DNA of 64,000 bases from Eublepharis macularius. Lineage: Eukaryota > Chordata > Lepidosauria > Squamata > Eublepharidae. The stretch is taken from contig NC_072793.1 in assembly GCF_028583425.1 (NCBI RefSeq), forward strand, positions 59,525,028 to 59,589,027, read 5' to 3'. Shown here piece after piece: positions 1-64,000 of this stretch. The translations under genes and the position numbers were made by a program. The stretch's first letter is position 1, and the number at the start of each line of letters is the position of its first letter. The notes beneath the pieces were generated by a model that had not been told where the DNA came from, did no database searches, and saw nothing but the letters and a program-made list of their open reading frames with translations.

Positions 1-748
1 CTCTATGGCACTTCTAAATCAAGGAATTTACAGGTATCATATGGCTGCAAGCCCCCAGGGCAATCACGTGTAAGATATAACATGTTATGTAGCTTGGGCC
101 TAGGTTTGCTTCCTGTCTTGAATAGGGCTGACACCAGAAAAGTGCCAAAAAAAGGGAAAAAAAGAAATTGTGTGCATCAGAACATTAATGATATTAGAAT
201 AGGCCTTCTTCATAATGTGTTAAACTAAAGTTGCTTTTTGCAGTTACAGTGAAAAGTATGCTACATTTTCATATTAAATGAAGGAACAGGTGGCTAGCCA
301 ACTGCTCCATGTCTTTAATGGTAATTCAAGAAACAGAACCTAAGGAGGTAATTTTTTTTTCTAGAATGAAGATGACAATTTGGAAACATTTATCCGGCTT
401 AATTTTCAAGTTGTAGTTAAAAGCTCAGAAGAAGGATCAATAAAGGGGCAGCAGGAAAGAGGGGGAGCCTACATTTGTCATAACAGACAATTGCGGTTTG
501 GTAAGTCATGGAAATCCACCATGTACTTGCCATGTGATGATTTACAAAGCACTATAATTAAATCCTCAGGATTGTCCCCCCTCTCCCCCTCTCCCCCTAA
601 TTAAGGGAGGCTACTTGGCTCACCGGAACACTAACTTGCTCATGGTGTAGCCATCAATTTGGCCCAGTCATCCCTTCCTGTCCAAAGATTCTGCCATTCA
701 AGAGGCAAAGGAAAGTAAGAAGTAAACAGAATCCTGGTCAGCTGCTAT
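1..748. other. Non-coding stretch left of the L1 insertion
   Basis: No exon with convincing coding character is visible. The longest open frame (380-604) has low-complexity Ser/Pro content and no recognisable domain. The stretch ends in the first copy of the target duplication of the L1-type insertion that follows. Confidence 0.5.
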
Positions 749-766
749 AAGGACTTCTCAAATCAG
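749..766. repeat. Left target-site duplication of the L1-type insertion
   Basis: The 18-base word AAGGACTTCTCAAATCAG occurs here and again at 2334-2351, directly after the poly-A tail. Its perfect identity on both sides marks the limits of a target-primed insertion and suggests the insertion is young. The first two A bases could partly belong to the poly-A tail on the right side. Confidence 0.92.
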
Positions 767-789
767 GATTCGGTTTCGTTTTCGCAGCC

Positions 790-867
790 ATGTCGGACGC
801 TCCTCTTGGCAGGTCCGAGAAGAAGCGGCCGAGCCGCCTGGCCGGGCGGCTGATCAGCAAAGGTTAG
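790..867 (+). other. Short basic upstream ORF in the L1 leader
   Basis: A 25-codon open frame starting MSDAPLGRSEKKRPSRLAGR lies in the GC-rich leader, 305 bases before the ORF1 start. It ends at TAG, inside GGTTAG, which also looks like a splice donor. It may be a chance upstream ORF, part of the element's own 5' UTR, or the start of a host first exon carried along at the 5' end. No known protein was recognised. Confidence 0.3.
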
Positions 868-1171
868 CCCCCAGACTCTCAGGCAGGGAGTCTGAGGCTG
901 GGGCGCGGCGGGAAGAGCCCTCTGACAGATCGAGGCAGGGGGTAAATTGCCCGTTTGTCCCTATGGAGGCCGGCAGACGAGCGCGGCACCTAGTGTGCTG
1001 CCGGGCTATGGAAAACGGCAAGGAACAGGACTAGGCGAAAGCCTGCAAGTAAGCGAAGCCCTTCTGTTACTACAAGCGTATGTGAGGAGTGGGGGGGTCT
1101 GAAGGTTAGAAGACTCGGATTTCTCCCCCCTCATAGAGTCTCGGAAGATTGGCGGTTCCCCCCCCCCTAAA

Positions 1172-2064
1172 ATGGCAGCGAAAAAGCAGAGTCCTGCTCT
1201 TGGCAAGTCAGTTACGGCTGCCTTGCAGAGGGGCGAGACGCTTGAGGAACTGGTTAAAAGAGCGGTTATGGAAGCCATAAAACCCTTTGTTGACAAGCTG
1301 AATGAAACAGATCAAAGGGTGGGCTTAATTGAAAGCGATGTGAAAGCCATTAAAGAAGCAGCGGGGGGGGGGCAGAGAAGTCTGCCCGGGAAAGTGCGTC
1401 ACTTACGAGAGTAACGAACAGGGAATTAAAGTTGGTGGAAAACCAGCTGATCGGACTGCAAGTGGAGCGAACACAAACCATTTTGCGTCTCCAGAATGTT
1501 AAAGAGGAGGAAAACGAGGATTTGTGGGATCTCGCCTCGGAACTTTTAGCGACACCCGCGAGGGCAACTAAAGAAGAAGTGAAAAGCACCATTTTGGGAG
1601 TCCGTTGGGCATCTTCAAAATATGCAACGAAGCTGCAGCTGCCTCGCGAGATTGTTATCGAGTTTTCATCTAAGAGGGTCCGGGACAGTATCCTATATAA
1701 TTCATACAATGCGGAATTGGACTTTCTGGGAAATAAAGTCAAGATATTGAAGGACGTTCCATTTTCAGTTCGGAAGAGAAGATTTAAGTACAAGAAGTTG
1801 GCAGCTCTTTTGAGGGAACGTGACATAAAGTACAAATGGCTACTCCCGGAAGGAATCGGGTTTAGTTATAAAGATCAAGCTCACAAGATTAATTCGGAAG
1901 ATCAGCTAAGGGATTTTGTGGATAAAAATCCAGAATTTGGACCAGACACCAAGCAAAAAGAAGAGGATCCGAAGCCTGAAGGGAGGGGGGAGGCAATGAG
2001 CGCTCTGGCGGTAGCTGCGCAGAGGGAATTGCGTCCGAGGCCCAGGGGAGGGAAAAAGATTTAA
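1172..2064 (+). pseudogene. L1 ORF1p-like RNA-binding protein, interrupted by one frameshift
   Basis: Two overlapping parts form an ORF1p-like protein. Part one (1172-1414, 80 residues from MAAKKQSPALGK) includes a heptad-like helix (ELVKRAVMEAIKPFVDKLNE). Part two is open from upstream of 1432 to the stop at 2064 and continues the coiled coil (VENQLIGLQVERTQTILRLQ). It then shows the RRM-like core of the Transposase_22 family (ILRLQNVKEEENEDLWDLAS and IVIEFSSKRVRDSILYNSY). The C-terminal domain follows (KYKKLAALLRERDIKYKWLL and SEDQLRDFVDKNPEF, matching human ORF1p 'ILKEKNF..' and 'QMLRDFVTTRP'). The frames meet near a G homopolymer at about 1362-1372, so one inserted or lost G explains the break. 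The rest is undamaged, which fits a recent copy. L1 ORF1p is a trimeric nucleic-acid chaperone that packages the LINE RNA. Confidence 0.82.
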
Positions 2065-2333
2065 TTTGAACTGTAATTTGTAATTTGTATGATCAACCAC
2101 TCCGTCACTACTTTATTAAGCTATTTTTTTACTATGGCAGTATGAAGGGAAAGCATTGAAATGTAGCGTTTAGTGTTTGTAGGTTACCTCCCCCTTTTTT
2201 TCTACCCCCCCCTTCCCTTTCTCTTTTTTCTCCCTTCTTTCCCTTCCCTTGTGCTATTGTAGTCTTTTGTAGTTACTGTCATTGTAGGTTTGTATGTTAG
2301 ATATTGAAAAATAAAAAATTATTAAAAAAAAAA

Positions 2334-2351
2334 AAGGACTTCTCAAATCAG
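2334..2351. repeat. Right target-site duplication of the L1-type insertion
   Basis: Second copy of AAGGACTTCTCAAATCAG, directly after the poly-A tail; identical to 749-766. Confidence 0.92.
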
Positions 2352-2613
2352 CTTGTTGGGGTAACCAAGGGAAGAGGGCTGATATTAGGGCTGGAAGTGG
2401 TGGAAAATTCTATTCCTACCCATCACAATTCTCTTGGGGCATGGTCAATGTATCAGCCCTGAGGTTGGCTGCTGTGCACGCCCCCCCCCCTCCTGAGTCC
2501 CTTAAGAAGTCCCTCCCATTAAGGTCATGGAGGGAGTCCTCTCTGCACAACTTTAGTATTCTCCAGCTAATGTCTAAATGCCAGCAGCAAGTCATAACAG
2601 CTATACTTTCATT

Positions 2614-2826
2614 TGTTGTGGTTGTGTCATTAAGTCACAGCCAACTTATAGTAACCCTACTGAGTTTCTAAGAAACCTTCAGAGATAGTTTGCCATTGCC
2701 TGCCTCTGCGTAGCAGCCTTGACCTTCCTTGGTGGCCCCCCTTCTAAATACTGACCAGGGCCAACCCTGCTTAGCTTCCAAGATCTGAGGAGATTGGGCT
2801 ACCTGGACCATCCAGGTCAGGGTACA
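2614..2826 (-). mobile_element. 5S-rRNA-derived SINE
   Basis: Read on the minus strand, 2731-2801 matches the internal promoter region of vertebrate 5S rRNA: AAGCTAAGCAGGGTTGGCCC corresponds to the A-box region, and the following CTGGTCAGTATTT corresponds to 5S CTGGTTAGTACTT. The rest, down to about 2614, carries a tail also seen in other repeats of this window (GACTTAATGACACAACC-type ending, compare 50740-50800 and 46860-46925). This is the structure of a SINE with a 5S-like head and a LINE-related tail, not a functional 5S gene: the 5S part is incomplete and diverged. Confidence 0.72.
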
Positions 2827-5800
2827 ATCAGAAATATACAGTATATACTCTTTGCTACGGGGAAGGAGTAGACCCCAGGGCCTATTAGCCGATCAAAATC
2901 TTTGATAAAATTCCTTCCCAGTCGTGATAACCATTGACCCCCTATGGATATAGCAAAGGATAGGTAGCCACAACAGAAATAAAATATGAAAATATGGGGT
3001 GGGACAGTGGGCCTTGGCTGAAACAGAGCTCTTGAATGCCAGGTACCTGCAGCCTCTTCCTTTTCAACTTGAGCTGTTGACCAGATAGAAATCTGCAGTC
3101 CTCAAGCCCGCTGACCTCACCTTTCCCCAGCGGCAGCTGACCTGTAGGAGTGGGGAGGCAAAAAACTGCTTGAGAGCCACCTGGCTGATAGGACAGCTAA
3201 TGCTGGGCCCAACTGCCCAGAGTTATCCCCCCTCCACACTCCACTCAGGCACAAATGAGGCTAAAGCTTAAGGCTGAGAGCTAGACATTTGTTGGGTTTT
3301 TCTTCTACCTGCTCTGCCCAGAACCTTTTAAGGAAAAAGGTTAAAAAGCCCAGCTATGGAGCCAACATTCTTTGCTAGAATGCAGCTCTTCCCTGGAGGG
3401 ATGGGGGAGAAAAATCCTGGGCGACATTCTCCGTTTCTCTCTTGCGATTATCTGCTTCCTTATAGAGTTGATAGAGAAAAGACAACACATCAGCTCTAAA
3501 TATTGCTCCTGAAAACCCCCAAAAGAATCAACAAAACTTTTCAAGTCCCCAAAGGATTCAAATCTAGCCAGCTGCTTCCTCAATGTAATTACCAGCTGCT
3601 ATACAATCTGCTGCCACTTGTAGCTCACAAGCTAGTCTCAAATATTATCCTCTCGGAATAAGGCAGCTTTTAAGCCTCAATAAACACATGAGAACTCCAG
3701 GCCTTGGGAGGTGGAGGCTCGTGTCAAGGAAGAAGCAGACCCTAAATCTCCAGAAACCTTAAATGAGGCAATCTGTTGTGATTTCAATTTTTGTTGCAGA
3801 CCACATAGCAACTTTGATATCTAAGGTTGGTGCCCCCACCCCCCGCCAATCAGAATATATGCCTTTATCATAATGGCATGCAAAAGATAACCTGTTACAA
3901 CTTTCTCTGCAGCTGTTACTCTGATTAAATCCCTGCCTGCTGTGCCACCATTAATGGTGTTGTAGGGGTAGGCAACCCTCAGCATACAGGCCCCACAGCA
4001 GCACAACAGACCGTTTTGCTCAGCTCACATGACTGCTTCTCTTCCCAAGCAATAGAAGAGACTCTTTGAGTTGCTAGCAACATGTCTGGGGAAGACAACT
4101 TGAGCAAAAAGCACTGGGCGTGGTATGCCCATCGTCAGCTTCTGGACCTGTGCAGCTGGGATTGATGAGAACTTCTGTGGCACCAGTAATGCCACTGGGG
4201 TTTAGCTTGCTCTCATTTTGTCTACTAAGTTTGCCAACTGGCCAGGGAAAAAATGCCCTGTCCCTTTAATAGAAGTTTAATATGCAGAAATAGGCAGGTG
4301 AAAATTTTCTTGGCATGGAGCTAAATAACATTGCCTGATGTTTGCTGCAGAACCCATTGATGCTAAAGAGATAGCTAGAGGGACCTGTTAAAAAGCAGGC
4401 AACTCTAGTGTCTGACCAAGTATAGCCCTTATCTCCCCCCTCCACCTTTTGTCTTCTGCCATACCAACGTTTTCACAGATACATGTTGTGGCTCTCCCCC
4501 AGCACTCAAGCCCAGAAGTTTGCCTCCTCTGCTCAGTTGGGCGAGAGGAAAAGAAGCCACCTTGCTTTTCAGAGGAGGGAGCAAGAGCCAACTCTGAGCT
4601 TGCATATGACATGAACAACATGTTTTATTGGAATATGAAAACATAACATTAATTTCAAGAAAGGTGTTGCCATAGTAACAAATCATCACAACTGAATGGA
4701 TGCTAATTTGTCAGATGTTTCCCTTGCTATCCTCCCTAGTTCATTTGGGTTTTTGAAGCCTATAGGATGCAATTTTTTTCAGAGAGATTCACGGAGAAAC
4801 AAGCAGTTTGATCATAGACCTATAAATTCTGAACCAAATCTCACGGATCTTAATGAGACTCAGGCCTTATGCATTTAGATATGTGGTTTTGCTCCTTTTC
4901 ATGTAGTAAGTGTGTTGATCTCAATGCTTTCTTACATGATTTTTATGTACTGTAGTTGATATATCCACAAATCTCTCCTATTGACTCAGAGAACCCTCTC
5001 TGGGATGTAACAGCAGAATATTTATTTAGTCTCTGGTGGGTCATCATAAAGCATCTGGCTTTGTAAGTCACATATTGTGCTGGCCTGTACCAAAATGTGC
5101 TTCCAGTATTATGTTTATAATATAGGAGAGCACACATGATGGCATTACCATATAGTGCTTTTCAGTACAGAAGTGCTTTACAATTTTAATCTACTTTTTC
5201 AATATCTCACTGAAGAATATAGGGACAAGCTTGTACATGTTCAACATGAACCAGAGTTATTTGCACACCACATTTACTACTTTAGAACACCCATTCCACA
5301 ATTACACAGTACTCAAGTATCTTCTCTACTCTCTGTATTCGTCATTCTCTCTGTAATACCCTCCAGTGCAATGGCTCTTGAAATAGTGTGTTCTCAAACA
5401 TCAGTCAGCAAACAGGTACCAAGAAGTAGGGACTGTCCCCAGTAAACAGGAGGACCAGTTGGAGTGTATGTAGCATCAGGGAAAGGGTCGGTTGTCATCA
5501 GCAAGTTCTGGTGAAAAATGACCTTTAGAATTTGGGTAAAATGGCACCAATCTCTGGGAAACAATGCCTGTGACACTCCATGCTTGATATTCACACACAA
5601 ACGTTTAAAGAGGCACTTGAAGAATTCCTCCTGTAAGGAAAAAAATCATAATAATTTCAGATCTGGGCTGAGGGGGTGGGGAAGTTAAGCAGGATTGCTT
5701 TTTTCCAAGTAGCACATTACCATTTTGGGATTCTAGCCCATGTGGTTTTGGGAACCATTATTTTCAATGGGGAATGTATATGAGGGTTTGAGGCAGCTGT

Positions 5801-7979
5801 TTATAAAGATAATGGCATCTAATTAGCACAGAACACAGTCCCCCCTCCAATCTAATGGTTCCCTAAGTTTCAAACATATTGAACAAAAGAGTTAGATGTT
5901 ACACAAGCCTCCAAAATAGGCACCTCTTCGCTCAGGCACACTTCTCTCTATTGTTTCTTGAAATGATGGTCAAACAGCAGCCTAGCAGAAAAGCACTAAC
6001 TGGTTTCCAGCATTTTTTTAAAAGTCTGCATTAAAAAGTTTGCATTTATTTCATTTTCCTACTTTAATATGACTCACTGACAATACAAAACATTACCTTT
6101 CCACTAAAAACTCTACTTGTGGTCTGTTCTTTATTTCCTTTCACAAAGCGAGGAAAGCTTCCTTGTTACCTAAGGGGGACTTGGAAGTGATGATGGAGTG
6201 GCTGTTTTTCAATCAAATGAAACCAAATTTGCAGGGGAGTTAGTTCTGTCTGTCCATTAAAGACCCACCCCCTTATTCAAGTTTCAAGTGAATTGAAGCA
6301 AGGGCTCCAGTTCTGTGAATGCCTGAACAAGGTTTCCCAAGGTATCATACTTGCCAAGAAAAAGGGCAGTGCCCCTAAAGTGAAGGGAGGAAAAGAGAAC
6401 TGCAGCTCTCAGCAGGTTATCATCAAAGGCTGGGAGCCACCTGTGCTGCTCCCTTGCAAGGATCCAATTGGAAGGGGGAAATGCCATTACTCTGGAAATC
6501 AGTGGAATCAAAGACAAACTCAAGTGCCTGCTGTAGCCAGCTAGCATCACCCAAGATGAAAAACAACATGGATTGTTCGGGGAGGTGGGTTTCATAATAG
6601 CTAAGAATTCTGGAGTTGCAATACCTCTCCAGGAAATCACTGTAACAACTTAAACCAGCATTTTCTGTGTGTCTGTTCGGCTTGGGAATTTCATAGTACA
6701 CGATCCTAATGAATATTCAAGTATATAGAAAATGTAGATGAGGCCTGTCAACCTCATGGTTCCCAGCTCTCATATGACATCTGTATGGCATCTACTGATT
6801 TGCAAATGATGTCTTTGAAAGTTGAGTTTACCCAGTCCCCATTTTCTCTTTAGTCAAATACCTCACCTGTTTACAATGATGATTTTTCACAATTTAAAAT
6901 GAGCAATATGTCAAGTGATTTTGCGTTTGTCCATTTGGTAGCACTCAGCATTGGAGCTGACCCATACTCACAATTTATTGAATTGCTGGCACTAGAATCA
7001 CTGGCAGGTGCATCTGGATGCTCCACCTGTAACCACTATGAGGAGGGGAGGAATGAAGTTCTGCATTCAAAATGGAGCAGGCCAGTTCACTGCTGTGCAC
7101 CACTCAACTTCCCATAGCTCTTTAAAAGGTTCCCCCCATTTCCTTGCAAAGCTGCACTGCAGCATTACAATGCACCTTGGAGGGAAAGGGGGGCTCTAGA
7201 CCACCAGGGGAGCAATGTGATAACCACAGCAACTATGCTTTTGTGTAGTTGCAATGTGCGGGGGGGGGGTAGACAGTGAGCAGCATGAGAACAGATTCTG
7301 TGGGTGCTGTTCCTGCCGGTTCTTGCACCGCTTGCTACTTCTGCTCAGGTGGGAGCATATTTTCATGCCCCCAAGTGGAACCCTCCTAAATTATTTTTTT
7401 CCCCTAGCAGTTGGCAAATGATGAATGAGAGGGAAGGAAGACAGATGTGGGAATGCAATGTGAGGGCCTGCATGTGTCAAACATTTGCAATACAGTTTAG
7501 GATGATTTTGGAGTGCTGTATAAAAAGTGAGTGTCTTTTTAGTCATATGGGAGTCCTGCTTGCAATTTGCAAACAACAGCAGAGGAGTGCTCACACATCA
7601 TTAATTGCATCCTGCCAGATGTTCAATAAACACCCTGCTTTGTTGCCTGATTAGGGGCTTAATAAGCCCCCAGTGGGACATAATGCAGAGGCCTGACATA
7701 GATAGCACTGTGCAGATGCCCACTGAGTGCTTTAGATACTTTACATTTACTGAGAAAATAACTGCTAATGAACTAATCCTAGGGTTCTAATTGTACATGT
7801 GGATCAACATGCCTTTAATATTCATGTATTAAGTCTCAGAGTAATTAACTTACTTTTCATTAGTGCAAATTGGTACATTGGAATTAATGGTATTAATTAT
7901 CATTTCTGATATTTCACCAGTACTTTATGAGAACTTTATGGTGGAGATCCTTGCCTTGATGGTTTTTGTGACACAGGTA
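2827..7979. other. Intergenic stretch without supported gene
   Basis: Many short open frames exist on both strands, but none has conserved motifs or splice signals in register. About 5750-6290 carries phrases resembling parts of the hAT-like element at 28211-31675 (a 'cccaagtttca..att gaac' phrase, and 'aaatttg' followed by a G-rich run), so an old, decayed relative may lie there. The remainder shows only homopolymer runs and AT-rich unique-looking sequence. Confidence 0.4.
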
Positions 7980-7980
7980 T

Positions 7981-8950
7981 AGTGCAGAGGAGTTAGCCGT
8001 GTTAGTCTGTAGTAGCAAAATCAAAGAGTCCAGTAGCACCTTTAAGACGAACCAATTTTATTGTAGCATAAGCTTTCAAGAATCACAGTTCTCTTCGTCA
8101 GATGCATGGAGGGCAAAAAGAGAAACTGGTCAGATATAGAGGAGGGGGGCAGGGTAGATGCAAACATCTCCTTCTGATATGCAGATCCAAACAGCTCCTC
8201 CTGATGTGGAGATCAGTTTGCTTCTGTAAAGGTTCAGAGGACTTAGCCTTGTTAGTCTGTAGTCGCAAAATCAAAGAGTCCAGCAGCACCTCCAAGACCA
8301 ACCAATTCCACTGCAGCACAAGCCTTCAAGAACCACAGCTCTCCCCGCCAGATGCATCTGACAAAGAGAACTGTGATCCCCAAAAGCCCATGCCAGGTGC
8401 CATTGGACTCCCCCTGACCCCGCCTCTGTAAAGGAAATCAGTTACCTGTGATAATGAGATAACCATTCATAGTCCCTATTCAGTCCCAGCTTGACAGAGT
8501 CAAATTTACATATGAATTCCAATTCAGCAGCTTCCCGTTGGATTTTGTTTTTGAAAGGTTTCTGTTGAACTACAGCGACCTTTAAGTCTTTGATGGAATG
8601 TCCTGGTAGATTGAAGTGTTCTCCCACTGGTTTCTGGACTTTGCCATTTCTAATGTCAGATTTGTGTCCATTTATTCTTTTGCGTAGAGGTTGGCTGGTT
8701 TGTTCAATGTACAGAGCAGATGGGCATTGTTGGCACATGAGGGCATACATCACATTGGAGGATGAGCAGCTGTAAGAGCCAGAGACAGTGTAGTTGATGC
8801 CATTGGGTCCTGTAATTGTATTCCCTGGGTAGATATAAGGGCAGAGCTGACATCTGGGTCTGTTGCAGGGCCTGGTACCTGTACTGGTATAGTGCACAAT
8901 ATTTGACTAGTTTATGCAATATATGAGGTGACAGAGAACTGAAGTAGAAG
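7981..8950 (-). mobile_element. Penelope-like element, 5'-truncated, with a duplicated tail
   Basis: On the minus strand a GIY-YIG endonuclease region (8442-8897) is followed by a 3' tail of about 460 bases. The tail holds two direct copies of a 120-base unit, about 7985-8107 and 8230-8355. Both copies carry the phrases 'gttagtctgtagt.gcaaaatc' and 'agagtccag.agcacct'. The same unit is found in the element at 25825-26165. The upstream edge lies near 8950, so the reverse transcriptase is missing. Assignment to Penelope rests on the C-terminal endonuclease and its Cys cluster. Confidence 0.75.
8442..8897 (-). pseudogene. GIY-YIG endonuclease domain of a Penelope-like element
   Basis: The 151-residue frame starts inside the domain. 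It contains a Cys cluster (PCNRPRCQLCPYI), then CSSSNVMYALMCQQC, then LYIEQTSQPLRKRINGHKSD, a conserved VGEHFNLPGH block, and the ending KLGLNRDYEWLSHYHR. The order CxxxxCxxC, VxYxLxCxxC, YxxxTxxxLxxRxxxH, HF is that of the C-terminal endonuclease in Penelope polyproteins, where it nicks target DNA. The polymerase upstream is absent, so this is a dead fragment. The same C-terminal phrase (GLNRDYEWLS) recurs on the plus strand at about 25930-25980. Confidence 0.78.
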
Positions 8951-11114
8951 ATGGGCTGTACAATTCCAGGCTGCAGGTGAGGGAATACATTATTTGGAGT
9001 TCTTCTACATTAATAATTCCTTGCAAGTGGAAAACTAGCAGTCATGCAAATACCTAGACTAGGCTCTCTCTCAGATGCTTTAAAAAATTACAATATTTTT
9101 TTACATGATGTGCTTTAAAGACTCTCTCTGCCTGGAATCTGAGGTGGTATGGCCCTTTCTATTACTACTTCTACCCCCTCATTCTGTTACTTGTCCAGAC
9201 CAGGCCTAAGTTCCACAGAGCTCAATGACTGTGCATAAGATTGTAGCCTGATCCTATGCAAAGCTGGCTATGATTTCAAGGGGCTTGGGCATAACTGTCT
9301 AGAATTCGCTATTAGGGCACTGGTACAGAGAACAGACTTGCCACCTATTGATGCTGATGCATGAGCCAATGTTGAGGTTTTCACCCCTTCCTCAGAAAAC
9401 TGGAGCGAGTGAATAAGGACCGGTCTTTCCATTTATTCAGCCACTCTCTCTCTATTCATTGGAAGCCTCCTAGATAGACTGTTGATCTCAACCATTACGG
9501 TTGCCCTTATATACTAGGAGCTGCCAAGTGGTTTCCTGAAGATGCTGCATATAGGGCCAAGAGCAGGCAACAATGCAGCTTCGGCAGCTCCCATCCTGCC
9601 CCTTCTCCCATGGCTTTCGTTACCTTTCTTCCCCCACCTACTGTTCAGTAAAGCTGAACGCTATAGCAGGCAGAGGAGACAAGAAGCACGTCGCTTTGGC
9701 TGTGTTGTCTCCTGCTTCCTCATTACTTCATGAGGTCTATGCAGCATGTCCAGGTTATGGCCCTGATGATCCTACTATGCACATGCCTAGAGCCACTGTG
9801 CATGACAAAGAGTACCTGTCAAAATTTCCCCTTCTGCCTATACATAGGAGCATTGCCCTTCTTTGCAGCTAGCTGCTTTATGCTGTGGAGACTGAAGAAT
9901 TAATAAGCTTGTTAGCTGTGTAGGCTTTTCTCTCTAGAAGACAACTGGGTGACTGATACTTTAGCCTTATGATGTGAAATGTGTCATGGGAACACAATTT
10001 TATTTTATTTCCATCTGATGCTTGGAACTGATAACTATACCTTGGTGTGTCTGAAGATTGGTACTTACAACACAACCCTGCTTGTCACTGACTTGTTGAA
10101 TTAGAATTCCCTCCCAAATACATACTGTCCCAATTCAAATACTGCCCTGGTGCCACCAATGGTTCTTGTGTTGTCCTCTCACCCTCTAGTGGTTATTAGA
10201 AGGTAACATTCACTGGTGTAACAGATTTGTTTTAGCTATAGTTTTTTTTTAAATTAAGGTGTTTCTTTATTTAATTGGCGTTCTTTTCCACTCTTTCTCT
10301 GAGGAACTCAAGCAGTCTTCCATTACCCCACCCATATTGAGCCAGAAAGCGAAACACACAAAGACAAGCTTAAATGTTTTTTTTTTGTTCATTTAATCAG
10401 TGAATAAGAAACAGAACTGAAGTACTTCATCCCGCCACGGCCCAATTTCCACACAGGCCATTGGCACTGGAGCACCAACGGGCCTTGCCTGAGCCATGAG
10501 CACGCTCCCTGCCCCTCCTCAGCAGCCCTTTGGCCTTGTTGCCATGGCTGCCAGCAACCTGCTGGCTCAGGCGAGGCCCACCTGCCTTTGACCTCCTCCA
10601 TCATCCTTTACTACCACGGCTGTGTCTGTTGCTGCTTTCTTGCCACTCTAGGGGCCCTGCGGACATGATTGCCACAGGCTGGGCCTTCTGCTACTGCTCC
10701 CCAAGGCAGCCTGCTAAGTTGTGGACGTCTCACTGCTCCCAGGTTATTCCCCCAGGGTCTGGGGGAGGCAGGCTGCTGTTGGGCTCGACACCTGGGTGGG
10801 GAGCCAACATGGGACTGGACACATTAATAATTTTACACACGGACACACATTATCAGTAAAGACTTTAGATACTGTAGTTCTAAGATTTATCATGTATTCG
10901 TTGCTGGTGGCTCCACACACAAAAGTTACTCTACTAGTGTTTCCTAAGACATGTTTGTACATATCTTCTTTTGTTTCCTCCAGGGCCCTGGTGCAAGCCA
11001 CTTGGCATCCAGACACTGCCTGGCTCGAATGACTTACCAAAAGTTTGGCTGGGTCAGTGTGAGTACCAGTGTAGTTCTCTTAAGAAAAAATATGCAAAAT
11101 TGCAATATTTCAGG
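8951..11114. other. Intergenic stretch with a GC-rich island
   Basis: No gene is supported. About 10430-10840 is much richer in G+C than its surroundings and has open frames on both strands of low-complexity type (Gly/Trp/Pro/Cys rich). It has few CpG pairs and no splice or promoter pattern that I can name. Such islands here usually lie inside DNA elements, but I could not find matching inverted ends. Confidence 0.35.
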
Positions 11115-11345
11115 TTGGCAGCCATATTGCTCTGCAGTAGAACAGCAAGATTTGAGTCCTGTAACACCTTCAAGTCGAACATTTTTAGGGTATAAGCATG
11201 CAAGCGTCAAAGCTCCCTTTGTCAGATTCTTTGTATCTGACAAATAACGGTTTAACTCTAAAAAGCTTATACCCTGAAAATTCTTTAGGTATGAAAGTTG
11301 CTACTGGGCTCGAATCCTGTTCTATGCAATGTCTACATTTCAGAG
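11115..11345. repeat. Fold-back repeat, Penelope-tail type
   Basis: The left arm (about 11130-11205, reading '..gtagaacagcaagatttgagtcc..' and 'agggtataagc') is repeated in inverted form at about 11262-11330 ('gcttataccctgaaaattc..' and 'ctcgaatcctgttctatgca'). The centre contains 'aaagctccctttgtcaga', shared with the repeat at 36668-36820. Such self-complementary tails are seen with Penelope-like copies in this window. Confidence 0.55.
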
Positions 11346-12235
11346 AGTAGGGTATTATACCATGCAATTCTGAGGGTTTTTTTTTTTTTGGTAAACAATG
11401 AGAAGCCCTTCATGAATCACAACAAAACCTGCTTCTTCTACACATCTGCTCCTTGTGCACACACTCTGTTTTCTTCTACACACAACCCATCGGCTGCTAT
11501 TTACCTGATGTCTTAGCATCTCATCTAACATGGTCTTCAGTGGAGCACAGTGACTAGATGCCGGGCTTGCTTTGAAGATCTGATCTCACATCCCTGCTCA
11601 GATACAAAACTCAAGCCTGGTCTTTGCATCCAGTGGAAAGAATAGCCCAAGGCTGGAAGGGACTAAACTCCAGTGCCATAGAGTGTTCAATGCACATTTA
11701 CTGGACTCAGACTGTTTAAAGGAATCTTAACTCATAATCCGACTGCATGATGAATGAGAAAGTCCATCTTTATTGATGAGAATACATTTGTAAGATTGGT
11801 GAAAAGAGATGAATCTGCTCGACTCCTGTCACTCATGGTGCTTACAAAACAAAGCACAGAAGAGAGTAATAAAAGTGTTTTGCAGGCTTGTTAAGCTACC
11901 AGAAGTGAGCTTATGTAGACCAATAAGACAAGCTTTATTAAAACATCTGACCTAGCAGGTAAACAAATGACAGTTCCCATCATGCATTAACTTAAAGGTA
12001 AAGGGATTATTTTCTAGCACTAATATGGACTGATTGCTATGCTTTTAATATATTTTCTGCTGAGGCAATACACTCCCCACCTGGAATTCTGTGGATTCCA
12101 CCATCAACATGCATCACTAGTGGAGTACCATGACTCCACTAGTGCTACTAACTAGTGCTATGCTACTAACTAGTGCTATGCTACTAACTAAAGATTGAGA
12201 CAGAGATTGAGGCATGCAAAACTTGAGTTTCAGTC
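11346..12235. other. Non-coding stretch beside the Bel/Pao remnant
   Basis: No gene is seen. On the minus strand this lies 3' of the retroelement fossil and could include its terminal repeat, but I could not pair it with a second copy. A short tandem repeat with an 18-base period ('actaactagtgctatgct') lies at about 12130-12190. Confidence 0.35.
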
Positions 12236-13250
12236 TTCAGTACAAGCAGGACCACCTCAGTGATCAGCCTATTGAGAGTCTTTGGCCGTCATGTCTAATA
12301 ACAGGAACTTCAACCTTGCAGACTAGTCCATCTGTGCTGGGTAAGACCTGATATACAAGTCCCATGAGCCACAAGTTTCTAGGCGCATCTTTGTCTTTCA
12401 GCAGGACACCACCTTCTTGCAAGTTGGGTTCAGGCCTCTCCCACTTACATCGGCTTCGGAGAGTTGGGAGGTCCTCTTGCTTCCATCACTTCCAGAAGGT
12501 GTTAGCGAGGAGTTGAACTTGTCACTATTGCTGCTTGTACATGTCTTTGGTGATGAAGTCCCCTTGGGGTGCAGGCCGGTCACCTGTTTTTTGCATCAAC
12601 AAGGTTGCCAGTGTCAGGATGGCTGGGAAATCAGGATCTGAAGACACTGGAACCAAAGGTCTGGCATTGATAATGGCAGATACTTCTGCTAGGAGAGTGG
12701 TCAAAGTCTCATAGTTGAGGGAAGGTGTTCCTGCCAGCATACAGTCTAAAATTCTGCATGCAATGCTGATCATGCGCTTCCACGTGCCCCCCCATGTGCA
12801 ACGTGTGGGGAGGATTGAATGTCCACATACATTTCTGAACACTTAGGTAGTTGCTAAGTGCCGGGTCAAGGTCGGTGCTTCCATTTATTCCCAGTTCCTT
12901 GCAGGCCCTGACAAAGTTCGTACCAGTCAGACCTGAGTAGCTTGATGGGTCAACGTATGGCGAGGAACTGACTGAGGGCATTTATGAAACTGGAAGTGTC
13001 CATGGGCTCGATCATCTTGATATGGACAGCCTGGATGCTCAGATATGTGAAGAGCATTGCCCAATGCTTACTGTTTGCCTGCTCTCCCCTGATCTTGTGT
13101 GTCACCATGGTCCAAGGTCCAAACACGTCAAGACCAACATTGGAGAATAGAGGGTTGGTACATCTGTTGCTGATGGTGGCCCTTAAGCTTTTGATACCGC
13201 ATACAGCTCTGGAAGATTGCTACAATACATCATTTTGCTCCACTCTGTTG
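12236..13250 (-). mobile_element. Bel/Pao-type LTR retrotransposon fossil (integrase region)
   Basis: On the minus strand the sequence reads through the integrase part of a Bel/Pao polyprotein. First comes an AVHI-type integrase-core phrase with SSFINALSQFLA, then a GTNFVRACKEL phrase, then WTFNPPHTLHMGG, then ISIACRILD and LLAEVSAIINARPL, and finally the C-terminal domain of this clade (VLLKDKDAPRNLWLMGLVYQ). The order matches Bel/Pao and not Gypsy or Copia. Only the 3' part of pol is present and it is broken in several places. No paired terminal repeats were found. It looks old. Confidence 0.8.
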
Positions 13251-13924
13251 TTTACATACTCGTAGAACCTCTGGCTCTGATTGTGTATGTAACCAAGTAC
13301 CACTTTGCTATCTGCATAGAGGTCATAGCTTTGAACTCAAGATCCATTTATCTCCCTATCACTTCTACCTGTTCTACGACTAGCACAGCATTGCATAGTT
13401 CCAATCTTGGGATGGTGTGTCCCTGTTGTGATGCTAGTTTGGCCTTCCCAAAAATGAAACCCATGGTACAGGTGAGGGACTCACAAGGACTTGCAGAGAG
13501 CATCTTTTTTTCCCCTCCCTCACTATCTCTTCTTTACCTTCCCTGAAAGCCCCCACAGCCTCTTCCCTTTTCTTGTTTCCTCCTTCTTCCCATCCACTAG
13601 ACAACATACTGTTATATGTTCCCCTGTTTTCAGCTTTTTCTTCTTCTCTCCTCCTTCCCTCCTCTACCCAGGAAAAGTCTGGCCCAGTTATGCTGGTGTC
13701 AGTCCAGCCACCGGACTGGGCCCATACATGGTGTCAACTATGCTGGGCCCAGTTGCACAGTGAGGAACCTGAAAGGACTTATGGGAAGCACCTTACTTTC
13801 CTCTACATCCCCCTCTCCACACTATTTCTCTCCTCCTGGCTGCCTCCATATCTTTCCCTGTTTCCTTTTTCCTTCAGACCCACTAATCAACCAACCTTTT
13901 ATTCACCTTCCATTTTCAGCTATA
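13251..13924. other. Pyrimidine-rich non-coding stretch
   Basis: Unusually rich in C and T on the plus strand (about 13500-13880), with low-complexity Ser/Phe/Pro/Leu frames. No gene, motif or repeat family recognised. Confidence 0.4.
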
Positions 13925-14137
13925 TTTATTATATATTTACTTCATTTATACCCCAACTTTCTCCCCACTGGGGACCAAAAGTAGCTTACATCATTTTCCT
14001 CTGCTCCATTTTATCCTCACAACAACCCTATGAAGTGGGTTAAAATGAGAGTGTATTACTAGATCAGGTTACCCAGTTAGAATCTGGGTCTTCCAGATGC
14101 TAATTTGAAACTAACCACTACACCACATTGGCTTTTG
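13925..14137 (-). mobile_element. tRNA-derived SINE (reptile type), near full length
   Basis: Read on the minus strand it begins with 'gccaatgtggtgtagtggtta' (A-box-like), then a B-box-like region, then 'gggttgttgtgaggataaaa', and ends in a tail near 'gggtataaatgaagtaaat'. The same family is found at 16962-17160, 58340-58500 and 63388-63622. Confidence 0.78.
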
Positions 14138-14253
14138 TGGGGTGGCTACTGTTCAACAGTAAGAAAGCATCTTGACCTGGGTAAATCATGCAAGTTGTCC
14201 AGTGGTTGCTAGCAGGCTTGGCCCCGATGAGTCCTCCTTCAAAGGCCAATATA

Positions 14254-14520
14254 TAGTTGTTGTGGGGTTTTTGGGCTGTATCATTGTGGTCTTGGCATTG
14301 TAGTTCCTGATGTTTCGCCAGGAGCTGTGACTGGCATCTTCAGAGGTGTAGCAACGAAAGACAGAGATCTCTCAGTGTCTTTTGGTGCTACACCTCTGAA
14401 GATGCCAGTCAAAGCTGCTGGTGAAACATCAGGAACTACAATGCCAAGACCCCGGCGATACAGCCCGGAAAACCCACAACAACCATCGTTCTCCAGCCGT
14501 GAAAGCCTTCGACAATATAG
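14254..14520. mobile_element. Fold-back element with 12-bp target duplication
   Basis: Left arm (14256-14366) and right arm (14370-14484) are inverted copies of each other with few mismatches. The centre is AGAGATCTCT (14364-14373). Shared phrases include 'cttggcattgtagttcctga' and 'gatgccagtc'. A single-copy tail ('gaaagccttcgacaatat') follows the right arm. The word AAGGCCAATATA flanks the unit on both sides (14242-14253 and 14521-14532). There is no coding capacity. The length of the duplication fits a Penelope-like or LINE-driven insertion better than a hAT one. Confidence 0.7.
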
Positions 14521-14690
14521 AAGGCCAATATAGCCTTGAAAATGGCCTTGTCCCTTCCCCCTTCCTTTTAGTGACAGAAACCAAGTCTTGAAGGTGGCAA
14601 TACTGTTGTGGTTGCCTAGCAACTGCCACTGAAGGGATTCATTTCTTAAAGTGACAGGTGCTTCTTCTGTTGTTTGGTGGGGTTAATTAA

Positions 14691-14696
14691 TTTATT
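14691..14696 (-). terminator. Candidate polyadenylation signal of the SLC26A2-like gene
   Basis: TTTATT on the plus strand, AATAAA on the coding strand, about 225 bases past the stop codon. It is the first such hexamer I see downstream, but 3' UTR length cannot be read from DNA alone. Confidence 0.35.
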
Positions 14697-14921
14697 TTTT
14701 TAGATTTCATTTTTCTGCAAACATAGGGCTTTTCTTAGGTTTGTAGAAAGATTTGTTTTGTCTGTTCATGGCCCCAGTCTTTGGATTTAAGTATCCACAA
14801 ATAGGGTTGTGTTGAGAATTAGATAAATTGATATTTATGGAAGTCAGAGCTGATTATTTGCTCCAACTGAAATCAATATTAAATAGGTTTCTAGTGAATA
14901 CACAGCCTGGTCTGCCCAAGT

Positions 14922-17900
14922 CTACAGGGGTTCATCCAAACTTGAATCTTTTGAGAGGTCCTGGGCCTCAGAGCTGAGGAAAGAATCTTTAACCACTTTA
15001 CTCTTCCTCTGAGCTTGGGACTGTTTCACAGCAAACTGCACAGCAGCATGTATACTATGAAAGGGCAGTAGCTCTGAATCCTCCATCCCAGTGAGCCAAC
15101 CACCTGCTTGGAGTAAGTGGCGGAGAGACGGGTTACAATTGGCCAACAGGACCTGGATACCTATTTTCTTATAGTCTTGACGAGTCTCTTTCAGCACACT
15201 CAAGCCCACACTGTCTAAAAACTGCATGGCACCACAGTCAATTATTAAGGTGTGCATATCAATGGATGGCACAGGAACATCTGTTGAAGCTTTCTTGGCT
15301 TCCTTCTTGGTGACCTTTCGGCAGTTAAACTTGAATGAAAAGCAGTTTTCATTTTTTTCTTTACCTTTTTGCTGCATGGCAGCAATCAAGGAAGGATTTA
15401 CTCCTGTTTTTTGGAAGAGTGATCTTTTGAAGTAGTCCTTGTTTGCATAGTAAAGGGAGGTATCAAAGCGGTAGATTTTGATATTGGCAATACTGTTGAT
15501 CTTCTTATAAGTGAACTGGTCCTCATAGATTTCTGAGTCACTCACTTTTCCTAAAAGGGTGGCTCGGGGCCTTTGGGTCCGGAAAATTATGCAGAGGAGA
15601 GAAAAACAGACCCCTATCAGAAGGCCCAACTCTGTGGAAACCAATGATGAGGACAGCATGGTGACCCACCAGATCACAGTATCTATCTTACTAATTCGCC
15701 ACATCTTGGGAGTATCAAAAAACTTCCTTAAGCCACCACGGAGGTTAACAATAGTAACCACCCCCAGGATACAGGTTTGCAGTGAGTAGAAAAGTGGGGC
15801 AATCCATAGCAACACCAGGAGCAACACAAAGGAAGATATCAGACTTGAGATCTGAGTATGGCATCCTGTGGATTCTTTCAGCAAGGTCTTTGATAAAGCT
15901 GCACAGCTCGCAAAGCAGTAGAAGAAAGATGGGATCAGGTTTCCCATGCCAATAGCAATCATTTCTTGGTTGGCTCGCACTGGGTATCCATGCTTCTTGC
16001 CAAATATTTCTGATAGTGAGACTGTCATTGCAAAACCAATTATGGCAATGGGCAGAGCATCGAGGGCCACATTTGGCAAAAGGCTCATATCTGGTACAAC
16101 AGGTTGCTTGAAACCAGTGGGGATGTTGCCACAGATGTTAGATTTGTATCGTTCTTTGAAATTAAAAAAGTATGACAGCAGAGTGCCTGCAATGACCACC
16201 AGAAGTTCCATAGGAAAGGGAGCTTTCATCTTATCCTTATACAAGCTATTGATTTCCTTTATTGGCACAATGAGGATGAGAGCAATCAGGCTGGTGACCA
16301 GGTCACAAATATTAGTCTGCTGGATGTATTTGAAGATCTCAATCCATGTTAGGATAAAAGACCCCATGCCATCATGGCGAGGAATTTTTAGACCCAGTAG
16401 GAGATTCATTTGGGAAGTAAGGATAGTCAGGGAGGATCCAGTCACAAAGCCACTTAGGAGGGGTTCTGAAAGATATGTGGAGATGAAGCCCAGTTGGAAA
16501 ACTCCGAGAAGAATCTGAAAGCAAAAGTATCAATGAATCTGAATTACAAGGAGAAATGAAATATCACTACTTGCATTTGTTCTCTGTTCAGTCAGAAAGG
16601 AACTAACTGCTGTTTTGAGACAAGGAAGGTGACCATGAACAATTACAGTCACAGCTGCATCAAAATATACCTTGAAGGAAAATATTATGAAGAATTATCA
16701 CTGAAGTTAGGGGAGGATGGCACAAGCCTTTTTCTACTGTTCCTTTTTCAGAATGAGTGGCATAATGCACCTTTTGTCTGCACAAGCAGTCTCCTCTTAT
16801 TCCCAGGAATGTCCTTCTATGGACCAGTTCATCATAGGTACAGGCAGCAGCAGTTTTTGAGACTGGGGCATGCTGCAGCCACTTGGGTCTCTGAACCTTT
16901 TCAGCTGAATATGCAAATCAGCTTTGTGCTTGATACGAGGTGATATGACAGTTCTGCAGAGCCAGCCTGGCATAGTAGTTAGGGTGTCATATTTGGACTG
17001 TGGGAGACCTGAGTTCAAATCCTTGCTCAGCCACAAAACCTGTTAGATGACCTTAGGTCAGTCATTCTATGTATTTTACAAGGCTGTTCTGAGGATAAAA
17101 TGGAGGAGAACTTAAGTAGGCCTCTCTGAGTTCTATGGAGGAAGGATAGGGGAAATGTAATGTATAGATAGTTCTGTCTAGGATATTTGACTTACTGATT
17201 ACACGTGCAAGGCAACGTTTGATGCTCTTGTCATTATAAATTGAAAATGCATATATGAACATCTAGAGATTGTAATATGAGAAGCCATTCCTTCTAGATC
17301 CTTTATATATTTAGGAAAACACAACCAGGCTGTTCAGTTCTGTGGCTTTAACCATAGCAGGACAAACAAAGGCTTATGTTTGCTTGGAGGGGAGGGGAGA
17401 TTTCATAACAAAGTTTAAAGACTGATTCTTTTATTCAAAATTAAATTGCAAAAAAAACCCCACCCTCCCCATATATCTGAAAAGTAGTCACAATCACTTG
17501 CCTAGCCACCACTTAAGTTACTTTTTTTTTCACTTCATAATAACTATAACAATGTTATCAACAGATTTCAAACATTTATTTGGACAATACCTAATCCCAT
17601 TTAATTGTTGGCATTGCAACACTCACTAAATCTGTAAAAACAGGGAGCTTAGTAGAGAATAGCTCTAAGGAATAGTCATGTGCAAAGAAATACAGAGCAT
17701 TGGACTGTCCCCTTTCTTACCTCCTTGTGCTACTGTGGCTAAAGTAGTATCCCAAGAATTTCAAGTACAGCAGAGTTAATCCATTTTTGCTCCATCTGTC
17801 ATGTAGATCCCAAACAGCCAAGCCCACACTACTCAAAGCAACTATGGGGCTCAACTAGTATAAAGACAAGTCCTCGACCACACAAAAAATCTTTTAGATG

Positions 17901-18791
17901 TATTGGAAAGTGTGCCTCCCTTTGACCTGAATCAAGTCTTAGATTTAAGTGCCCTAAAAGTCTCTCTTGGCCCATTGGTGGGAGGCAGGGAATAGCCAAG
18001 CACATTTTTACTGTGCCTTTGCCCCTCTCTCCAGCTCTTATCACTACAATTTTGTAAATAGAGACCACTTTGGAAACATTTGTCCTAAAAAGTGGTTACA
18101 GAAATACAATAATAAAGAAATACCTGCATTTTAAGAGAACTTTAGCATGGACAAGAACACAGACAGCAATGTCACAAAAGCTAACAAAACTCCATACCTG
18201 GTAAAGGCCAACTAAAAAAGTTAAAGTGGTTGCCACAGTGATAGCATAACAACTTTTGTCACAAGCAACTGTTCCGTTCAATGTGACATTTTCCAGTGAG
18301 GAAGCACCAACTCCAGATTCAAATCCTGCTAGCTTGAGTTGCCGATTTACAGATTCCCCGATCATCAGGCAAAGAACCCCAAAAGAGCCTACACAATTAT
18401 GATGTGAGGTAGCCATGAAAAAGTAGATAATGGCGCTGAAGAAGTTTGTGTAGAGCCCATAAATAGGATCCTGGCTTGCTAGGATAGAATAGGAGATTGA
18501 CTGTGGGATGGCAACTATCCCAACCAGTAAGCCAGAGATGATATCGCCAAGCAGCTGCGTCTTGATGCTGTAACGAGGAAGCCACTCAAATATGGGGAAC
18601 AGCTTGAGGAAGAAAGTGACAATGCTTCGACGGTCACACTGGCAGCTCTCCTTGGCTTTTTTGAGGAGCTTCTTGGCACTGAAGACTGGTGGTTCATACT
18701 CTTCTAGCTTGACAGGTATGTAATGAGAACTTGACTCTGGCAAATGGGAATTTAGCATATCACTGCTGTGCTCGGTAGTGCAACTCTCCAT
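14922..18791 (-). CDS. SLC26A2-like sulfate/anion transporter (tandem paralog)
   Basis: Two coding exons, 18198-18791 (198 codons) and 14922-16514 (530 codons plus TAG), give 728 residues, close to human SLC26A2 (739). The ATG at 18791 has a good context (GCGATGG) and lies 13 bases after an acceptor (TTTCAG at 18805-18810). The donor is CAG|GTATGG and the second acceptor TTTCAG|ATT, phase 0. The protein has a cytosolic N-terminus, a SLC26 membrane domain (about 65-520) and a STAS domain (about 536-696; HTLIIDCGAMQFLDSVG). Substrate-site residues seen: PQ at 96-97 in TM3, and Lys407 in CAALSKTLLKESTG (TM10), the SLC26A1/A2-type Lys in place of prestin's Arg. NVT and NGT sites at 169-175 fit the glycosylated loop. 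Odd: the near-invariant TSRHISVG block reads TSHHNCVG (128-135). IPRHDG, RTQRPR and YYANKD recall SLC26A1, whereas TGVNP recalls SLC26A2. It looks intact, so it is probably expressed; transported ions are inferred. Confidence 0.9.
16515..18197 (-). other. Intron of the SLC26A2-like gene
   Basis: 1,683 bases between donor CAG|GTATGG and acceptor TTTCAG|ATT. Its position between Q198 and I199 is the same as in SLC26A2, which indicates that the duplication copied genomic DNA rather than mRNA. It contains a SINE at 16962-17160; the rest appears unique. Confidence 0.88.
16962..17160 (+). mobile_element. tRNA-derived SINE inside the intron
   Basis: It begins 'gccagcctggcatagtagtta' (diverged A box), has 'gagttcaaatccttgc' at the B-box place, then 'gaccttaggtcagtcat', 'ggctgttctgaggataaaat' and 'ggaggaaggataggg'. 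It has the same layout as the minus-strand SINEs at 13925-14137 and 63388-63622. It is antisense to the host gene. Confidence 0.78.
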
Positions 18792-18804
18792 CGCTCCAAG
18801 ATAG

Positions 18805-20584
18805 CTGAAACATATATTAATAATGATGGGGGTCAATTAACTGGTATACTGTTGATGATGCCCTGTGTGAAGATTACAACTCCTGAATCTCATGCAGAGC
18901 CTTTCATATTCCGCACTGAAGCTTTGATGCATATTAAAACAGCCATGAAAATCCTCCTGAATGAATTTGTTATGAATGAAACTAAGATGCTTTCTACCCC
19001 TAGGATTTGTGAAGTGTTTTACAATAATACTACTTAGGAGTGTACGAAGTAGGTAGAGATTATACCTGTACAGATTAAACAGCTATAGAACAATGTTAAT
19101 CAGCTTTTTCCTTTTTTATGGTGCTATAAAACAGTCCTTCAGCTAGATCATTCAGAAATGCCTTTTTGGGGTGTGTGTGTTATGTGTAATTAAATTGCTT
19201 CTGGTTTACGGCAATCTTATGCCCTCCAAAACATCCTTTCATTGACAGCCTTGCTCAGGTCTTGCACACTGAAGGCCACGGCTTCCTATATGTTGTCTCT
19301 TGGAAAAAATGTCTGATATTTCAAAAAGGAGAATGATAAATTATTAATAATCTGATCCTTTGTGTTAGTATTTATGAAATGTATGGGTTTAGATGACCTT
19401 TTTGTAATTGCTGAGAGGTCTCTAGCCCCTTGTGGATTAAGATTAAATAAACTGGTTTTAACCATTCAGAAATTCTGCATGTTTCACTTAAAACAAATAA
19501 ATTAACATAATCTTGGCAGATTATTTCTCCCAACAAAACTCAAAGTCTTTGTAATAAAAGATAATCTATAGACCCCAACAATTGAAATGCATATCATTTT
19601 TATTTTAAATGAAATAGTTCAATAATTTCAAGGTCTTTATTCATTACTGTATCCTGTGATCACTGTGGGCAATTTGCATTACACTTCTCCCAGGGGTTAG
19701 TAGGAACGTTACTTCTCTTCAAAGTTTGGAGCAAATGTAATTTATGAAGGAGCAGCATGCAGATCTGGCTTGTGACCAGAATGATGAGCTAAAGTGAACA
19801 TCTATGCTGGTGCTTATGATACTGCCATTTTACATACTATCTTTCATACTTATGTTCAATACTCTTCTTGAGTCTCCAAAATATGAAAGTAACATGCTGA
19901 TGAGGCTCAATTTTTTAAACCTCTTTTTGTCTCATAAAACTATTAGTTGATGGATAATTTCTGACTTATTAATTATCCTATTTTTCTACTGCAAATCAAC
20001 ATGGCTACCCATCTAAAACTAATTTGCACCTGTAGTTAATCAAATATTGTTGGTATGGAATATCAGTATTATTAATTATCCTGCTTTGACTGACTAATTT
20101 CTGCAAAGATCCAAGACTATTTTCTAACCCACTTGGTCCAGTAAAAGGCAACCTCATATCACCATCAAAATATAAACCTTTATCCCCTCTATAGCCACAC
20201 ATGAGAATGAGATTAGCCTTCTATCACCTCTCATGAAGGACTCCAGAATCAACTTTTTTGCCCCTGCTTTTATGGCTGGGCAGCTTTCCATTCCCAAAGT
20301 TCTCTTTGTCCTTCAGTTCTAGTTTCTACTTCAGCACTCATGCCTAGCTTAACATGAGTGGCTTTTTCTTGGAAGAATGATATTTTATCTTGAATGGAGT
20401 TTGTGGCTGTACATTTGGCTTAAGACTTCCCAGTAGTTTTCTCCTTTTTTCTTTTGTAATTTATTTTGTAATATTTGCAATCAATTTGAGGGGGGGAAGA
20501 GTAGACTTCCTGTTCTTTTTTAGACTTCCAGTGTACTCTTCCACACTTTTATTTCCATTGCAGAGCCCATTACATAGTACAATA
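18805..20584. other. Upstream of the SLC26A2-like gene; no first exon recognised
   Basis: The acceptor at 18805 implies a non-coding 5' exon further right, but no CpG-rich promoter was seen between here and 48 kb, apart from GC-rich transposons. Most of the stretch is AT-rich and unique-looking. Confidence 0.4.
19150..19310 (+). repeat. Dispersed repeat ('gtcaagtcgcttc' type)
   Basis: The phrase order 'gtgtgtgttatgtg', 'aaattgcttctgg', 'ccctccaaaacatcctttcat', 'acagccttgctcaggtcttg' and 'ggccacggcttccta' belongs to a repeat common in reptile genomes. Its beginning matches the tails at 46860-46925 and 50740-50800. The family name is uncertain; a LINE 3' end is possible. Confidence 0.5.
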
Positions 20585-20844
20585 CAGGGCTTTTTTTCAG
20601 CAGGAACGCGGGGGAATGGAGTTCCGGAACCTCTTGAAAATGGTCACATGGCTGGTGGCCCCGCCCCCTGATCTCCAGACAGAGGGGAGTTGAGATTGCC
20701 CTCCGCGCCACTGAGCAGCGCGGAGGGCAATCTAAACTCCCCTCTGTCTGGAGATCAGGGGGCGGGGCTACCAGCCATGTGACCATTTTCTCCTAGGGCA
20801 ACCCACTGAGTTCCCCCACCTCTTTTCCCAGAAAAAAAGCCCTG
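20585..20844. mobile_element. Palindromic hAT-type MITE, 260 bp, with 8-bp target duplication
   Basis: The ends are CAGGGCTTTTTTTC and its inverted copy. GTACAATA flanks both sides (20577-20584 and 20845-20852). Inside, two arms of about 70 bases are inverted copies ('gatctccagacagagggga' and its complement) around a short centre near 20710-20720. There is no coding capacity. The 8-bp duplication and CAG ends are those of hAT elements, so it would have been moved by a hAT transposase acting in trans. Confidence 0.88.
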
Positions 20845-20961
20845 GTACAATATATGCTTTACAATTTATTGGCAAGATTCTCCTCCCTTAGAGATTTAAT
20901 TTCTAGACATCCAAGAGAGAGTGAGAATGGGCTGGCCCTTGAGGAACTCTTTGTGCATGCA

Positions 20962-20986
20962 TGCACACACACACACACACACACAA
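20962..20986. repeat. (CA)n microsatellite
   Basis: Uninterrupted CA run of about 12 units. Confidence 0.9.
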
Positions 20987-23269
20987 AATTAAGCACCCTT
21001 AACATCTCAGCAAATGACAAAATATGTGCAGTGTTTTGCTAGAGGCAGGCACAGAACAGTTGGAACATACATCGCTTTCTTCTCCAATGCAGGCCTTTGA
21101 GTTGCCTCCACCAAGTCATCAAATCCTGAAAACAGAAGGAAGAAAAAAAAATCACAGCCTAAATTACAATGCTTCAAACCTGTGGTGTTCTCTGTCTCCT
21201 CTTGACCATTCCAACACAAGAAGTCGTGCGATCTCGAATCCAGTCCAGTGGCCCTTTTATCTTCTCTCACGTTACCACAACTCATTGCCCAGCCACCCTC
21301 AGCTCTGTTTTGAAAACAAACATCATTTAAGGGGAATATTTTTATGGAAACTTGTCCTACCCACTAATAATGATTTTAAAAGTTTAAATAAATAGCAATC
21401 ATAAACGATACACAACTGCCAGGATCTCTAGATTTTGTTTGCTAAACAAAAGGTAGTTGTTCTTGTGGTTATCTTATAATTCCTTTCTCCTATTTTTTTG
21501 GAGAGAAACGGGAAGGAGAAATTTCAGACTTGATTCACAAAAATCCAGAGAAAAACAGGGGAAAGCAGGTACATGTACAAACATAGAGGGAGTTTAGTGC
21601 TGAAGCTGATGTTGGATTCTTTGTGATCAAAGAAGAGAAAGATTACTCTCTCACCACAAGCACACAATTTTAGGTGCTTATCAGAAACTTAACAGGAAAG
21701 ACAATATTGGCACCTTTGTTTGCTGTGACGGCTGAGGGTTGTTTTTCAAAACTAACATGGAGCTTTGTATGCAAATATATTTAGCACTTAGCTTCTTGAA
21801 CAAGAGATATGAGGGCTTATGCTTCTCTGGAAATACTTCAGATCTGAAAGCCCTTTCCTGTAACAGGATTAGCCCAACTATAGAAGCAACCAAACTTCTT
21901 TACGTACCTTGAAGTGGAAATTTACGAAGCTGCATAAATGTTTTTGAGAGAAAGCTACTCCCTGCAGTTTTAGAGTCAGTTTTGGAGCTAAGAGAAGAAA
22001 ATAAAGATCTGACAGATTTTTAAAATAAAACAAAACAACAAAAGCCCCCTGACTAGACTCTATGGCATTATACTCCACTGAAGCCCCTCCCCTCCCCAAA
22101 GCCAACCCTCCTCAGGCTCTACCCTCAAATCTCCAGGAATTTTTCATCTCACAGTTGGCACCCATTACCATTGGCAAATACTCCTGCTAGACATCACCTT
22201 AGAACTGGGAACATGGTAAGTTGTCTGAGACTAAGGTGGAGACCAGGACTACACATTAAGCAGAATGGGTTAGTAGACTCCTGAGGTGGTAGAATGGATT
22301 GTACCATTTCAGAGTATTTGGGGGGGAGGTCATTTCTGAATATTGTTTCATGTAAAAAATCATGTAGTTTAGCAGAGAAAATGTTTCCATTCTAAGTTAG
22401 CTGCTCAATAAGGCAGTGGGGAGAGAAATAGGATGGGCAAAATGGCACACCATGGAGCCGTGATGTCACTTCCAGTAGTGTAACTGTAAGCGATGTAACA
22501 GCATTGTGCAGTGCTCTAGGATTCCCCCCAAGCTCTATAGTTTTTACCATAGACTTTTGGGTGAATCCTAGAGCATCCTGAGATGTGCTGACCATTTCCA
22601 GTAATGCAGCTAGAAATGACATTGCAGCATTGAAGGATGCCATTTGGGGAAGTCCTGCCTTTCCAGTCTTCTTGATTTTTTCCAACACTGAGAAGCTGAG
22701 TAGAGCCATTGTGTTGACTCATCGTGCAGAGAGGGAGACTACGCAGGAGCACACTGGCCCTACCCCTTGCTTACACACAATTGTCTGTGGACTGTGATTG
22801 TGCAGAGGAAGAGGCCACATGTACCCCCCCCCCCAATGATCATTGGTGCAGCTTGCAGGACATGACTAGTCCCTCATGATCCTTACTGTACTAATTTTTA
22901 TTTGTATGTTGCTTTGTTTCCTAAACTCACAGTTAAAAATGCAGTTCTGCAACTGTACTTTAAAGATGTAGAGTTCATTTTACCATCTTGGGAATCTACT
23001 GCCTTATTCTCACTTCACTCTTAGACCTAATCTACACGAGGCAGTAGGATGGAATATATTTAAACTACAGGTGGAGAAAGTCACAGTTCTAATTATTACA
23101 ACATATAAAACTCCCTGTAAATTTTTAAAAATAAAATCTACAGAGTAAAGTTCTAGCACAAGCAGTGCTAACTTGCCAGTTAGTGATGTTGCGGAAAATT
23201 GAATAATGTAGGCTTTCAGCTGCTGTAATACAGTTCATTCTACCATTGCCTTAGTATAAGCACCTCATT
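20987..23269. other. Intergenic stretch with decayed repeats
   Basis: No gene is supported. About 22040-22165, read on the minus strand, resembles a non-autonomous DNA element common in lizards (phrases 'ggagatttgagggtagagcctgagg' in part, and 'ggggcttcagtggagtataatgccatagagtc' in part). About 22430-22720 holds short direct phrases ('tgtcacttccagtagtgtaa', 'ctctaggattc.cccaa') of similar style. Edges cannot be fixed. Confidence 0.4.
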
Positions 23270-23375
23270 GCTCTTCATGGGTAGCTCAAGCCTGAGATCC
23301 TTTAATTGGACATTGAATTGGGAATTTTTGGCTTTCACCGCAGGTGCTGAATCACTGAGCCATGGCCTCTTTTAT
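23270..23375 (-). mobile_element. Sauria-type SINE fragment
   Basis: On the minus strand: 'gaggccatggctcagtgatt' (A-box region), 'cagcacctgcggtgaaagcc', 'aattcccaattcaatgtcc', 'aattaaaggatctcaggc'. This order matches the tRNA head and start of the body of the Sauria SINE; the tail is lost. Confidence 0.65.
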
Positions 23376-23821
23376 CCACCTATCTGTGTCTGAAAAAAAT
23401 GTGTACTTTGTAATGTTTAGTAGCAGCACAACATTTTTTTTCACCAAAGGCTACATGGTCTGAGAAGTCACTGCATATATCATGGTTTCCTTGTTCATAT
23501 CAGAAAAGATCCTCTTGTGAATCAAATGTTTTAAAGTACACATTTTATAACTAGGTATAGAGGGCTCCCCCATTTGTTGACTCATTAGGCTGGAAGGGAA
23601 ACCAGGTACAAGTGTGCTGGCTCCACCCCACCCCACAATTGCCTCATCTGCAGAATGTGAATACATAGGGGAAGCGGCTGCTTATACACACCCTTCCCAT
23701 GTTCAGCCATATTCTGCGCAATTGCACTCTGCAGACAACCAGGCAATTGTGTGGAGACGGAGGCAGGGCCAGTGTGCTCCTGCCCAGTGGGTCAACACAC
23801 TGTCTCTACCCAGCTTCTTGA

Positions 23822-24178
23822 GAGTCTCTCTACACAAGACATCTTACATGGGACACTCAAGTGTGGGGAGACACAATGTTAGCTGGGAAGCGTAGTTTAA
23901 TCTTCACCTCCCCAAAGGCTCTGTCAATTTCACCTCTCTACAGGAGGGTAGTTAAAAAGACAGAATGAGCGGAGATTGCTCCTCAGAGGGTTTGTTGATT
24001 TCAGAAGTGAAATTGACAGGGCCTTCAGAAGGCGAAGATGAAATTAACAAACAATTAACAAATTAAAAAACCCTCGTGATCTCCACCAATTCTGTCTTTT
24101 TAAACTACACTTTTCAGCTAACATTGCATCTCCCTACTCTTGAGCATCCCGTGTAAGATGTCTCATGTAGAGAGACTC
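23822..24178. mobile_element. Fold-back MITE-like element
   Basis: The ends GAGTCTCTCTACA and TGTAGAGAGACTC are inverted copies. The arms continue inward for about 100 bases ('catcttacatgggacactca', 'caatgttagctg', 'gtagtttaa', 'aaaagacagaat'). There is no coding capacity and no clear target duplication, so the superfamily stays open. Confidence 0.62.
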
Positions 24179-25824
24179 ATCTCAGCGTGGAAAAAATCAG
24201 TGTGTTCATATTGGGCAGCTCCAGTGCCAACTTTGAAAAAGGTCTTCAAATAGCTTGTTGAGTCTTACCATTTTTCAGCAGCAGTAGTACTTTATGGCAG
24301 ATCACCATTACTGAGCTCCAGCGGTTTTGCAGCACTGAGAATAAGCAGCATACTAGGAGTAAAAATGTTGTCTGCTTCACACTTAGGTTATTTTAGAAAC
24401 CTGAGTTAGGCTTTTTAATACCAGAATTCAAAGCTAGTCACATTAAGAAATCAAACCAATAATTGCTTCCATGTCAATGGGAAATGCATTTTCTAGCTGT
24501 AAGTCCCCCTGTGCTTCTCATCTCAAATTCCAGGCAGATAAAGTGGCCCCATTGTATAGACACTTAAAATCCCAACTTGCAGAGCAGATGCAGTGAGGCA
24601 TGACTTATGTTAATGACCTTTTTGCCTCCTTCCTAGGGTTTTTCTCATGGGTGCTGGGTGGTAGTTTTTTAAAACAAATATGGAGGATGCAAATCTTGTC
24701 CCCTCTCATGACTTACCTCACCACAATCTGCTTCTTTCAGCATTCTTCTCCCATCTCTGTTGACTTCCAACATTGGAGCTCAATTAGGAGGGAAAAAATG
24801 CTTCCAATAGTGGAGTGCAATTATGTAAGGCTAGCGCTTACATACACTTGTTTAAAAACCCATACACTTGTTTAAAAAATGCCCCCCTACGGGCACAAGC
24901 ATAAATATTTTGTTAGTTCTCTGTGCATCCTAAGTTTTTCCCTGAATTGTTCAGAGAGGGGTTTTTTTTTGTAAATCAATAGTTCCTACTTAAGCACAGA
25001 TGTGTCTGTTTGTGCTGTTTCATAACACAATATGTACATTTGCTACAAGTGGTGGAGGCATAGCTAGTGGGCTCTGGCAGCTGCCTAATCCTGACAATTC
25101 CAGGCTCCAGCTGTATGAATGATCTTAAATGAAAGTGGATTTTCTGAATTAAAACCTATCACCTTAATTTTAATTAGGGCAAAAGTTCGGGCAGACGTTT
25201 TCCCCCACAGACACAAGCAACAAATGAAACATTAATGTTCCAGCCACCTGCTTTAGATAACATTTCTGAAGGATTAGAAGGATTAGCCCTAGGCAACCTG
25301 CCAGGAGAATTGTTCCTGGAAATGATACAAATGCTAAATATAACAAATAAAGGCTTGGATCCAGCTGCAAATTTCCATTGACAGAAGCATTTCCTTCCTT
25401 GTAGCATGACCTCCTTGCCTCTCCCCTCTTGCTGCAGCCCATAATGCCTTCCAAATGCTGCTCCTGGGGGAGTTCCAGGAACAAGGGGGGGGAGATAGGG
25501 GGTTAGAGGTCTGCAGTGGGAGGGTGGAATCCACAAAAATATCTCCCCTTCCATCTGTGCAAATGTTCTGCAAGATCCAACCAACATTTTTACCATACAA
25601 ATCCATGTATGCATTTATACAGGTCTTTAAGCGGTTCTTTACAGCAGTGATCCCTGACATGGTTCTTCCGGACACCATGATATGTTATGCTGTATTTCCT
25701 GGTGCCTGTTTGCTTCTTGAATCTAGTGGATAGACTCCAACTGGTCTTGAATGAAACAGTTCTGGGTCACGTCCTACCAGCTACATGACCAGCAAAGTAC
25801 TGAGCTCATCCCAGGCATAGATCC
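24179..25824. other. Intergenic stretch without supported gene
   Basis: Nothing recognised. A small tandem duplication ('tacacttgtttaaaaa') lies at about 24841-24878. The overlapping frames at 25170-25678 have no known motif and no splice context. Confidence 0.4.
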
Positions 25825-26165
25825 AGCGGAGTTAGCTGTGTTAGTCTGTAATAGCAAAATAGAAAAGAGTCCAGTAGCACCTTTAAGACTAACCAACTTT
25901 ACTGTAGCACCATATGTAAATTTGACTCAGTCAGGCTTGGATTGAATAGGGACTATGAATGGTTATCTTATTATCAGAAGTAACTGATCTCATTATCAGA
26001 AGCTACTGATTGCATCTACTCCTCCCTCCCCTCTCCACCTATATATCTGACCAGATTCTTCTTACCCTCCATTCATCTGACGAAGAGAACTGTGGTTCTC
26101 GAAAGCTTATGCTGCAGTAAAGTTGATTAGTCTTAAAGGTGCTACTAGACTCTTTTCTATTTTGC
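25825..26165 (+). mobile_element. Penelope-like tail with an inverted copy of itself at the 5' end
   Basis: About 25930-25980 codes in frame for FDSVRLGLNRDYEWLSYYQ, the C-terminus of the Penelope endonuclease seen at 8442. It is followed by the standard tail to 26165 ('tctgacgaagagaactgtgg', 'cgaaagcttatgctgcagta', 'cttaaaggtgctac'). At the left, 25833-25905 is the reverse complement of the last 80 bases. The unit is thus a 5'-truncated copy with an inverted tail fused in front. Confidence 0.75.
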
Positions 26166-27499
26166 AACCCAGGCAGGTGTGTTATAGCTATGTGCTCTTG
26201 GCTTGGCCTAAGACATAGATTTTCTTACATCTCTGGACTTTGTAACTTCTCTCTGTGGCCAAGCAACCCTCCTTTTTTTTTTTTTGAAAACTGAAATCAA
26301 ACAGCATCTCTTCCCCAAAGCATAGACCTCCTCCCATGGCAGCTATTTTGTACTTTGCCCCCTTTTGTAGTGGTGGCCATTACCCTTTCTCAAAATTCCC
26401 AGTATGCCTGTAGGCACAAGGCAGGGACTCCTATTTAACAGGAAGGGGGGGAAAGGCTTCTAGTATAAAAGATGTTCCAGATCTGGTGAGTAAAGAGATG
26501 TTGTATTTAGAGAGCAGTATCATCTACTCCATTTACTTTTATTATCGATACATTCATTCATGACATTAGTGCTGTTATTTCTCTCCAGCAAGTAAAGGCA
26601 CTTTTAGGAGAGCATCCACAGATCAGAATGACTGCCAACCGTACAAACATTCTCTGTTATCAATCATGAGGAATATTCTTTTTGTCATCTGGGTTTCTCT
26701 TATTGATTTTAGTCCTTGTCCTGGGCACTTCTGGCATGGTACAACTTCCCTGTGGCCCACAACTTTGGTTTGAATGAGGATGGAACAAAGCAGTTTTGAA
26801 AGGAGGGGGGGATTTCCAGTGGAGAAGAAAATGTGAAATGTTTAACCGTTGCTATAACTCTTGCTTCTTTGTTCGGACAGCAATCTCAAGCACTGGCCAA
26901 TGGGAATTTACTTCTGAATAAACAAAGAAAGGCTTGAGAATTTCATATGGGGGTGGTTCACAATTCTCACTGTGTCATATGTGCCTGTCTGCATATCTGC
27001 CATGAATGTATTCTGCGTTCTGCACTGGTCCTCTGAGGGCATGAGAAGTTTCTTATTGATGTTAAAGCAGTAGGTTATCTTTCAAGTATGTACTTTCTCT
27101 TTCCCCGCTGCTTCCAGAAGTGTCCTTGAAGCCTGGTTGCGGCCAGCTTGAAATGTATCTTTCTTGGGAACTAAGATGATTTCATTCTTTGTTCTCTCTA
27201 GTCTAAACATAGCTCTTCCCTGACAACCCCCCTGGCTCTTTCGTGCCCAAACATTTTAATGGCCTCTATCCTGATGGCGGGAACGTTCCCTATAACTAAC
27301 ATCACCAACCCCAGTTATATCACTTCTGCCAATGCACTTGTCTGAGCACCTTGAACTTGCTGGATCTCTAATAAAGTTACTTCAACCAATACACCTGCAT
27401 GTTTGCTGTGGAGAACTGGGGGATTCTACCTCCCAAGGACTGACACATTGATTACTTTTTCAAAAATTTGCTCCACAAAGTTAATCTCTTCTAGGAAGT
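26166..27499. other. Intergenic stretch without supported gene
   Basis: Nothing recognised on either strand beyond short homopolymer runs. Confidence 0.4.
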
Positions 27500-28080
27500 G
27501 AAGAATGACAATGTTAAGAAGCCACTATACCTACAGTAGATTAGGTTACTACAATGCACATTGTGTGGGGCTGCCCTTGAAAGACATTCAGAAACTCCAA
27601 CTAGTGCGGGATGCCGCAGCCAGGATATTGACTGGAGTGGGTTGTAAGGACCATATCACCCCAGACTTGGCCCATTTACACTGGCTCCCAATCTGTTTCC
27701 AGGCTCAATTCAAGGTGCTAATGTTGACCTATAAGGATTGGTACAAACATACCTGAAGGACCATTTCCATATGAATCTACAAGACTGCTAAGGTAATCTT
27801 TTGAGGCCCTACTTCAAATATCTTCCAAGATTGTGGATGGCAACCCAAGGGACGGGCTTCTTGACCACAGTACCAAAACTATGGAGTTCTCTCCCCAAAT
27901 ATATTTGTCTATCTTCCACTAGCAAGTGGAGACTTCTTTTTCATCAAACATTCCCTCAACGATAACTCCTTCCTGCCCTATGTTTTAATTACTGTTTTAT
28001 GTGCTTTTAATGTGTGTTTTAGTTTTGTTTTTAATTTTTATTCAATTAATTTGATGATATATTTTTATATAAAGCTTTGT
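27500..28080 (+). mobile_element. L2-type LINE, 3' end fragment
   Basis: The frame at 27505-27756 reads SRLGYYNAHCVGLPLKDIQK, then LQLVRDAAARILTGVG, then HITPDLAHLHWLPICFQAQF and KVLMLTYK. This is the C-terminal part of an L2/Rex-like reverse transcriptase (consensus LDYCNALL.GLP, LQ.VQNAAARLL, HITP.L..LHWLPV, RI.FK.L.L.YK). The remaining 300 bases continue the C-terminus and T-rich 3' end. Truncated and decayed. Confidence 0.8.
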
Positions 28081-28137
28081 TTTTAACTGCTAGCTGATTT
28101 GGTGGCCCTAATTGGGCATAAAGTCAGCATTCCAAGC

Positions 28138-28210
28138 TGCAGTTTGGTGTAGTGGTTAAGAGCGCGGGACTCTAATCTGGAGAGCCGGGTTTGATTTCCC
28201 ACTCCTCCAC
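28138..28210 (+). mobile_element. tRNA-derived SINE, left part (split by a DNA element)
   Basis: It begins 'gcagtttggtgtagtggtta' (A box), then 'agcgcgggactctaatctgg' and 'gccgggtttgatttcccac' (B-box region), and stops at 'tcctccac'. The missing remainder continues at 31676 after a 3.46-kb insertion. Confidence 0.88.
28203..28210. repeat. Left 8-bp target duplication (TCCTCCAC)
   Basis: TCCTCCAC here and at 31676-31683, directly against the two ends of the inserted element and inside the SINE. Confidence 0.92.
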
Positions 28211-28404
28211 TAGAGGTGTGCAGGGCAAGCCTGATTTGGTAAACCCGATTCGGAAATGCCAAATTGGTTCAGAAAACCGATTTGGCATACACAATTCGGC
28301 TTGATTCGGCTTGATTCAGAGAGATTCAGCCATTGTTTTCAATGGGGAACCTGCTCCCGGCTTTCTGGGAGCCTGGGGGGGGGGTTCTCTCTGAATCAAA
28401 CCAA

Positions 28405-28885
28405 ATTTGGTGGGGACCTTCTCCTAACTCTCCTCTAACTACCCCCCAAGTTTCAGAAAGATTGAACTTTGGGGGGCCATGTTATGCCCCCCCAAAGAAG
28501 GTGCCCCCATCCTCCTACACTCTCCTTTATTCTCTAAGGGAAAAACGTCATCTTTCTAGGTGGCTTGGGGTGGCATTTTGCAAGCAAAATGCACCCAACT
28601 TTCAGGGGACCTGCTCCCACCTGTCCTCCCACCCTCCCCCAAGGTTCAAGGAGATAGCACTTTGGAGGGGCCATTTTATGGCCTCCCAAAGAAGGTGCCT
28701 CTATCCACCTCCACTCCACTATGTGGGGGGAGAAGAGGCTTGTCTGGCTAGGGGTGGTATTTTGCATGCAAAATGCCCCCAACCTTCAGGGGCCCATCTC
28801 CCACCTGTCCTCCCACCCTCCACCAAGGCTCAAGCAGATCCCACTTTGGGGGGGCCATTTTATGGCCCCCCAAAGGTGGTTGCCA
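28405..28885. repeat. Three diverged tandem units of about 190 bp inside the hAT-like element
   Basis: Anchors at 28471, 28665 and 28850 share 'ggggccattttatg', and each is preceded by 'cctcccaccctcc..caagg.tcaa'. Spacings are about 194 and 184 bases. Units two and three are closer to each other than to unit one. Confidence 0.8.
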
Positions 28886-30530
28886 TACCACTTAATGTCT
28901 TTCTACTGTGGGGAAGACTTCCACACAGCAGAAACACATGGGATTGGGGCTGCTAATGGCCACAGCCACAGTCCACCTGCACCCAAATTGCCAAAGACTG
29001 CACACCCCCTCCCCAAAACATAACCTTCCCTGTGCCCACTGGCCAGCAATTCTCTCTAGTGATTCCTGTTATGGGAAAATCTCCCACAGCAGGAACACAC
29101 GGAATGTGGCATCTATGGCCACAGGCACAGTCCCCCTTTTAAATCCACACCTCAACAGCCCCACACAGATCCAAAGACACCCTCCCAAACATTCCCACAC
29201 CGGCCACTACCCCAGGAGCAGGCTGGCCAGCCGTCCCCCATTGTTCCCTATGGTGGGAACTTTTAAACTCTCTTTCCCAGGGCAATTATGCACATCCCAG
29301 GGGTGCCATAATGGAGGGCACACTCCTGAGTGCAAGCTTGTCCCTGTGAAAGCACACCTGAACCAAATTCCCCCACCACCTACAGAGATGGCTGGCCAGC
29401 CAGCCCATTGTTCCCTATGATGGGAACCAACTGCACGCCAAAGAATAAAACACAAACACACACTGAATAAAGTTTAATAAAATTTATTTTCTAACTTTCA
29501 AAGTACAGTTAGGCAAAGTATTGTGACACATTACACCAGCAGTCTCCCACACAGAAAAATAACACAACTAATTTAACATCAGAGAATCACGAAAACACAA
29601 TGGCAGTCAAAAACTATTTCTTTCTTTAACAGCTTTAGGTTACACAGCAGGAGGGCACACCAAAGGGCATGCCAGCAGTCTCCTACACAAAAATAACACA
29701 ACTCACTTCACATCAAAGAATCACAAAAACACAATTCCTGACAAAAACACTTTATTTCTATAACTGCTTTAGCTTCCACAGCCTCCATTCCAGAAACCAA
29801 GGACAGAATAACAAAAACACACGCACACGCAAACACAGTTTTTTTTCCAAACCACTTTATTTCTTGGCACATGAGGGCATGAGGGCAATCACCCATCCCT
29901 CCCAAACCTAATTGATAGGGGGAAACTCTTGCAACCAGGTCCAGCAGAACCATTGTCATTTCCTGCAGCTGTGCTTTCAGTTCAACCAGTGGGGAAACAA
30001 CACAAAGCATAACCATGCAAAGTCACAGGCACAACACAATGGCATTTTCGGAGCAGTGTTGCAGAGGTTTCCACCCCACCCCACCCCCTTCCAGCCTCAG
30101 GCTGTACCTGGAAACATCTGTGAGACACCAATGTTTCCTTCATCATCAGCTGGCAACCTGCATTATCCCCAACTGTCCCCAACCTCACAACTTTTCTGTT
30201 GTGTGTCTGTGTGGGGTGTGGATGTGGTGTTCGGAAAATGTACCTCCCCTCCACCCAGGCAAGCAAGAACCCACCCCTATGCCCACCCAAATGTAAAACC
30301 CAGCGAGTCACAGACTGATTTACCAGTCCTGCAGTCCAGCGATGGTCAGGCAAACAGGCGGGCAGAAAGTCCTCTCCTCAGCAGCAGGCGAGACAAGGAT
30401 CTGCAAGCCACCACAGCAGCAAGAGTCTGTAGTCTCTCTAGGCCAGGAACAGAATGGTGGGAGGTTAGCATAGAGATCCATAAACTGCACTCCCCCCCAA
30501 ACGTGAAAAAACACCAGGCCTTGGAATTGG

Positions 30531-30830
30531 TGTGACCTGGCAAGGCCCAGAGCCACTGTGCACAGGCAGGTCACAGAGAAAAACAGAGCAAACATGCAAG
30601 CAGTGTGGCCAATCCTCCAGGGAAATGCCCCCCCCTTGCTTCCCTGGCACCAAAAGATAAAACAATCCATGCCTGGGTTGGCATATGTGTGACCTGGCAA
30701 GGCCCAGAGCCACTGTGCACAGGCAGGACACAGAGTAAGAGCAAACATGCAAGCAGTGTGGCCAATCTTCCAGTAAAAATGCTCTCCCCTTGCTTCCCTG
30801 GCACCAAAAGATAAAACAGAGGACAATAAT
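30531..30830. repeat. Direct duplication, 157-bp period, inside the hAT-like element
   Basis: TGTGACCTGGCAAGGCCCAG at 30531 recurs at 30688. Both copies continue through 'agccactgtgcacaggcagg', 'gcaaacatgcaagcagtgtg' and 'ttgcttccctggcaccaaaa'. High identity points to a recent duplication. Confidence 0.88.
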
Positions 30831-31363
30831 CCAGGCCTCAAGAAGACCCAGGCCCACTTTGCAGGCAAAGCCAGTGTCACAGTGAAGCATTTTTAACCAG
30901 AGACAAGCAGAGTGGCCCAGCATCAATTTAAACAAACTCTGTCCCTTCCCTTCCTCCCATCTCTCCCCTAAATAAAAAATCTCTCCTACTAGTCCTCTCC
31001 TGATGTCCAGCCCAGAGTGAGATGATCCACAGCAGAAGTCCACAGGCAGAAGTCCACTCAGTCCAGTCCAGTCCAGGAAGGTCTGGCTAAGGCAGAGACA
31101 GTGAGAAGAAGCAGTGTCTCTCTCTCAGTCTCTCTCCAGCAGCAAGCAACAGAAGCTGGCCCAAAGTCCAGCCTCTATTTTAAATCCCCTGCTGCATTTT
31201 CTTCCAGAGAATCCATTGGCTGGAAGGAGGATGCAGCAGTGGGATTGGACATTCCTAACTTCCCCCTCCCCTGCCTGATCTCCCTCCCTCCTCCCCATTG
31301 TACTCCTACTCCATTCATCCCCTCCCCTACCTGAAATTGTGGTGGGAATCTCTTGCTTGCTTT

Positions 31364-31438
31364 GCATTGCCTTACAATGCATTGCCTTGCAATGTAGTGC
31401 CTTGCAATGCATTGCCTTGCAATGCAGTGTCATGCAAT
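31364..31438. repeat. Five 15-bp tandem units near the right end of the hAT-like element
   Basis: Units based on GCATTGCCTTGCAAT start at 31364, 31379, 31394, 31409 and 31424; two are identical and three carry substitutions. Repeated short motifs close to element ends can be transposase-binding sites in hAT elements; that role is inferred. Confidence 0.88.
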
Positions 31439-31675
31439 GTAAGCAGTTTGCAAAGCAAGCAAAGATTCCCGCCTTTTCTAGCAAGAGGGGAGAGGTGAGG
31501 AGGAGGTAGTGAGTCACTTACTCCTTCTCCCCCCTCCCCTTTCGAAAGCACCAGCAAGAAGCTGTAGCTTCCTGCAGAATTTTCGACCCAAAACATCCTG
31601 AATCGATTCGGCAATCTCCGATTCAGAATCCCGATTCAGAATACCCAAATCAGAATCCCAAATTGCACACCCCTA

Positions 31676-31862
31676 TCCTCCACTTGAAGCCAGCTGGGTG
31701 GCCTTGGGCTAGTCACAGTTCTCTGGAGCTCTCTCAGCCCCACCCACCTCACAGGGTGTTTTGTTGTGGGCATAATAATGGCATACTTTGTAAACCGCTC
31801 TGAGTGGGCATTAAGTTGTCCTGAAGGGCGGTATATAACTCGAATGTTATTATTATTTATGT
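31676..31862 (+). mobile_element. tRNA-derived SINE, right part
   Basis: Resumes the SINE broken at 28210: 'tcctccacttgaagccagct', 'gggtggccttgggctagtca', 'cagccccacccacctcacag', 'tttgtaaaccgctctgagtg', 'gtcctgaagggcggtatata', ending in ATT repeats. The first eight bases are the duplicated target. Confidence 0.88.
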
Positions 31863-34800
31863 TATTATTCAGATTTTTTAAAGAAAATAAATAAATACAT
31901 GGAATGGTTTCAAAGATTTGTAATTTTAATTGCCCTTTTCCTTACACTCTGGTACTTGGAGTCATTTCTCACTATCAATAGTTCTAATTCTCCACATGGC
32001 CCTGTCTGTAGATATCTGTATTATTCACACTGCAAGCAGCAAGATATCCAGGTCCTGGTTTAAACTATCTGAAGAAAAAATGGGGTCTACCTGATAACCT
32101 ATCAGATCACTACATAAATCATGCAATAATTAGCATTTTTTAAAAAAAAGATAACCTTCACACAGTTTATGTCTGTCGGATTTAACTTCCTACGATCACA
32201 TGCTAAGCAAAGGTCACCAGAATTATCTGTCATCAGAATGTTTGTTTTGAGGGTTGTCTTCTAAAGTAGTTCAGCACTGCCAGCATGAACTTGCTGAACT
32301 GTATAGTTTCCCATTCTGGAACAGGTTCAGACAGCCAAGAAGCTAGTATTAACTTGAACAATACAAGATAACAGGATATTGCCTGCTTGATGAAGTGTCT
32401 TCAGTTAAACATTTCGGACTATATTTAGCCGAAGACATGCACCCCCTCATGTTTTTGTTCTTTCTTTTGGGTGTTGCTGAGGACAAAAGAGCATCAACAG
32501 TCAAATGAATATGAGATGGAGGGACACACGGTATACAGCCTAGTGACTTTACAGCTTCAATGACTTTGGAATTTATATACTACTGCTGCTAACCACTTAC
32601 TAGTTCTTTGCAGTTATAGAATTTTATGTAGGACTGCTGCATCCTTGAAGAAATATTAATCATACGAGTTTTAATTGATTAAGCAATTGTTACAACTACA
32701 CATACTAAATTGCTACTTTACCTACCATTCAGATCAAATTTATGAGTATTTGTCCTCTGTTGCTTCTGTTCTGTAAATCCCTCCCTTTCCTTAAAAATAT
32801 GACGACCATCACTCCCCTCTGAAACCACATCTGGCACAACTTATAATAACATGCTGAGAACAAGACCTCTGTCCTTGTGTTGTTACAGTCCTGGAAATTG
32901 CTGCCCGTATTGGCCATCCATAGGATTCATACATTCATTTGCTCTTGCAAGTGTGTGCTTGTGAAAGATAAATCCATTGTTTGTGTGAACTACCCCATAA
33001 AAGATATAAAATACATCTGTTTGTTTCATAGTTGGTGAATGTATCTTTTTTTTTAGAGTAAAACTTTTTTTAGCGCGAAACTCAATTCTGTAGTCCTTAA
33101 CAATGCTAAGGGTTGCTGATACATTTGAATTGACACTTGCACATGCAGTTTTGCAAAAACCCAATGCAAACTTGTTCCGGTTTCACAGCTGCTTGGCAAG
33201 AACCTAACAGGCTGAGTAATCAGTTCATGTTTGATTAACACATTCAGACACAGTCAACTCATGTTTGTAGTGAAATTCTTAGCATCTCTAGCCAGGTTTT
33301 TGCAAAACTGTGCATGTACAAGTGCCAATTCAAATGTATCAGCAACCCTTAGAATTGTTAAGGACTACCTAGACAAAGGGTAGGATTATATTAAAACACA
33401 GGATTAGAATTCAGCTAGGCTGCGTGAGAATATGCTTGCATGAAAAGCCAATTGCATAGTTAGGAAGGAATACAGAGAAACAACCTGCCAAAGAGTCATG
33501 AGCAATTGAACCAATCATCAAAAAATCAGCTCTCTGTTCAGGACCAGTGGACAAGACATAAGACTAGCTGGCAGGTGCTTGAGCATTCCTAATGCTGGCT
33601 GCAATTAATCCAGAGTTCTGGGAATTGTGTGTTGTGTAGAGGCTTACGCAGATGATGAAAAATTTCTAGTTTACTGAAATCAAAGAGAAAAACCACTCCA
33701 AAGTTGCAACAGGGCTAATTCAGATAGGATACTGGTTGGATTATCTATTCATCTATTCTGCACCAATCTCCACTTCTTAGGCATTTCTCCATAAAGTGAT
33801 GAAATGTTTTGCATGGACCTTTTAACTCATTGTATTAAAGTGCTTAAATGTGAAACCTGCATTTACTCTTCTTGAAGGGCCTGTCTCAGGTAGGAAGGAG
33901 GGCACATTCTAGTTCTAGTGGTTACAGTTTCGATATAACCACTAAAACTAGCTGTCGATGCTGGATGGGTTTTGTAAGGACAGGTATTGTAAAATCAGTC
34001 TAAAGCAACCAAAGGTAAAAGACTTCTTAAGGTAAACGTGGTATCAATGAAGCTGTACATGATCTGTTTTGTAACTTGTGAGCAAGGCTGTTTTGACTGC
34101 TTACAGTAAATTTGTACTAGACTTTAAAACATATTGACCCTTACCACATAGGCAATAACAACTCGTTGGCAGAGCTTATATGACCACCTCACTGATAAAA
34201 TGTGGCCTTAAAATCATGAGCCCAATTCCCTGTAAACAATAGCATATGCACCACATAGACGAATAACTGTGAGTGGAAATATACGTTACTAAGTAACTGG
34301 GGATGCGCTAGTGCAAGATTTTATGTGTGGTCCTGAGTTCACATACAGGCTGTGTCTTGCTTGGCACACGTGCATGCCACTTTTGCTGGAATTCCCTTTG
34401 TGTAAGGGCATCTACAAGTTAATTGGGAGGGCAGTGTCAATTCATTTCTGTTTTCCCTGTGAGAACAAGTACAGTAGGGTCCTTTGACTTGCCAATTTGC
34501 ATTTATTTAAGGCGTGAGAAAGTGTCAAGATCAGTGTCAAGATCTGCATTTCAATGAATGGATGTAAGAGGTGGAAGAAACTGAGATTTTAGCAGTTCTA
34601 AACAAAGAATCTCCTTGTCAAAGATTAGGGGTAGCAAAGAAAGGCATAGCCAGAGGGATTTCTTTATAGAAATATAATGCAACAGTTTGCATCATTTTCA
34701 AACCACATTGTTATCAGAAGGGAAAAATGGAAAACAGTGGTGCCTCACAATAAATAGGTTACTTTTAGCAGTCAAGGAGGAACTGATATCAAATGCGTGA

Positions 34801-35391
34801 ATGTACTCACATGGGACAAATGGAAGTGTAACTGTGCGAGTGAGTGCATGGGAAGCGAAAGGGGGAATATGTGGAAAGAGGTCCACTTGAGTGTCCCTAG
34901 GTGCTTAGCAACATGTATTTCCACCCTATGCCTTGTTTCCACTTGCCTTTACAAGGACCTAGTGCGTGAACTGTCCCATGTCTGTCATGTGCTGATTTGC
35001 CTTCCCTACTCCAGAGACACACAAAGGAGGAGGAATCTTGAAGGGGGCTCTTGTAATGCACACTTACTCTAAGGCCAGTATGTGGAAAACAAGGGGGAGT
35101 GTAATTTTTTTTGTTTTTTAATCTCTTTATTCTTCATATGGAAAATATGCAGAGGGAGCAAAAGGGCTCCTTTTCAATGTGTGTTTCAAAATGACTGTAT
35201 CTAATTATTAAGCACACAAGGTAAGTAGACAACCATCTCCCGGAGAATGAAGGTACTATAGAAATGTTTAATAAAACACACACACACGTGTGACTTAATG
35301 GGAACAATCGTAAGGAGCTCTGCTCTGCCAGTGTTTATGAACTGGCTCTACTGCACATTACATTTATCGCACAACTGTAATAATAGATGAG
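31863..35391. other. Intergenic stretch without supported gene
   Basis: AT-rich, with no exon-like frame and no promoter-like CpG cluster. A fold-back repeat lies at 33090-33368. The last 8 bases (35384-35391, TAGATGAG) are the left target duplication of the next DNA element. Confidence 0.4.
33090..33368. repeat. Long inverted repeat with 75-bp arms
   Basis: The left arm 33090-33164 ('gtagtccttaacaatgctaa', 'ggttgctgatacatttgaat', 'gcagttttgcaaaaacc') is inverted at 33292-33368 with few differences. The spacer is about 127 bases. No target duplication was found. It could be a MITE or a local inverted duplication. Confidence 0.75.
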
Positions 35392-36065
35392 CAGGGCCGG
35401 CGCACCCATGGAGGCCAGGTAGGCGGTGGCCTCGGGCGTGCGGGCATTGGAGGGGCACCAGAGGGGGTGTCGGGGGCGGAGGCGCAGGCGCGCACAGCGA
35501 AGCTGGCATGACTGGGCTACAGCCAGCCAGCCAGCTCTGCGCTGCCGCCGCCGCCACCACCACACACCCCAGCCGGGCGCAGCCTTCGGGCGCCACCCCA
35601 GCAGCGGCTCGCGGCTTGTGAGCCCAGCTGGGGTGCGTGGCGGTGGCGGCATGGGGCTGGCTGGCTGGCTGCAGCTGCTGCTGCTGCTGCAGCCAGCCAC
35701 GCCAGCTCCGCTGCGCGCTCCTCTGCCTGGCTGGGGCAGAGGAGCGCGCAGGGGGTTGGCTGGCTGGCTGCAGCTGCTGCTGCTGCTGCTGCAGCCAGCC
35801 ACACCAGCTCCGCTGCGCGCTCCTCTGCCCCAGCCAGGCGCAGAAGCCATGAGCTGTTGCTGGGGCGGCGCACGGAGCAGCCTCCGCGTGCCACCCCAGC
35901 AGCAGCTTGAAGCTTCTGTGCTTGGGGCTCCGCGAGCTGCCCAGCCCCCCCCCCCCGTGGTGCATGATGACATCTGCGATGATGTCATCACGCAGTCCAT
36001 GGTGTGTGCGCACACGCAGGGCGCGCGTGCCACCTCGAGCACCAGAACCTCTGGCACTGGCCCTG
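35392..36065. mobile_element. GC-rich non-coding hAT-like element with CTG-bearing repeats
   Basis: Ends CAGGGCCGGCGC and, inverted, CAGGGCCAGTGC. TAGATGAG flanks both sides (35384-35391 and 36066-36073). The 674-bp interior is very GC- and CpG-rich. It contains two direct units about 101 bases apart (35656-35727 and 35757-35829), each with 'ggctgcagctgctgctgctg' and 'agctccgctgcgcgctcctc'. Long open frames in several registers, up to 251 codons, follow from the lack of AT-rich stops and the repeats; they are not genes. Confidence 0.85.
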
Positions 36066-36667
36066 TAGATGAGTTATTACTATTTATAGGATTTTATACT
36101 CCCACATGCCAGCTGTGCTCTTCAGACAACCTTCTCCTTGTAGAATATACTCTCTTAAGATTGTCATATGACAACAATTAGGTTGTGTGCTTTTTCTCTG
36201 GTAGGTTCAGTCCTTTGAAATGGCTTGCCAGAGTGGGTGTGGAGGGCACCTTCACTTTCTACATTCAGGAAGACAGTTGTCTTTTATTTATTTTTTATTT
36301 TGTGCTTTATTTTTATCTTGTGCATGTTTTATCCTGTGTGTCAATGCATTTTTATCTGTTTGATGTATTGTTACATTGTTTTTAAGTGTTCGCAACTTGC
36401 TGCTGTTTTGCTAGCTAATTTGAGTCTAAGGTGATGAGGCAGGGTATCTGATAATTGAATCAGAAAATTTTATAGAAAAAATTCAGATTCTAATGTAAAT
36501 ATTCAAATAATGTTAGTAAAAGAAAACAAATACATGTACAAGCCTGAATCATGTACAAGCACTGGAGTTTGTCCATGTTCCACATCCCACATCTAGCCCA
36601 TCTAACATGATTGATTAGCGGCCCAACAGCCCTGACAATTATAAAAAGACTGTATTTACAGTTTCAG
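36066..36667. other. AT-rich non-coding stretch
   Basis: Begins with the right target duplication (36066-36073); otherwise nothing recognised. Phe/Tyr-rich frames reflect T-richness. Confidence 0.4.
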
Positions 36668-36820
36668 GTGGGTAGCTGTGTTGGTTTTAGTAGAAGTGCA
36701 AGATTTGAGTCCATTAGCATCTTAGAGATCAACTAGATTTCCAGGATGTTAGCTTCCCAGAATCAAAGCTCCCTTTGTCAGACATGTGTCTGGTTGGTCT
36801 CTAAGGTGCTACTGGATCTG
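36668..36820. repeat. Fold-back repeat, Penelope-tail type
   Basis: 'ggtagctgtgttggtttt' and 'gatttgagtccattagcatc', with 'ttagagatcaac', at the left are mirrored by 'gttggtctctaaggtgctac' and 'tggatc' at the right. The middle has 'caaagctccctttgtcaga', shared with 11115-11345. Confidence 0.6.
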
Positions 36821-36959
36821 TATATTTACAGAATGTGGCATGGGATGAGGGAAGAGAGATTGTGAAGAGTTTAAGAAAATCTCATCCCTTGCTAACCGTC
36901 TTAAACCTAGGATTTCTACTTCATGATCAAGGATACTTTTGTTCTTTTGATTATTATTT

Positions 36960-37490
36960 TCCTTCTGTTGCTACTACCCCGCAGGTGGGCAAAATCAATA
37001 GCTACCCATATATATGTGTGTTCTCTGTGGTGGCCCCTGCCTTATGGAGTGGCCTGCTTGAGGAGGTCAGGAAAGCTCCCACTCTCCTGGATTCTGCAGC
37101 AGTGCAAAACCGAGTTATTCAGGAGGACTGTTTTCACTCAGATAATAAGGATGAGCTATAAGAAATTACTCAGAGAGGTGCTTTGGTAAAGAGACAAGGA
37201 ATGTAGACTATACTACTGGGTACTGTCTGTTGACATAGATGTGCTCCTTACTGGGTAGTTTCCATGTTGTTGAAAATGTTATGTTTAATTACTTATGCTT
37301 TGTTCCAGCAATGTTTCAAGTCTGTATTCGGATTTGTGTGTTTTCAAATTTCTGCAACCCATACCCTATTGTATTTGTTCATTGAACGTTCTGTTGATCA
37401 TATTGCCTTGCACTGTGTAAACCACCTTGAACCGCATGAGAAAGACGGACTATAAATAACATAAATAAAATTAACCTAAATAAAATAACA
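36960..37490 (+). mobile_element. L2-type LINE, 3' end fragment
   Basis: The decayed frame reads VVAPALWSGLLEEVRKAPTL (L2-like consensus V.AP.LWN.LP..VR.A.). It is followed about 300 bases later by the 3' tail 'cactgtgtaaaccaccttga', 'agaaagacggactataaata' and AAATA repeats. The tail matches the one at 47860-48020. Confidence 0.72.
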
Positions 37491-38156
37491 TAGACAATAG
37501 TCTATACTTTTTTTATTTCAGAATATGAGACTAAGATTCAAACTACATGTAATGGAGTTCAAGAAATAGAATTTACAGCATACCTTTTGATCCTATAAAG
37601 TAGCTGTGGGGAATCATGATGCAGATTAGTTTACAGCCCTGGGAAGCAAAGAGTTAAGCCGGCCCTGTCTCTATTTCCTAGTTCAACCGCCCCCCCCCCA
37701 ATTAAGGGGAAGGATGGGTACAGTATAGATATTAACGTTAAAAGCGGATGGGACAATTTCAATAGAACAAAAGGAGAGGGGGAATTTCTGACCCCTTCCC
37801 CAGAACCATGGCCCCAATCCTTGCCCCCCCCCAATTATTTTTAAAAAGCAAAAAACATGTTGCAAGTTCCAGTCAACATTACATGCTGTTTGTCCCTAAG
37901 AGCCAAATTACACAAGACTACTGTGGCAGAAGCACAGTTTGAAACACAGGCGTCCATTCACATGTAAAGTGGTTGGGGTATCAATTGAAGGCAAGAGAGG
38001 CATAACAGCAGAGTGTGCTGAAGCCTCTCCTTGTCTCCATTCACCCCTTCTCCATATTTTCCTCCCAGCTTGGTTCACTTCGTTTAAAGCCTGACAGGGA
38101 GAAAAGTGCCTAGGAGGGACTTTTGTGTGTGCAGGGGTGGGGGGAAGGATCACAAG
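37491..38156. other. Non-coding stretch before a DNA element
   Basis: Nothing recognised. Ends in ATCACAAG (38149-38156), the left target duplication of the next element. Confidence 0.4.
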
Positions 38157-38934
38157 TAGAGATGGGCACGAACAGCAATACAAACTAAAAAAATCCACGA
38201 ACAGCCCAATCTGCTGTTCACAAACAAGCTGTTCATGAGGCCACATTCTAAATGAACAGGAGGTCATTGCAAGCCTCATTCAAGCCAGTCTGGCACCTGC
38301 AATCAATTCCCATGGCAACTCAGGCAGGGATTGTCTGAACTCTGTCTGAACTCCTGCTGTTGCCCTGGAAACCCCAATCTAAGCCGAATTTAGCTTGATA
38401 GGCAAGTCTTCCTTCCAAGCATGGACTGGAGCTCCAAATTTGTTACAAGAGGAAAAGACTAGGGGGGAGGGGCCTCCCAGCTCTGGCTTTCAGGGAGAGA
38501 CAGCTGCTGTGAGGGAGACCGGGTGAGTGCACTGGAGCTTGTGTGGTGGGATAGGGATCTACCCCTTCAGGTTCCAGGGCTGCTGCCAGGCTCTAGGGCC
38601 AAGCTATTATTTATTATTGGTACCTTTCCTGCTGCCTGCTCAGGTAGGGTTTCTGGGAGTGGTGAGTTAGAGATCTACCCCTTCAAGTTCCAGGGCTGCT
38701 GCCAGGCTCCAGGGCCAAGCTATTATTTATTATTGGTACATTTCCTGCTGCCTGTTCAGGTAGGGTTTCTGGGAGTGGTGCAGTTAGGGATCTTGATGGC
38801 TGGAGGAGAGCCTGCTGGCCCCCACGAACAATGAACATGTTTGTGAACAGGATCATGTTCATCAATGTTCGTGGATGGCAACGAACAATGAACACCATGT
38901 TCAGGGGGGGGGGTTCTGTTTGTGCCCATGTCTA
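38157..38934. mobile_element. hAT-like non-coding element with internal tandem duplication
   Basis: Ends TAGAGATGGGCACGAACAG and, inverted, TAGACATGGGCACAAACAG; ATCACAAG flanks both sides (38149-38156 and 38935-38942). Subterminal regions repeat 'gttca/tgaac' and 'cgaacaatgaaca' words. The interior has two 116-bp direct units (38556-38671 and 38672-38787), nearly identical ('ccagggctgctgccaggctc', 'ctattatttattattggtac'). No transposase. The ends resemble those of the larger element at 28211 (TAG-G-TG-GCA pattern). Confidence 0.87.
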
Positions 38935-41900
38935 ATCACAAGCAGGTGAAAAATTTGGCACCCTTACCCTTATGCCCCCTTTGCATCACACTCTTCCCCC
39001 CATTTAACAAAGGGTAGACCCACATATGTGAATTTGTTACTACCATGTGTAGCTTGGACCTAAATTGTCATATGAGGAAACATTTTATTTCAGAATAGAG
39101 AGGGAACAAATCTGCCTCACTTTATTACCACACACAGGAAAGGCAGACCAACAGCTGCTCTGAGTCTCAACTGGGGAGAAAAGGGGGATATAAATGCAAT
39201 ATAAGGCCAAGCTACATCATGTACTCCCTATTTTCCCACCACTAACTGGGGGGCTGAGTTATTTCCTTTGTTGAGGGTTGCATGTGTACTGATGGGGTCA
39301 TTTTGGATTGGAAAAATGACACAGGAGAAAGGCTGAAGCCCCTTCTACCCCATGCTGTGGTTCTGATCCAAATCAGGGGCCTGGGTACTTGGAAAACAAG
39401 TCACCTCTCCACTCCTGACATTTGTTGGTGTACAAGTCAGGTTGAGAGGACCGCAACACACCGTATTACAAATCAAAACATGTAGTTCATGCCTTGGAGA
39501 CCAGAAATATAAGTCTCCAGTTGGAGAAAAAAACAGCTGAGGTGAAAAAATGATTGTGAATAAGGTCCAAGCAGGGAAAGGGGTCATCTTCCCTTTCTTC
39601 TCTGTTCACAGGGTGCTTTAAATCATGCCTCCCCCCTTTTGTGAGAAATTGGTTTGAGGTGAGATAGGTCCTGCTGCCCCAATATTTATTTGCCTCTAAA
39701 AACCATCACCATTCATGGCCTGTTATCCAGTAGAGTGGTCAAATGAAAAGTACATAAGACATCTATACAGTTATAAATATAATATTTTAATAGTAAAAAA
39801 CTTTTAAAGCAATCATATGAAAAACTGATACAAAATTGTCTCATCTGTCCAAAGCTCCTTCAAGACTTATTAGAAAAGCATAAAATCTTAAGCAGCTGGA
39901 ATTTAACAGTACCAGATATACACTTGATAACATTCATTCATTCTTTGGGTTTTTTTCTTGCACTTCGGTTGATCTTCCCAGTAAAAAATACAGATATTCA
40001 CAAAACGTTATTTGGTCAGGATGTTACAGCACTTTGGTATTACAAAGTTAGGTTCACTTGATTTTCTTGGGATATTGTTTCAAGAGTGGTATTACAAGTA
40101 GGATTTTAATGTTACATTAAATTAATATGATGGGGTTGGAGAGACCAGGCCAGAGTCCCCCATGATCCCTGTGACAGTACAGTGGCTCCAAAGCAACAGC
40201 CTTGTTAGACCTGGGAATATGGGTTCTTTTACTAGTACAAGGAACCAGAGGACATTGCTTGCATCCTTCCCACTTTCTTGCTGCTTCCTGCCTAGTTCAC
40301 AAATGCACACTGCTTTCTACATGGCATTTCGTATTGCTGATAAGGGAAGAAGGCTATTTTCTGATGCTCAATTCTATCTGGTAGTAGTTCACATTCACAG
40401 AGATATAAAAGTAGTGTAAAATGTGGGAGAAATAAAATACTCTTATCTCTTGATGGTTATGCTTACGAGACTGTCAAAAAGGGAAAGCTGATAACAGATG
40501 TTCTATACATACAGGAAATAGATGTTTTTGTTGACAAAGAAAGAACATCATTTTCAAACCTCTGGGCTCCACAAGAAGTAATGGCTTGGATCCCACAACC
40601 TGTTTCACTAATGTTAAGATCCCAGCTTAATTCCCTGGCACCTCCAGTTAAAGCATCTCCTCTCCTATTACAGATCCCCACTTCTCCCCCCTGTACTGTT
40701 GATGAAGGTCCTCTGCCCCCAGCAACAGAATTTCAGGAGGTTGAGCGCATGTAAGTGGGGAGGTGGGAAAGTCCCACTCTGTAAGCTCTGAGTGTGGATC
40801 TTATAGGATCCAAACCATCAAATTGTTCTGGCCTATAAAGTATCTGCTTTCTATATGACTTATATTTGATATAATGCACCTGTATATTAAGAGTAGCTAA
40901 ATGGTAAATTATACAAAGACATTCAGGTAATAAAAGAATCAATAATAATAGACATTCAGGTAATAAAAGAATCAAACCCTTGGATCATAAGAGTTTGAAT
41001 TTTTTACCCCATGGTAAAACCTAGAACTGTTTCTCCCTGGGTTTCTTGAAAGCCTAGGCTTATCAGACATCTACAGAGTGCTAATGTGAAAATATATTCA
41101 TACAACCTCACGGGGAGGGGGAGGGGGAAGCACTTTGTTTCATTTATTCTGCCAGCTCAATACTACAATTACTTCTATCCCTCCATCCCTTGATATCTGA
41201 CAACCCCCAGAAAAGTGGATGGCAGCTGAATAGCAGCAGCATGTGCTGGTTTGCACACCTCCCAGCAGCAAGAGAAAGAGGACCCCTCTGTAACATTTGT
41301 CAGACATTCATGCTCCTTTCCTTTATCACTTTACAGTTAATTAAGAAAATCAGGTATCAGACAAGAAAGCTACATTACGCAAGAATGTCCCTTCATAAAC
41401 ATACTGCAATTTTAAGGCTTTATAGAGAAAAATAATCACACACATTTCTGTTTAGAAAAAAGAGCAAATCCTATCATGTTTGATACCTTGCACACAATGG
41501 CCATTTTTATTCTTGCTTACACTCCAGCACAGATCATTACAGACTACATAGTGAAATATTCTATAACTTAAAAAAAATGTACTTTAGAAGATGTATTATT
41601 GCAGCTTTGGAATTAGCAATATGGCCAGGGATGTAAAATTACTATCATGGTAAACAGCTTGCCAGACTCTGCAACCAAAGCTATACTATGACACCTAGGT
41701 TTATGTCGATAGATAGCCCTATCAAGAGATCAGCACTGTGTACTTAATTTAAGGGCTGTATTGCCTTGGGACATTATTTCGATTCTTGGAAAGCTATCAT
41801 CACCTTGAAAAGGTGCCTACAGAAAACATGAAGTGGTTAAAACAAGTCATGTCACCTTAGTGCCTTGTGAAGTAGTTTCTCCATCCCCAAGACTAGCACA

Positions 41901-41944
41901 AGAAGATGAGCAATATTAAGCAAATATATGCACATGCTTACCTG
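38935..41944. other. Intergenic stretch without supported gene
   Basis: Begins with the right target duplication. A 25-base word is repeated with a 32-base period at 40919-40943 and 40951-40975. No exon-like frame. Confidence 0.4.
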
Positions 41945-42150
41945 CATATTAACATGTCTTACATTGTGTCAGACCTTTGGTCCATCTAGGCCAACATACT
42001 TCAACTGGCAGCGGTATTTCAGCGTCTTAAGTCAAGCAGGGTCTTTTCAAACAACTGCTGCCTGAAACCCTTTAACTGAAGGTGCCAGGAATTGATCTTC
42101 AAGTATTACGCATGCAAAGACGGCACTCCACTTTTGATAGCCCTTCTGTA
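41945..42150 (-). mobile_element. Sauria-type SINE, near full length
   Basis: On the minus strand: 'gtctttgcatgcgtaatact' (tRNA-like part), 'gatcaattcctggcaccttc', 'agttaaagggtttcaggcag', 'accgctgccagttgaagtat', 'tggcctagatggaccaaagg' and 'tctgacacaatgtaag'. This follows the Sauria SINE from its tRNA region to its tail and is the best clue that the host is a squamate. Diverged, so old. Confidence 0.75.
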
Positions 42151-44508
42151 ATTTATACACATTTCAGAACCCAGTATTTCATGGGGGCAGAATTTGGATT
42201 ACAGTGGTTCAAAAGTAAATTTGTTTTCAAATGAACATATTGACTTTTAGTTTGGAACTGTTAACTGTCTTATTTTTAAAGATATTTATTTACTTCACTT
42301 ACAACAAAATGATTTCGTGAAACTTCCACATGGTTCCCCTTATAATACCCCGATTTTACCTATCAAAAGGAAGGAAAATTTGATCAGTTGGGCAGATCTG
42401 TTTACCAGTTTATTCAAGATCTTCATGGCAAGTTCCCTCACTTACCTTTCTCCTCAGTGAGGACACAAACAGCTTACATCATTCTCTCATTTGTGCTTCT
42501 TTTGTTGCCTGGATCTTTATAAAAGTAATATATACTCCTGAACCAAGAGAGAGCGAGAGCAAGAGCGAGAGCGTGTGTATTTAAAAACCCAGAATGCATT
42601 GCTGACAATCTTCCCCTTCTAAAGTGCAATGCTCTGATAATGATGGAGACAGTAATCACAAAGGCACTGAAAGAGACATATGTTGTCTTCTTTTTGTCGT
42701 CTCCTCTTGCCAGTAATATGTAGTAGAACATAGTGTATGATGTGATGTCATTATGCTTTGAATTCTCCTGCATGTGCCAGGCAATGATGTAAGGAGGTGG
42801 TGGATGGGAAAATGTATAGCAGAATGACATGACACATAGTGTTATGGGAAGATAGAAAGTTTACATGGTGAGGTGGCAGCTCCATCTCACTTGTAATGTC
42901 TAATTTCATTTTAAATCCCCCCTTAAATACATTCACGGCTACCAAATCCAGACCTGAGTTATGTTAAAGTTCACAATTGTTCAAGAAGTACAATCAAATA
43001 CTTTAAAAAAACAACAACACTGCAATGATAGGTGTGTGCTAGAAACAACATGCCTCTCCATATGTGTGTGTATGAGGGTGGGTGGGTCTGAGTTACAGAC
43101 TACAGAATAATTATACCCCAGATTAAAGATATGCTTGTTTGATACCTTGTTATTTATATGGCTTTCCAATCTCCTTTTCATTAGTAATTTTCTGTAGTTA
43201 TGAACCACTTCTCTAAGGCGATAATACAATAAAAATGCAAAGAATACTTTCCACCAGAGGGTTCACAAACATTGCTTGAGGCAGCTACTTTCCATCCATG
43301 TCATAGTCTTATTAAGAGTTTAATAGATGTTCTCACCTGCTCTTTCAGTCATATTATCTGACAGGCTGTTCCACCTTCCCTTATCTCAAGATAGCAGTCC
43401 TATAGTGGCAACTGGGGATGGAAGGAATCCTGTCCTTTCTCCCCTCCTCTCAGGGCAAAATGGTTCTTAAATAGCGTATGGTTGCACCTGGTGGAGTATA
43501 CACTGCATAAATTACAATGTTACTGTAGGCTATGCTGAAGGTATATAACATGCTGTGTCAGAGGGATAGTGTCTCCACGAAAAACCAATAGGCCCATTTA
43601 TGTATTATTTTGGGTTTTGTCCTACACTACCCTCTTGGTCTTTTTGTCAGAAAGCAAACACAATAAAAGGCACAATAAAATACCGGTGTATCTTCAATCA
43701 TCCATGGTCTTCACAGATTGGGACTTTTCAATTTCTTTCTCCTGCTGCAGCTCCCTGAAATTTTGTCTCTGGAAGAGCTAACAGACCTTCAGGAACAGCA
43801 GAGGGACATAGTGGGATGGGGCACTGCCACTCCCTCTGTAGATGGAAATGCCATTTTGTCGAAATAACTGGATAGCAGGATACAAGCCACTCTAACTAAA
43901 ACAGTGATGGTGTGATTAAAAAGGGAAATTGTTCCAGTTGAGAACATCACAAGCAAAATTTAGACTCATCATTTATAGTTTACCAGTCTTGTAAATTCAA
44001 GATTATAATTAGCGCAATATTACTTACTAAAGGGCACACATTTAAAATGTAAAATCTGTTAAGTTGTTAAATGCCAGGATTTATAGTGCATTAACTGTGC
44101 TAGAAGTAACAGAAACTGCTATAAACAGCATCTGTAAGAGTCAAAAGATAAATCAAGAAACATGTTGGGTTTATAACTGAAGGTTTGTGGATATTAATTT
44201 CCATAGCGCCCTGTTGTTAATATAAAGATGGGTTCCAAAAATCTCAACTTCTATCACTCCTGCTGGCAACGTCTTCTTAGCATTTGAAAGTTAAGAGGCT
44301 TGGAGGTAGAAACTCAGCTTCTTCCATTTAATAGGCACTTCTGCATGAGGTAGAACCCATAAAGAGAACCACTATATCAGCTGTGAATCTTGAACATGCT
44401 GACACCAAGGAGCTAAAATGCAACTGGCAACCACAACTTTAACATGGCAAAGCCACACTGGGAACCTGGAGTTGGAATCCTTTCACCATTCAGAGCACAA
44501 GACTAGCA
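42151..44508. other. Intergenic stretch without supported gene
   Basis: Nothing beyond a purine-rich GAGAGC/GAGCGA stretch at about 42548-42573 and a possible SINE tail remnant near 42430-42480. Confidence 0.4.
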
Positions 44509-44600
44509 GTGCCATTCTGAGCAGTTATACCCCTCTAAATCCATTGATGTTGGTGGGCTTAGAGGGGTCTAAGTCTGTTTAGGATGCCACTGCAAAGGTG
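44509..44600. repeat. Small palindromic MITE remnant
   Basis: 'tgagcagttatacccctcta' and 'aatccattgatgttggtggg' are mirrored by 'cttagaggggtctaagtctg' and 'tttaggatgccac'. This palindrome type, centred on a 'ccattga..tc/gggctta' core, is widely repeated in reptiles. About 90 bases. Confidence 0.6.
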
Positions 44601-47600
44601 CAGGTGATTTCTTTCTTTACTAAAAGCCTCAATCTGTTTTCTCCTCTTCCTTCCCTACCTCGGGATGGGAAGTATTGCATTTATGCCAGCTCTTCAAGGT
44701 ATACATAAAGCATGAACCATAACACTTGCAGTTGGCAAAACAATTTTTTTTCTAGCACTACTGCAGATTTGAAAAGAAAAGCAAAAACAGCCAGGGTGGT
44801 TCAGTTCTCCAGTGCTAGTCTCCTGTAGTATGGTACTCTTAGAAATTTATTTATAAAAGAAATCAAGACCTGAATTGTATTCTACCACAATATATGAAGA
44901 ACCACAAGGAAAATGCTTCCTCCGGTCTTCCAGAATCAGTCTAACTTCATTTACACTTGCCATTAAGCCCTTTTGCAAGATTCCCTTCTCTCGCGTGCAG
45001 AATGTTAGCCTGCAGAGCACCCTGCTGGAAGAACACAGAACTACTCTTCAGGGCCACTTTCTATCTTCCGAGCATCAGAATGCTCCTGCAAGCAATTTAC
45101 ACAGCTCTTAATAACAATGTGGGAATACATGTGCCTGCTTTATTTATTTACACACACACAAAAGAGGGCTGAGCAAGGCGTTCATCCATCTCTGTTAGAA
45201 GAAAGCATGTGTCTGAAATCTTTCTCTGCAGAATTTCTACCTACCATACTATTAAAGGTGCAATTTCTTGATTAGGAAAAAACAGCTCTAACTAAAATGC
45301 AAAACTTCTGTAAGAATTTAGCTAAGTGTGGCAGCCATGGAAACTACTGAGGGTATTCATCTTAGACTTTACAGAGTTTAGGACTCAATTTCCTTAAAAT
45401 GTTACTGAAAATTATATTCCTATAAGGAAAAGAAAATCAAGAAAATCCATCAAGACAATCCAGAGAAGAATAATCTACCTTGGTCTCCTTTTATTTCCAG
45501 GGAACTAAGCCAGTTTAAATCCAGTTTGGAGTTCTAAGTGTGCAATTAATATATTCTTGTCTTCCTAATGAGTTTCTGTTTCATACTGGAGATAAAGTTT
45601 TGAATTTGATAGGCTAATTTTCTTGATTAATTGCCATAAATTACTTTTGAACTCTTTAAAAATGGGGGGAGGGGTAAAAGTCTTTTTAAAACCAACAGTC
45701 ACATAGTAATCACACAAAAGTAAAAGAGGGAATTCAGCATTATCTCCCATGAAGTCCTATTTTTAAAAATTACTTCTATTTGTATACGCTCTTGACAGTT
45801 TGACTGGCATTTCACGTTTATCTAAGTTAGCTACACCACTCCTACTAAAATAAGTGAAAGCTACACAAATCCCATTAATTTCAATGCAACTATTGCTAAA
45901 GGCTTCCTAGTACAATGGGTTGGATTCTAAGAACTGCAAACCGAGTTTTGCTTCCAGAACATTTCTGTCCTGACTCTCTGCATCTTCTACCACCTCCTGT
46001 GCCCCCAAAACTGCTACCCTGGGAACAGCAACAGAAGCAGTTCAGGGGAAACGAACCCTTATAAACTACAATGTTTCAAATGGAATTTTTTCTAGTGCCT
46101 TATTTTCTCATGAATTTTCCATTTCTAAAGATTCATTGTTTCTTAGTATTAGTAACAATGAATTGATGCAATTGCCAATACAATATTAGACAGGATCAAC
46201 AACTTAAAAATGGTTATTAATGTTTCACAAGTGACTGTACCTAGGAATTATGTGTGAGAGAGTACTATGCATGTTTTATTGATTTGTAAACTGGGGGTGG
46301 GGGAATGAAATCATAAACACACAATAATCATCAAAATAAAAATCAAGCAATGAATTCAACTGATTGACTATGCAGGTCCAAACAAAACCAAAGCTAAAAT
46401 GCCCATTTATATGTCCCTTCTTACATGGTGAAACGGATATTATCATCACCAATCTGTTATGGAATTGGCAAGTAATGCAAGTGATGAGGTGCCCCACTGA
46501 CATCCACAGGTGGACAATCACATCCAGGGCATATCATGCAGTTCAATGAGAGGACTACTGTGTCAATGTCAGTGCCTTCATTTTCTCCCCTTAAATTTTA
46601 TCTGTGTAAGGGAAATACATGCTATATTGTCTTTAAATCTTTGCAGTATCATTCCAATAAAATATTTTACACATAATGCTTTTAAATATAACCTATACAT
46701 CACACAATTTGTTTTTTTCCTAATCAAAATTTTTCAGTTCAAGTATTTTTTCCTAATGGATGTCAATCAATTGTCAAAGCCTCCTAGGATTTCTTTGATC
46801 ACTCAGAAGCAAGAGAAGTTTCTCTCACACTAAATTAGTAGATTTCGCCTATAGCTGAAATTGTATATTCCCTATTGGGTCACTATAAATCAACTGCAAC
46901 TTGATGGCACCTTACACACGTTATAAAGAATCCCCCACTGCAGGGAAACTCATCTTTGATAATAAACTGCATAATCAAATAAGAATTTTACCATGGCTGA
47001 TACCTATGAATTTGCAGTGCTTCCACATGAGGCTGTACAGGAAAAGTCTTTTCATAATTAACTCCCATAATAATGAAGTTGTTACAGCCCATGTTTCTAT
47101 GTGCTAGGAAAGCTAGTAATTGCACATAACAGAGGTTCTACTTTCTTCTTCTTTTTATGCTCCATTCCAGAGCACTTTAAAATAGAAATAGTTCAACAAA
47201 GTTTGCAAAAGAATGTTCTGCCAAAAATATATACTTACAATTGATCATTTAAAAACCCTGCTTAAATAGCGCCCGCACCATTAACAGATGTGACGGAATG
47301 CATCGACAGGCTTAAAATGATGAGAAGTAGTTTTCGCTTCAGTCTTAGTTGTTTGCATTTTACACACCTAATGGGAACTTGAAAACAAACTCAAGCTCTT
47401 GTTTATGCAAAGACATTTTTGAGTCACATACACTGAGATGTGCAATGCAAGTCTTAATCTACAGAATCCTTCCACATTATGCAGTAACCTACAGCCAGCT
47501 GCCAGAGACACTTTCTCTCTGCTTCTTCAGCACTGGGAAACTACTTGTAAGCCACCCTGAAGTTCACTTCGATGACCCTATAGCTGCATTCCATTGTTCT

Positions 47601-47859
47601 TCTTAATAGAAGGGTTACTGCTTTGGTTTCCAAAGATTTTCAAATATACAATTTGCTTCGTACATTAAAAAGAACATTATTAAAATGAGTATAAAATTGC
47701 TAAAACTTGGGTACCTTATCCTTTGTTTAGCATTTTAGTAAAGGCACTTATGTGCTCCTATGAGCTACTTGTGCTTCATGTGGTCTAATGTCAGCCCTAG
47801 AATTGCTTATCTTCTGTTTCAGCATTTCTTCAACTCTGTATTGGATTCTTACTAATGCT
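44601..47859. other. Intergenic stretch without supported gene
   Basis: AT-rich, no exon-like frame. A minus-strand repeat tail ('aaggtgccatcaagttgcag') lies at about 46860-46925 and matches the tail at 50740-50800. Confidence 0.4.
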
Positions 47860-48020
47860 ATGTCTTTGTAAAACTGTGTTTATTTACCCCATAGCATTGT
47901 TTATTAAAATGTCCTTGAAACTGACTGTACTAATCTCACACTGTGTAATCTCAGTGTGAGATTAGTGAGTCTCAGTGAGAAAGGCGGACTATAAATGACA
48001 TAAATGAATAAAAAAAATTT
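47860..48020 (+). mobile_element. L2-type LINE 3' tail with a perfect hairpin
   Basis: 'gtctcagtgagaaaggcgga', 'ctataaatgacataaatga' and an A-rich end form the same tail as at 37410-37480. Just before it, CTAATCTCACACTG (47930-47943) and CAGTGTGAGATTAG (47952-47965) form a perfect 14-bp hairpin with an 8-base loop. This lies in the presumed 3' flank or 3' UTR of SLC26A2; two AATAAA hexamers on the coding strand lie nearby (47900-47905, 47879-47884). Confidence 0.6.
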
Positions 48021-48506
48021 TTAAAGCACTTGGCTTTAAACAAGTCAAACTCAGCAACACGCCTGTTTTCAGTAATTTTAGAAGTAGGCAAAATGCAAAT
48101 TGCTCTGCCTGCTCAGAACTGTGGAGAGGGATCAAATAAATAAAATGACATTTACTGTTTCAGGGCAAAGTGCCATCCAGAAAGATGGTGCTGTCTATTC
48201 AAGCCCAAGTCTGAGTTGTCATGGGAGACAAAAAAATTTGGTACACGGTAAACATCAAGAGGAGAAAGAGAGCTTTAAGAATATTTGTTCTTAATGTTTG
48301 CCATGAACAGGCTACACACACTATCAGTCATTAGTCACTACTAAATTCTATGTGCTATCCAACACAGCAGATATAACACATTTGTTTATATTTTGTACAA
48401 TCAGTATCATATGGATAGATGTAGCCCTTTATATCTGTGTGAGTGTATGCCCAGCATTAACACACAGATATATGAATTTGGCAAATATTCAGCACAGAAT
48501 CTTACA

Positions 48507-51500
48507 CTAGGCTTCAGAGTCATAGCACCCATTCTGCCCGTAAGCACATAATGCATATTCCACAGCTTGGTTCACACTATGAAAGAGGAGATTTTTCTCT
48601 CCCTTTTTAGTATACTTCCCTCGGTTTAGAGAATCCCTCACAGAAGGACTGCACTGAGCCAGCAGTACCTGGATGCCTATTTCCCCATAATCCTTGTGAA
48701 CTTCTTTTAACGTCTGGATCCCAGCAGTATCTAAGAACTGCACTGCACAGCAGTCAATCACTATAGTATGGAACTCCAATGGCTGAGTGACAAGCTGCAC
48801 TGAGACAGCTGCCTGGTTTCCATTAGAATTGGCCATTTCTTCATGAAACTTTTGCTTTTCTGCCTTTTTCTTTGCCGCCAGCACCCACAAAGGGTTGACG
48901 CCAGTCTGCTTGTACAGCATGGATTTGAAGCATTCTTTATTTGCATAGTAGAGTGGTGCTTCAAAACGGAAAATTCTGATGCTTGGCATTGTCAGAAGGT
49001 CCTTGTAGGCGAGAAGAGGTTCATATATTTCAGATGCTGGCACGCAGCCCAGTAGTTGTCCTTCTGGTCTCTGAGTCCGCAGAATGACACATAGCATTGA
49101 GAAGCACACCCCAATCAGAAGTCCAACTTCAGTACTTATCAGTGCTGAAGACAACATGGTGACTACCCAGATCACTGTATCTACTTTGCTTAACCGCCAC
49201 ATTTTGGGCAGGTCACCAAATTTCCGCAAGGCTCCTCTGAGATTGACAATGGTTATAACACCTAAGACACACTTTTGGAGAGAGTAGAACAGAGGAGCGA
49301 TCACAAGAAGGATAAGCAAGATGACCAAGGCAGTCACCACACCAGAGATCTGAGTCCTACAACCTGTTGACTCTTTGACAAGCGTCTTGGCAAGAGCTGC
49401 ACTGGTTGTGAAACAGTGGAAAAAAGAGGGGATGATATTGCAGAAACCAATGGCATACATTTCCTGGTTGGCTTTAACAGTGTAGCCATGCTTCTTGGCA
49501 AACATCTCAGACAGAGACACAGTGATGGCAAAACCAATAATGGCTATGGCCACCGCATCCATAGCCACACTGGGGATCAGATTCCAGTCTGGTGGCTGTG
49601 GTGGCAGAAAGCCAGTTGGAATGTGTCCAGCTACACTTGAACCATACTTGTCTTTCAGTTTGCCAAAATGAGATGCTAGTGTAGCTACCACAACCACCAG
49701 TAGCTCCATAGGCACGGGAGCCTTGAGTTTGGACTTGAACCGCTCATTTAGCTCTTTAGTTGGGATGAGAACAAGAAGACATAAAAGGCTGGTGATGAGA
49801 TCACAGATGTTGGTCTTGTGGATGTTTCTGAATATGTTTATCCAGGTGGTTACAAAGGAGCCAATGCCATTGCTCCGAGGAATGTCTAGGCCCAAGAGGT
49901 ATTTGGCTTGTGAAGTGAGGATTGTGAAGGAAGCTCCTGTAACAAATCCACTGAGCAAGGAATCAGAGAGGTACACAGAAACAAAGCCCACCTGGAAGAA
50001 GCCCATGGCAACCTGAAAAGAATAAGAAACACAAAGGATCAGAAGACAGTTTGGCACCCTAGGCCTGAACAATGGCTCGGTCACACCTTCCCACGCAGCT
50101 GGATGCCACTGCACCTGAAGAGTTAAACTGCACCTCTGGTTTGTAATGATGAGTAGAGAGGTCGTGAGTTTTTTTAAAACTTATGTTAGACCTGGAACCC
50201 CACAGCAATTAACCAATGGAGTGATATATAGTCTTGTGTCTGTAATTTGGCTTGGCAAACCCAGAGTGCAAAGCAAAGAGTAAGGTTAGATCTCCACTCC
50301 CTCATACGCACCCACAGATGGCATGAAGGAAGTAAACAAAAAGAACGGCAAATGCTCTTATCTAGAAACAAGGAAACAAAAAGAAGAGCATTTGTGGCGC
50401 AGTATGCTCAAGTAGGTGGAAATGGCATTCACAAAACACTATGCAACACTAACCCCTCACCAATGCCCTTCTGTAACTTGAAATCTCATTTTTTCTATTT
50501 AATCACCTTCCTATAAAAACAGTGATCCGCAACAACCCCCCGTTACTCCATTAACTCCCTCCTCACCCAGCCATCCAACGGAGTGGGGAGAAATAGTGTT
50601 TGAGTGCCAATAATCTCACTGAAGTGCAAAACAATGAGACAAAACAGTCAGAAAAAAATTATTGTGGGGGGTGGGTGGGGGAGATCAAGGCTTAAGAAAA
50701 AATTTACCAGGATGTAATTCCACCAAGATCAATGTGATTTATTTCCATGGTTGCCATAAGTCAGAAGTGACTTGATGGTACATAACACTCACACACACAA
50801 ATATGCATAAGAGGTGCAACCACATCTGATCTGTGAGAATTATGGATCTTAATGAATTAGTACATTATTTTTGACTTTGAATCAAAAGAAAATATGTAAC
50901 GCTGTAATGCTGCTTGTTCACCAACCTGGTACATTTAATAGGAAGACAATAAGAGGAAAAGATATCCTTTGAACTGTTAACTCTTACCTGATAAACTCCA
51001 GCTATGAAAGTCACAGTGGCACCAACAGTAATTGCATAGCAACTTCTATCACATAATGCTTGTGATGTCTGGTTCACAAGCCCCAGTGTGCTGTTAGCTA
51101 CAAGAACACTCATTTCTGAATGATAACTGCTTGGAGCACCAGATTCCAAATCAAATCCAGCTCTCTGTAGTTCACGATCTACCACTTCTCCAACCATTAG
51201 GCAGAGTACACCAAAAATGCCAACAGAGATGTGACGGGATGTCCCAAACAGGAAATAAATAATGCTGGCAAAAAAGGAGGTGTACAGACCATAGATAGGT
51301 TCCTGGCCCGCCAACAGAGAATAAGCAATGGATTGTGGAACCAGCAAGATTCCCACAATCAGACCAGACATAACATCTCCCAAGAGGTTCTCTTTCAGAT
51401 TGTACTTGGGGAGCCACTTCAGCACAGGGAGGAGACTGTAGATCTGGTCTTTGGCTCTAGCTGGAGTGCAGCTGCAAGCTTTCTTCACTTTATTCATCAC

Positions 51501-51632
51501 ATATGCCTTGACGCTGGTGTGGTTTTCTACAGGCTCCAGGAAGATTCTAGGATGACACTTTGGTTTGCCATCATTTACTTCTGCCAACTCGAACATGGAA
51601 TGGACATGGCTGGCTTCCATTTCCGCTGCCAT
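48507..51632 (-). CDS. SLC26A2: Sulfate transporter SLC26A2 (DTDST)
   Basis: Exons 50988-51632 (215 codons) and 48507-50012 (501 codons plus stop) give 716 residues; human has 739. The protein follows human SLC26A2 nearly throughout: [58 protein letters not shown], and [22 protein letters not shown]. Order: cytosolic N-terminus (1-65), SLC26 membrane domain (about 66-535), STAS domain (about 550-705). The anion site has PQ at 99-100 and Lys424 in TM10. Glycosylation sites NST and NQT lie at 180-189 in the outer loop. SLC26A2 exchanges sulfate for chloride, hydroxide or oxalate at the plasma membrane and supplies sulfate for cartilage proteoglycans. ATG at 51632 is chosen (AGGATGG); the next Met is five codons in. 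An acceptor (TAG, 51645-51647) lies 12 bases upstream, so the 5' UTR is mostly in another exon. Introns have GT-AG ends. Intact. Confidence 0.97.
50013..50987 (-). other. Intron between the SLC26A2 coding exons
   Basis: 975 bases; donor CAG|GTAAGA, acceptor TTTCAG|GTT, phase 0, after Gln215. It includes the minus-strand repeat tail at 50740-50800 ('ccatcaagtcacttctgact'). Confidence 0.92.
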
Positions 51633-54600
51633 CCTCAAGGCTCTCTACCACATAGTGGGAGGGGGAGGGAAACAAACAAAAAGACAAATTTGTGCTTATT
51701 ATCTGTGTATTAGCCTAAACATTTCAGGCTTATTAAAACAAAGGCAACAAAAATTAACCCTCTGAGAAAGACAGGACTGATGTTCAGTCATTTATTATAA
51801 ACATTAGTGCTAGACACTAGATTGAATGCACACCATCAGCTAGCTGGAATACATACAAACCTTCCATTTAAAAGATTTCACCATTGACTTCAATGCTGGG
51901 GGTCAGCTCCATGCATTTAGAGGGCTACAGAGAAACCCTTAAATGCACTGGAGTGTTAACATATACACAGAGCACAGAACTGGATTTTGTACTTAGCGTG
52001 CAGTTTTCCACTGTATGGTAGCAATTCAGGGAAGCAGAAAACTACACTTAGCTCATTTTTCTTTTTTCAGGATTTGAATATAACTCTTCAAGAAGATTAA
52101 GGGGAGGGGTGTTTCTTTAACTCCAGAGTAAAGTTCAACAATTCTCTTGGAGGTCCTTGATTGGAACCTCCAACATGTAGTTTTTAGACCCCCAAGGGGG
52201 ATCATGGTTACAGTGTGCCATTTCCTTGATCAAAACTGCCCCCTAGTTACTACTAAACTGGAAAATGGCCTTAAACACCACAGAACTCATCCACCACCAC
52301 ATTGGCTTCTTTTACATATCTGGAGTCCTTAACATTCTGTGCCATTTGGCTTCACTCTCATGTGTTTCTTGCTGTATTTGTCACATTTGTCCCCCACTCT
52401 TCCTTAGAGCACTTCTGGGCAGGACACATTAGGCAGTACTCACTGTTATCCTCTCAACAAACTTCATGATATAACAAGTGGAGTGATAATATCGCCCCAA
52501 AGCCTTTCAGTGAGCTACAAGGCTCAGCAAGGATTTATACTTGTTTCCACATCCAACATACTGCACTGGCAAACAACCAGTCAAGCCCCAAACTAGATCC
52601 TAGTTGTCTGGGATAAAGGATACGTTACAATTTTTAAATAAATAAATAAATACAATTATTTAAATATCTTGCTACACCCCCTAGATCAGTGATCATGAAA
52701 CAAAACATTTCTAAACAAACTGTGTATTGGGGTAATCCACATTCCTGACATTGCTTACAGTTTTTATTGACTTATCTTTTACAAGTTTATTAGCAATAGA
52801 TTCTCCAAGAAAACATTATGGGAGATATCAGAGAAATTTCCTTTACAAGTGATTGCTCAAGAAGCTGTAAAGTTGCCACAAGTGATTTCATTTAAATTAG
52901 AAACAAAGTTGGCAACACAATCCACAATCTTCTGTGGCATTTCTACTGAATAAAATACAAACAGGAAACTTACATTCAAGGAACATTTACCACAACATTA
53001 CTTCCTTCTAAGTTCTGTAGAACACCTCAAAATATAGCAAAAAAAATTCCTAGCAACCTTTCATTAACACTTCAAGCATATAGAACATTTTTGTTATTTA
53101 ATCCTTTCTGCAATGTGGCCTGCTCAACAAGCAAGAGCATTCATATTTCACACATGGGAAATCTGAATTGATATGCAAGATGATGTAGATGTAGATGATG
53201 TAGAGAAGGTTGAACATTCCAAAAATGAGAAATGGGTTTTAAAAGCTGAGATTCCAAAGATGGAGATGCTGTTCCTTTGTTTTCTTGGTATCAACAGCAT
53301 ATATCATTTCCACTTGCAACTGAGAAACTTGCAAATTTACTTAACAGCTAAAATTAGGGCACAACAATCTTATGCCCTAACTATTCTGATAGCTGCCAAT
53401 GCCAACTTAATGAAGTTAGGATCTCAAGCACATCCAGGAAAAATTTGAAAGAAATGTGATACCATTTTAAATTTTCAGATATCATAATGAACCATGCTCC
53501 CCAAGGGTCAATTGCAACTGATACCAGTTGCAATTGGCCAGTCATCCTGCTAATCCATCCCTTTAGCCATGCAGAGAAGGAACTGATCCTTTCACACCAA
53601 AGGCAAGATGATCCCATAATAGCTGCATTCAGACACCACGACAAACAATGGATGGTCCACAATGGGCACAAACACAGCTCACAGCTATGCTCACTTGCTC
53701 CCCTCACTCTTTCACTTGTACATGGACGATGGGTGAAGCTTTTTTTGTTTGAGAACCTTGAATCTAACTTTAATTCAGCATGACACCTGAATGCAGGCAC
53801 CTGGAAGTACTGCTGCATAATCCCATTTTGGAATCCCTGTTTGTAAGGAGAAAACATATTCCAATTTACCCAGGTGCCTCTATTTGTATGTCACAGCAAA
53901 CTGGAGATGACTCAAGGTTTCCTAAACAAGGAAGCCATCAATTGTGCTTCACACACAAGGAGAAGAGAGAGGACAGAGCAGCAAGAGAGCACACAAGCAT
54001 AGCGACAACCTATATTTACATCCATCACAGACAAATCTGTTTGTCATGAACTCTGAATGCAACCACTGCATAGACAACTCAAACATCACAAGGCACTACA
54101 TCATCTATATCAGTGTACACCACTGTGAGACAGGTAGTGTGAGCCTTGTTGCAGATACAATCCAGAGATCCATGAAAATGTTGGGCCTGAATCCCTTTAT
54201 ACTGCAAGTACAGAGAACTAGCAACGAATCACCTTTTTGACAGCTAAATGGAGGGAAAGAAGCAAAGGCATTTTGTCATATTAAACAGCCAGTTCCACAG
54301 TTCACTTGAGAGGAAGCATAAATGGGGAACCCTGAGGCTTCTCGTGAGAAGGGGAAACCTTGCTGGGGAAACAATGCCTGTAGGAAGGAAGCTATTAGTA
54401 CATGGAATAATGAAACTCAGGGAAAGGCAGCTAGCTCTTGCTCCGATATTGGAAACTGCAGCTGCATCCCAGTGATAGACTGGGGTGTCTGTCAAGCACT
54501 TGCAATGGCACAATAGTCCTATTAGAACAAGACAACCCTACAAGGAAACACTGGTTGTTTGCTACTGTTCTCACTTGATGTCTGCATTGCATTGGGAACA

Positions 54601-56259
54601 GGGAATGTTCTTGCCTCTGCACCTATTGGCGAGTTGCCTAGAAAAAGCTGCGAGAGACAATGAATAATTGCTAGCATTTACAATATATAATAGATGTACC
54701 TAGATGCTAAATTGAAAGGGGTAAAAAAGTACTAATAATATGCTATTTCCACGTCTTCATGACTTAGCCCTGATCCCCACAGAAAAAGTAATATCATTAT
54801 TTTGGAAAGATGGTAGGAGAAACATGGGAGACCTTGCAGAAGTTATTCCTTTAGGGAACCCCTCCTTTGCTTACCCCTACAGGCACTTTGTCCTTAGATG
54901 CCCAGGAGTGAGTTAAGGCTTCTGTTGGGTGTGTGCATCCTGAGTCCTGAAGCAAGGTACCTCTAGAAGTCCCGGAGTGACAGCAATATGCTCACTGTTC
55001 TCCTCGGTTGTTTGGGAACAGTGCTCCACTATAGCCCCCTTTACCAAAGATTCTACTTGTGTTCTAAGCTTCTAAACATGAAGCCAGAATGGTGTAGCAC
55101 CAGGCGATAGTACCTATTGTCTGAGACGTTGGAATGCAGACACTGATTTTGGTGTGCCATAATTAATTAGAGCTAGTTGGCCTTCTGTGCTTCATGATGT
55201 TTGTGAAAATGGAACAGGAAAAGGGTTGTAATGGGGCAATAATTACTATATGTTGCTTACGCTGCTCTTTATTTTGCTAGCATGCTTCAGCATCTGAAAG
55301 CTTACCAATTGCCCATCCTCTCTTATAAAAATAATAATTAAAGAAACAGAAGACTCTCCACCAGTCTAGAAATTATGAATATTCCAAGAGATTCTCTACT
55401 GAAGTGCCTGCTTCATTTACTCTGGCTTAGTGTTCTTGGATGTGCCTACATCGAAACAGATGTCTATTCATTATATGAATACTTTATAAGTGTCTAGACT
55501 ACAGAAGGAGACTTCTGGCAAATAAGAAAGGAGATGTTGTTAGCAAGGAGCTGGCTCGCTTACACTAAACTTCTGTATACTAGCATAAAAACTTTCATTA
55601 TGTAGTGTAGAAAGTCCTTTTCCACTGATGAAGCAGGTACTGCTTGTAACAGAACAAGACCACTCGTGAGCACATTGCCAACTCTGGTTTCATACTTAAC
55701 CTCATGAAACTGTCCTTTAGTTCTTGCCCACTGCTCCCAAAGAGAATTTTGCTGCATCCGTGTAGATATTATTTCCATTGTTAGAATTTGACATCCAAAG
55801 CCTCTTTCTTTGACTACATCCTTAAGAAATACCAATTCACGTCAATTCACAGGATTTGTTTTTTAAAAAGAGAGAGAGGTCCCCATGAAAAATTACTACT
55901 CATTCTTAGATTGCTTTCAACTAGAACACTTTTACGTTCTTCTGTCATTCCTTTTCTGCAGTCAGCTGCAAATGAAATTTAATTGGTAGTTCCATGTTGT
56001 GTGCAGTGCCATATTCCCCATAAAAATCTAACAATGCCTCCTATCCTTGTATACATTTACTTGGGAGTAAGTCCTGGTCAACAAAGGTCCCGTTCTTTCT
56101 GCTACTATTATTTTTATTTTTCCCCTCCCTTTTACAGCTAGTCCTGCTTCTATATTTAATTACTCTGCGTTCATTTATAGCAGTCATGGCATTTCTGAAT
56201 AAGTCTTTAATCAGTTCTTAGGCAGCATTGATGTTAATCTTCTTTTTGCACTTAGGGTT

Positions 56260-56800
56260 GCCAGGAGTTCAGTTTTCACCCGAACAGTCCAGTATTTTCT
56301 TGGACTGTCTAGGAAAACTTCAAAGAAAATACCAGGGATTTAAATGTCCAGTTTTTTTGCACAGTAGGGAGCACTGGATGAGACAAGCAAGATGAGCAGT
56401 GGTACCAGCCGCTGCTGTGCCTGTGCGTGCAAGAATATTGGCAAGGTGCTGGTGGTGCCAGCAGGTTGCTACAGCTGCTGATACGTCACACGGCTGGCTG
56501 GTGTCTCAGCTTCTGGTACGGGAGGCTAGTGTGGGCTCTTGCCGAGGACAGCAATGCTTGGGCTCAGGCTCTGCCTCCCCTCTTCTCCTCCCATGTACTT
56601 CCACCCATCAGCCAATCTGCTGGAAGGCACAAAAGTGCACGCCCCTGCCCAGGAGAGCAGAGCTTAAGCTCCACCTCCCTGCCTCCACCTCGCCAGTTGA
56701 CTGCCCAATTACCTGAACCAACATCACATTCAATGGCAGCGCACTTACTCAGATTTCCAATGCAATCCTTTTCTGTCTCACAATTGTCCTCCTTTTCAAG
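56260..56800. repeat. GC-richer repeat beginning 'agggttgccag'
   Basis: The left edge (56266 onward) has 'agggttgccagg', 'cacccgaacagtccagtatt' and 'gaaaataccaggga', a pattern typical of short DNA elements in lizards. No matching right end was found nearby; the element at 57395-57575 ends in a similar inverted word ('ggcagccct'). Whether they are two ends of one decayed element is unclear. Confidence 0.35.
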
Positions 56801-57394
56801 TTAATGGCCAGAACAAGTGATGGATCCTGACTGAGCTTGCTAACTGACAGTGGTAGGATGGGGACACAATTAAATGGTCAAAACATAAACATATCTTTCC
56901 TAAAGGCAGTTTCAGGCTCCCTTGGGGGGAAAAAGAGCATTTAAATTGTTACCCTTGTCCAAGATAGTTGTATTGCTAGCATTGCCAGTGTCCTCACATT
57001 ATTCCTGGGCTTGAGGGATGTGAAGGAAATGGAACAGAGGAAACTGGGAGAGCCCAAGAGCTGTCTTTACACCTCCATGCCCAAGCAGTGAATCATGCAG
57101 TCAAGGAAAGCAAGAAATGAAGCCCCCGGAAGGTTGGGAGGTAAGTGTTTAAATGGAGAGGCATTGTTTGTTGCATGACATTGAATGAAACCAATAGAAA
57201 AGAGTTAGATGGGGAGGGAGAAGAGTATATATGAACTGGAGACACGGAAGAAGGGAAGGCACTGTATACGAATTGAGGCATGTTTCTTTCTTATTGCAGC
57301 ACAACTGATTGTGGCTGTAATCCTAAACTAGACTGTAAGATCCACTGAACTCCAAGGGATTTACTTGTGAATATGCAGGCTTAGGGTTGTGCTA

Positions 57395-57575
57395 TGTGAG
57401 GCTGTGTGGGAAAATACCATGTTTTGGGCCCCGGTAAGGTTTTGACCCACTGAGACCCCCCGCAGCTTCCAGTTTTCAATGGAAATGACGTAATTGGGGC
57501 CTCTGGAGCACGCACGCATGAGAAACATGGAGTATGTCTGGTATTTGGGTTGAAACCATCTGGCAGCCCTATTTG
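57395..57575. repeat. Fragment of a DNA element ending in 'ctggcagccctat'
   Basis: 'ccatgttttgggccccgg' and 'acatggagtatgtctggtat', 'ttgggttgaaaccatctggc' resemble the end of the same repeat class as 56260 in inverted orientation. Low-confidence call by eye. Confidence 0.3.
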
Positions 57576-58339
57576 CACCCAAAAAAATGCTCAAAGATTT
57601 TTTTAAAAAAAAATATTAGAATTGCCTGCCTATGAAATTACAATTATGAAAAATGAACAGCAGCTTTGGCTATGAAAAAGAAAACAGTAAACAAAGCCCC
57701 TGTCCCCCAATTGATTAAGGATGGATCCAGGAATGCCCAGTCTTCTATAAGTGAACAGGAAAAGCAAATGTGCTGTAATGGTCAGACGAGGATCTGGAAG
57801 ACCAGGTTTGAAGCTCCACTCTGCCATGGAAACTTGCTGGGTCTCAAAGTAAAATCCAGTAACACAATCCACACAATATGCTTTATTAGGGCCAAGCAAA
57901 TGACATATAACACAGTATGCCAGCTTTCAAGTTCACCAGAACTCTTTATCAGGCTGAATGTTAACAAAAACGAAAAAAGGTTTCTAAATAGAAAGGAAAT
58001 TCTTCAGGACATGATGCTAAGTCTGCATTGGGTGCAGAGCTACTTCAAATGATGCTGGCTTTAAGATACATCCAGCTCTTTTCGGCAAAAGGCAACAAAT
58101 CAATAAAATTTCATTTTAAACTCCATAGGCCTTAACAAATGCCAGCAACTGTCTCTAATTACTCTCTAATCAATAAGACACAGAATCCCTTTTGGAAGAG
58201 AACAGAAAACATTTGGCAGTCTTTGCATCAACTTAGGGGATAAATTTAAGATGCTGCACGAGGTATAGAGTTAGTCAAGCCAAACTCTGTAGTTTACCTC
58301 GTATTGCATTTTCAAATCGTCTCTTTCTAGACATAAACA

Positions 58340-58500
58340 CTGAAAGAGTTGTCAGTCAGCTATGGGTGACCTTGGGCCAGTCACACACACTTGGCCTAAT
58401 TTACTTCACAGGGCTATTGTGAGGATGAAACGAAGAACAATGTAGGCTACCTTAGGTCCTCCACTGAGGAGTAAAGCAGAGTATAAATAAATAAAATCAA
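58340..58500 (+). mobile_element. tRNA-derived SINE, head lost
   Basis: 'gctatgggtgaccttgggcc', 'agtcacacacacttggccta', 'cacagggctattgtgaggat' and a 'gtataaataaataaaa' tail follow the body of the SINE family at 13925-14137. The tRNA head is missing. Confidence 0.68.
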
Positions 58501-61279
58501 GCTGAGAAACAACAGAGGAAAAGAACAACGCGAGGAGGTGGGAGGCCAGAAAGCCTCAATAGTGTGCTGCTGGCCCAAACTGGATTGGCAGACACTTTGA
58601 TTGCACTTTAAGCCTAGAGAACCATTACAAATCAGGTCTGTGAAAAAGCCAAAAAGACAATATTGAAAACACCAAAATGCACCAACAGGTTGGCTACGGC
58701 ATCATCTGGATTCTCTGTAATCACTGAATAAATTTTATCCATGCCAGACTTCATAACTAATGTGGAAGCAACTTTAGAAAGCTGTATGTAATTTTTTGTC
58801 AGTTTTGGGATTGTGGAACACAGAATCCTCTTCCTAATTACAGCACTATACCAATTAAAAATGGCTTTAAAAAAAGAAGTTGAAATCTCATCATACTGGT
58901 TTCAACTGAGCACATCAGTTAGGTTGCCTGTAGATCTTACTGCTTTAAAAGACTTACTCATGTGTGAATCCTAATGAGCTTTCGCCCAAGGTCAGTAGGC
59001 ACTTGGGAGAATGAATCCACTGACCTGGTTGCTTTCCAAAGCACAGTCCCAAGTCCCAAAGCACAGTTTCCAAAGCACAGTCACTCAGCTACCTGAATTA
59101 CACCTGCACAAATGAGCATTTAAAGTATGTGCAGGCTTGGCCAACCAGTTTCAGAAAGTACAAATGTAGCTTCACTTCATTAAGAGACACTCAGCATATT
59201 GAGCAAACAATGCTCCTGCTTATCTACCTAGTACTATTGAAGGAAGATCTGGTGTGCACCAAGCAATATTGGTTTGAAATATAAAAACTGTATTCCAGAG
59301 TCACCTTAAGAATGACTTTGCAAACTGCACTGTGGTGAGATGGGTGAACGACATCTGTCATAAGCTACAATGGAAAAATGATTTCCCACTTCAGATATTA
59401 AGCAAGAAGCACCACCCCACACTAGAGAACATTTTCTGTAAGATTATATGCAAATTCATGAAAGTTGCCTAAGACAGAGAGATGGGGATGATCCAAGATG
59501 TAATACATGCATGCATCTTGAGACACTATGATTTGCAAGAAAGTAAGTCTCATATACCTTCACACATTTGCTTTAAGAATCATTTTGGTACTCCAATTAC
59601 AGTACCTTTGTCCTCTTGCCATATCTGCAGTGTATCTCTTCTTCTCTATGCTACTCAAAAACATGAGAAGGCCCAGGTCACGGGAAGAGCCCACATTGCA
59701 GCACCTTCTAACCCCAACCCTCCTGGAAATTAAGGCAATGCAGATGTTTGAAGGAGCCAGAGCATGGGCTTCTCCTGAAAGTTCTCACATTACCTGAGTG
59801 GTGGAGGGAGGCGTTGTGCTGCAGTAACTCCTACATTGCAGAGGAAATGTAAGAAGGGAGCCTTAGTGCACCTTTGTATACATGTACAATTCACTGAACA
59901 GCAACCATGTACATATGGACTCATTGCATATCCAGTCAACAAAAGAACAGCTGCTCTGAAACAATACATTTCAGACACTAAGGTTAGAGACAGCCTCATG
60001 ACTGAACTTCACTTACAAATATTTAAGGTATTACAATATTAATGAGACAAAAATATGTTATACTGGGACTCCTTTATACCAGGCCTCTAGACAAAAAGAA
60101 GATAAAATATTGTTCTTTAGATGTTTTAATCTGGGAAACCTAACCACACCACAATGTTCATCAATAGCTCTTGTAAATCCCTCACCAATAGGTAAAAAAT
60201 GTATATAATATTAAATTGTCATAACAAGAATAAATGTTGAGCTCTCTGCAGAAATTGAAAGAAAACAGAATCAAAGTACATGGAACAGCAACAGTTCTGG
60301 GTTTTTAAACATGGAAACATGTAGGAAAACAATAGGCAGAGAAGTCTGATTCTCAAAAGCAAAGAAGGTGTATGGGTGGAGATGCCCAAGAACTTATCTG
60401 TGGCATCTCCCTCCTCAAAAGGCTGCACAGAAGTAAACCACAAGCAAGTTCTACATTTCCCCCACATGCTCCCCATTTCCTTTAAAAATCAGACTTCCAC
60501 GCCCCCCCCCCCCCGCTTTCTATGAAACAGGGATAGGGACACTTACATGTTTAAATTCAAAGGACTACGCTATCTCATCTAGTTTTTTGTACAAGCCAAA
60601 ATTCACTTGACACTTCACAGAATGTCCTTTGCTGCAAAAAAATAAAGATACTGAAAAATCGTTATTTTCCCCCATTTCTTTCCTGCCTTTCAACTTCAAG
60701 CCAGCTAACAGCCTCATAATAAAGTATTTATTTGTTTCGTTAGCTGAACTTTACAACAAACCAAGCAAAATATTCATAAGGAGAATCATCCACAGTCTGC
60801 AAAAACCACAAAATGGGGCAAACCATTCCCTCAAACAAATTGCCTATGGCCGTTGCACCACAAAAGTCTTCTGACTAGTGTCAAGGAATTATCTAGTGAA
60901 CTAATCAGAAGACACTTCATTTTGCATATACAGGACAGTTATATAATCTTCTAACAGGGAACAATTGCAAAATTCCATTTTAATGAATAATACTTGGAGC
61001 TGCGTTTTCAAAGTGCTCCAAGAAATGCACATCCATTATCAGTAAACTTTAAGACAACTTTTGTGGGGCGTACCATTATTACTCTGTTACAGATGGAAAG
61101 TGGGCCCTAAACTTCATGTGATAGAGACAGAGGCTACTAGCATTCAGGTACCCTTCATGTCTCCCCAGTAATGTATAGATGAAAAACAACAGATCACCAC
61201 ATAAATGCTCCACTCCATGGCTGCCACTTGGAGAAGAGCAAGAAAATGTGGATATAGTGTCACATCACATGTTTATTTT

Positions 61280-61475
61280 AAGTATATATTACTTGGAAGA
61301 CATGGGTTGAAAGCACCCACAGCACTCTCCATAATATGCACTTTATACCTGAGAGTTAGCAGCTTGCATAAGGTCACCCAATAAGTTCATAGGTAAACTG
61401 AAATCTGAACCAGACCTTTCAACTGATAGTTTGTACTCTTAATCACTACAGCAGCTAAGACCAGGGATAGGTATA
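61280..61475 (-). mobile_element. MIR-like SINE remnant
   Basis: 'ttgcataaggtcacccaata', 'agttcataggtaaactgaaa', 'tctgaaccagacc' and 'actcttaatcactacagcag' parallel the reverse complement of MIR (ttgcccaaggtcacacagct, gaacccaggtctg, gctcttaaccactac). Very old and diverged. Confidence 0.5.
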
Positions 61476-62489
61476 CTAATGAACAATACTTTCCCAGAGG
61501 GGGAAAAAACAACCTGACTCCTATAAGCTTAACACAAGGGACTGGCACCATTTCTTACATATTCTCTATGCATTCTTCCCACCCAGCTTTGAATTAATGG
61601 CACTAAACGTACTAAGTTTAGGACTGCTTCTTCTATGCCTCACTCTCACACCTTTTCTTTTGTTTCCCGTTTACCACACCAATTCTCTGCTTTTTGATTG
61701 CATCATATTGAACACCTTTTCTTCTTTTTTGATCCACCTTTACTTTGGATCTTTCAGGGTAAAAAATATTCTCCTTCTCTTCCACTGCATTTTGTAAGCA
61801 TTATGTAGGGCCTGGGTTTTTTTTCACTTTTATGTATAGTCCCTAGTCAATTGGTATATATAAAAATTTCCCCAAAATTCATACTTCTCACGTGACCAGT
61901 AATGGTTTGTTTACACAGTCAGTTTCTCCAAACACTATCATCCACAGTCTATTGTTAGTCACACACGGCCAAGATTTTGTCAGGGAAAGGTTAGCATACA
62001 TAGTTAACAATGATTTCTGTTAGATTTTACAGCTAGAGTGACTATGGAAATTGTTACAGCTACAGAGATATTTCCACGCAAACAGCAATCCAAGGGTGCA
62101 CCATGGACAACAGAACAACTGACTTATGAACCAACCCTAAAATTCTGACCATCAAAGTACTTCCTTGGAAGAAAATTCCATTGAAATCAACGGAGATTTC
62201 CTGCCAAGCAAGCACATTTACCTTTATTTTTCAAAATACACTGCATATCATTCTCATCAAAAGTTCTGTTACTTAACAAAATGAAAGCTAAAGCTCAAAA
62301 CAGGCAATGCTTCACAAGAGAAGTCACAGTGAAGCCAGAAAACCTATGCTAATTGCTCTTTGCCTCTATTTTACTTCTTTGATGAAAACCAAATGCACGG
62401 ATTTTTGAAAATATTTGTGGCAGGTATGAAACAATTTAAAACTCTAGAAAAAAACAGATCTGTACATATTTAGTAAACTTTTGGGAGGG

Positions 62490-62560
62490 GGTGTTTGTGT
62501 GTGTGTATGTGTGTAAAACACACACAAGCAGTGTATGTGTATGTCAGTATATATGCTACT
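62490..62560. repeat. Imperfect GT/CA microsatellite
   Basis: GT-rich run, then a CA run, then a GTAT run; the neighbouring GT and CA parts can pair as a hairpin. Confidence 0.7.
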
Positions 62561-63387
62561 TGTCTTTAACATTTTATTTCTCTTTTATTTTACTGTTGAT
62601 CATCACGTTTGTTATGTTTTAAAAACAACCAAATATTATTGGTTTTAAAAGTATGAATACTATTGAGATATGTTATGTAAAATGTCCTCCTGAGACCTAG
62701 TTGTAAAAGGTTAATATCCAATTTGCAACTCTGCTTTAAACATTTTAAAGATAATCTTCATCCCTCATGCAAATCTTTTAGAAAGGATCAATGCACTCTA
62801 GTCTCTCTTCTACCCCATACAATGATCTAATTCCCACCATGCCTTTTCTTTGCAGTTCTGTTTCAAATTCCTACCTGAATTTTTTTCCTATTCTGTTTCT
62901 CTCTTAAATTTCCTTTATTGCCTTATGTATATATTAAGGAAATGTGAAGGAAGCAGCATATACAGCTGACTTCTCTTCTTGCCCCACTTCTACATATGAT
63001 ATCTCGTCGGACAGCTGTTATCTCCTGAAGTTATTTGGGTCTCATGATTTTGAGCTCCCTGACTATGAATCCCACCTTGGACACTACAGTAGAAGTGGAG
63101 GAAGAAACAATTTCAAGTTACTGCCTGTGCATGAGGAGAGACAGTCAACTATGCTAACAAATTGGATGCACTAATCCAGTACACAGTGAGACTGATCCGA
63201 ACAGCTATCTCAGACCTACATACTTACCAAGCACTAATATATAATTGAGAAGCAAAGTTAAAGGTTCAATGCATATGTTCGTTTTAATTGCGGCTATAAA
63301 GAGGAAACATTTGTGTTCTTTTGGAAAACATTTTTTAAAAAAATTATGTAGGGAAACAGGAAAGACCTGTCTGGCATCTTATGACCA

Positions 63388-63622
63388 CCATCCATTTATT
63401 CATTTATGCCCTGGCTTTTCACCCCAATGGGGACCCAAAGCAGTTTACACAATTCTCCTCTCTTCTTTTACTTTCACAACAACCCTGTGAGGTAGATTAG
63501 GCTGAGTATTTGTGAGGGGCCCATGCTCACCCAGCAAGATTCCACAGCAGAGCTGTGGTTCATACCTGGATCACCCAGATCCCAGTCTGACACTCTAACC
63601 ACTACACCACACTGACTCTCAT
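63388..63622 (-). mobile_element. tRNA-derived SINE, near full length
   Basis: On the minus strand: 'gtcagtgtggtgtagtggtt' (A box), 'agagtgtcagactgggatct', 'gtgatccaggtatgaacc' (B box), 'ctacctcacagggttgttgt' and 'gccagggcataaatgaataa'. It sits in the presumed SLC26A2 first intron, close to the promoter, in the same orientation as the gene. Confidence 0.8.
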
Positions 63623-63769
63623 GGTGTTTACTATACTACATTTCATGGTAGCGCAAGAATTATCCCCCATCTATCAAGAAGTCCATCATCACACGCACTT
63701 AATTCCTAAGGCAAAGCATAACACTTGATACCGTGCCCCAACTGCATCCCATAAGCTCCCCCCAGATCT

Positions 63770-64000
63770 CAAAGACGTGCCATCATCCTCCGGCCCGTGT
63801 GCCTGTGAGGCTAAACTCTTCTCCCGCCGCTTTTCTCAGAAAAACTCTGAGGCTGCCAAAACAACGACCAGTCTCGTGGCTCCGTAAAGATCAACGAATT
63901 AGTTGCGGCGTTAAAAAAGAAAACGCGCCGCATTCTTTGCTCCCCCACCATGCGCCCCTCGCCTGCCGCCCCTCACCGACACCCCCTCCTCATTTTACTC
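63770..64000 (-). promoter_or_regulatory. CpG-rich promoter candidate, probably SLC26A2 5' end
   Basis: About 17 or more CpG pairs in 230 bases, against a CpG-poor background, continuing to the window edge. Clusters include 'gttgcggcg' and 'aacgcgccgc'. This fits a CpG-island promoter and first exon for the minus-strand SLC26A2, whose coding exon begins with a splice acceptor 12 kb away. In mammals the neighbouring gene PDE6A points away from SLC26A2, so it may also serve another gene. No exact start site or donor can be fixed. Confidence 0.55.

Follow-up and report, generated by a model that had tools for sequence, protein, structure and literature searches.

Two intact SLC26 genes stand head to tail on contig C4 (188 Mb) of an assembly of 2.24 Gb in 72 contigs, in the stretch of 64 kb analysed here as a whole and called the window (C4:59525028-59589027). 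This raises the question of what the second, downstream gene is, and whether it was gained in reptiles or lost in mammals, a point that the initial annotation had left open. Our analysis indicates that the copy is almost certainly slc26a12, which makes up the SLC26A1/A2/A12 subfamily as its third gene, arose from an old tandem duplication beside slc26a2, was lost in mammals and most likely encodes an anion exchanger.

Both genes lie on the minus strand, with SLC26A2 upstream and the copy downstream, and the ATG of the copy is separated from the SLC26A2 stop by a gap of 29.7 kb. Coding exon 1 of the copy (18198-18791; 594 bases, 198 codons, ATG at 18791) is an open frame with a GT donor and aligns to SLC26A2 exon 1. 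The phase 0 intron (16515-18197; 1683 bp, GTATGG...TTTCAG) is followed by coding exon 2 with the stop (14922-16514; 530 aa), which encodes the STAS domain and the larger part of the transporter domain according to Pfam on the spliced protein. SLC26A2 has the same architecture: coding exon 1 at 50988-51632 (645 bases, 215 codons, ATG at 51632), a phase 0 intron at 50013-50987 (975 bp, GTAAGA...TTTCAG) and coding exon 2 with the stop at 48507-50012 (501 aa). The spliced two-exon translations are 728 aa long for the copy and 716 aa for SLC26A2, and neither contains an internal stop. In both genes the intron sits after the same Gln codon, the last one of GLYQ in the copy and of GVYQ in SLC26A2. 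The initial description of two intact genes about 30 kb apart, in the same orientation and with an intron of identical position and phase, thus holds, and its outer ends, 14922 and 51632, are the stop of the copy and the start of SLC26A2. An acceptor 10-13 bases before the ATG had also been proposed for both genes. TTTCAG ends 13 bases 5' of the ATG in the copy and TAGAGAG precedes the ATG of SLC26A2, with AG at 12, 10 or 8 bases; the AG dinucleotides are present, as putative acceptors. Sulfate_transp (PF00916) is followed by STAS (PF01740) in the copy (392 and 68.1 bits against cut-offs of 23.2 and 22.6), and both domains score well over the Pfam cut-offs in both window proteins. By this domain order the copy is a member of the SLC26/SulP anion transporters.

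The two window proteins are identical at 369 of 682 positions (54%; BLASTP, E = 0.0), or 54.4% in a multi-protein comparison. Given this identity and the Sulfate_transp and STAS domains in both, their relationship is far beyond chance. DNA comparison of the gene blocks (13.0-21.0 kb versus 46.0-64.0 kb) yielded seven blastn matches. Four run from exon to exon, the longest with 67% over 944 positions, and the remaining three connect short pieces within 13.9-14.1 kb with sites beyond 58 kb. Within these blocks no match joins the introns of the two genes, which argues that the pair is old. Between the two coding sequences 62% of third codon positions differ compared to 23% of second positions, as expected under purifying selection. 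We give codon-position differences only because the Nei-Gojobori method returned no dS for any of three gene pairs, owing to saturation.

Next, we consider which gene is which. The best solved-structure matches of both window proteins are the same two sequences, 7xlm and 8tnw, named sulfate transporter (1130 bits for the upstream gene, 795 bits for the copy in the PDB search), followed by the prestin entry 7v73 (631 and 587 bits, respectively). Structure 8tnw appears in a study of human SLC26A2 (PMC11059360), and none of the 24 matched PDB sequences carries the name Slc26a12. Human SLC26A2 is 74.6% identical to the upstream protein (512/686) and 53.5% identical to the copy (357/667). Judged by these similarities, the upstream gene is SLC26A2. 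A PF00916 profile search matched at least 35 places in the genome. Grouped by position, the matches listed comprise the two window genes, one gene on contig C8 (134.09 Mb) and short exon pieces in nine further clusters; the number of clusters results from our own grouping, and all PF00916 counts are lower bounds. The C8 gene is intact, encodes 702 aa in two exons (donor CAA/GTAATG, acceptor CAG/GTT, phase 0) and has its intron at the same place. It is 55.8% identical to the window SLC26A2 and 48.0% identical to the copy. Being the only other gene with a long second exon among the matches listed, we take it as the SLC26A1 candidate. PDE6B is the neighbour gene of SLC26A1.

The gene pair might also be an assembly artefact, in which two loci were joined. 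We found nothing in favour of this reading and consider it extremely improbable: the window contains no N, each gene occurs at one place among the PF00916 matches listed, and the same arrangement has been published for lizards and snakes (PMC11145369).

We then compared the age of the duplication with the split between mammals and reptiles. The tree was built from the SLC26A2 proteins of the window and of human (the latter with 689 residues), together with the copy, the SLC26A1 candidate and six out of the nine remaining genome clusters; these clusters serve as outgroup and are partial rows stitched from tblastn hits (209 to 444 residues each). The four sequences of the two SLC26A2 proteins, the SLC26A1 candidate and the copy split from the six other SLC26 clusters with support of 100/100. 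By this split and by its two coding exons with the conserved intron place, the copy belongs to the SLC26A1/A2/A12 subfamily. Window and human SLC26A2 are sisters (99.8/98) and the copy falls outside. The order of the copy relative to SLC26A1 is weakly supported (43.9/59), and three orders of SLC26A1/A2/A12 pass the AU test: the copy with both SLC26A2 proteins (0.59), with SLC26A1 (0.427) or outside both (0.085). A clade of the copy and the window SLC26A2 is rejected (delta lnL 23.3; KH p = 0.0018, SH p = 0.0126, AU p = 0.00035). Since a gain restricted to reptiles predicts precisely this clade, the duplication is older than the divergence of mammals and reptiles, and the gene's absence from mammals is a loss. 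The tandem duplication, the intactness and the old origin suggested by the initial annotation are supported. Of the two possibilities it had left open, reptile gain is rejected by the AU test and mammal loss is supported, with the gene reported back to the coelacanth (PMC11145369).

Site patterns provide a further view of the alignment. Where window and human SLC26A2 differ, the copy matches the window protein at 36 sites and the human protein at 24 (p = 0.16) and thus leans to the window protein. At the same class of sites, the SLC26A1 candidate matches the window protein 40 times and the human protein 30 times (p = 0.28). Because the SLC26A1 candidate leans the same way as the copy, this asymmetry decides nothing. 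At 500 sites window and human SLC26A2 agree; among them, the copy shares the SLC26A2 residue but not that of SLC26A1 at 81 sites and the SLC26A1 residue but not that of SLC26A2 at 24, and at 83 it matches neither.

Two other histories have to be weighed against this evidence. The copy could derive from SLC26A2 by a tandem duplication that occurred recently, within squamates or reptiles, and was followed by fast evolution. The tandem place, the identical intron and the long branch of the copy (0.57) would fit such a scenario, but the constrained tree is rejected (AU p = 0.00035), the copy reaches only 54% identity to SLC26A2 compared to 74.6% between the reptile and human SLC26A2, and slc26a12 has been published from coelacanth, amphibians and birds (PMC11145369), so that we regard a recent origin as exceedingly unlikely. 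Alternatively, the copy might be the true SLC26A1, relocated beside SLC26A2. Identity levels within the subfamily are similar and a grouping of copy and SLC26A1 passes the AU test (p = 0.427); yet a separate, intact gene of 702 aa exists on C8, which shares 55.8% with the window SLC26A2 and only 48.0% with the copy, making this assignment very unlikely. We therefore return to an old third subfamily member, slc26a12.

Such a gene is on record. Nagashima et al. 2024 named slc26a12 and described it from coelacanth, amphibians, reptiles and birds, placed in tandem on the downstream side of slc26a2 (PMC11145369). According to the same paper, every alligator, lizard and snake examined carries the gene, most of the turtles and several of the birds examined have lost it or have a broken version, and mammals, ray-finned fishes and cartilaginous fishes do not have it; Slc26a12 shares 49-52% identity with Slc26a2 and 45-47% with Slc26a1, and expression was seen in the African clawed frog (PMC11145369). 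In the sections of that paper used here, transport is not assayed and function is left by its authors for future work (PMC11145369). Torii et al. 2025 added the two coding exons and the shared, conserved intron position (PMC12357937). Position, intron, identity and branching order suggest that the copy is the ortholog of this gene. Hence, slc26a12 would have been born by tandem duplication beside slc26a2 before the mammal-reptile split, as seen here, and before the coelacanth-tetrapod split, as published, and would then have been lost in mammals. As far as the consulted parts of the two papers go, the gene has been described together with its tandem location, intron and losses, so that the observation and its explanation are already published (PMC11145369, PMC12357937).

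The synteny beyond the slc26a2/slc26a12 pair rests on the published description (PMC11145369, as far as consulted). In the flank parts scanned, no PDE, GAF, HMG-box or kinase domain indicative of PDE6A, HMGXB3 or CSF1R was found. Pfam scans covered three frames on both strands for window 54001-64000 and 1-10000, and three frames on one strand for the flank pieces L022, L023 and L024 (plus) and L025, L026, L027 and window 10001-13900 (minus). A PDB search with one frame each gave no match in window 54001-63999 (plus) or flank piece L028 (minus). Two flank matches below the Pfam cut-off, DUF1440 and Sof1, are taken as chance.

The flanks also contain traces of retroelements. On the minus strand, 12300-12524 and 13321-13470 match DUF5641 (57.4 bits) and a Pao retrotransposon peptidase (20.9 bits, cut-off 22.3). 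DUF5641 is presumably linked to BEL/Pao elements, and we read these pieces, which lie downstream of slc26a12, as what is left of a broken BEL/Pao-type retrotransposon. Open frames at window 1354-2064 (plus) and 8442-8906 (minus) resemble what we take to be LINE-1 ORF1 and a Penelope-type or other retroelement end; Pfam gave no match in the frames of window 1-10000 on either strand. Upstream of SLC26A2 and beyond the window, RVT_1 matches weakly at 8329-8424 of flank piece L022 on the plus strand (19.6 bits, cut-off 29.6).

Short words in the protein had initially been read as a hint of old origin, IPRHDG, RTQRPR and YYANKD as SLC26A1-like and TGVNP and KESTG as SLC26A2-like. All five are indeed present in the copy, but the SLC26A1 candidate of the same genome contains only YYANKD. 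With two of the three supposed SLC26A1 words (IPRHDG, RTQRPR) absent from it, we discarded the words as evidence of age. RTQRPR is not an SLC26A1 word, as it also occurs in the prestin entry 7v73.

What might the protein do? Human SLC26A2 is described as a homodimer with sulfate bound between TM3 and TM10, and its exchange is called electroneutral (Hu 2024, PMC11059360). Alignment mapping shows that ten of 12 SLC26A2 pocket residues are kept in the copy (Q125, Y129, F165, G166, V167, A439, L440, K442, N490 and L491), among them the conserved TM10 lysine. The source, in the part consulted, lists 'Q225 from TM1'; by the numbering of its other residues, position 225 holds Val and the glutamine of TM1 falls at 125 (PMC11059360), and Q225 is probably a misprint for Q125. 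The count is ten of 12 with Q125, and nine of 12 if the printed position 225 is taken, at which the copy has Leu in place of Val. The two changes are Ser for Ile164 (Ser136) and Ser for Ala441 (Ser406), positions at which window SLC26A2, human SLC26A2 and the SLC26A1 candidate share Ile and Ala. Compared with human SLC26A2, identity of the copy amounts to 62.8% across the membrane part and 40.6% across STAS. Shortly before the TM3 pocket residues, TSHHNC at residues 128-133 of the copy (window 18393-18410, minus strand) replaces TSRHIS, so that the arginine is lost; TSRHIS occurs in SLC26A2 and the six PDB entries shown, and TSRHVS in the SLC26A1 candidate.

By analogy to its relatives, slc26a12 most likely encodes an SLC26A1/A2-type anion exchanger. 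Modelled on SLC26A2, the protein might act as a homodimeric, electroneutral exchanger of the sulfate/oxalate/chloride type that holds the anion between TM3 and TM10. We infer transcription, transport and substrate of slc26a12 alike, and the residue pattern is compatible with a working anion exchanger that would have a more polar pocket. As Ser replaces Ile164 and Ala441, slc26a12 and SLC26A2 may differ in the anions they prefer. That slc26a12 is an exchanger of changed anion preference instead of a redundant SLC26A2 appears rather unlikely to us, even if conceivable from the pocket residues. Ser at the place of Ala441 is also found in prestin entries and SLC26A6 among the PDB entries, there next to Arg instead of Lys, as well as in two outgroup rows from the same genome. 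Since prestin and SLC26A6 also have Ser there, the second pocket serine may be an old state. Furthermore, a mutant study concluded, in the part consulted, that neither a single local residue nor a handful of them determines SLC26 functions (PMC11078650), and for this reason the two serines should not be over-read.

The locus is thereby a clear example of an ancient gene that is absent from mammals. As mammals are without the gene, SLC26 work in human and mouse is blind to slc26a12. If its anion preference has changed, the repeated loss of slc26a12 would mark lineages giving up a particular anion route and not mere redundancy.

Finally, the copy can be set beside the known systems. The tandem location on the downstream side of slc26a2, an identity to Slc26a2 of about 50%, the occurrence in lizards and snakes and the two coding exons are all like those of slc26a12 in the consulted parts of the two reports, where we found no difference (PMC11145369, PMC12357937); the identities obtained here, 54% to SLC26A2 and 48% to the SLC26A1 candidate, are slightly higher than the published values. 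The SLC26A1 candidate (C8:134.09 Mb) resembles the copy in its two exons and phase 0 intron, but shares 48% identity, lies on another contig and has other pocket changes, with Ser at 166, Leu at 167 and Ser at 490. SLC26A2 (window and human; 7xlm, 8tnw) resembles the copy in domain order, intron and ten of 12 pocket residues, while 54% identity, the two serines and TSHHNC set the copy apart, as does the loop that divides the STAS match in two, which is ten residues longer in the copy than in the window SLC26A2.
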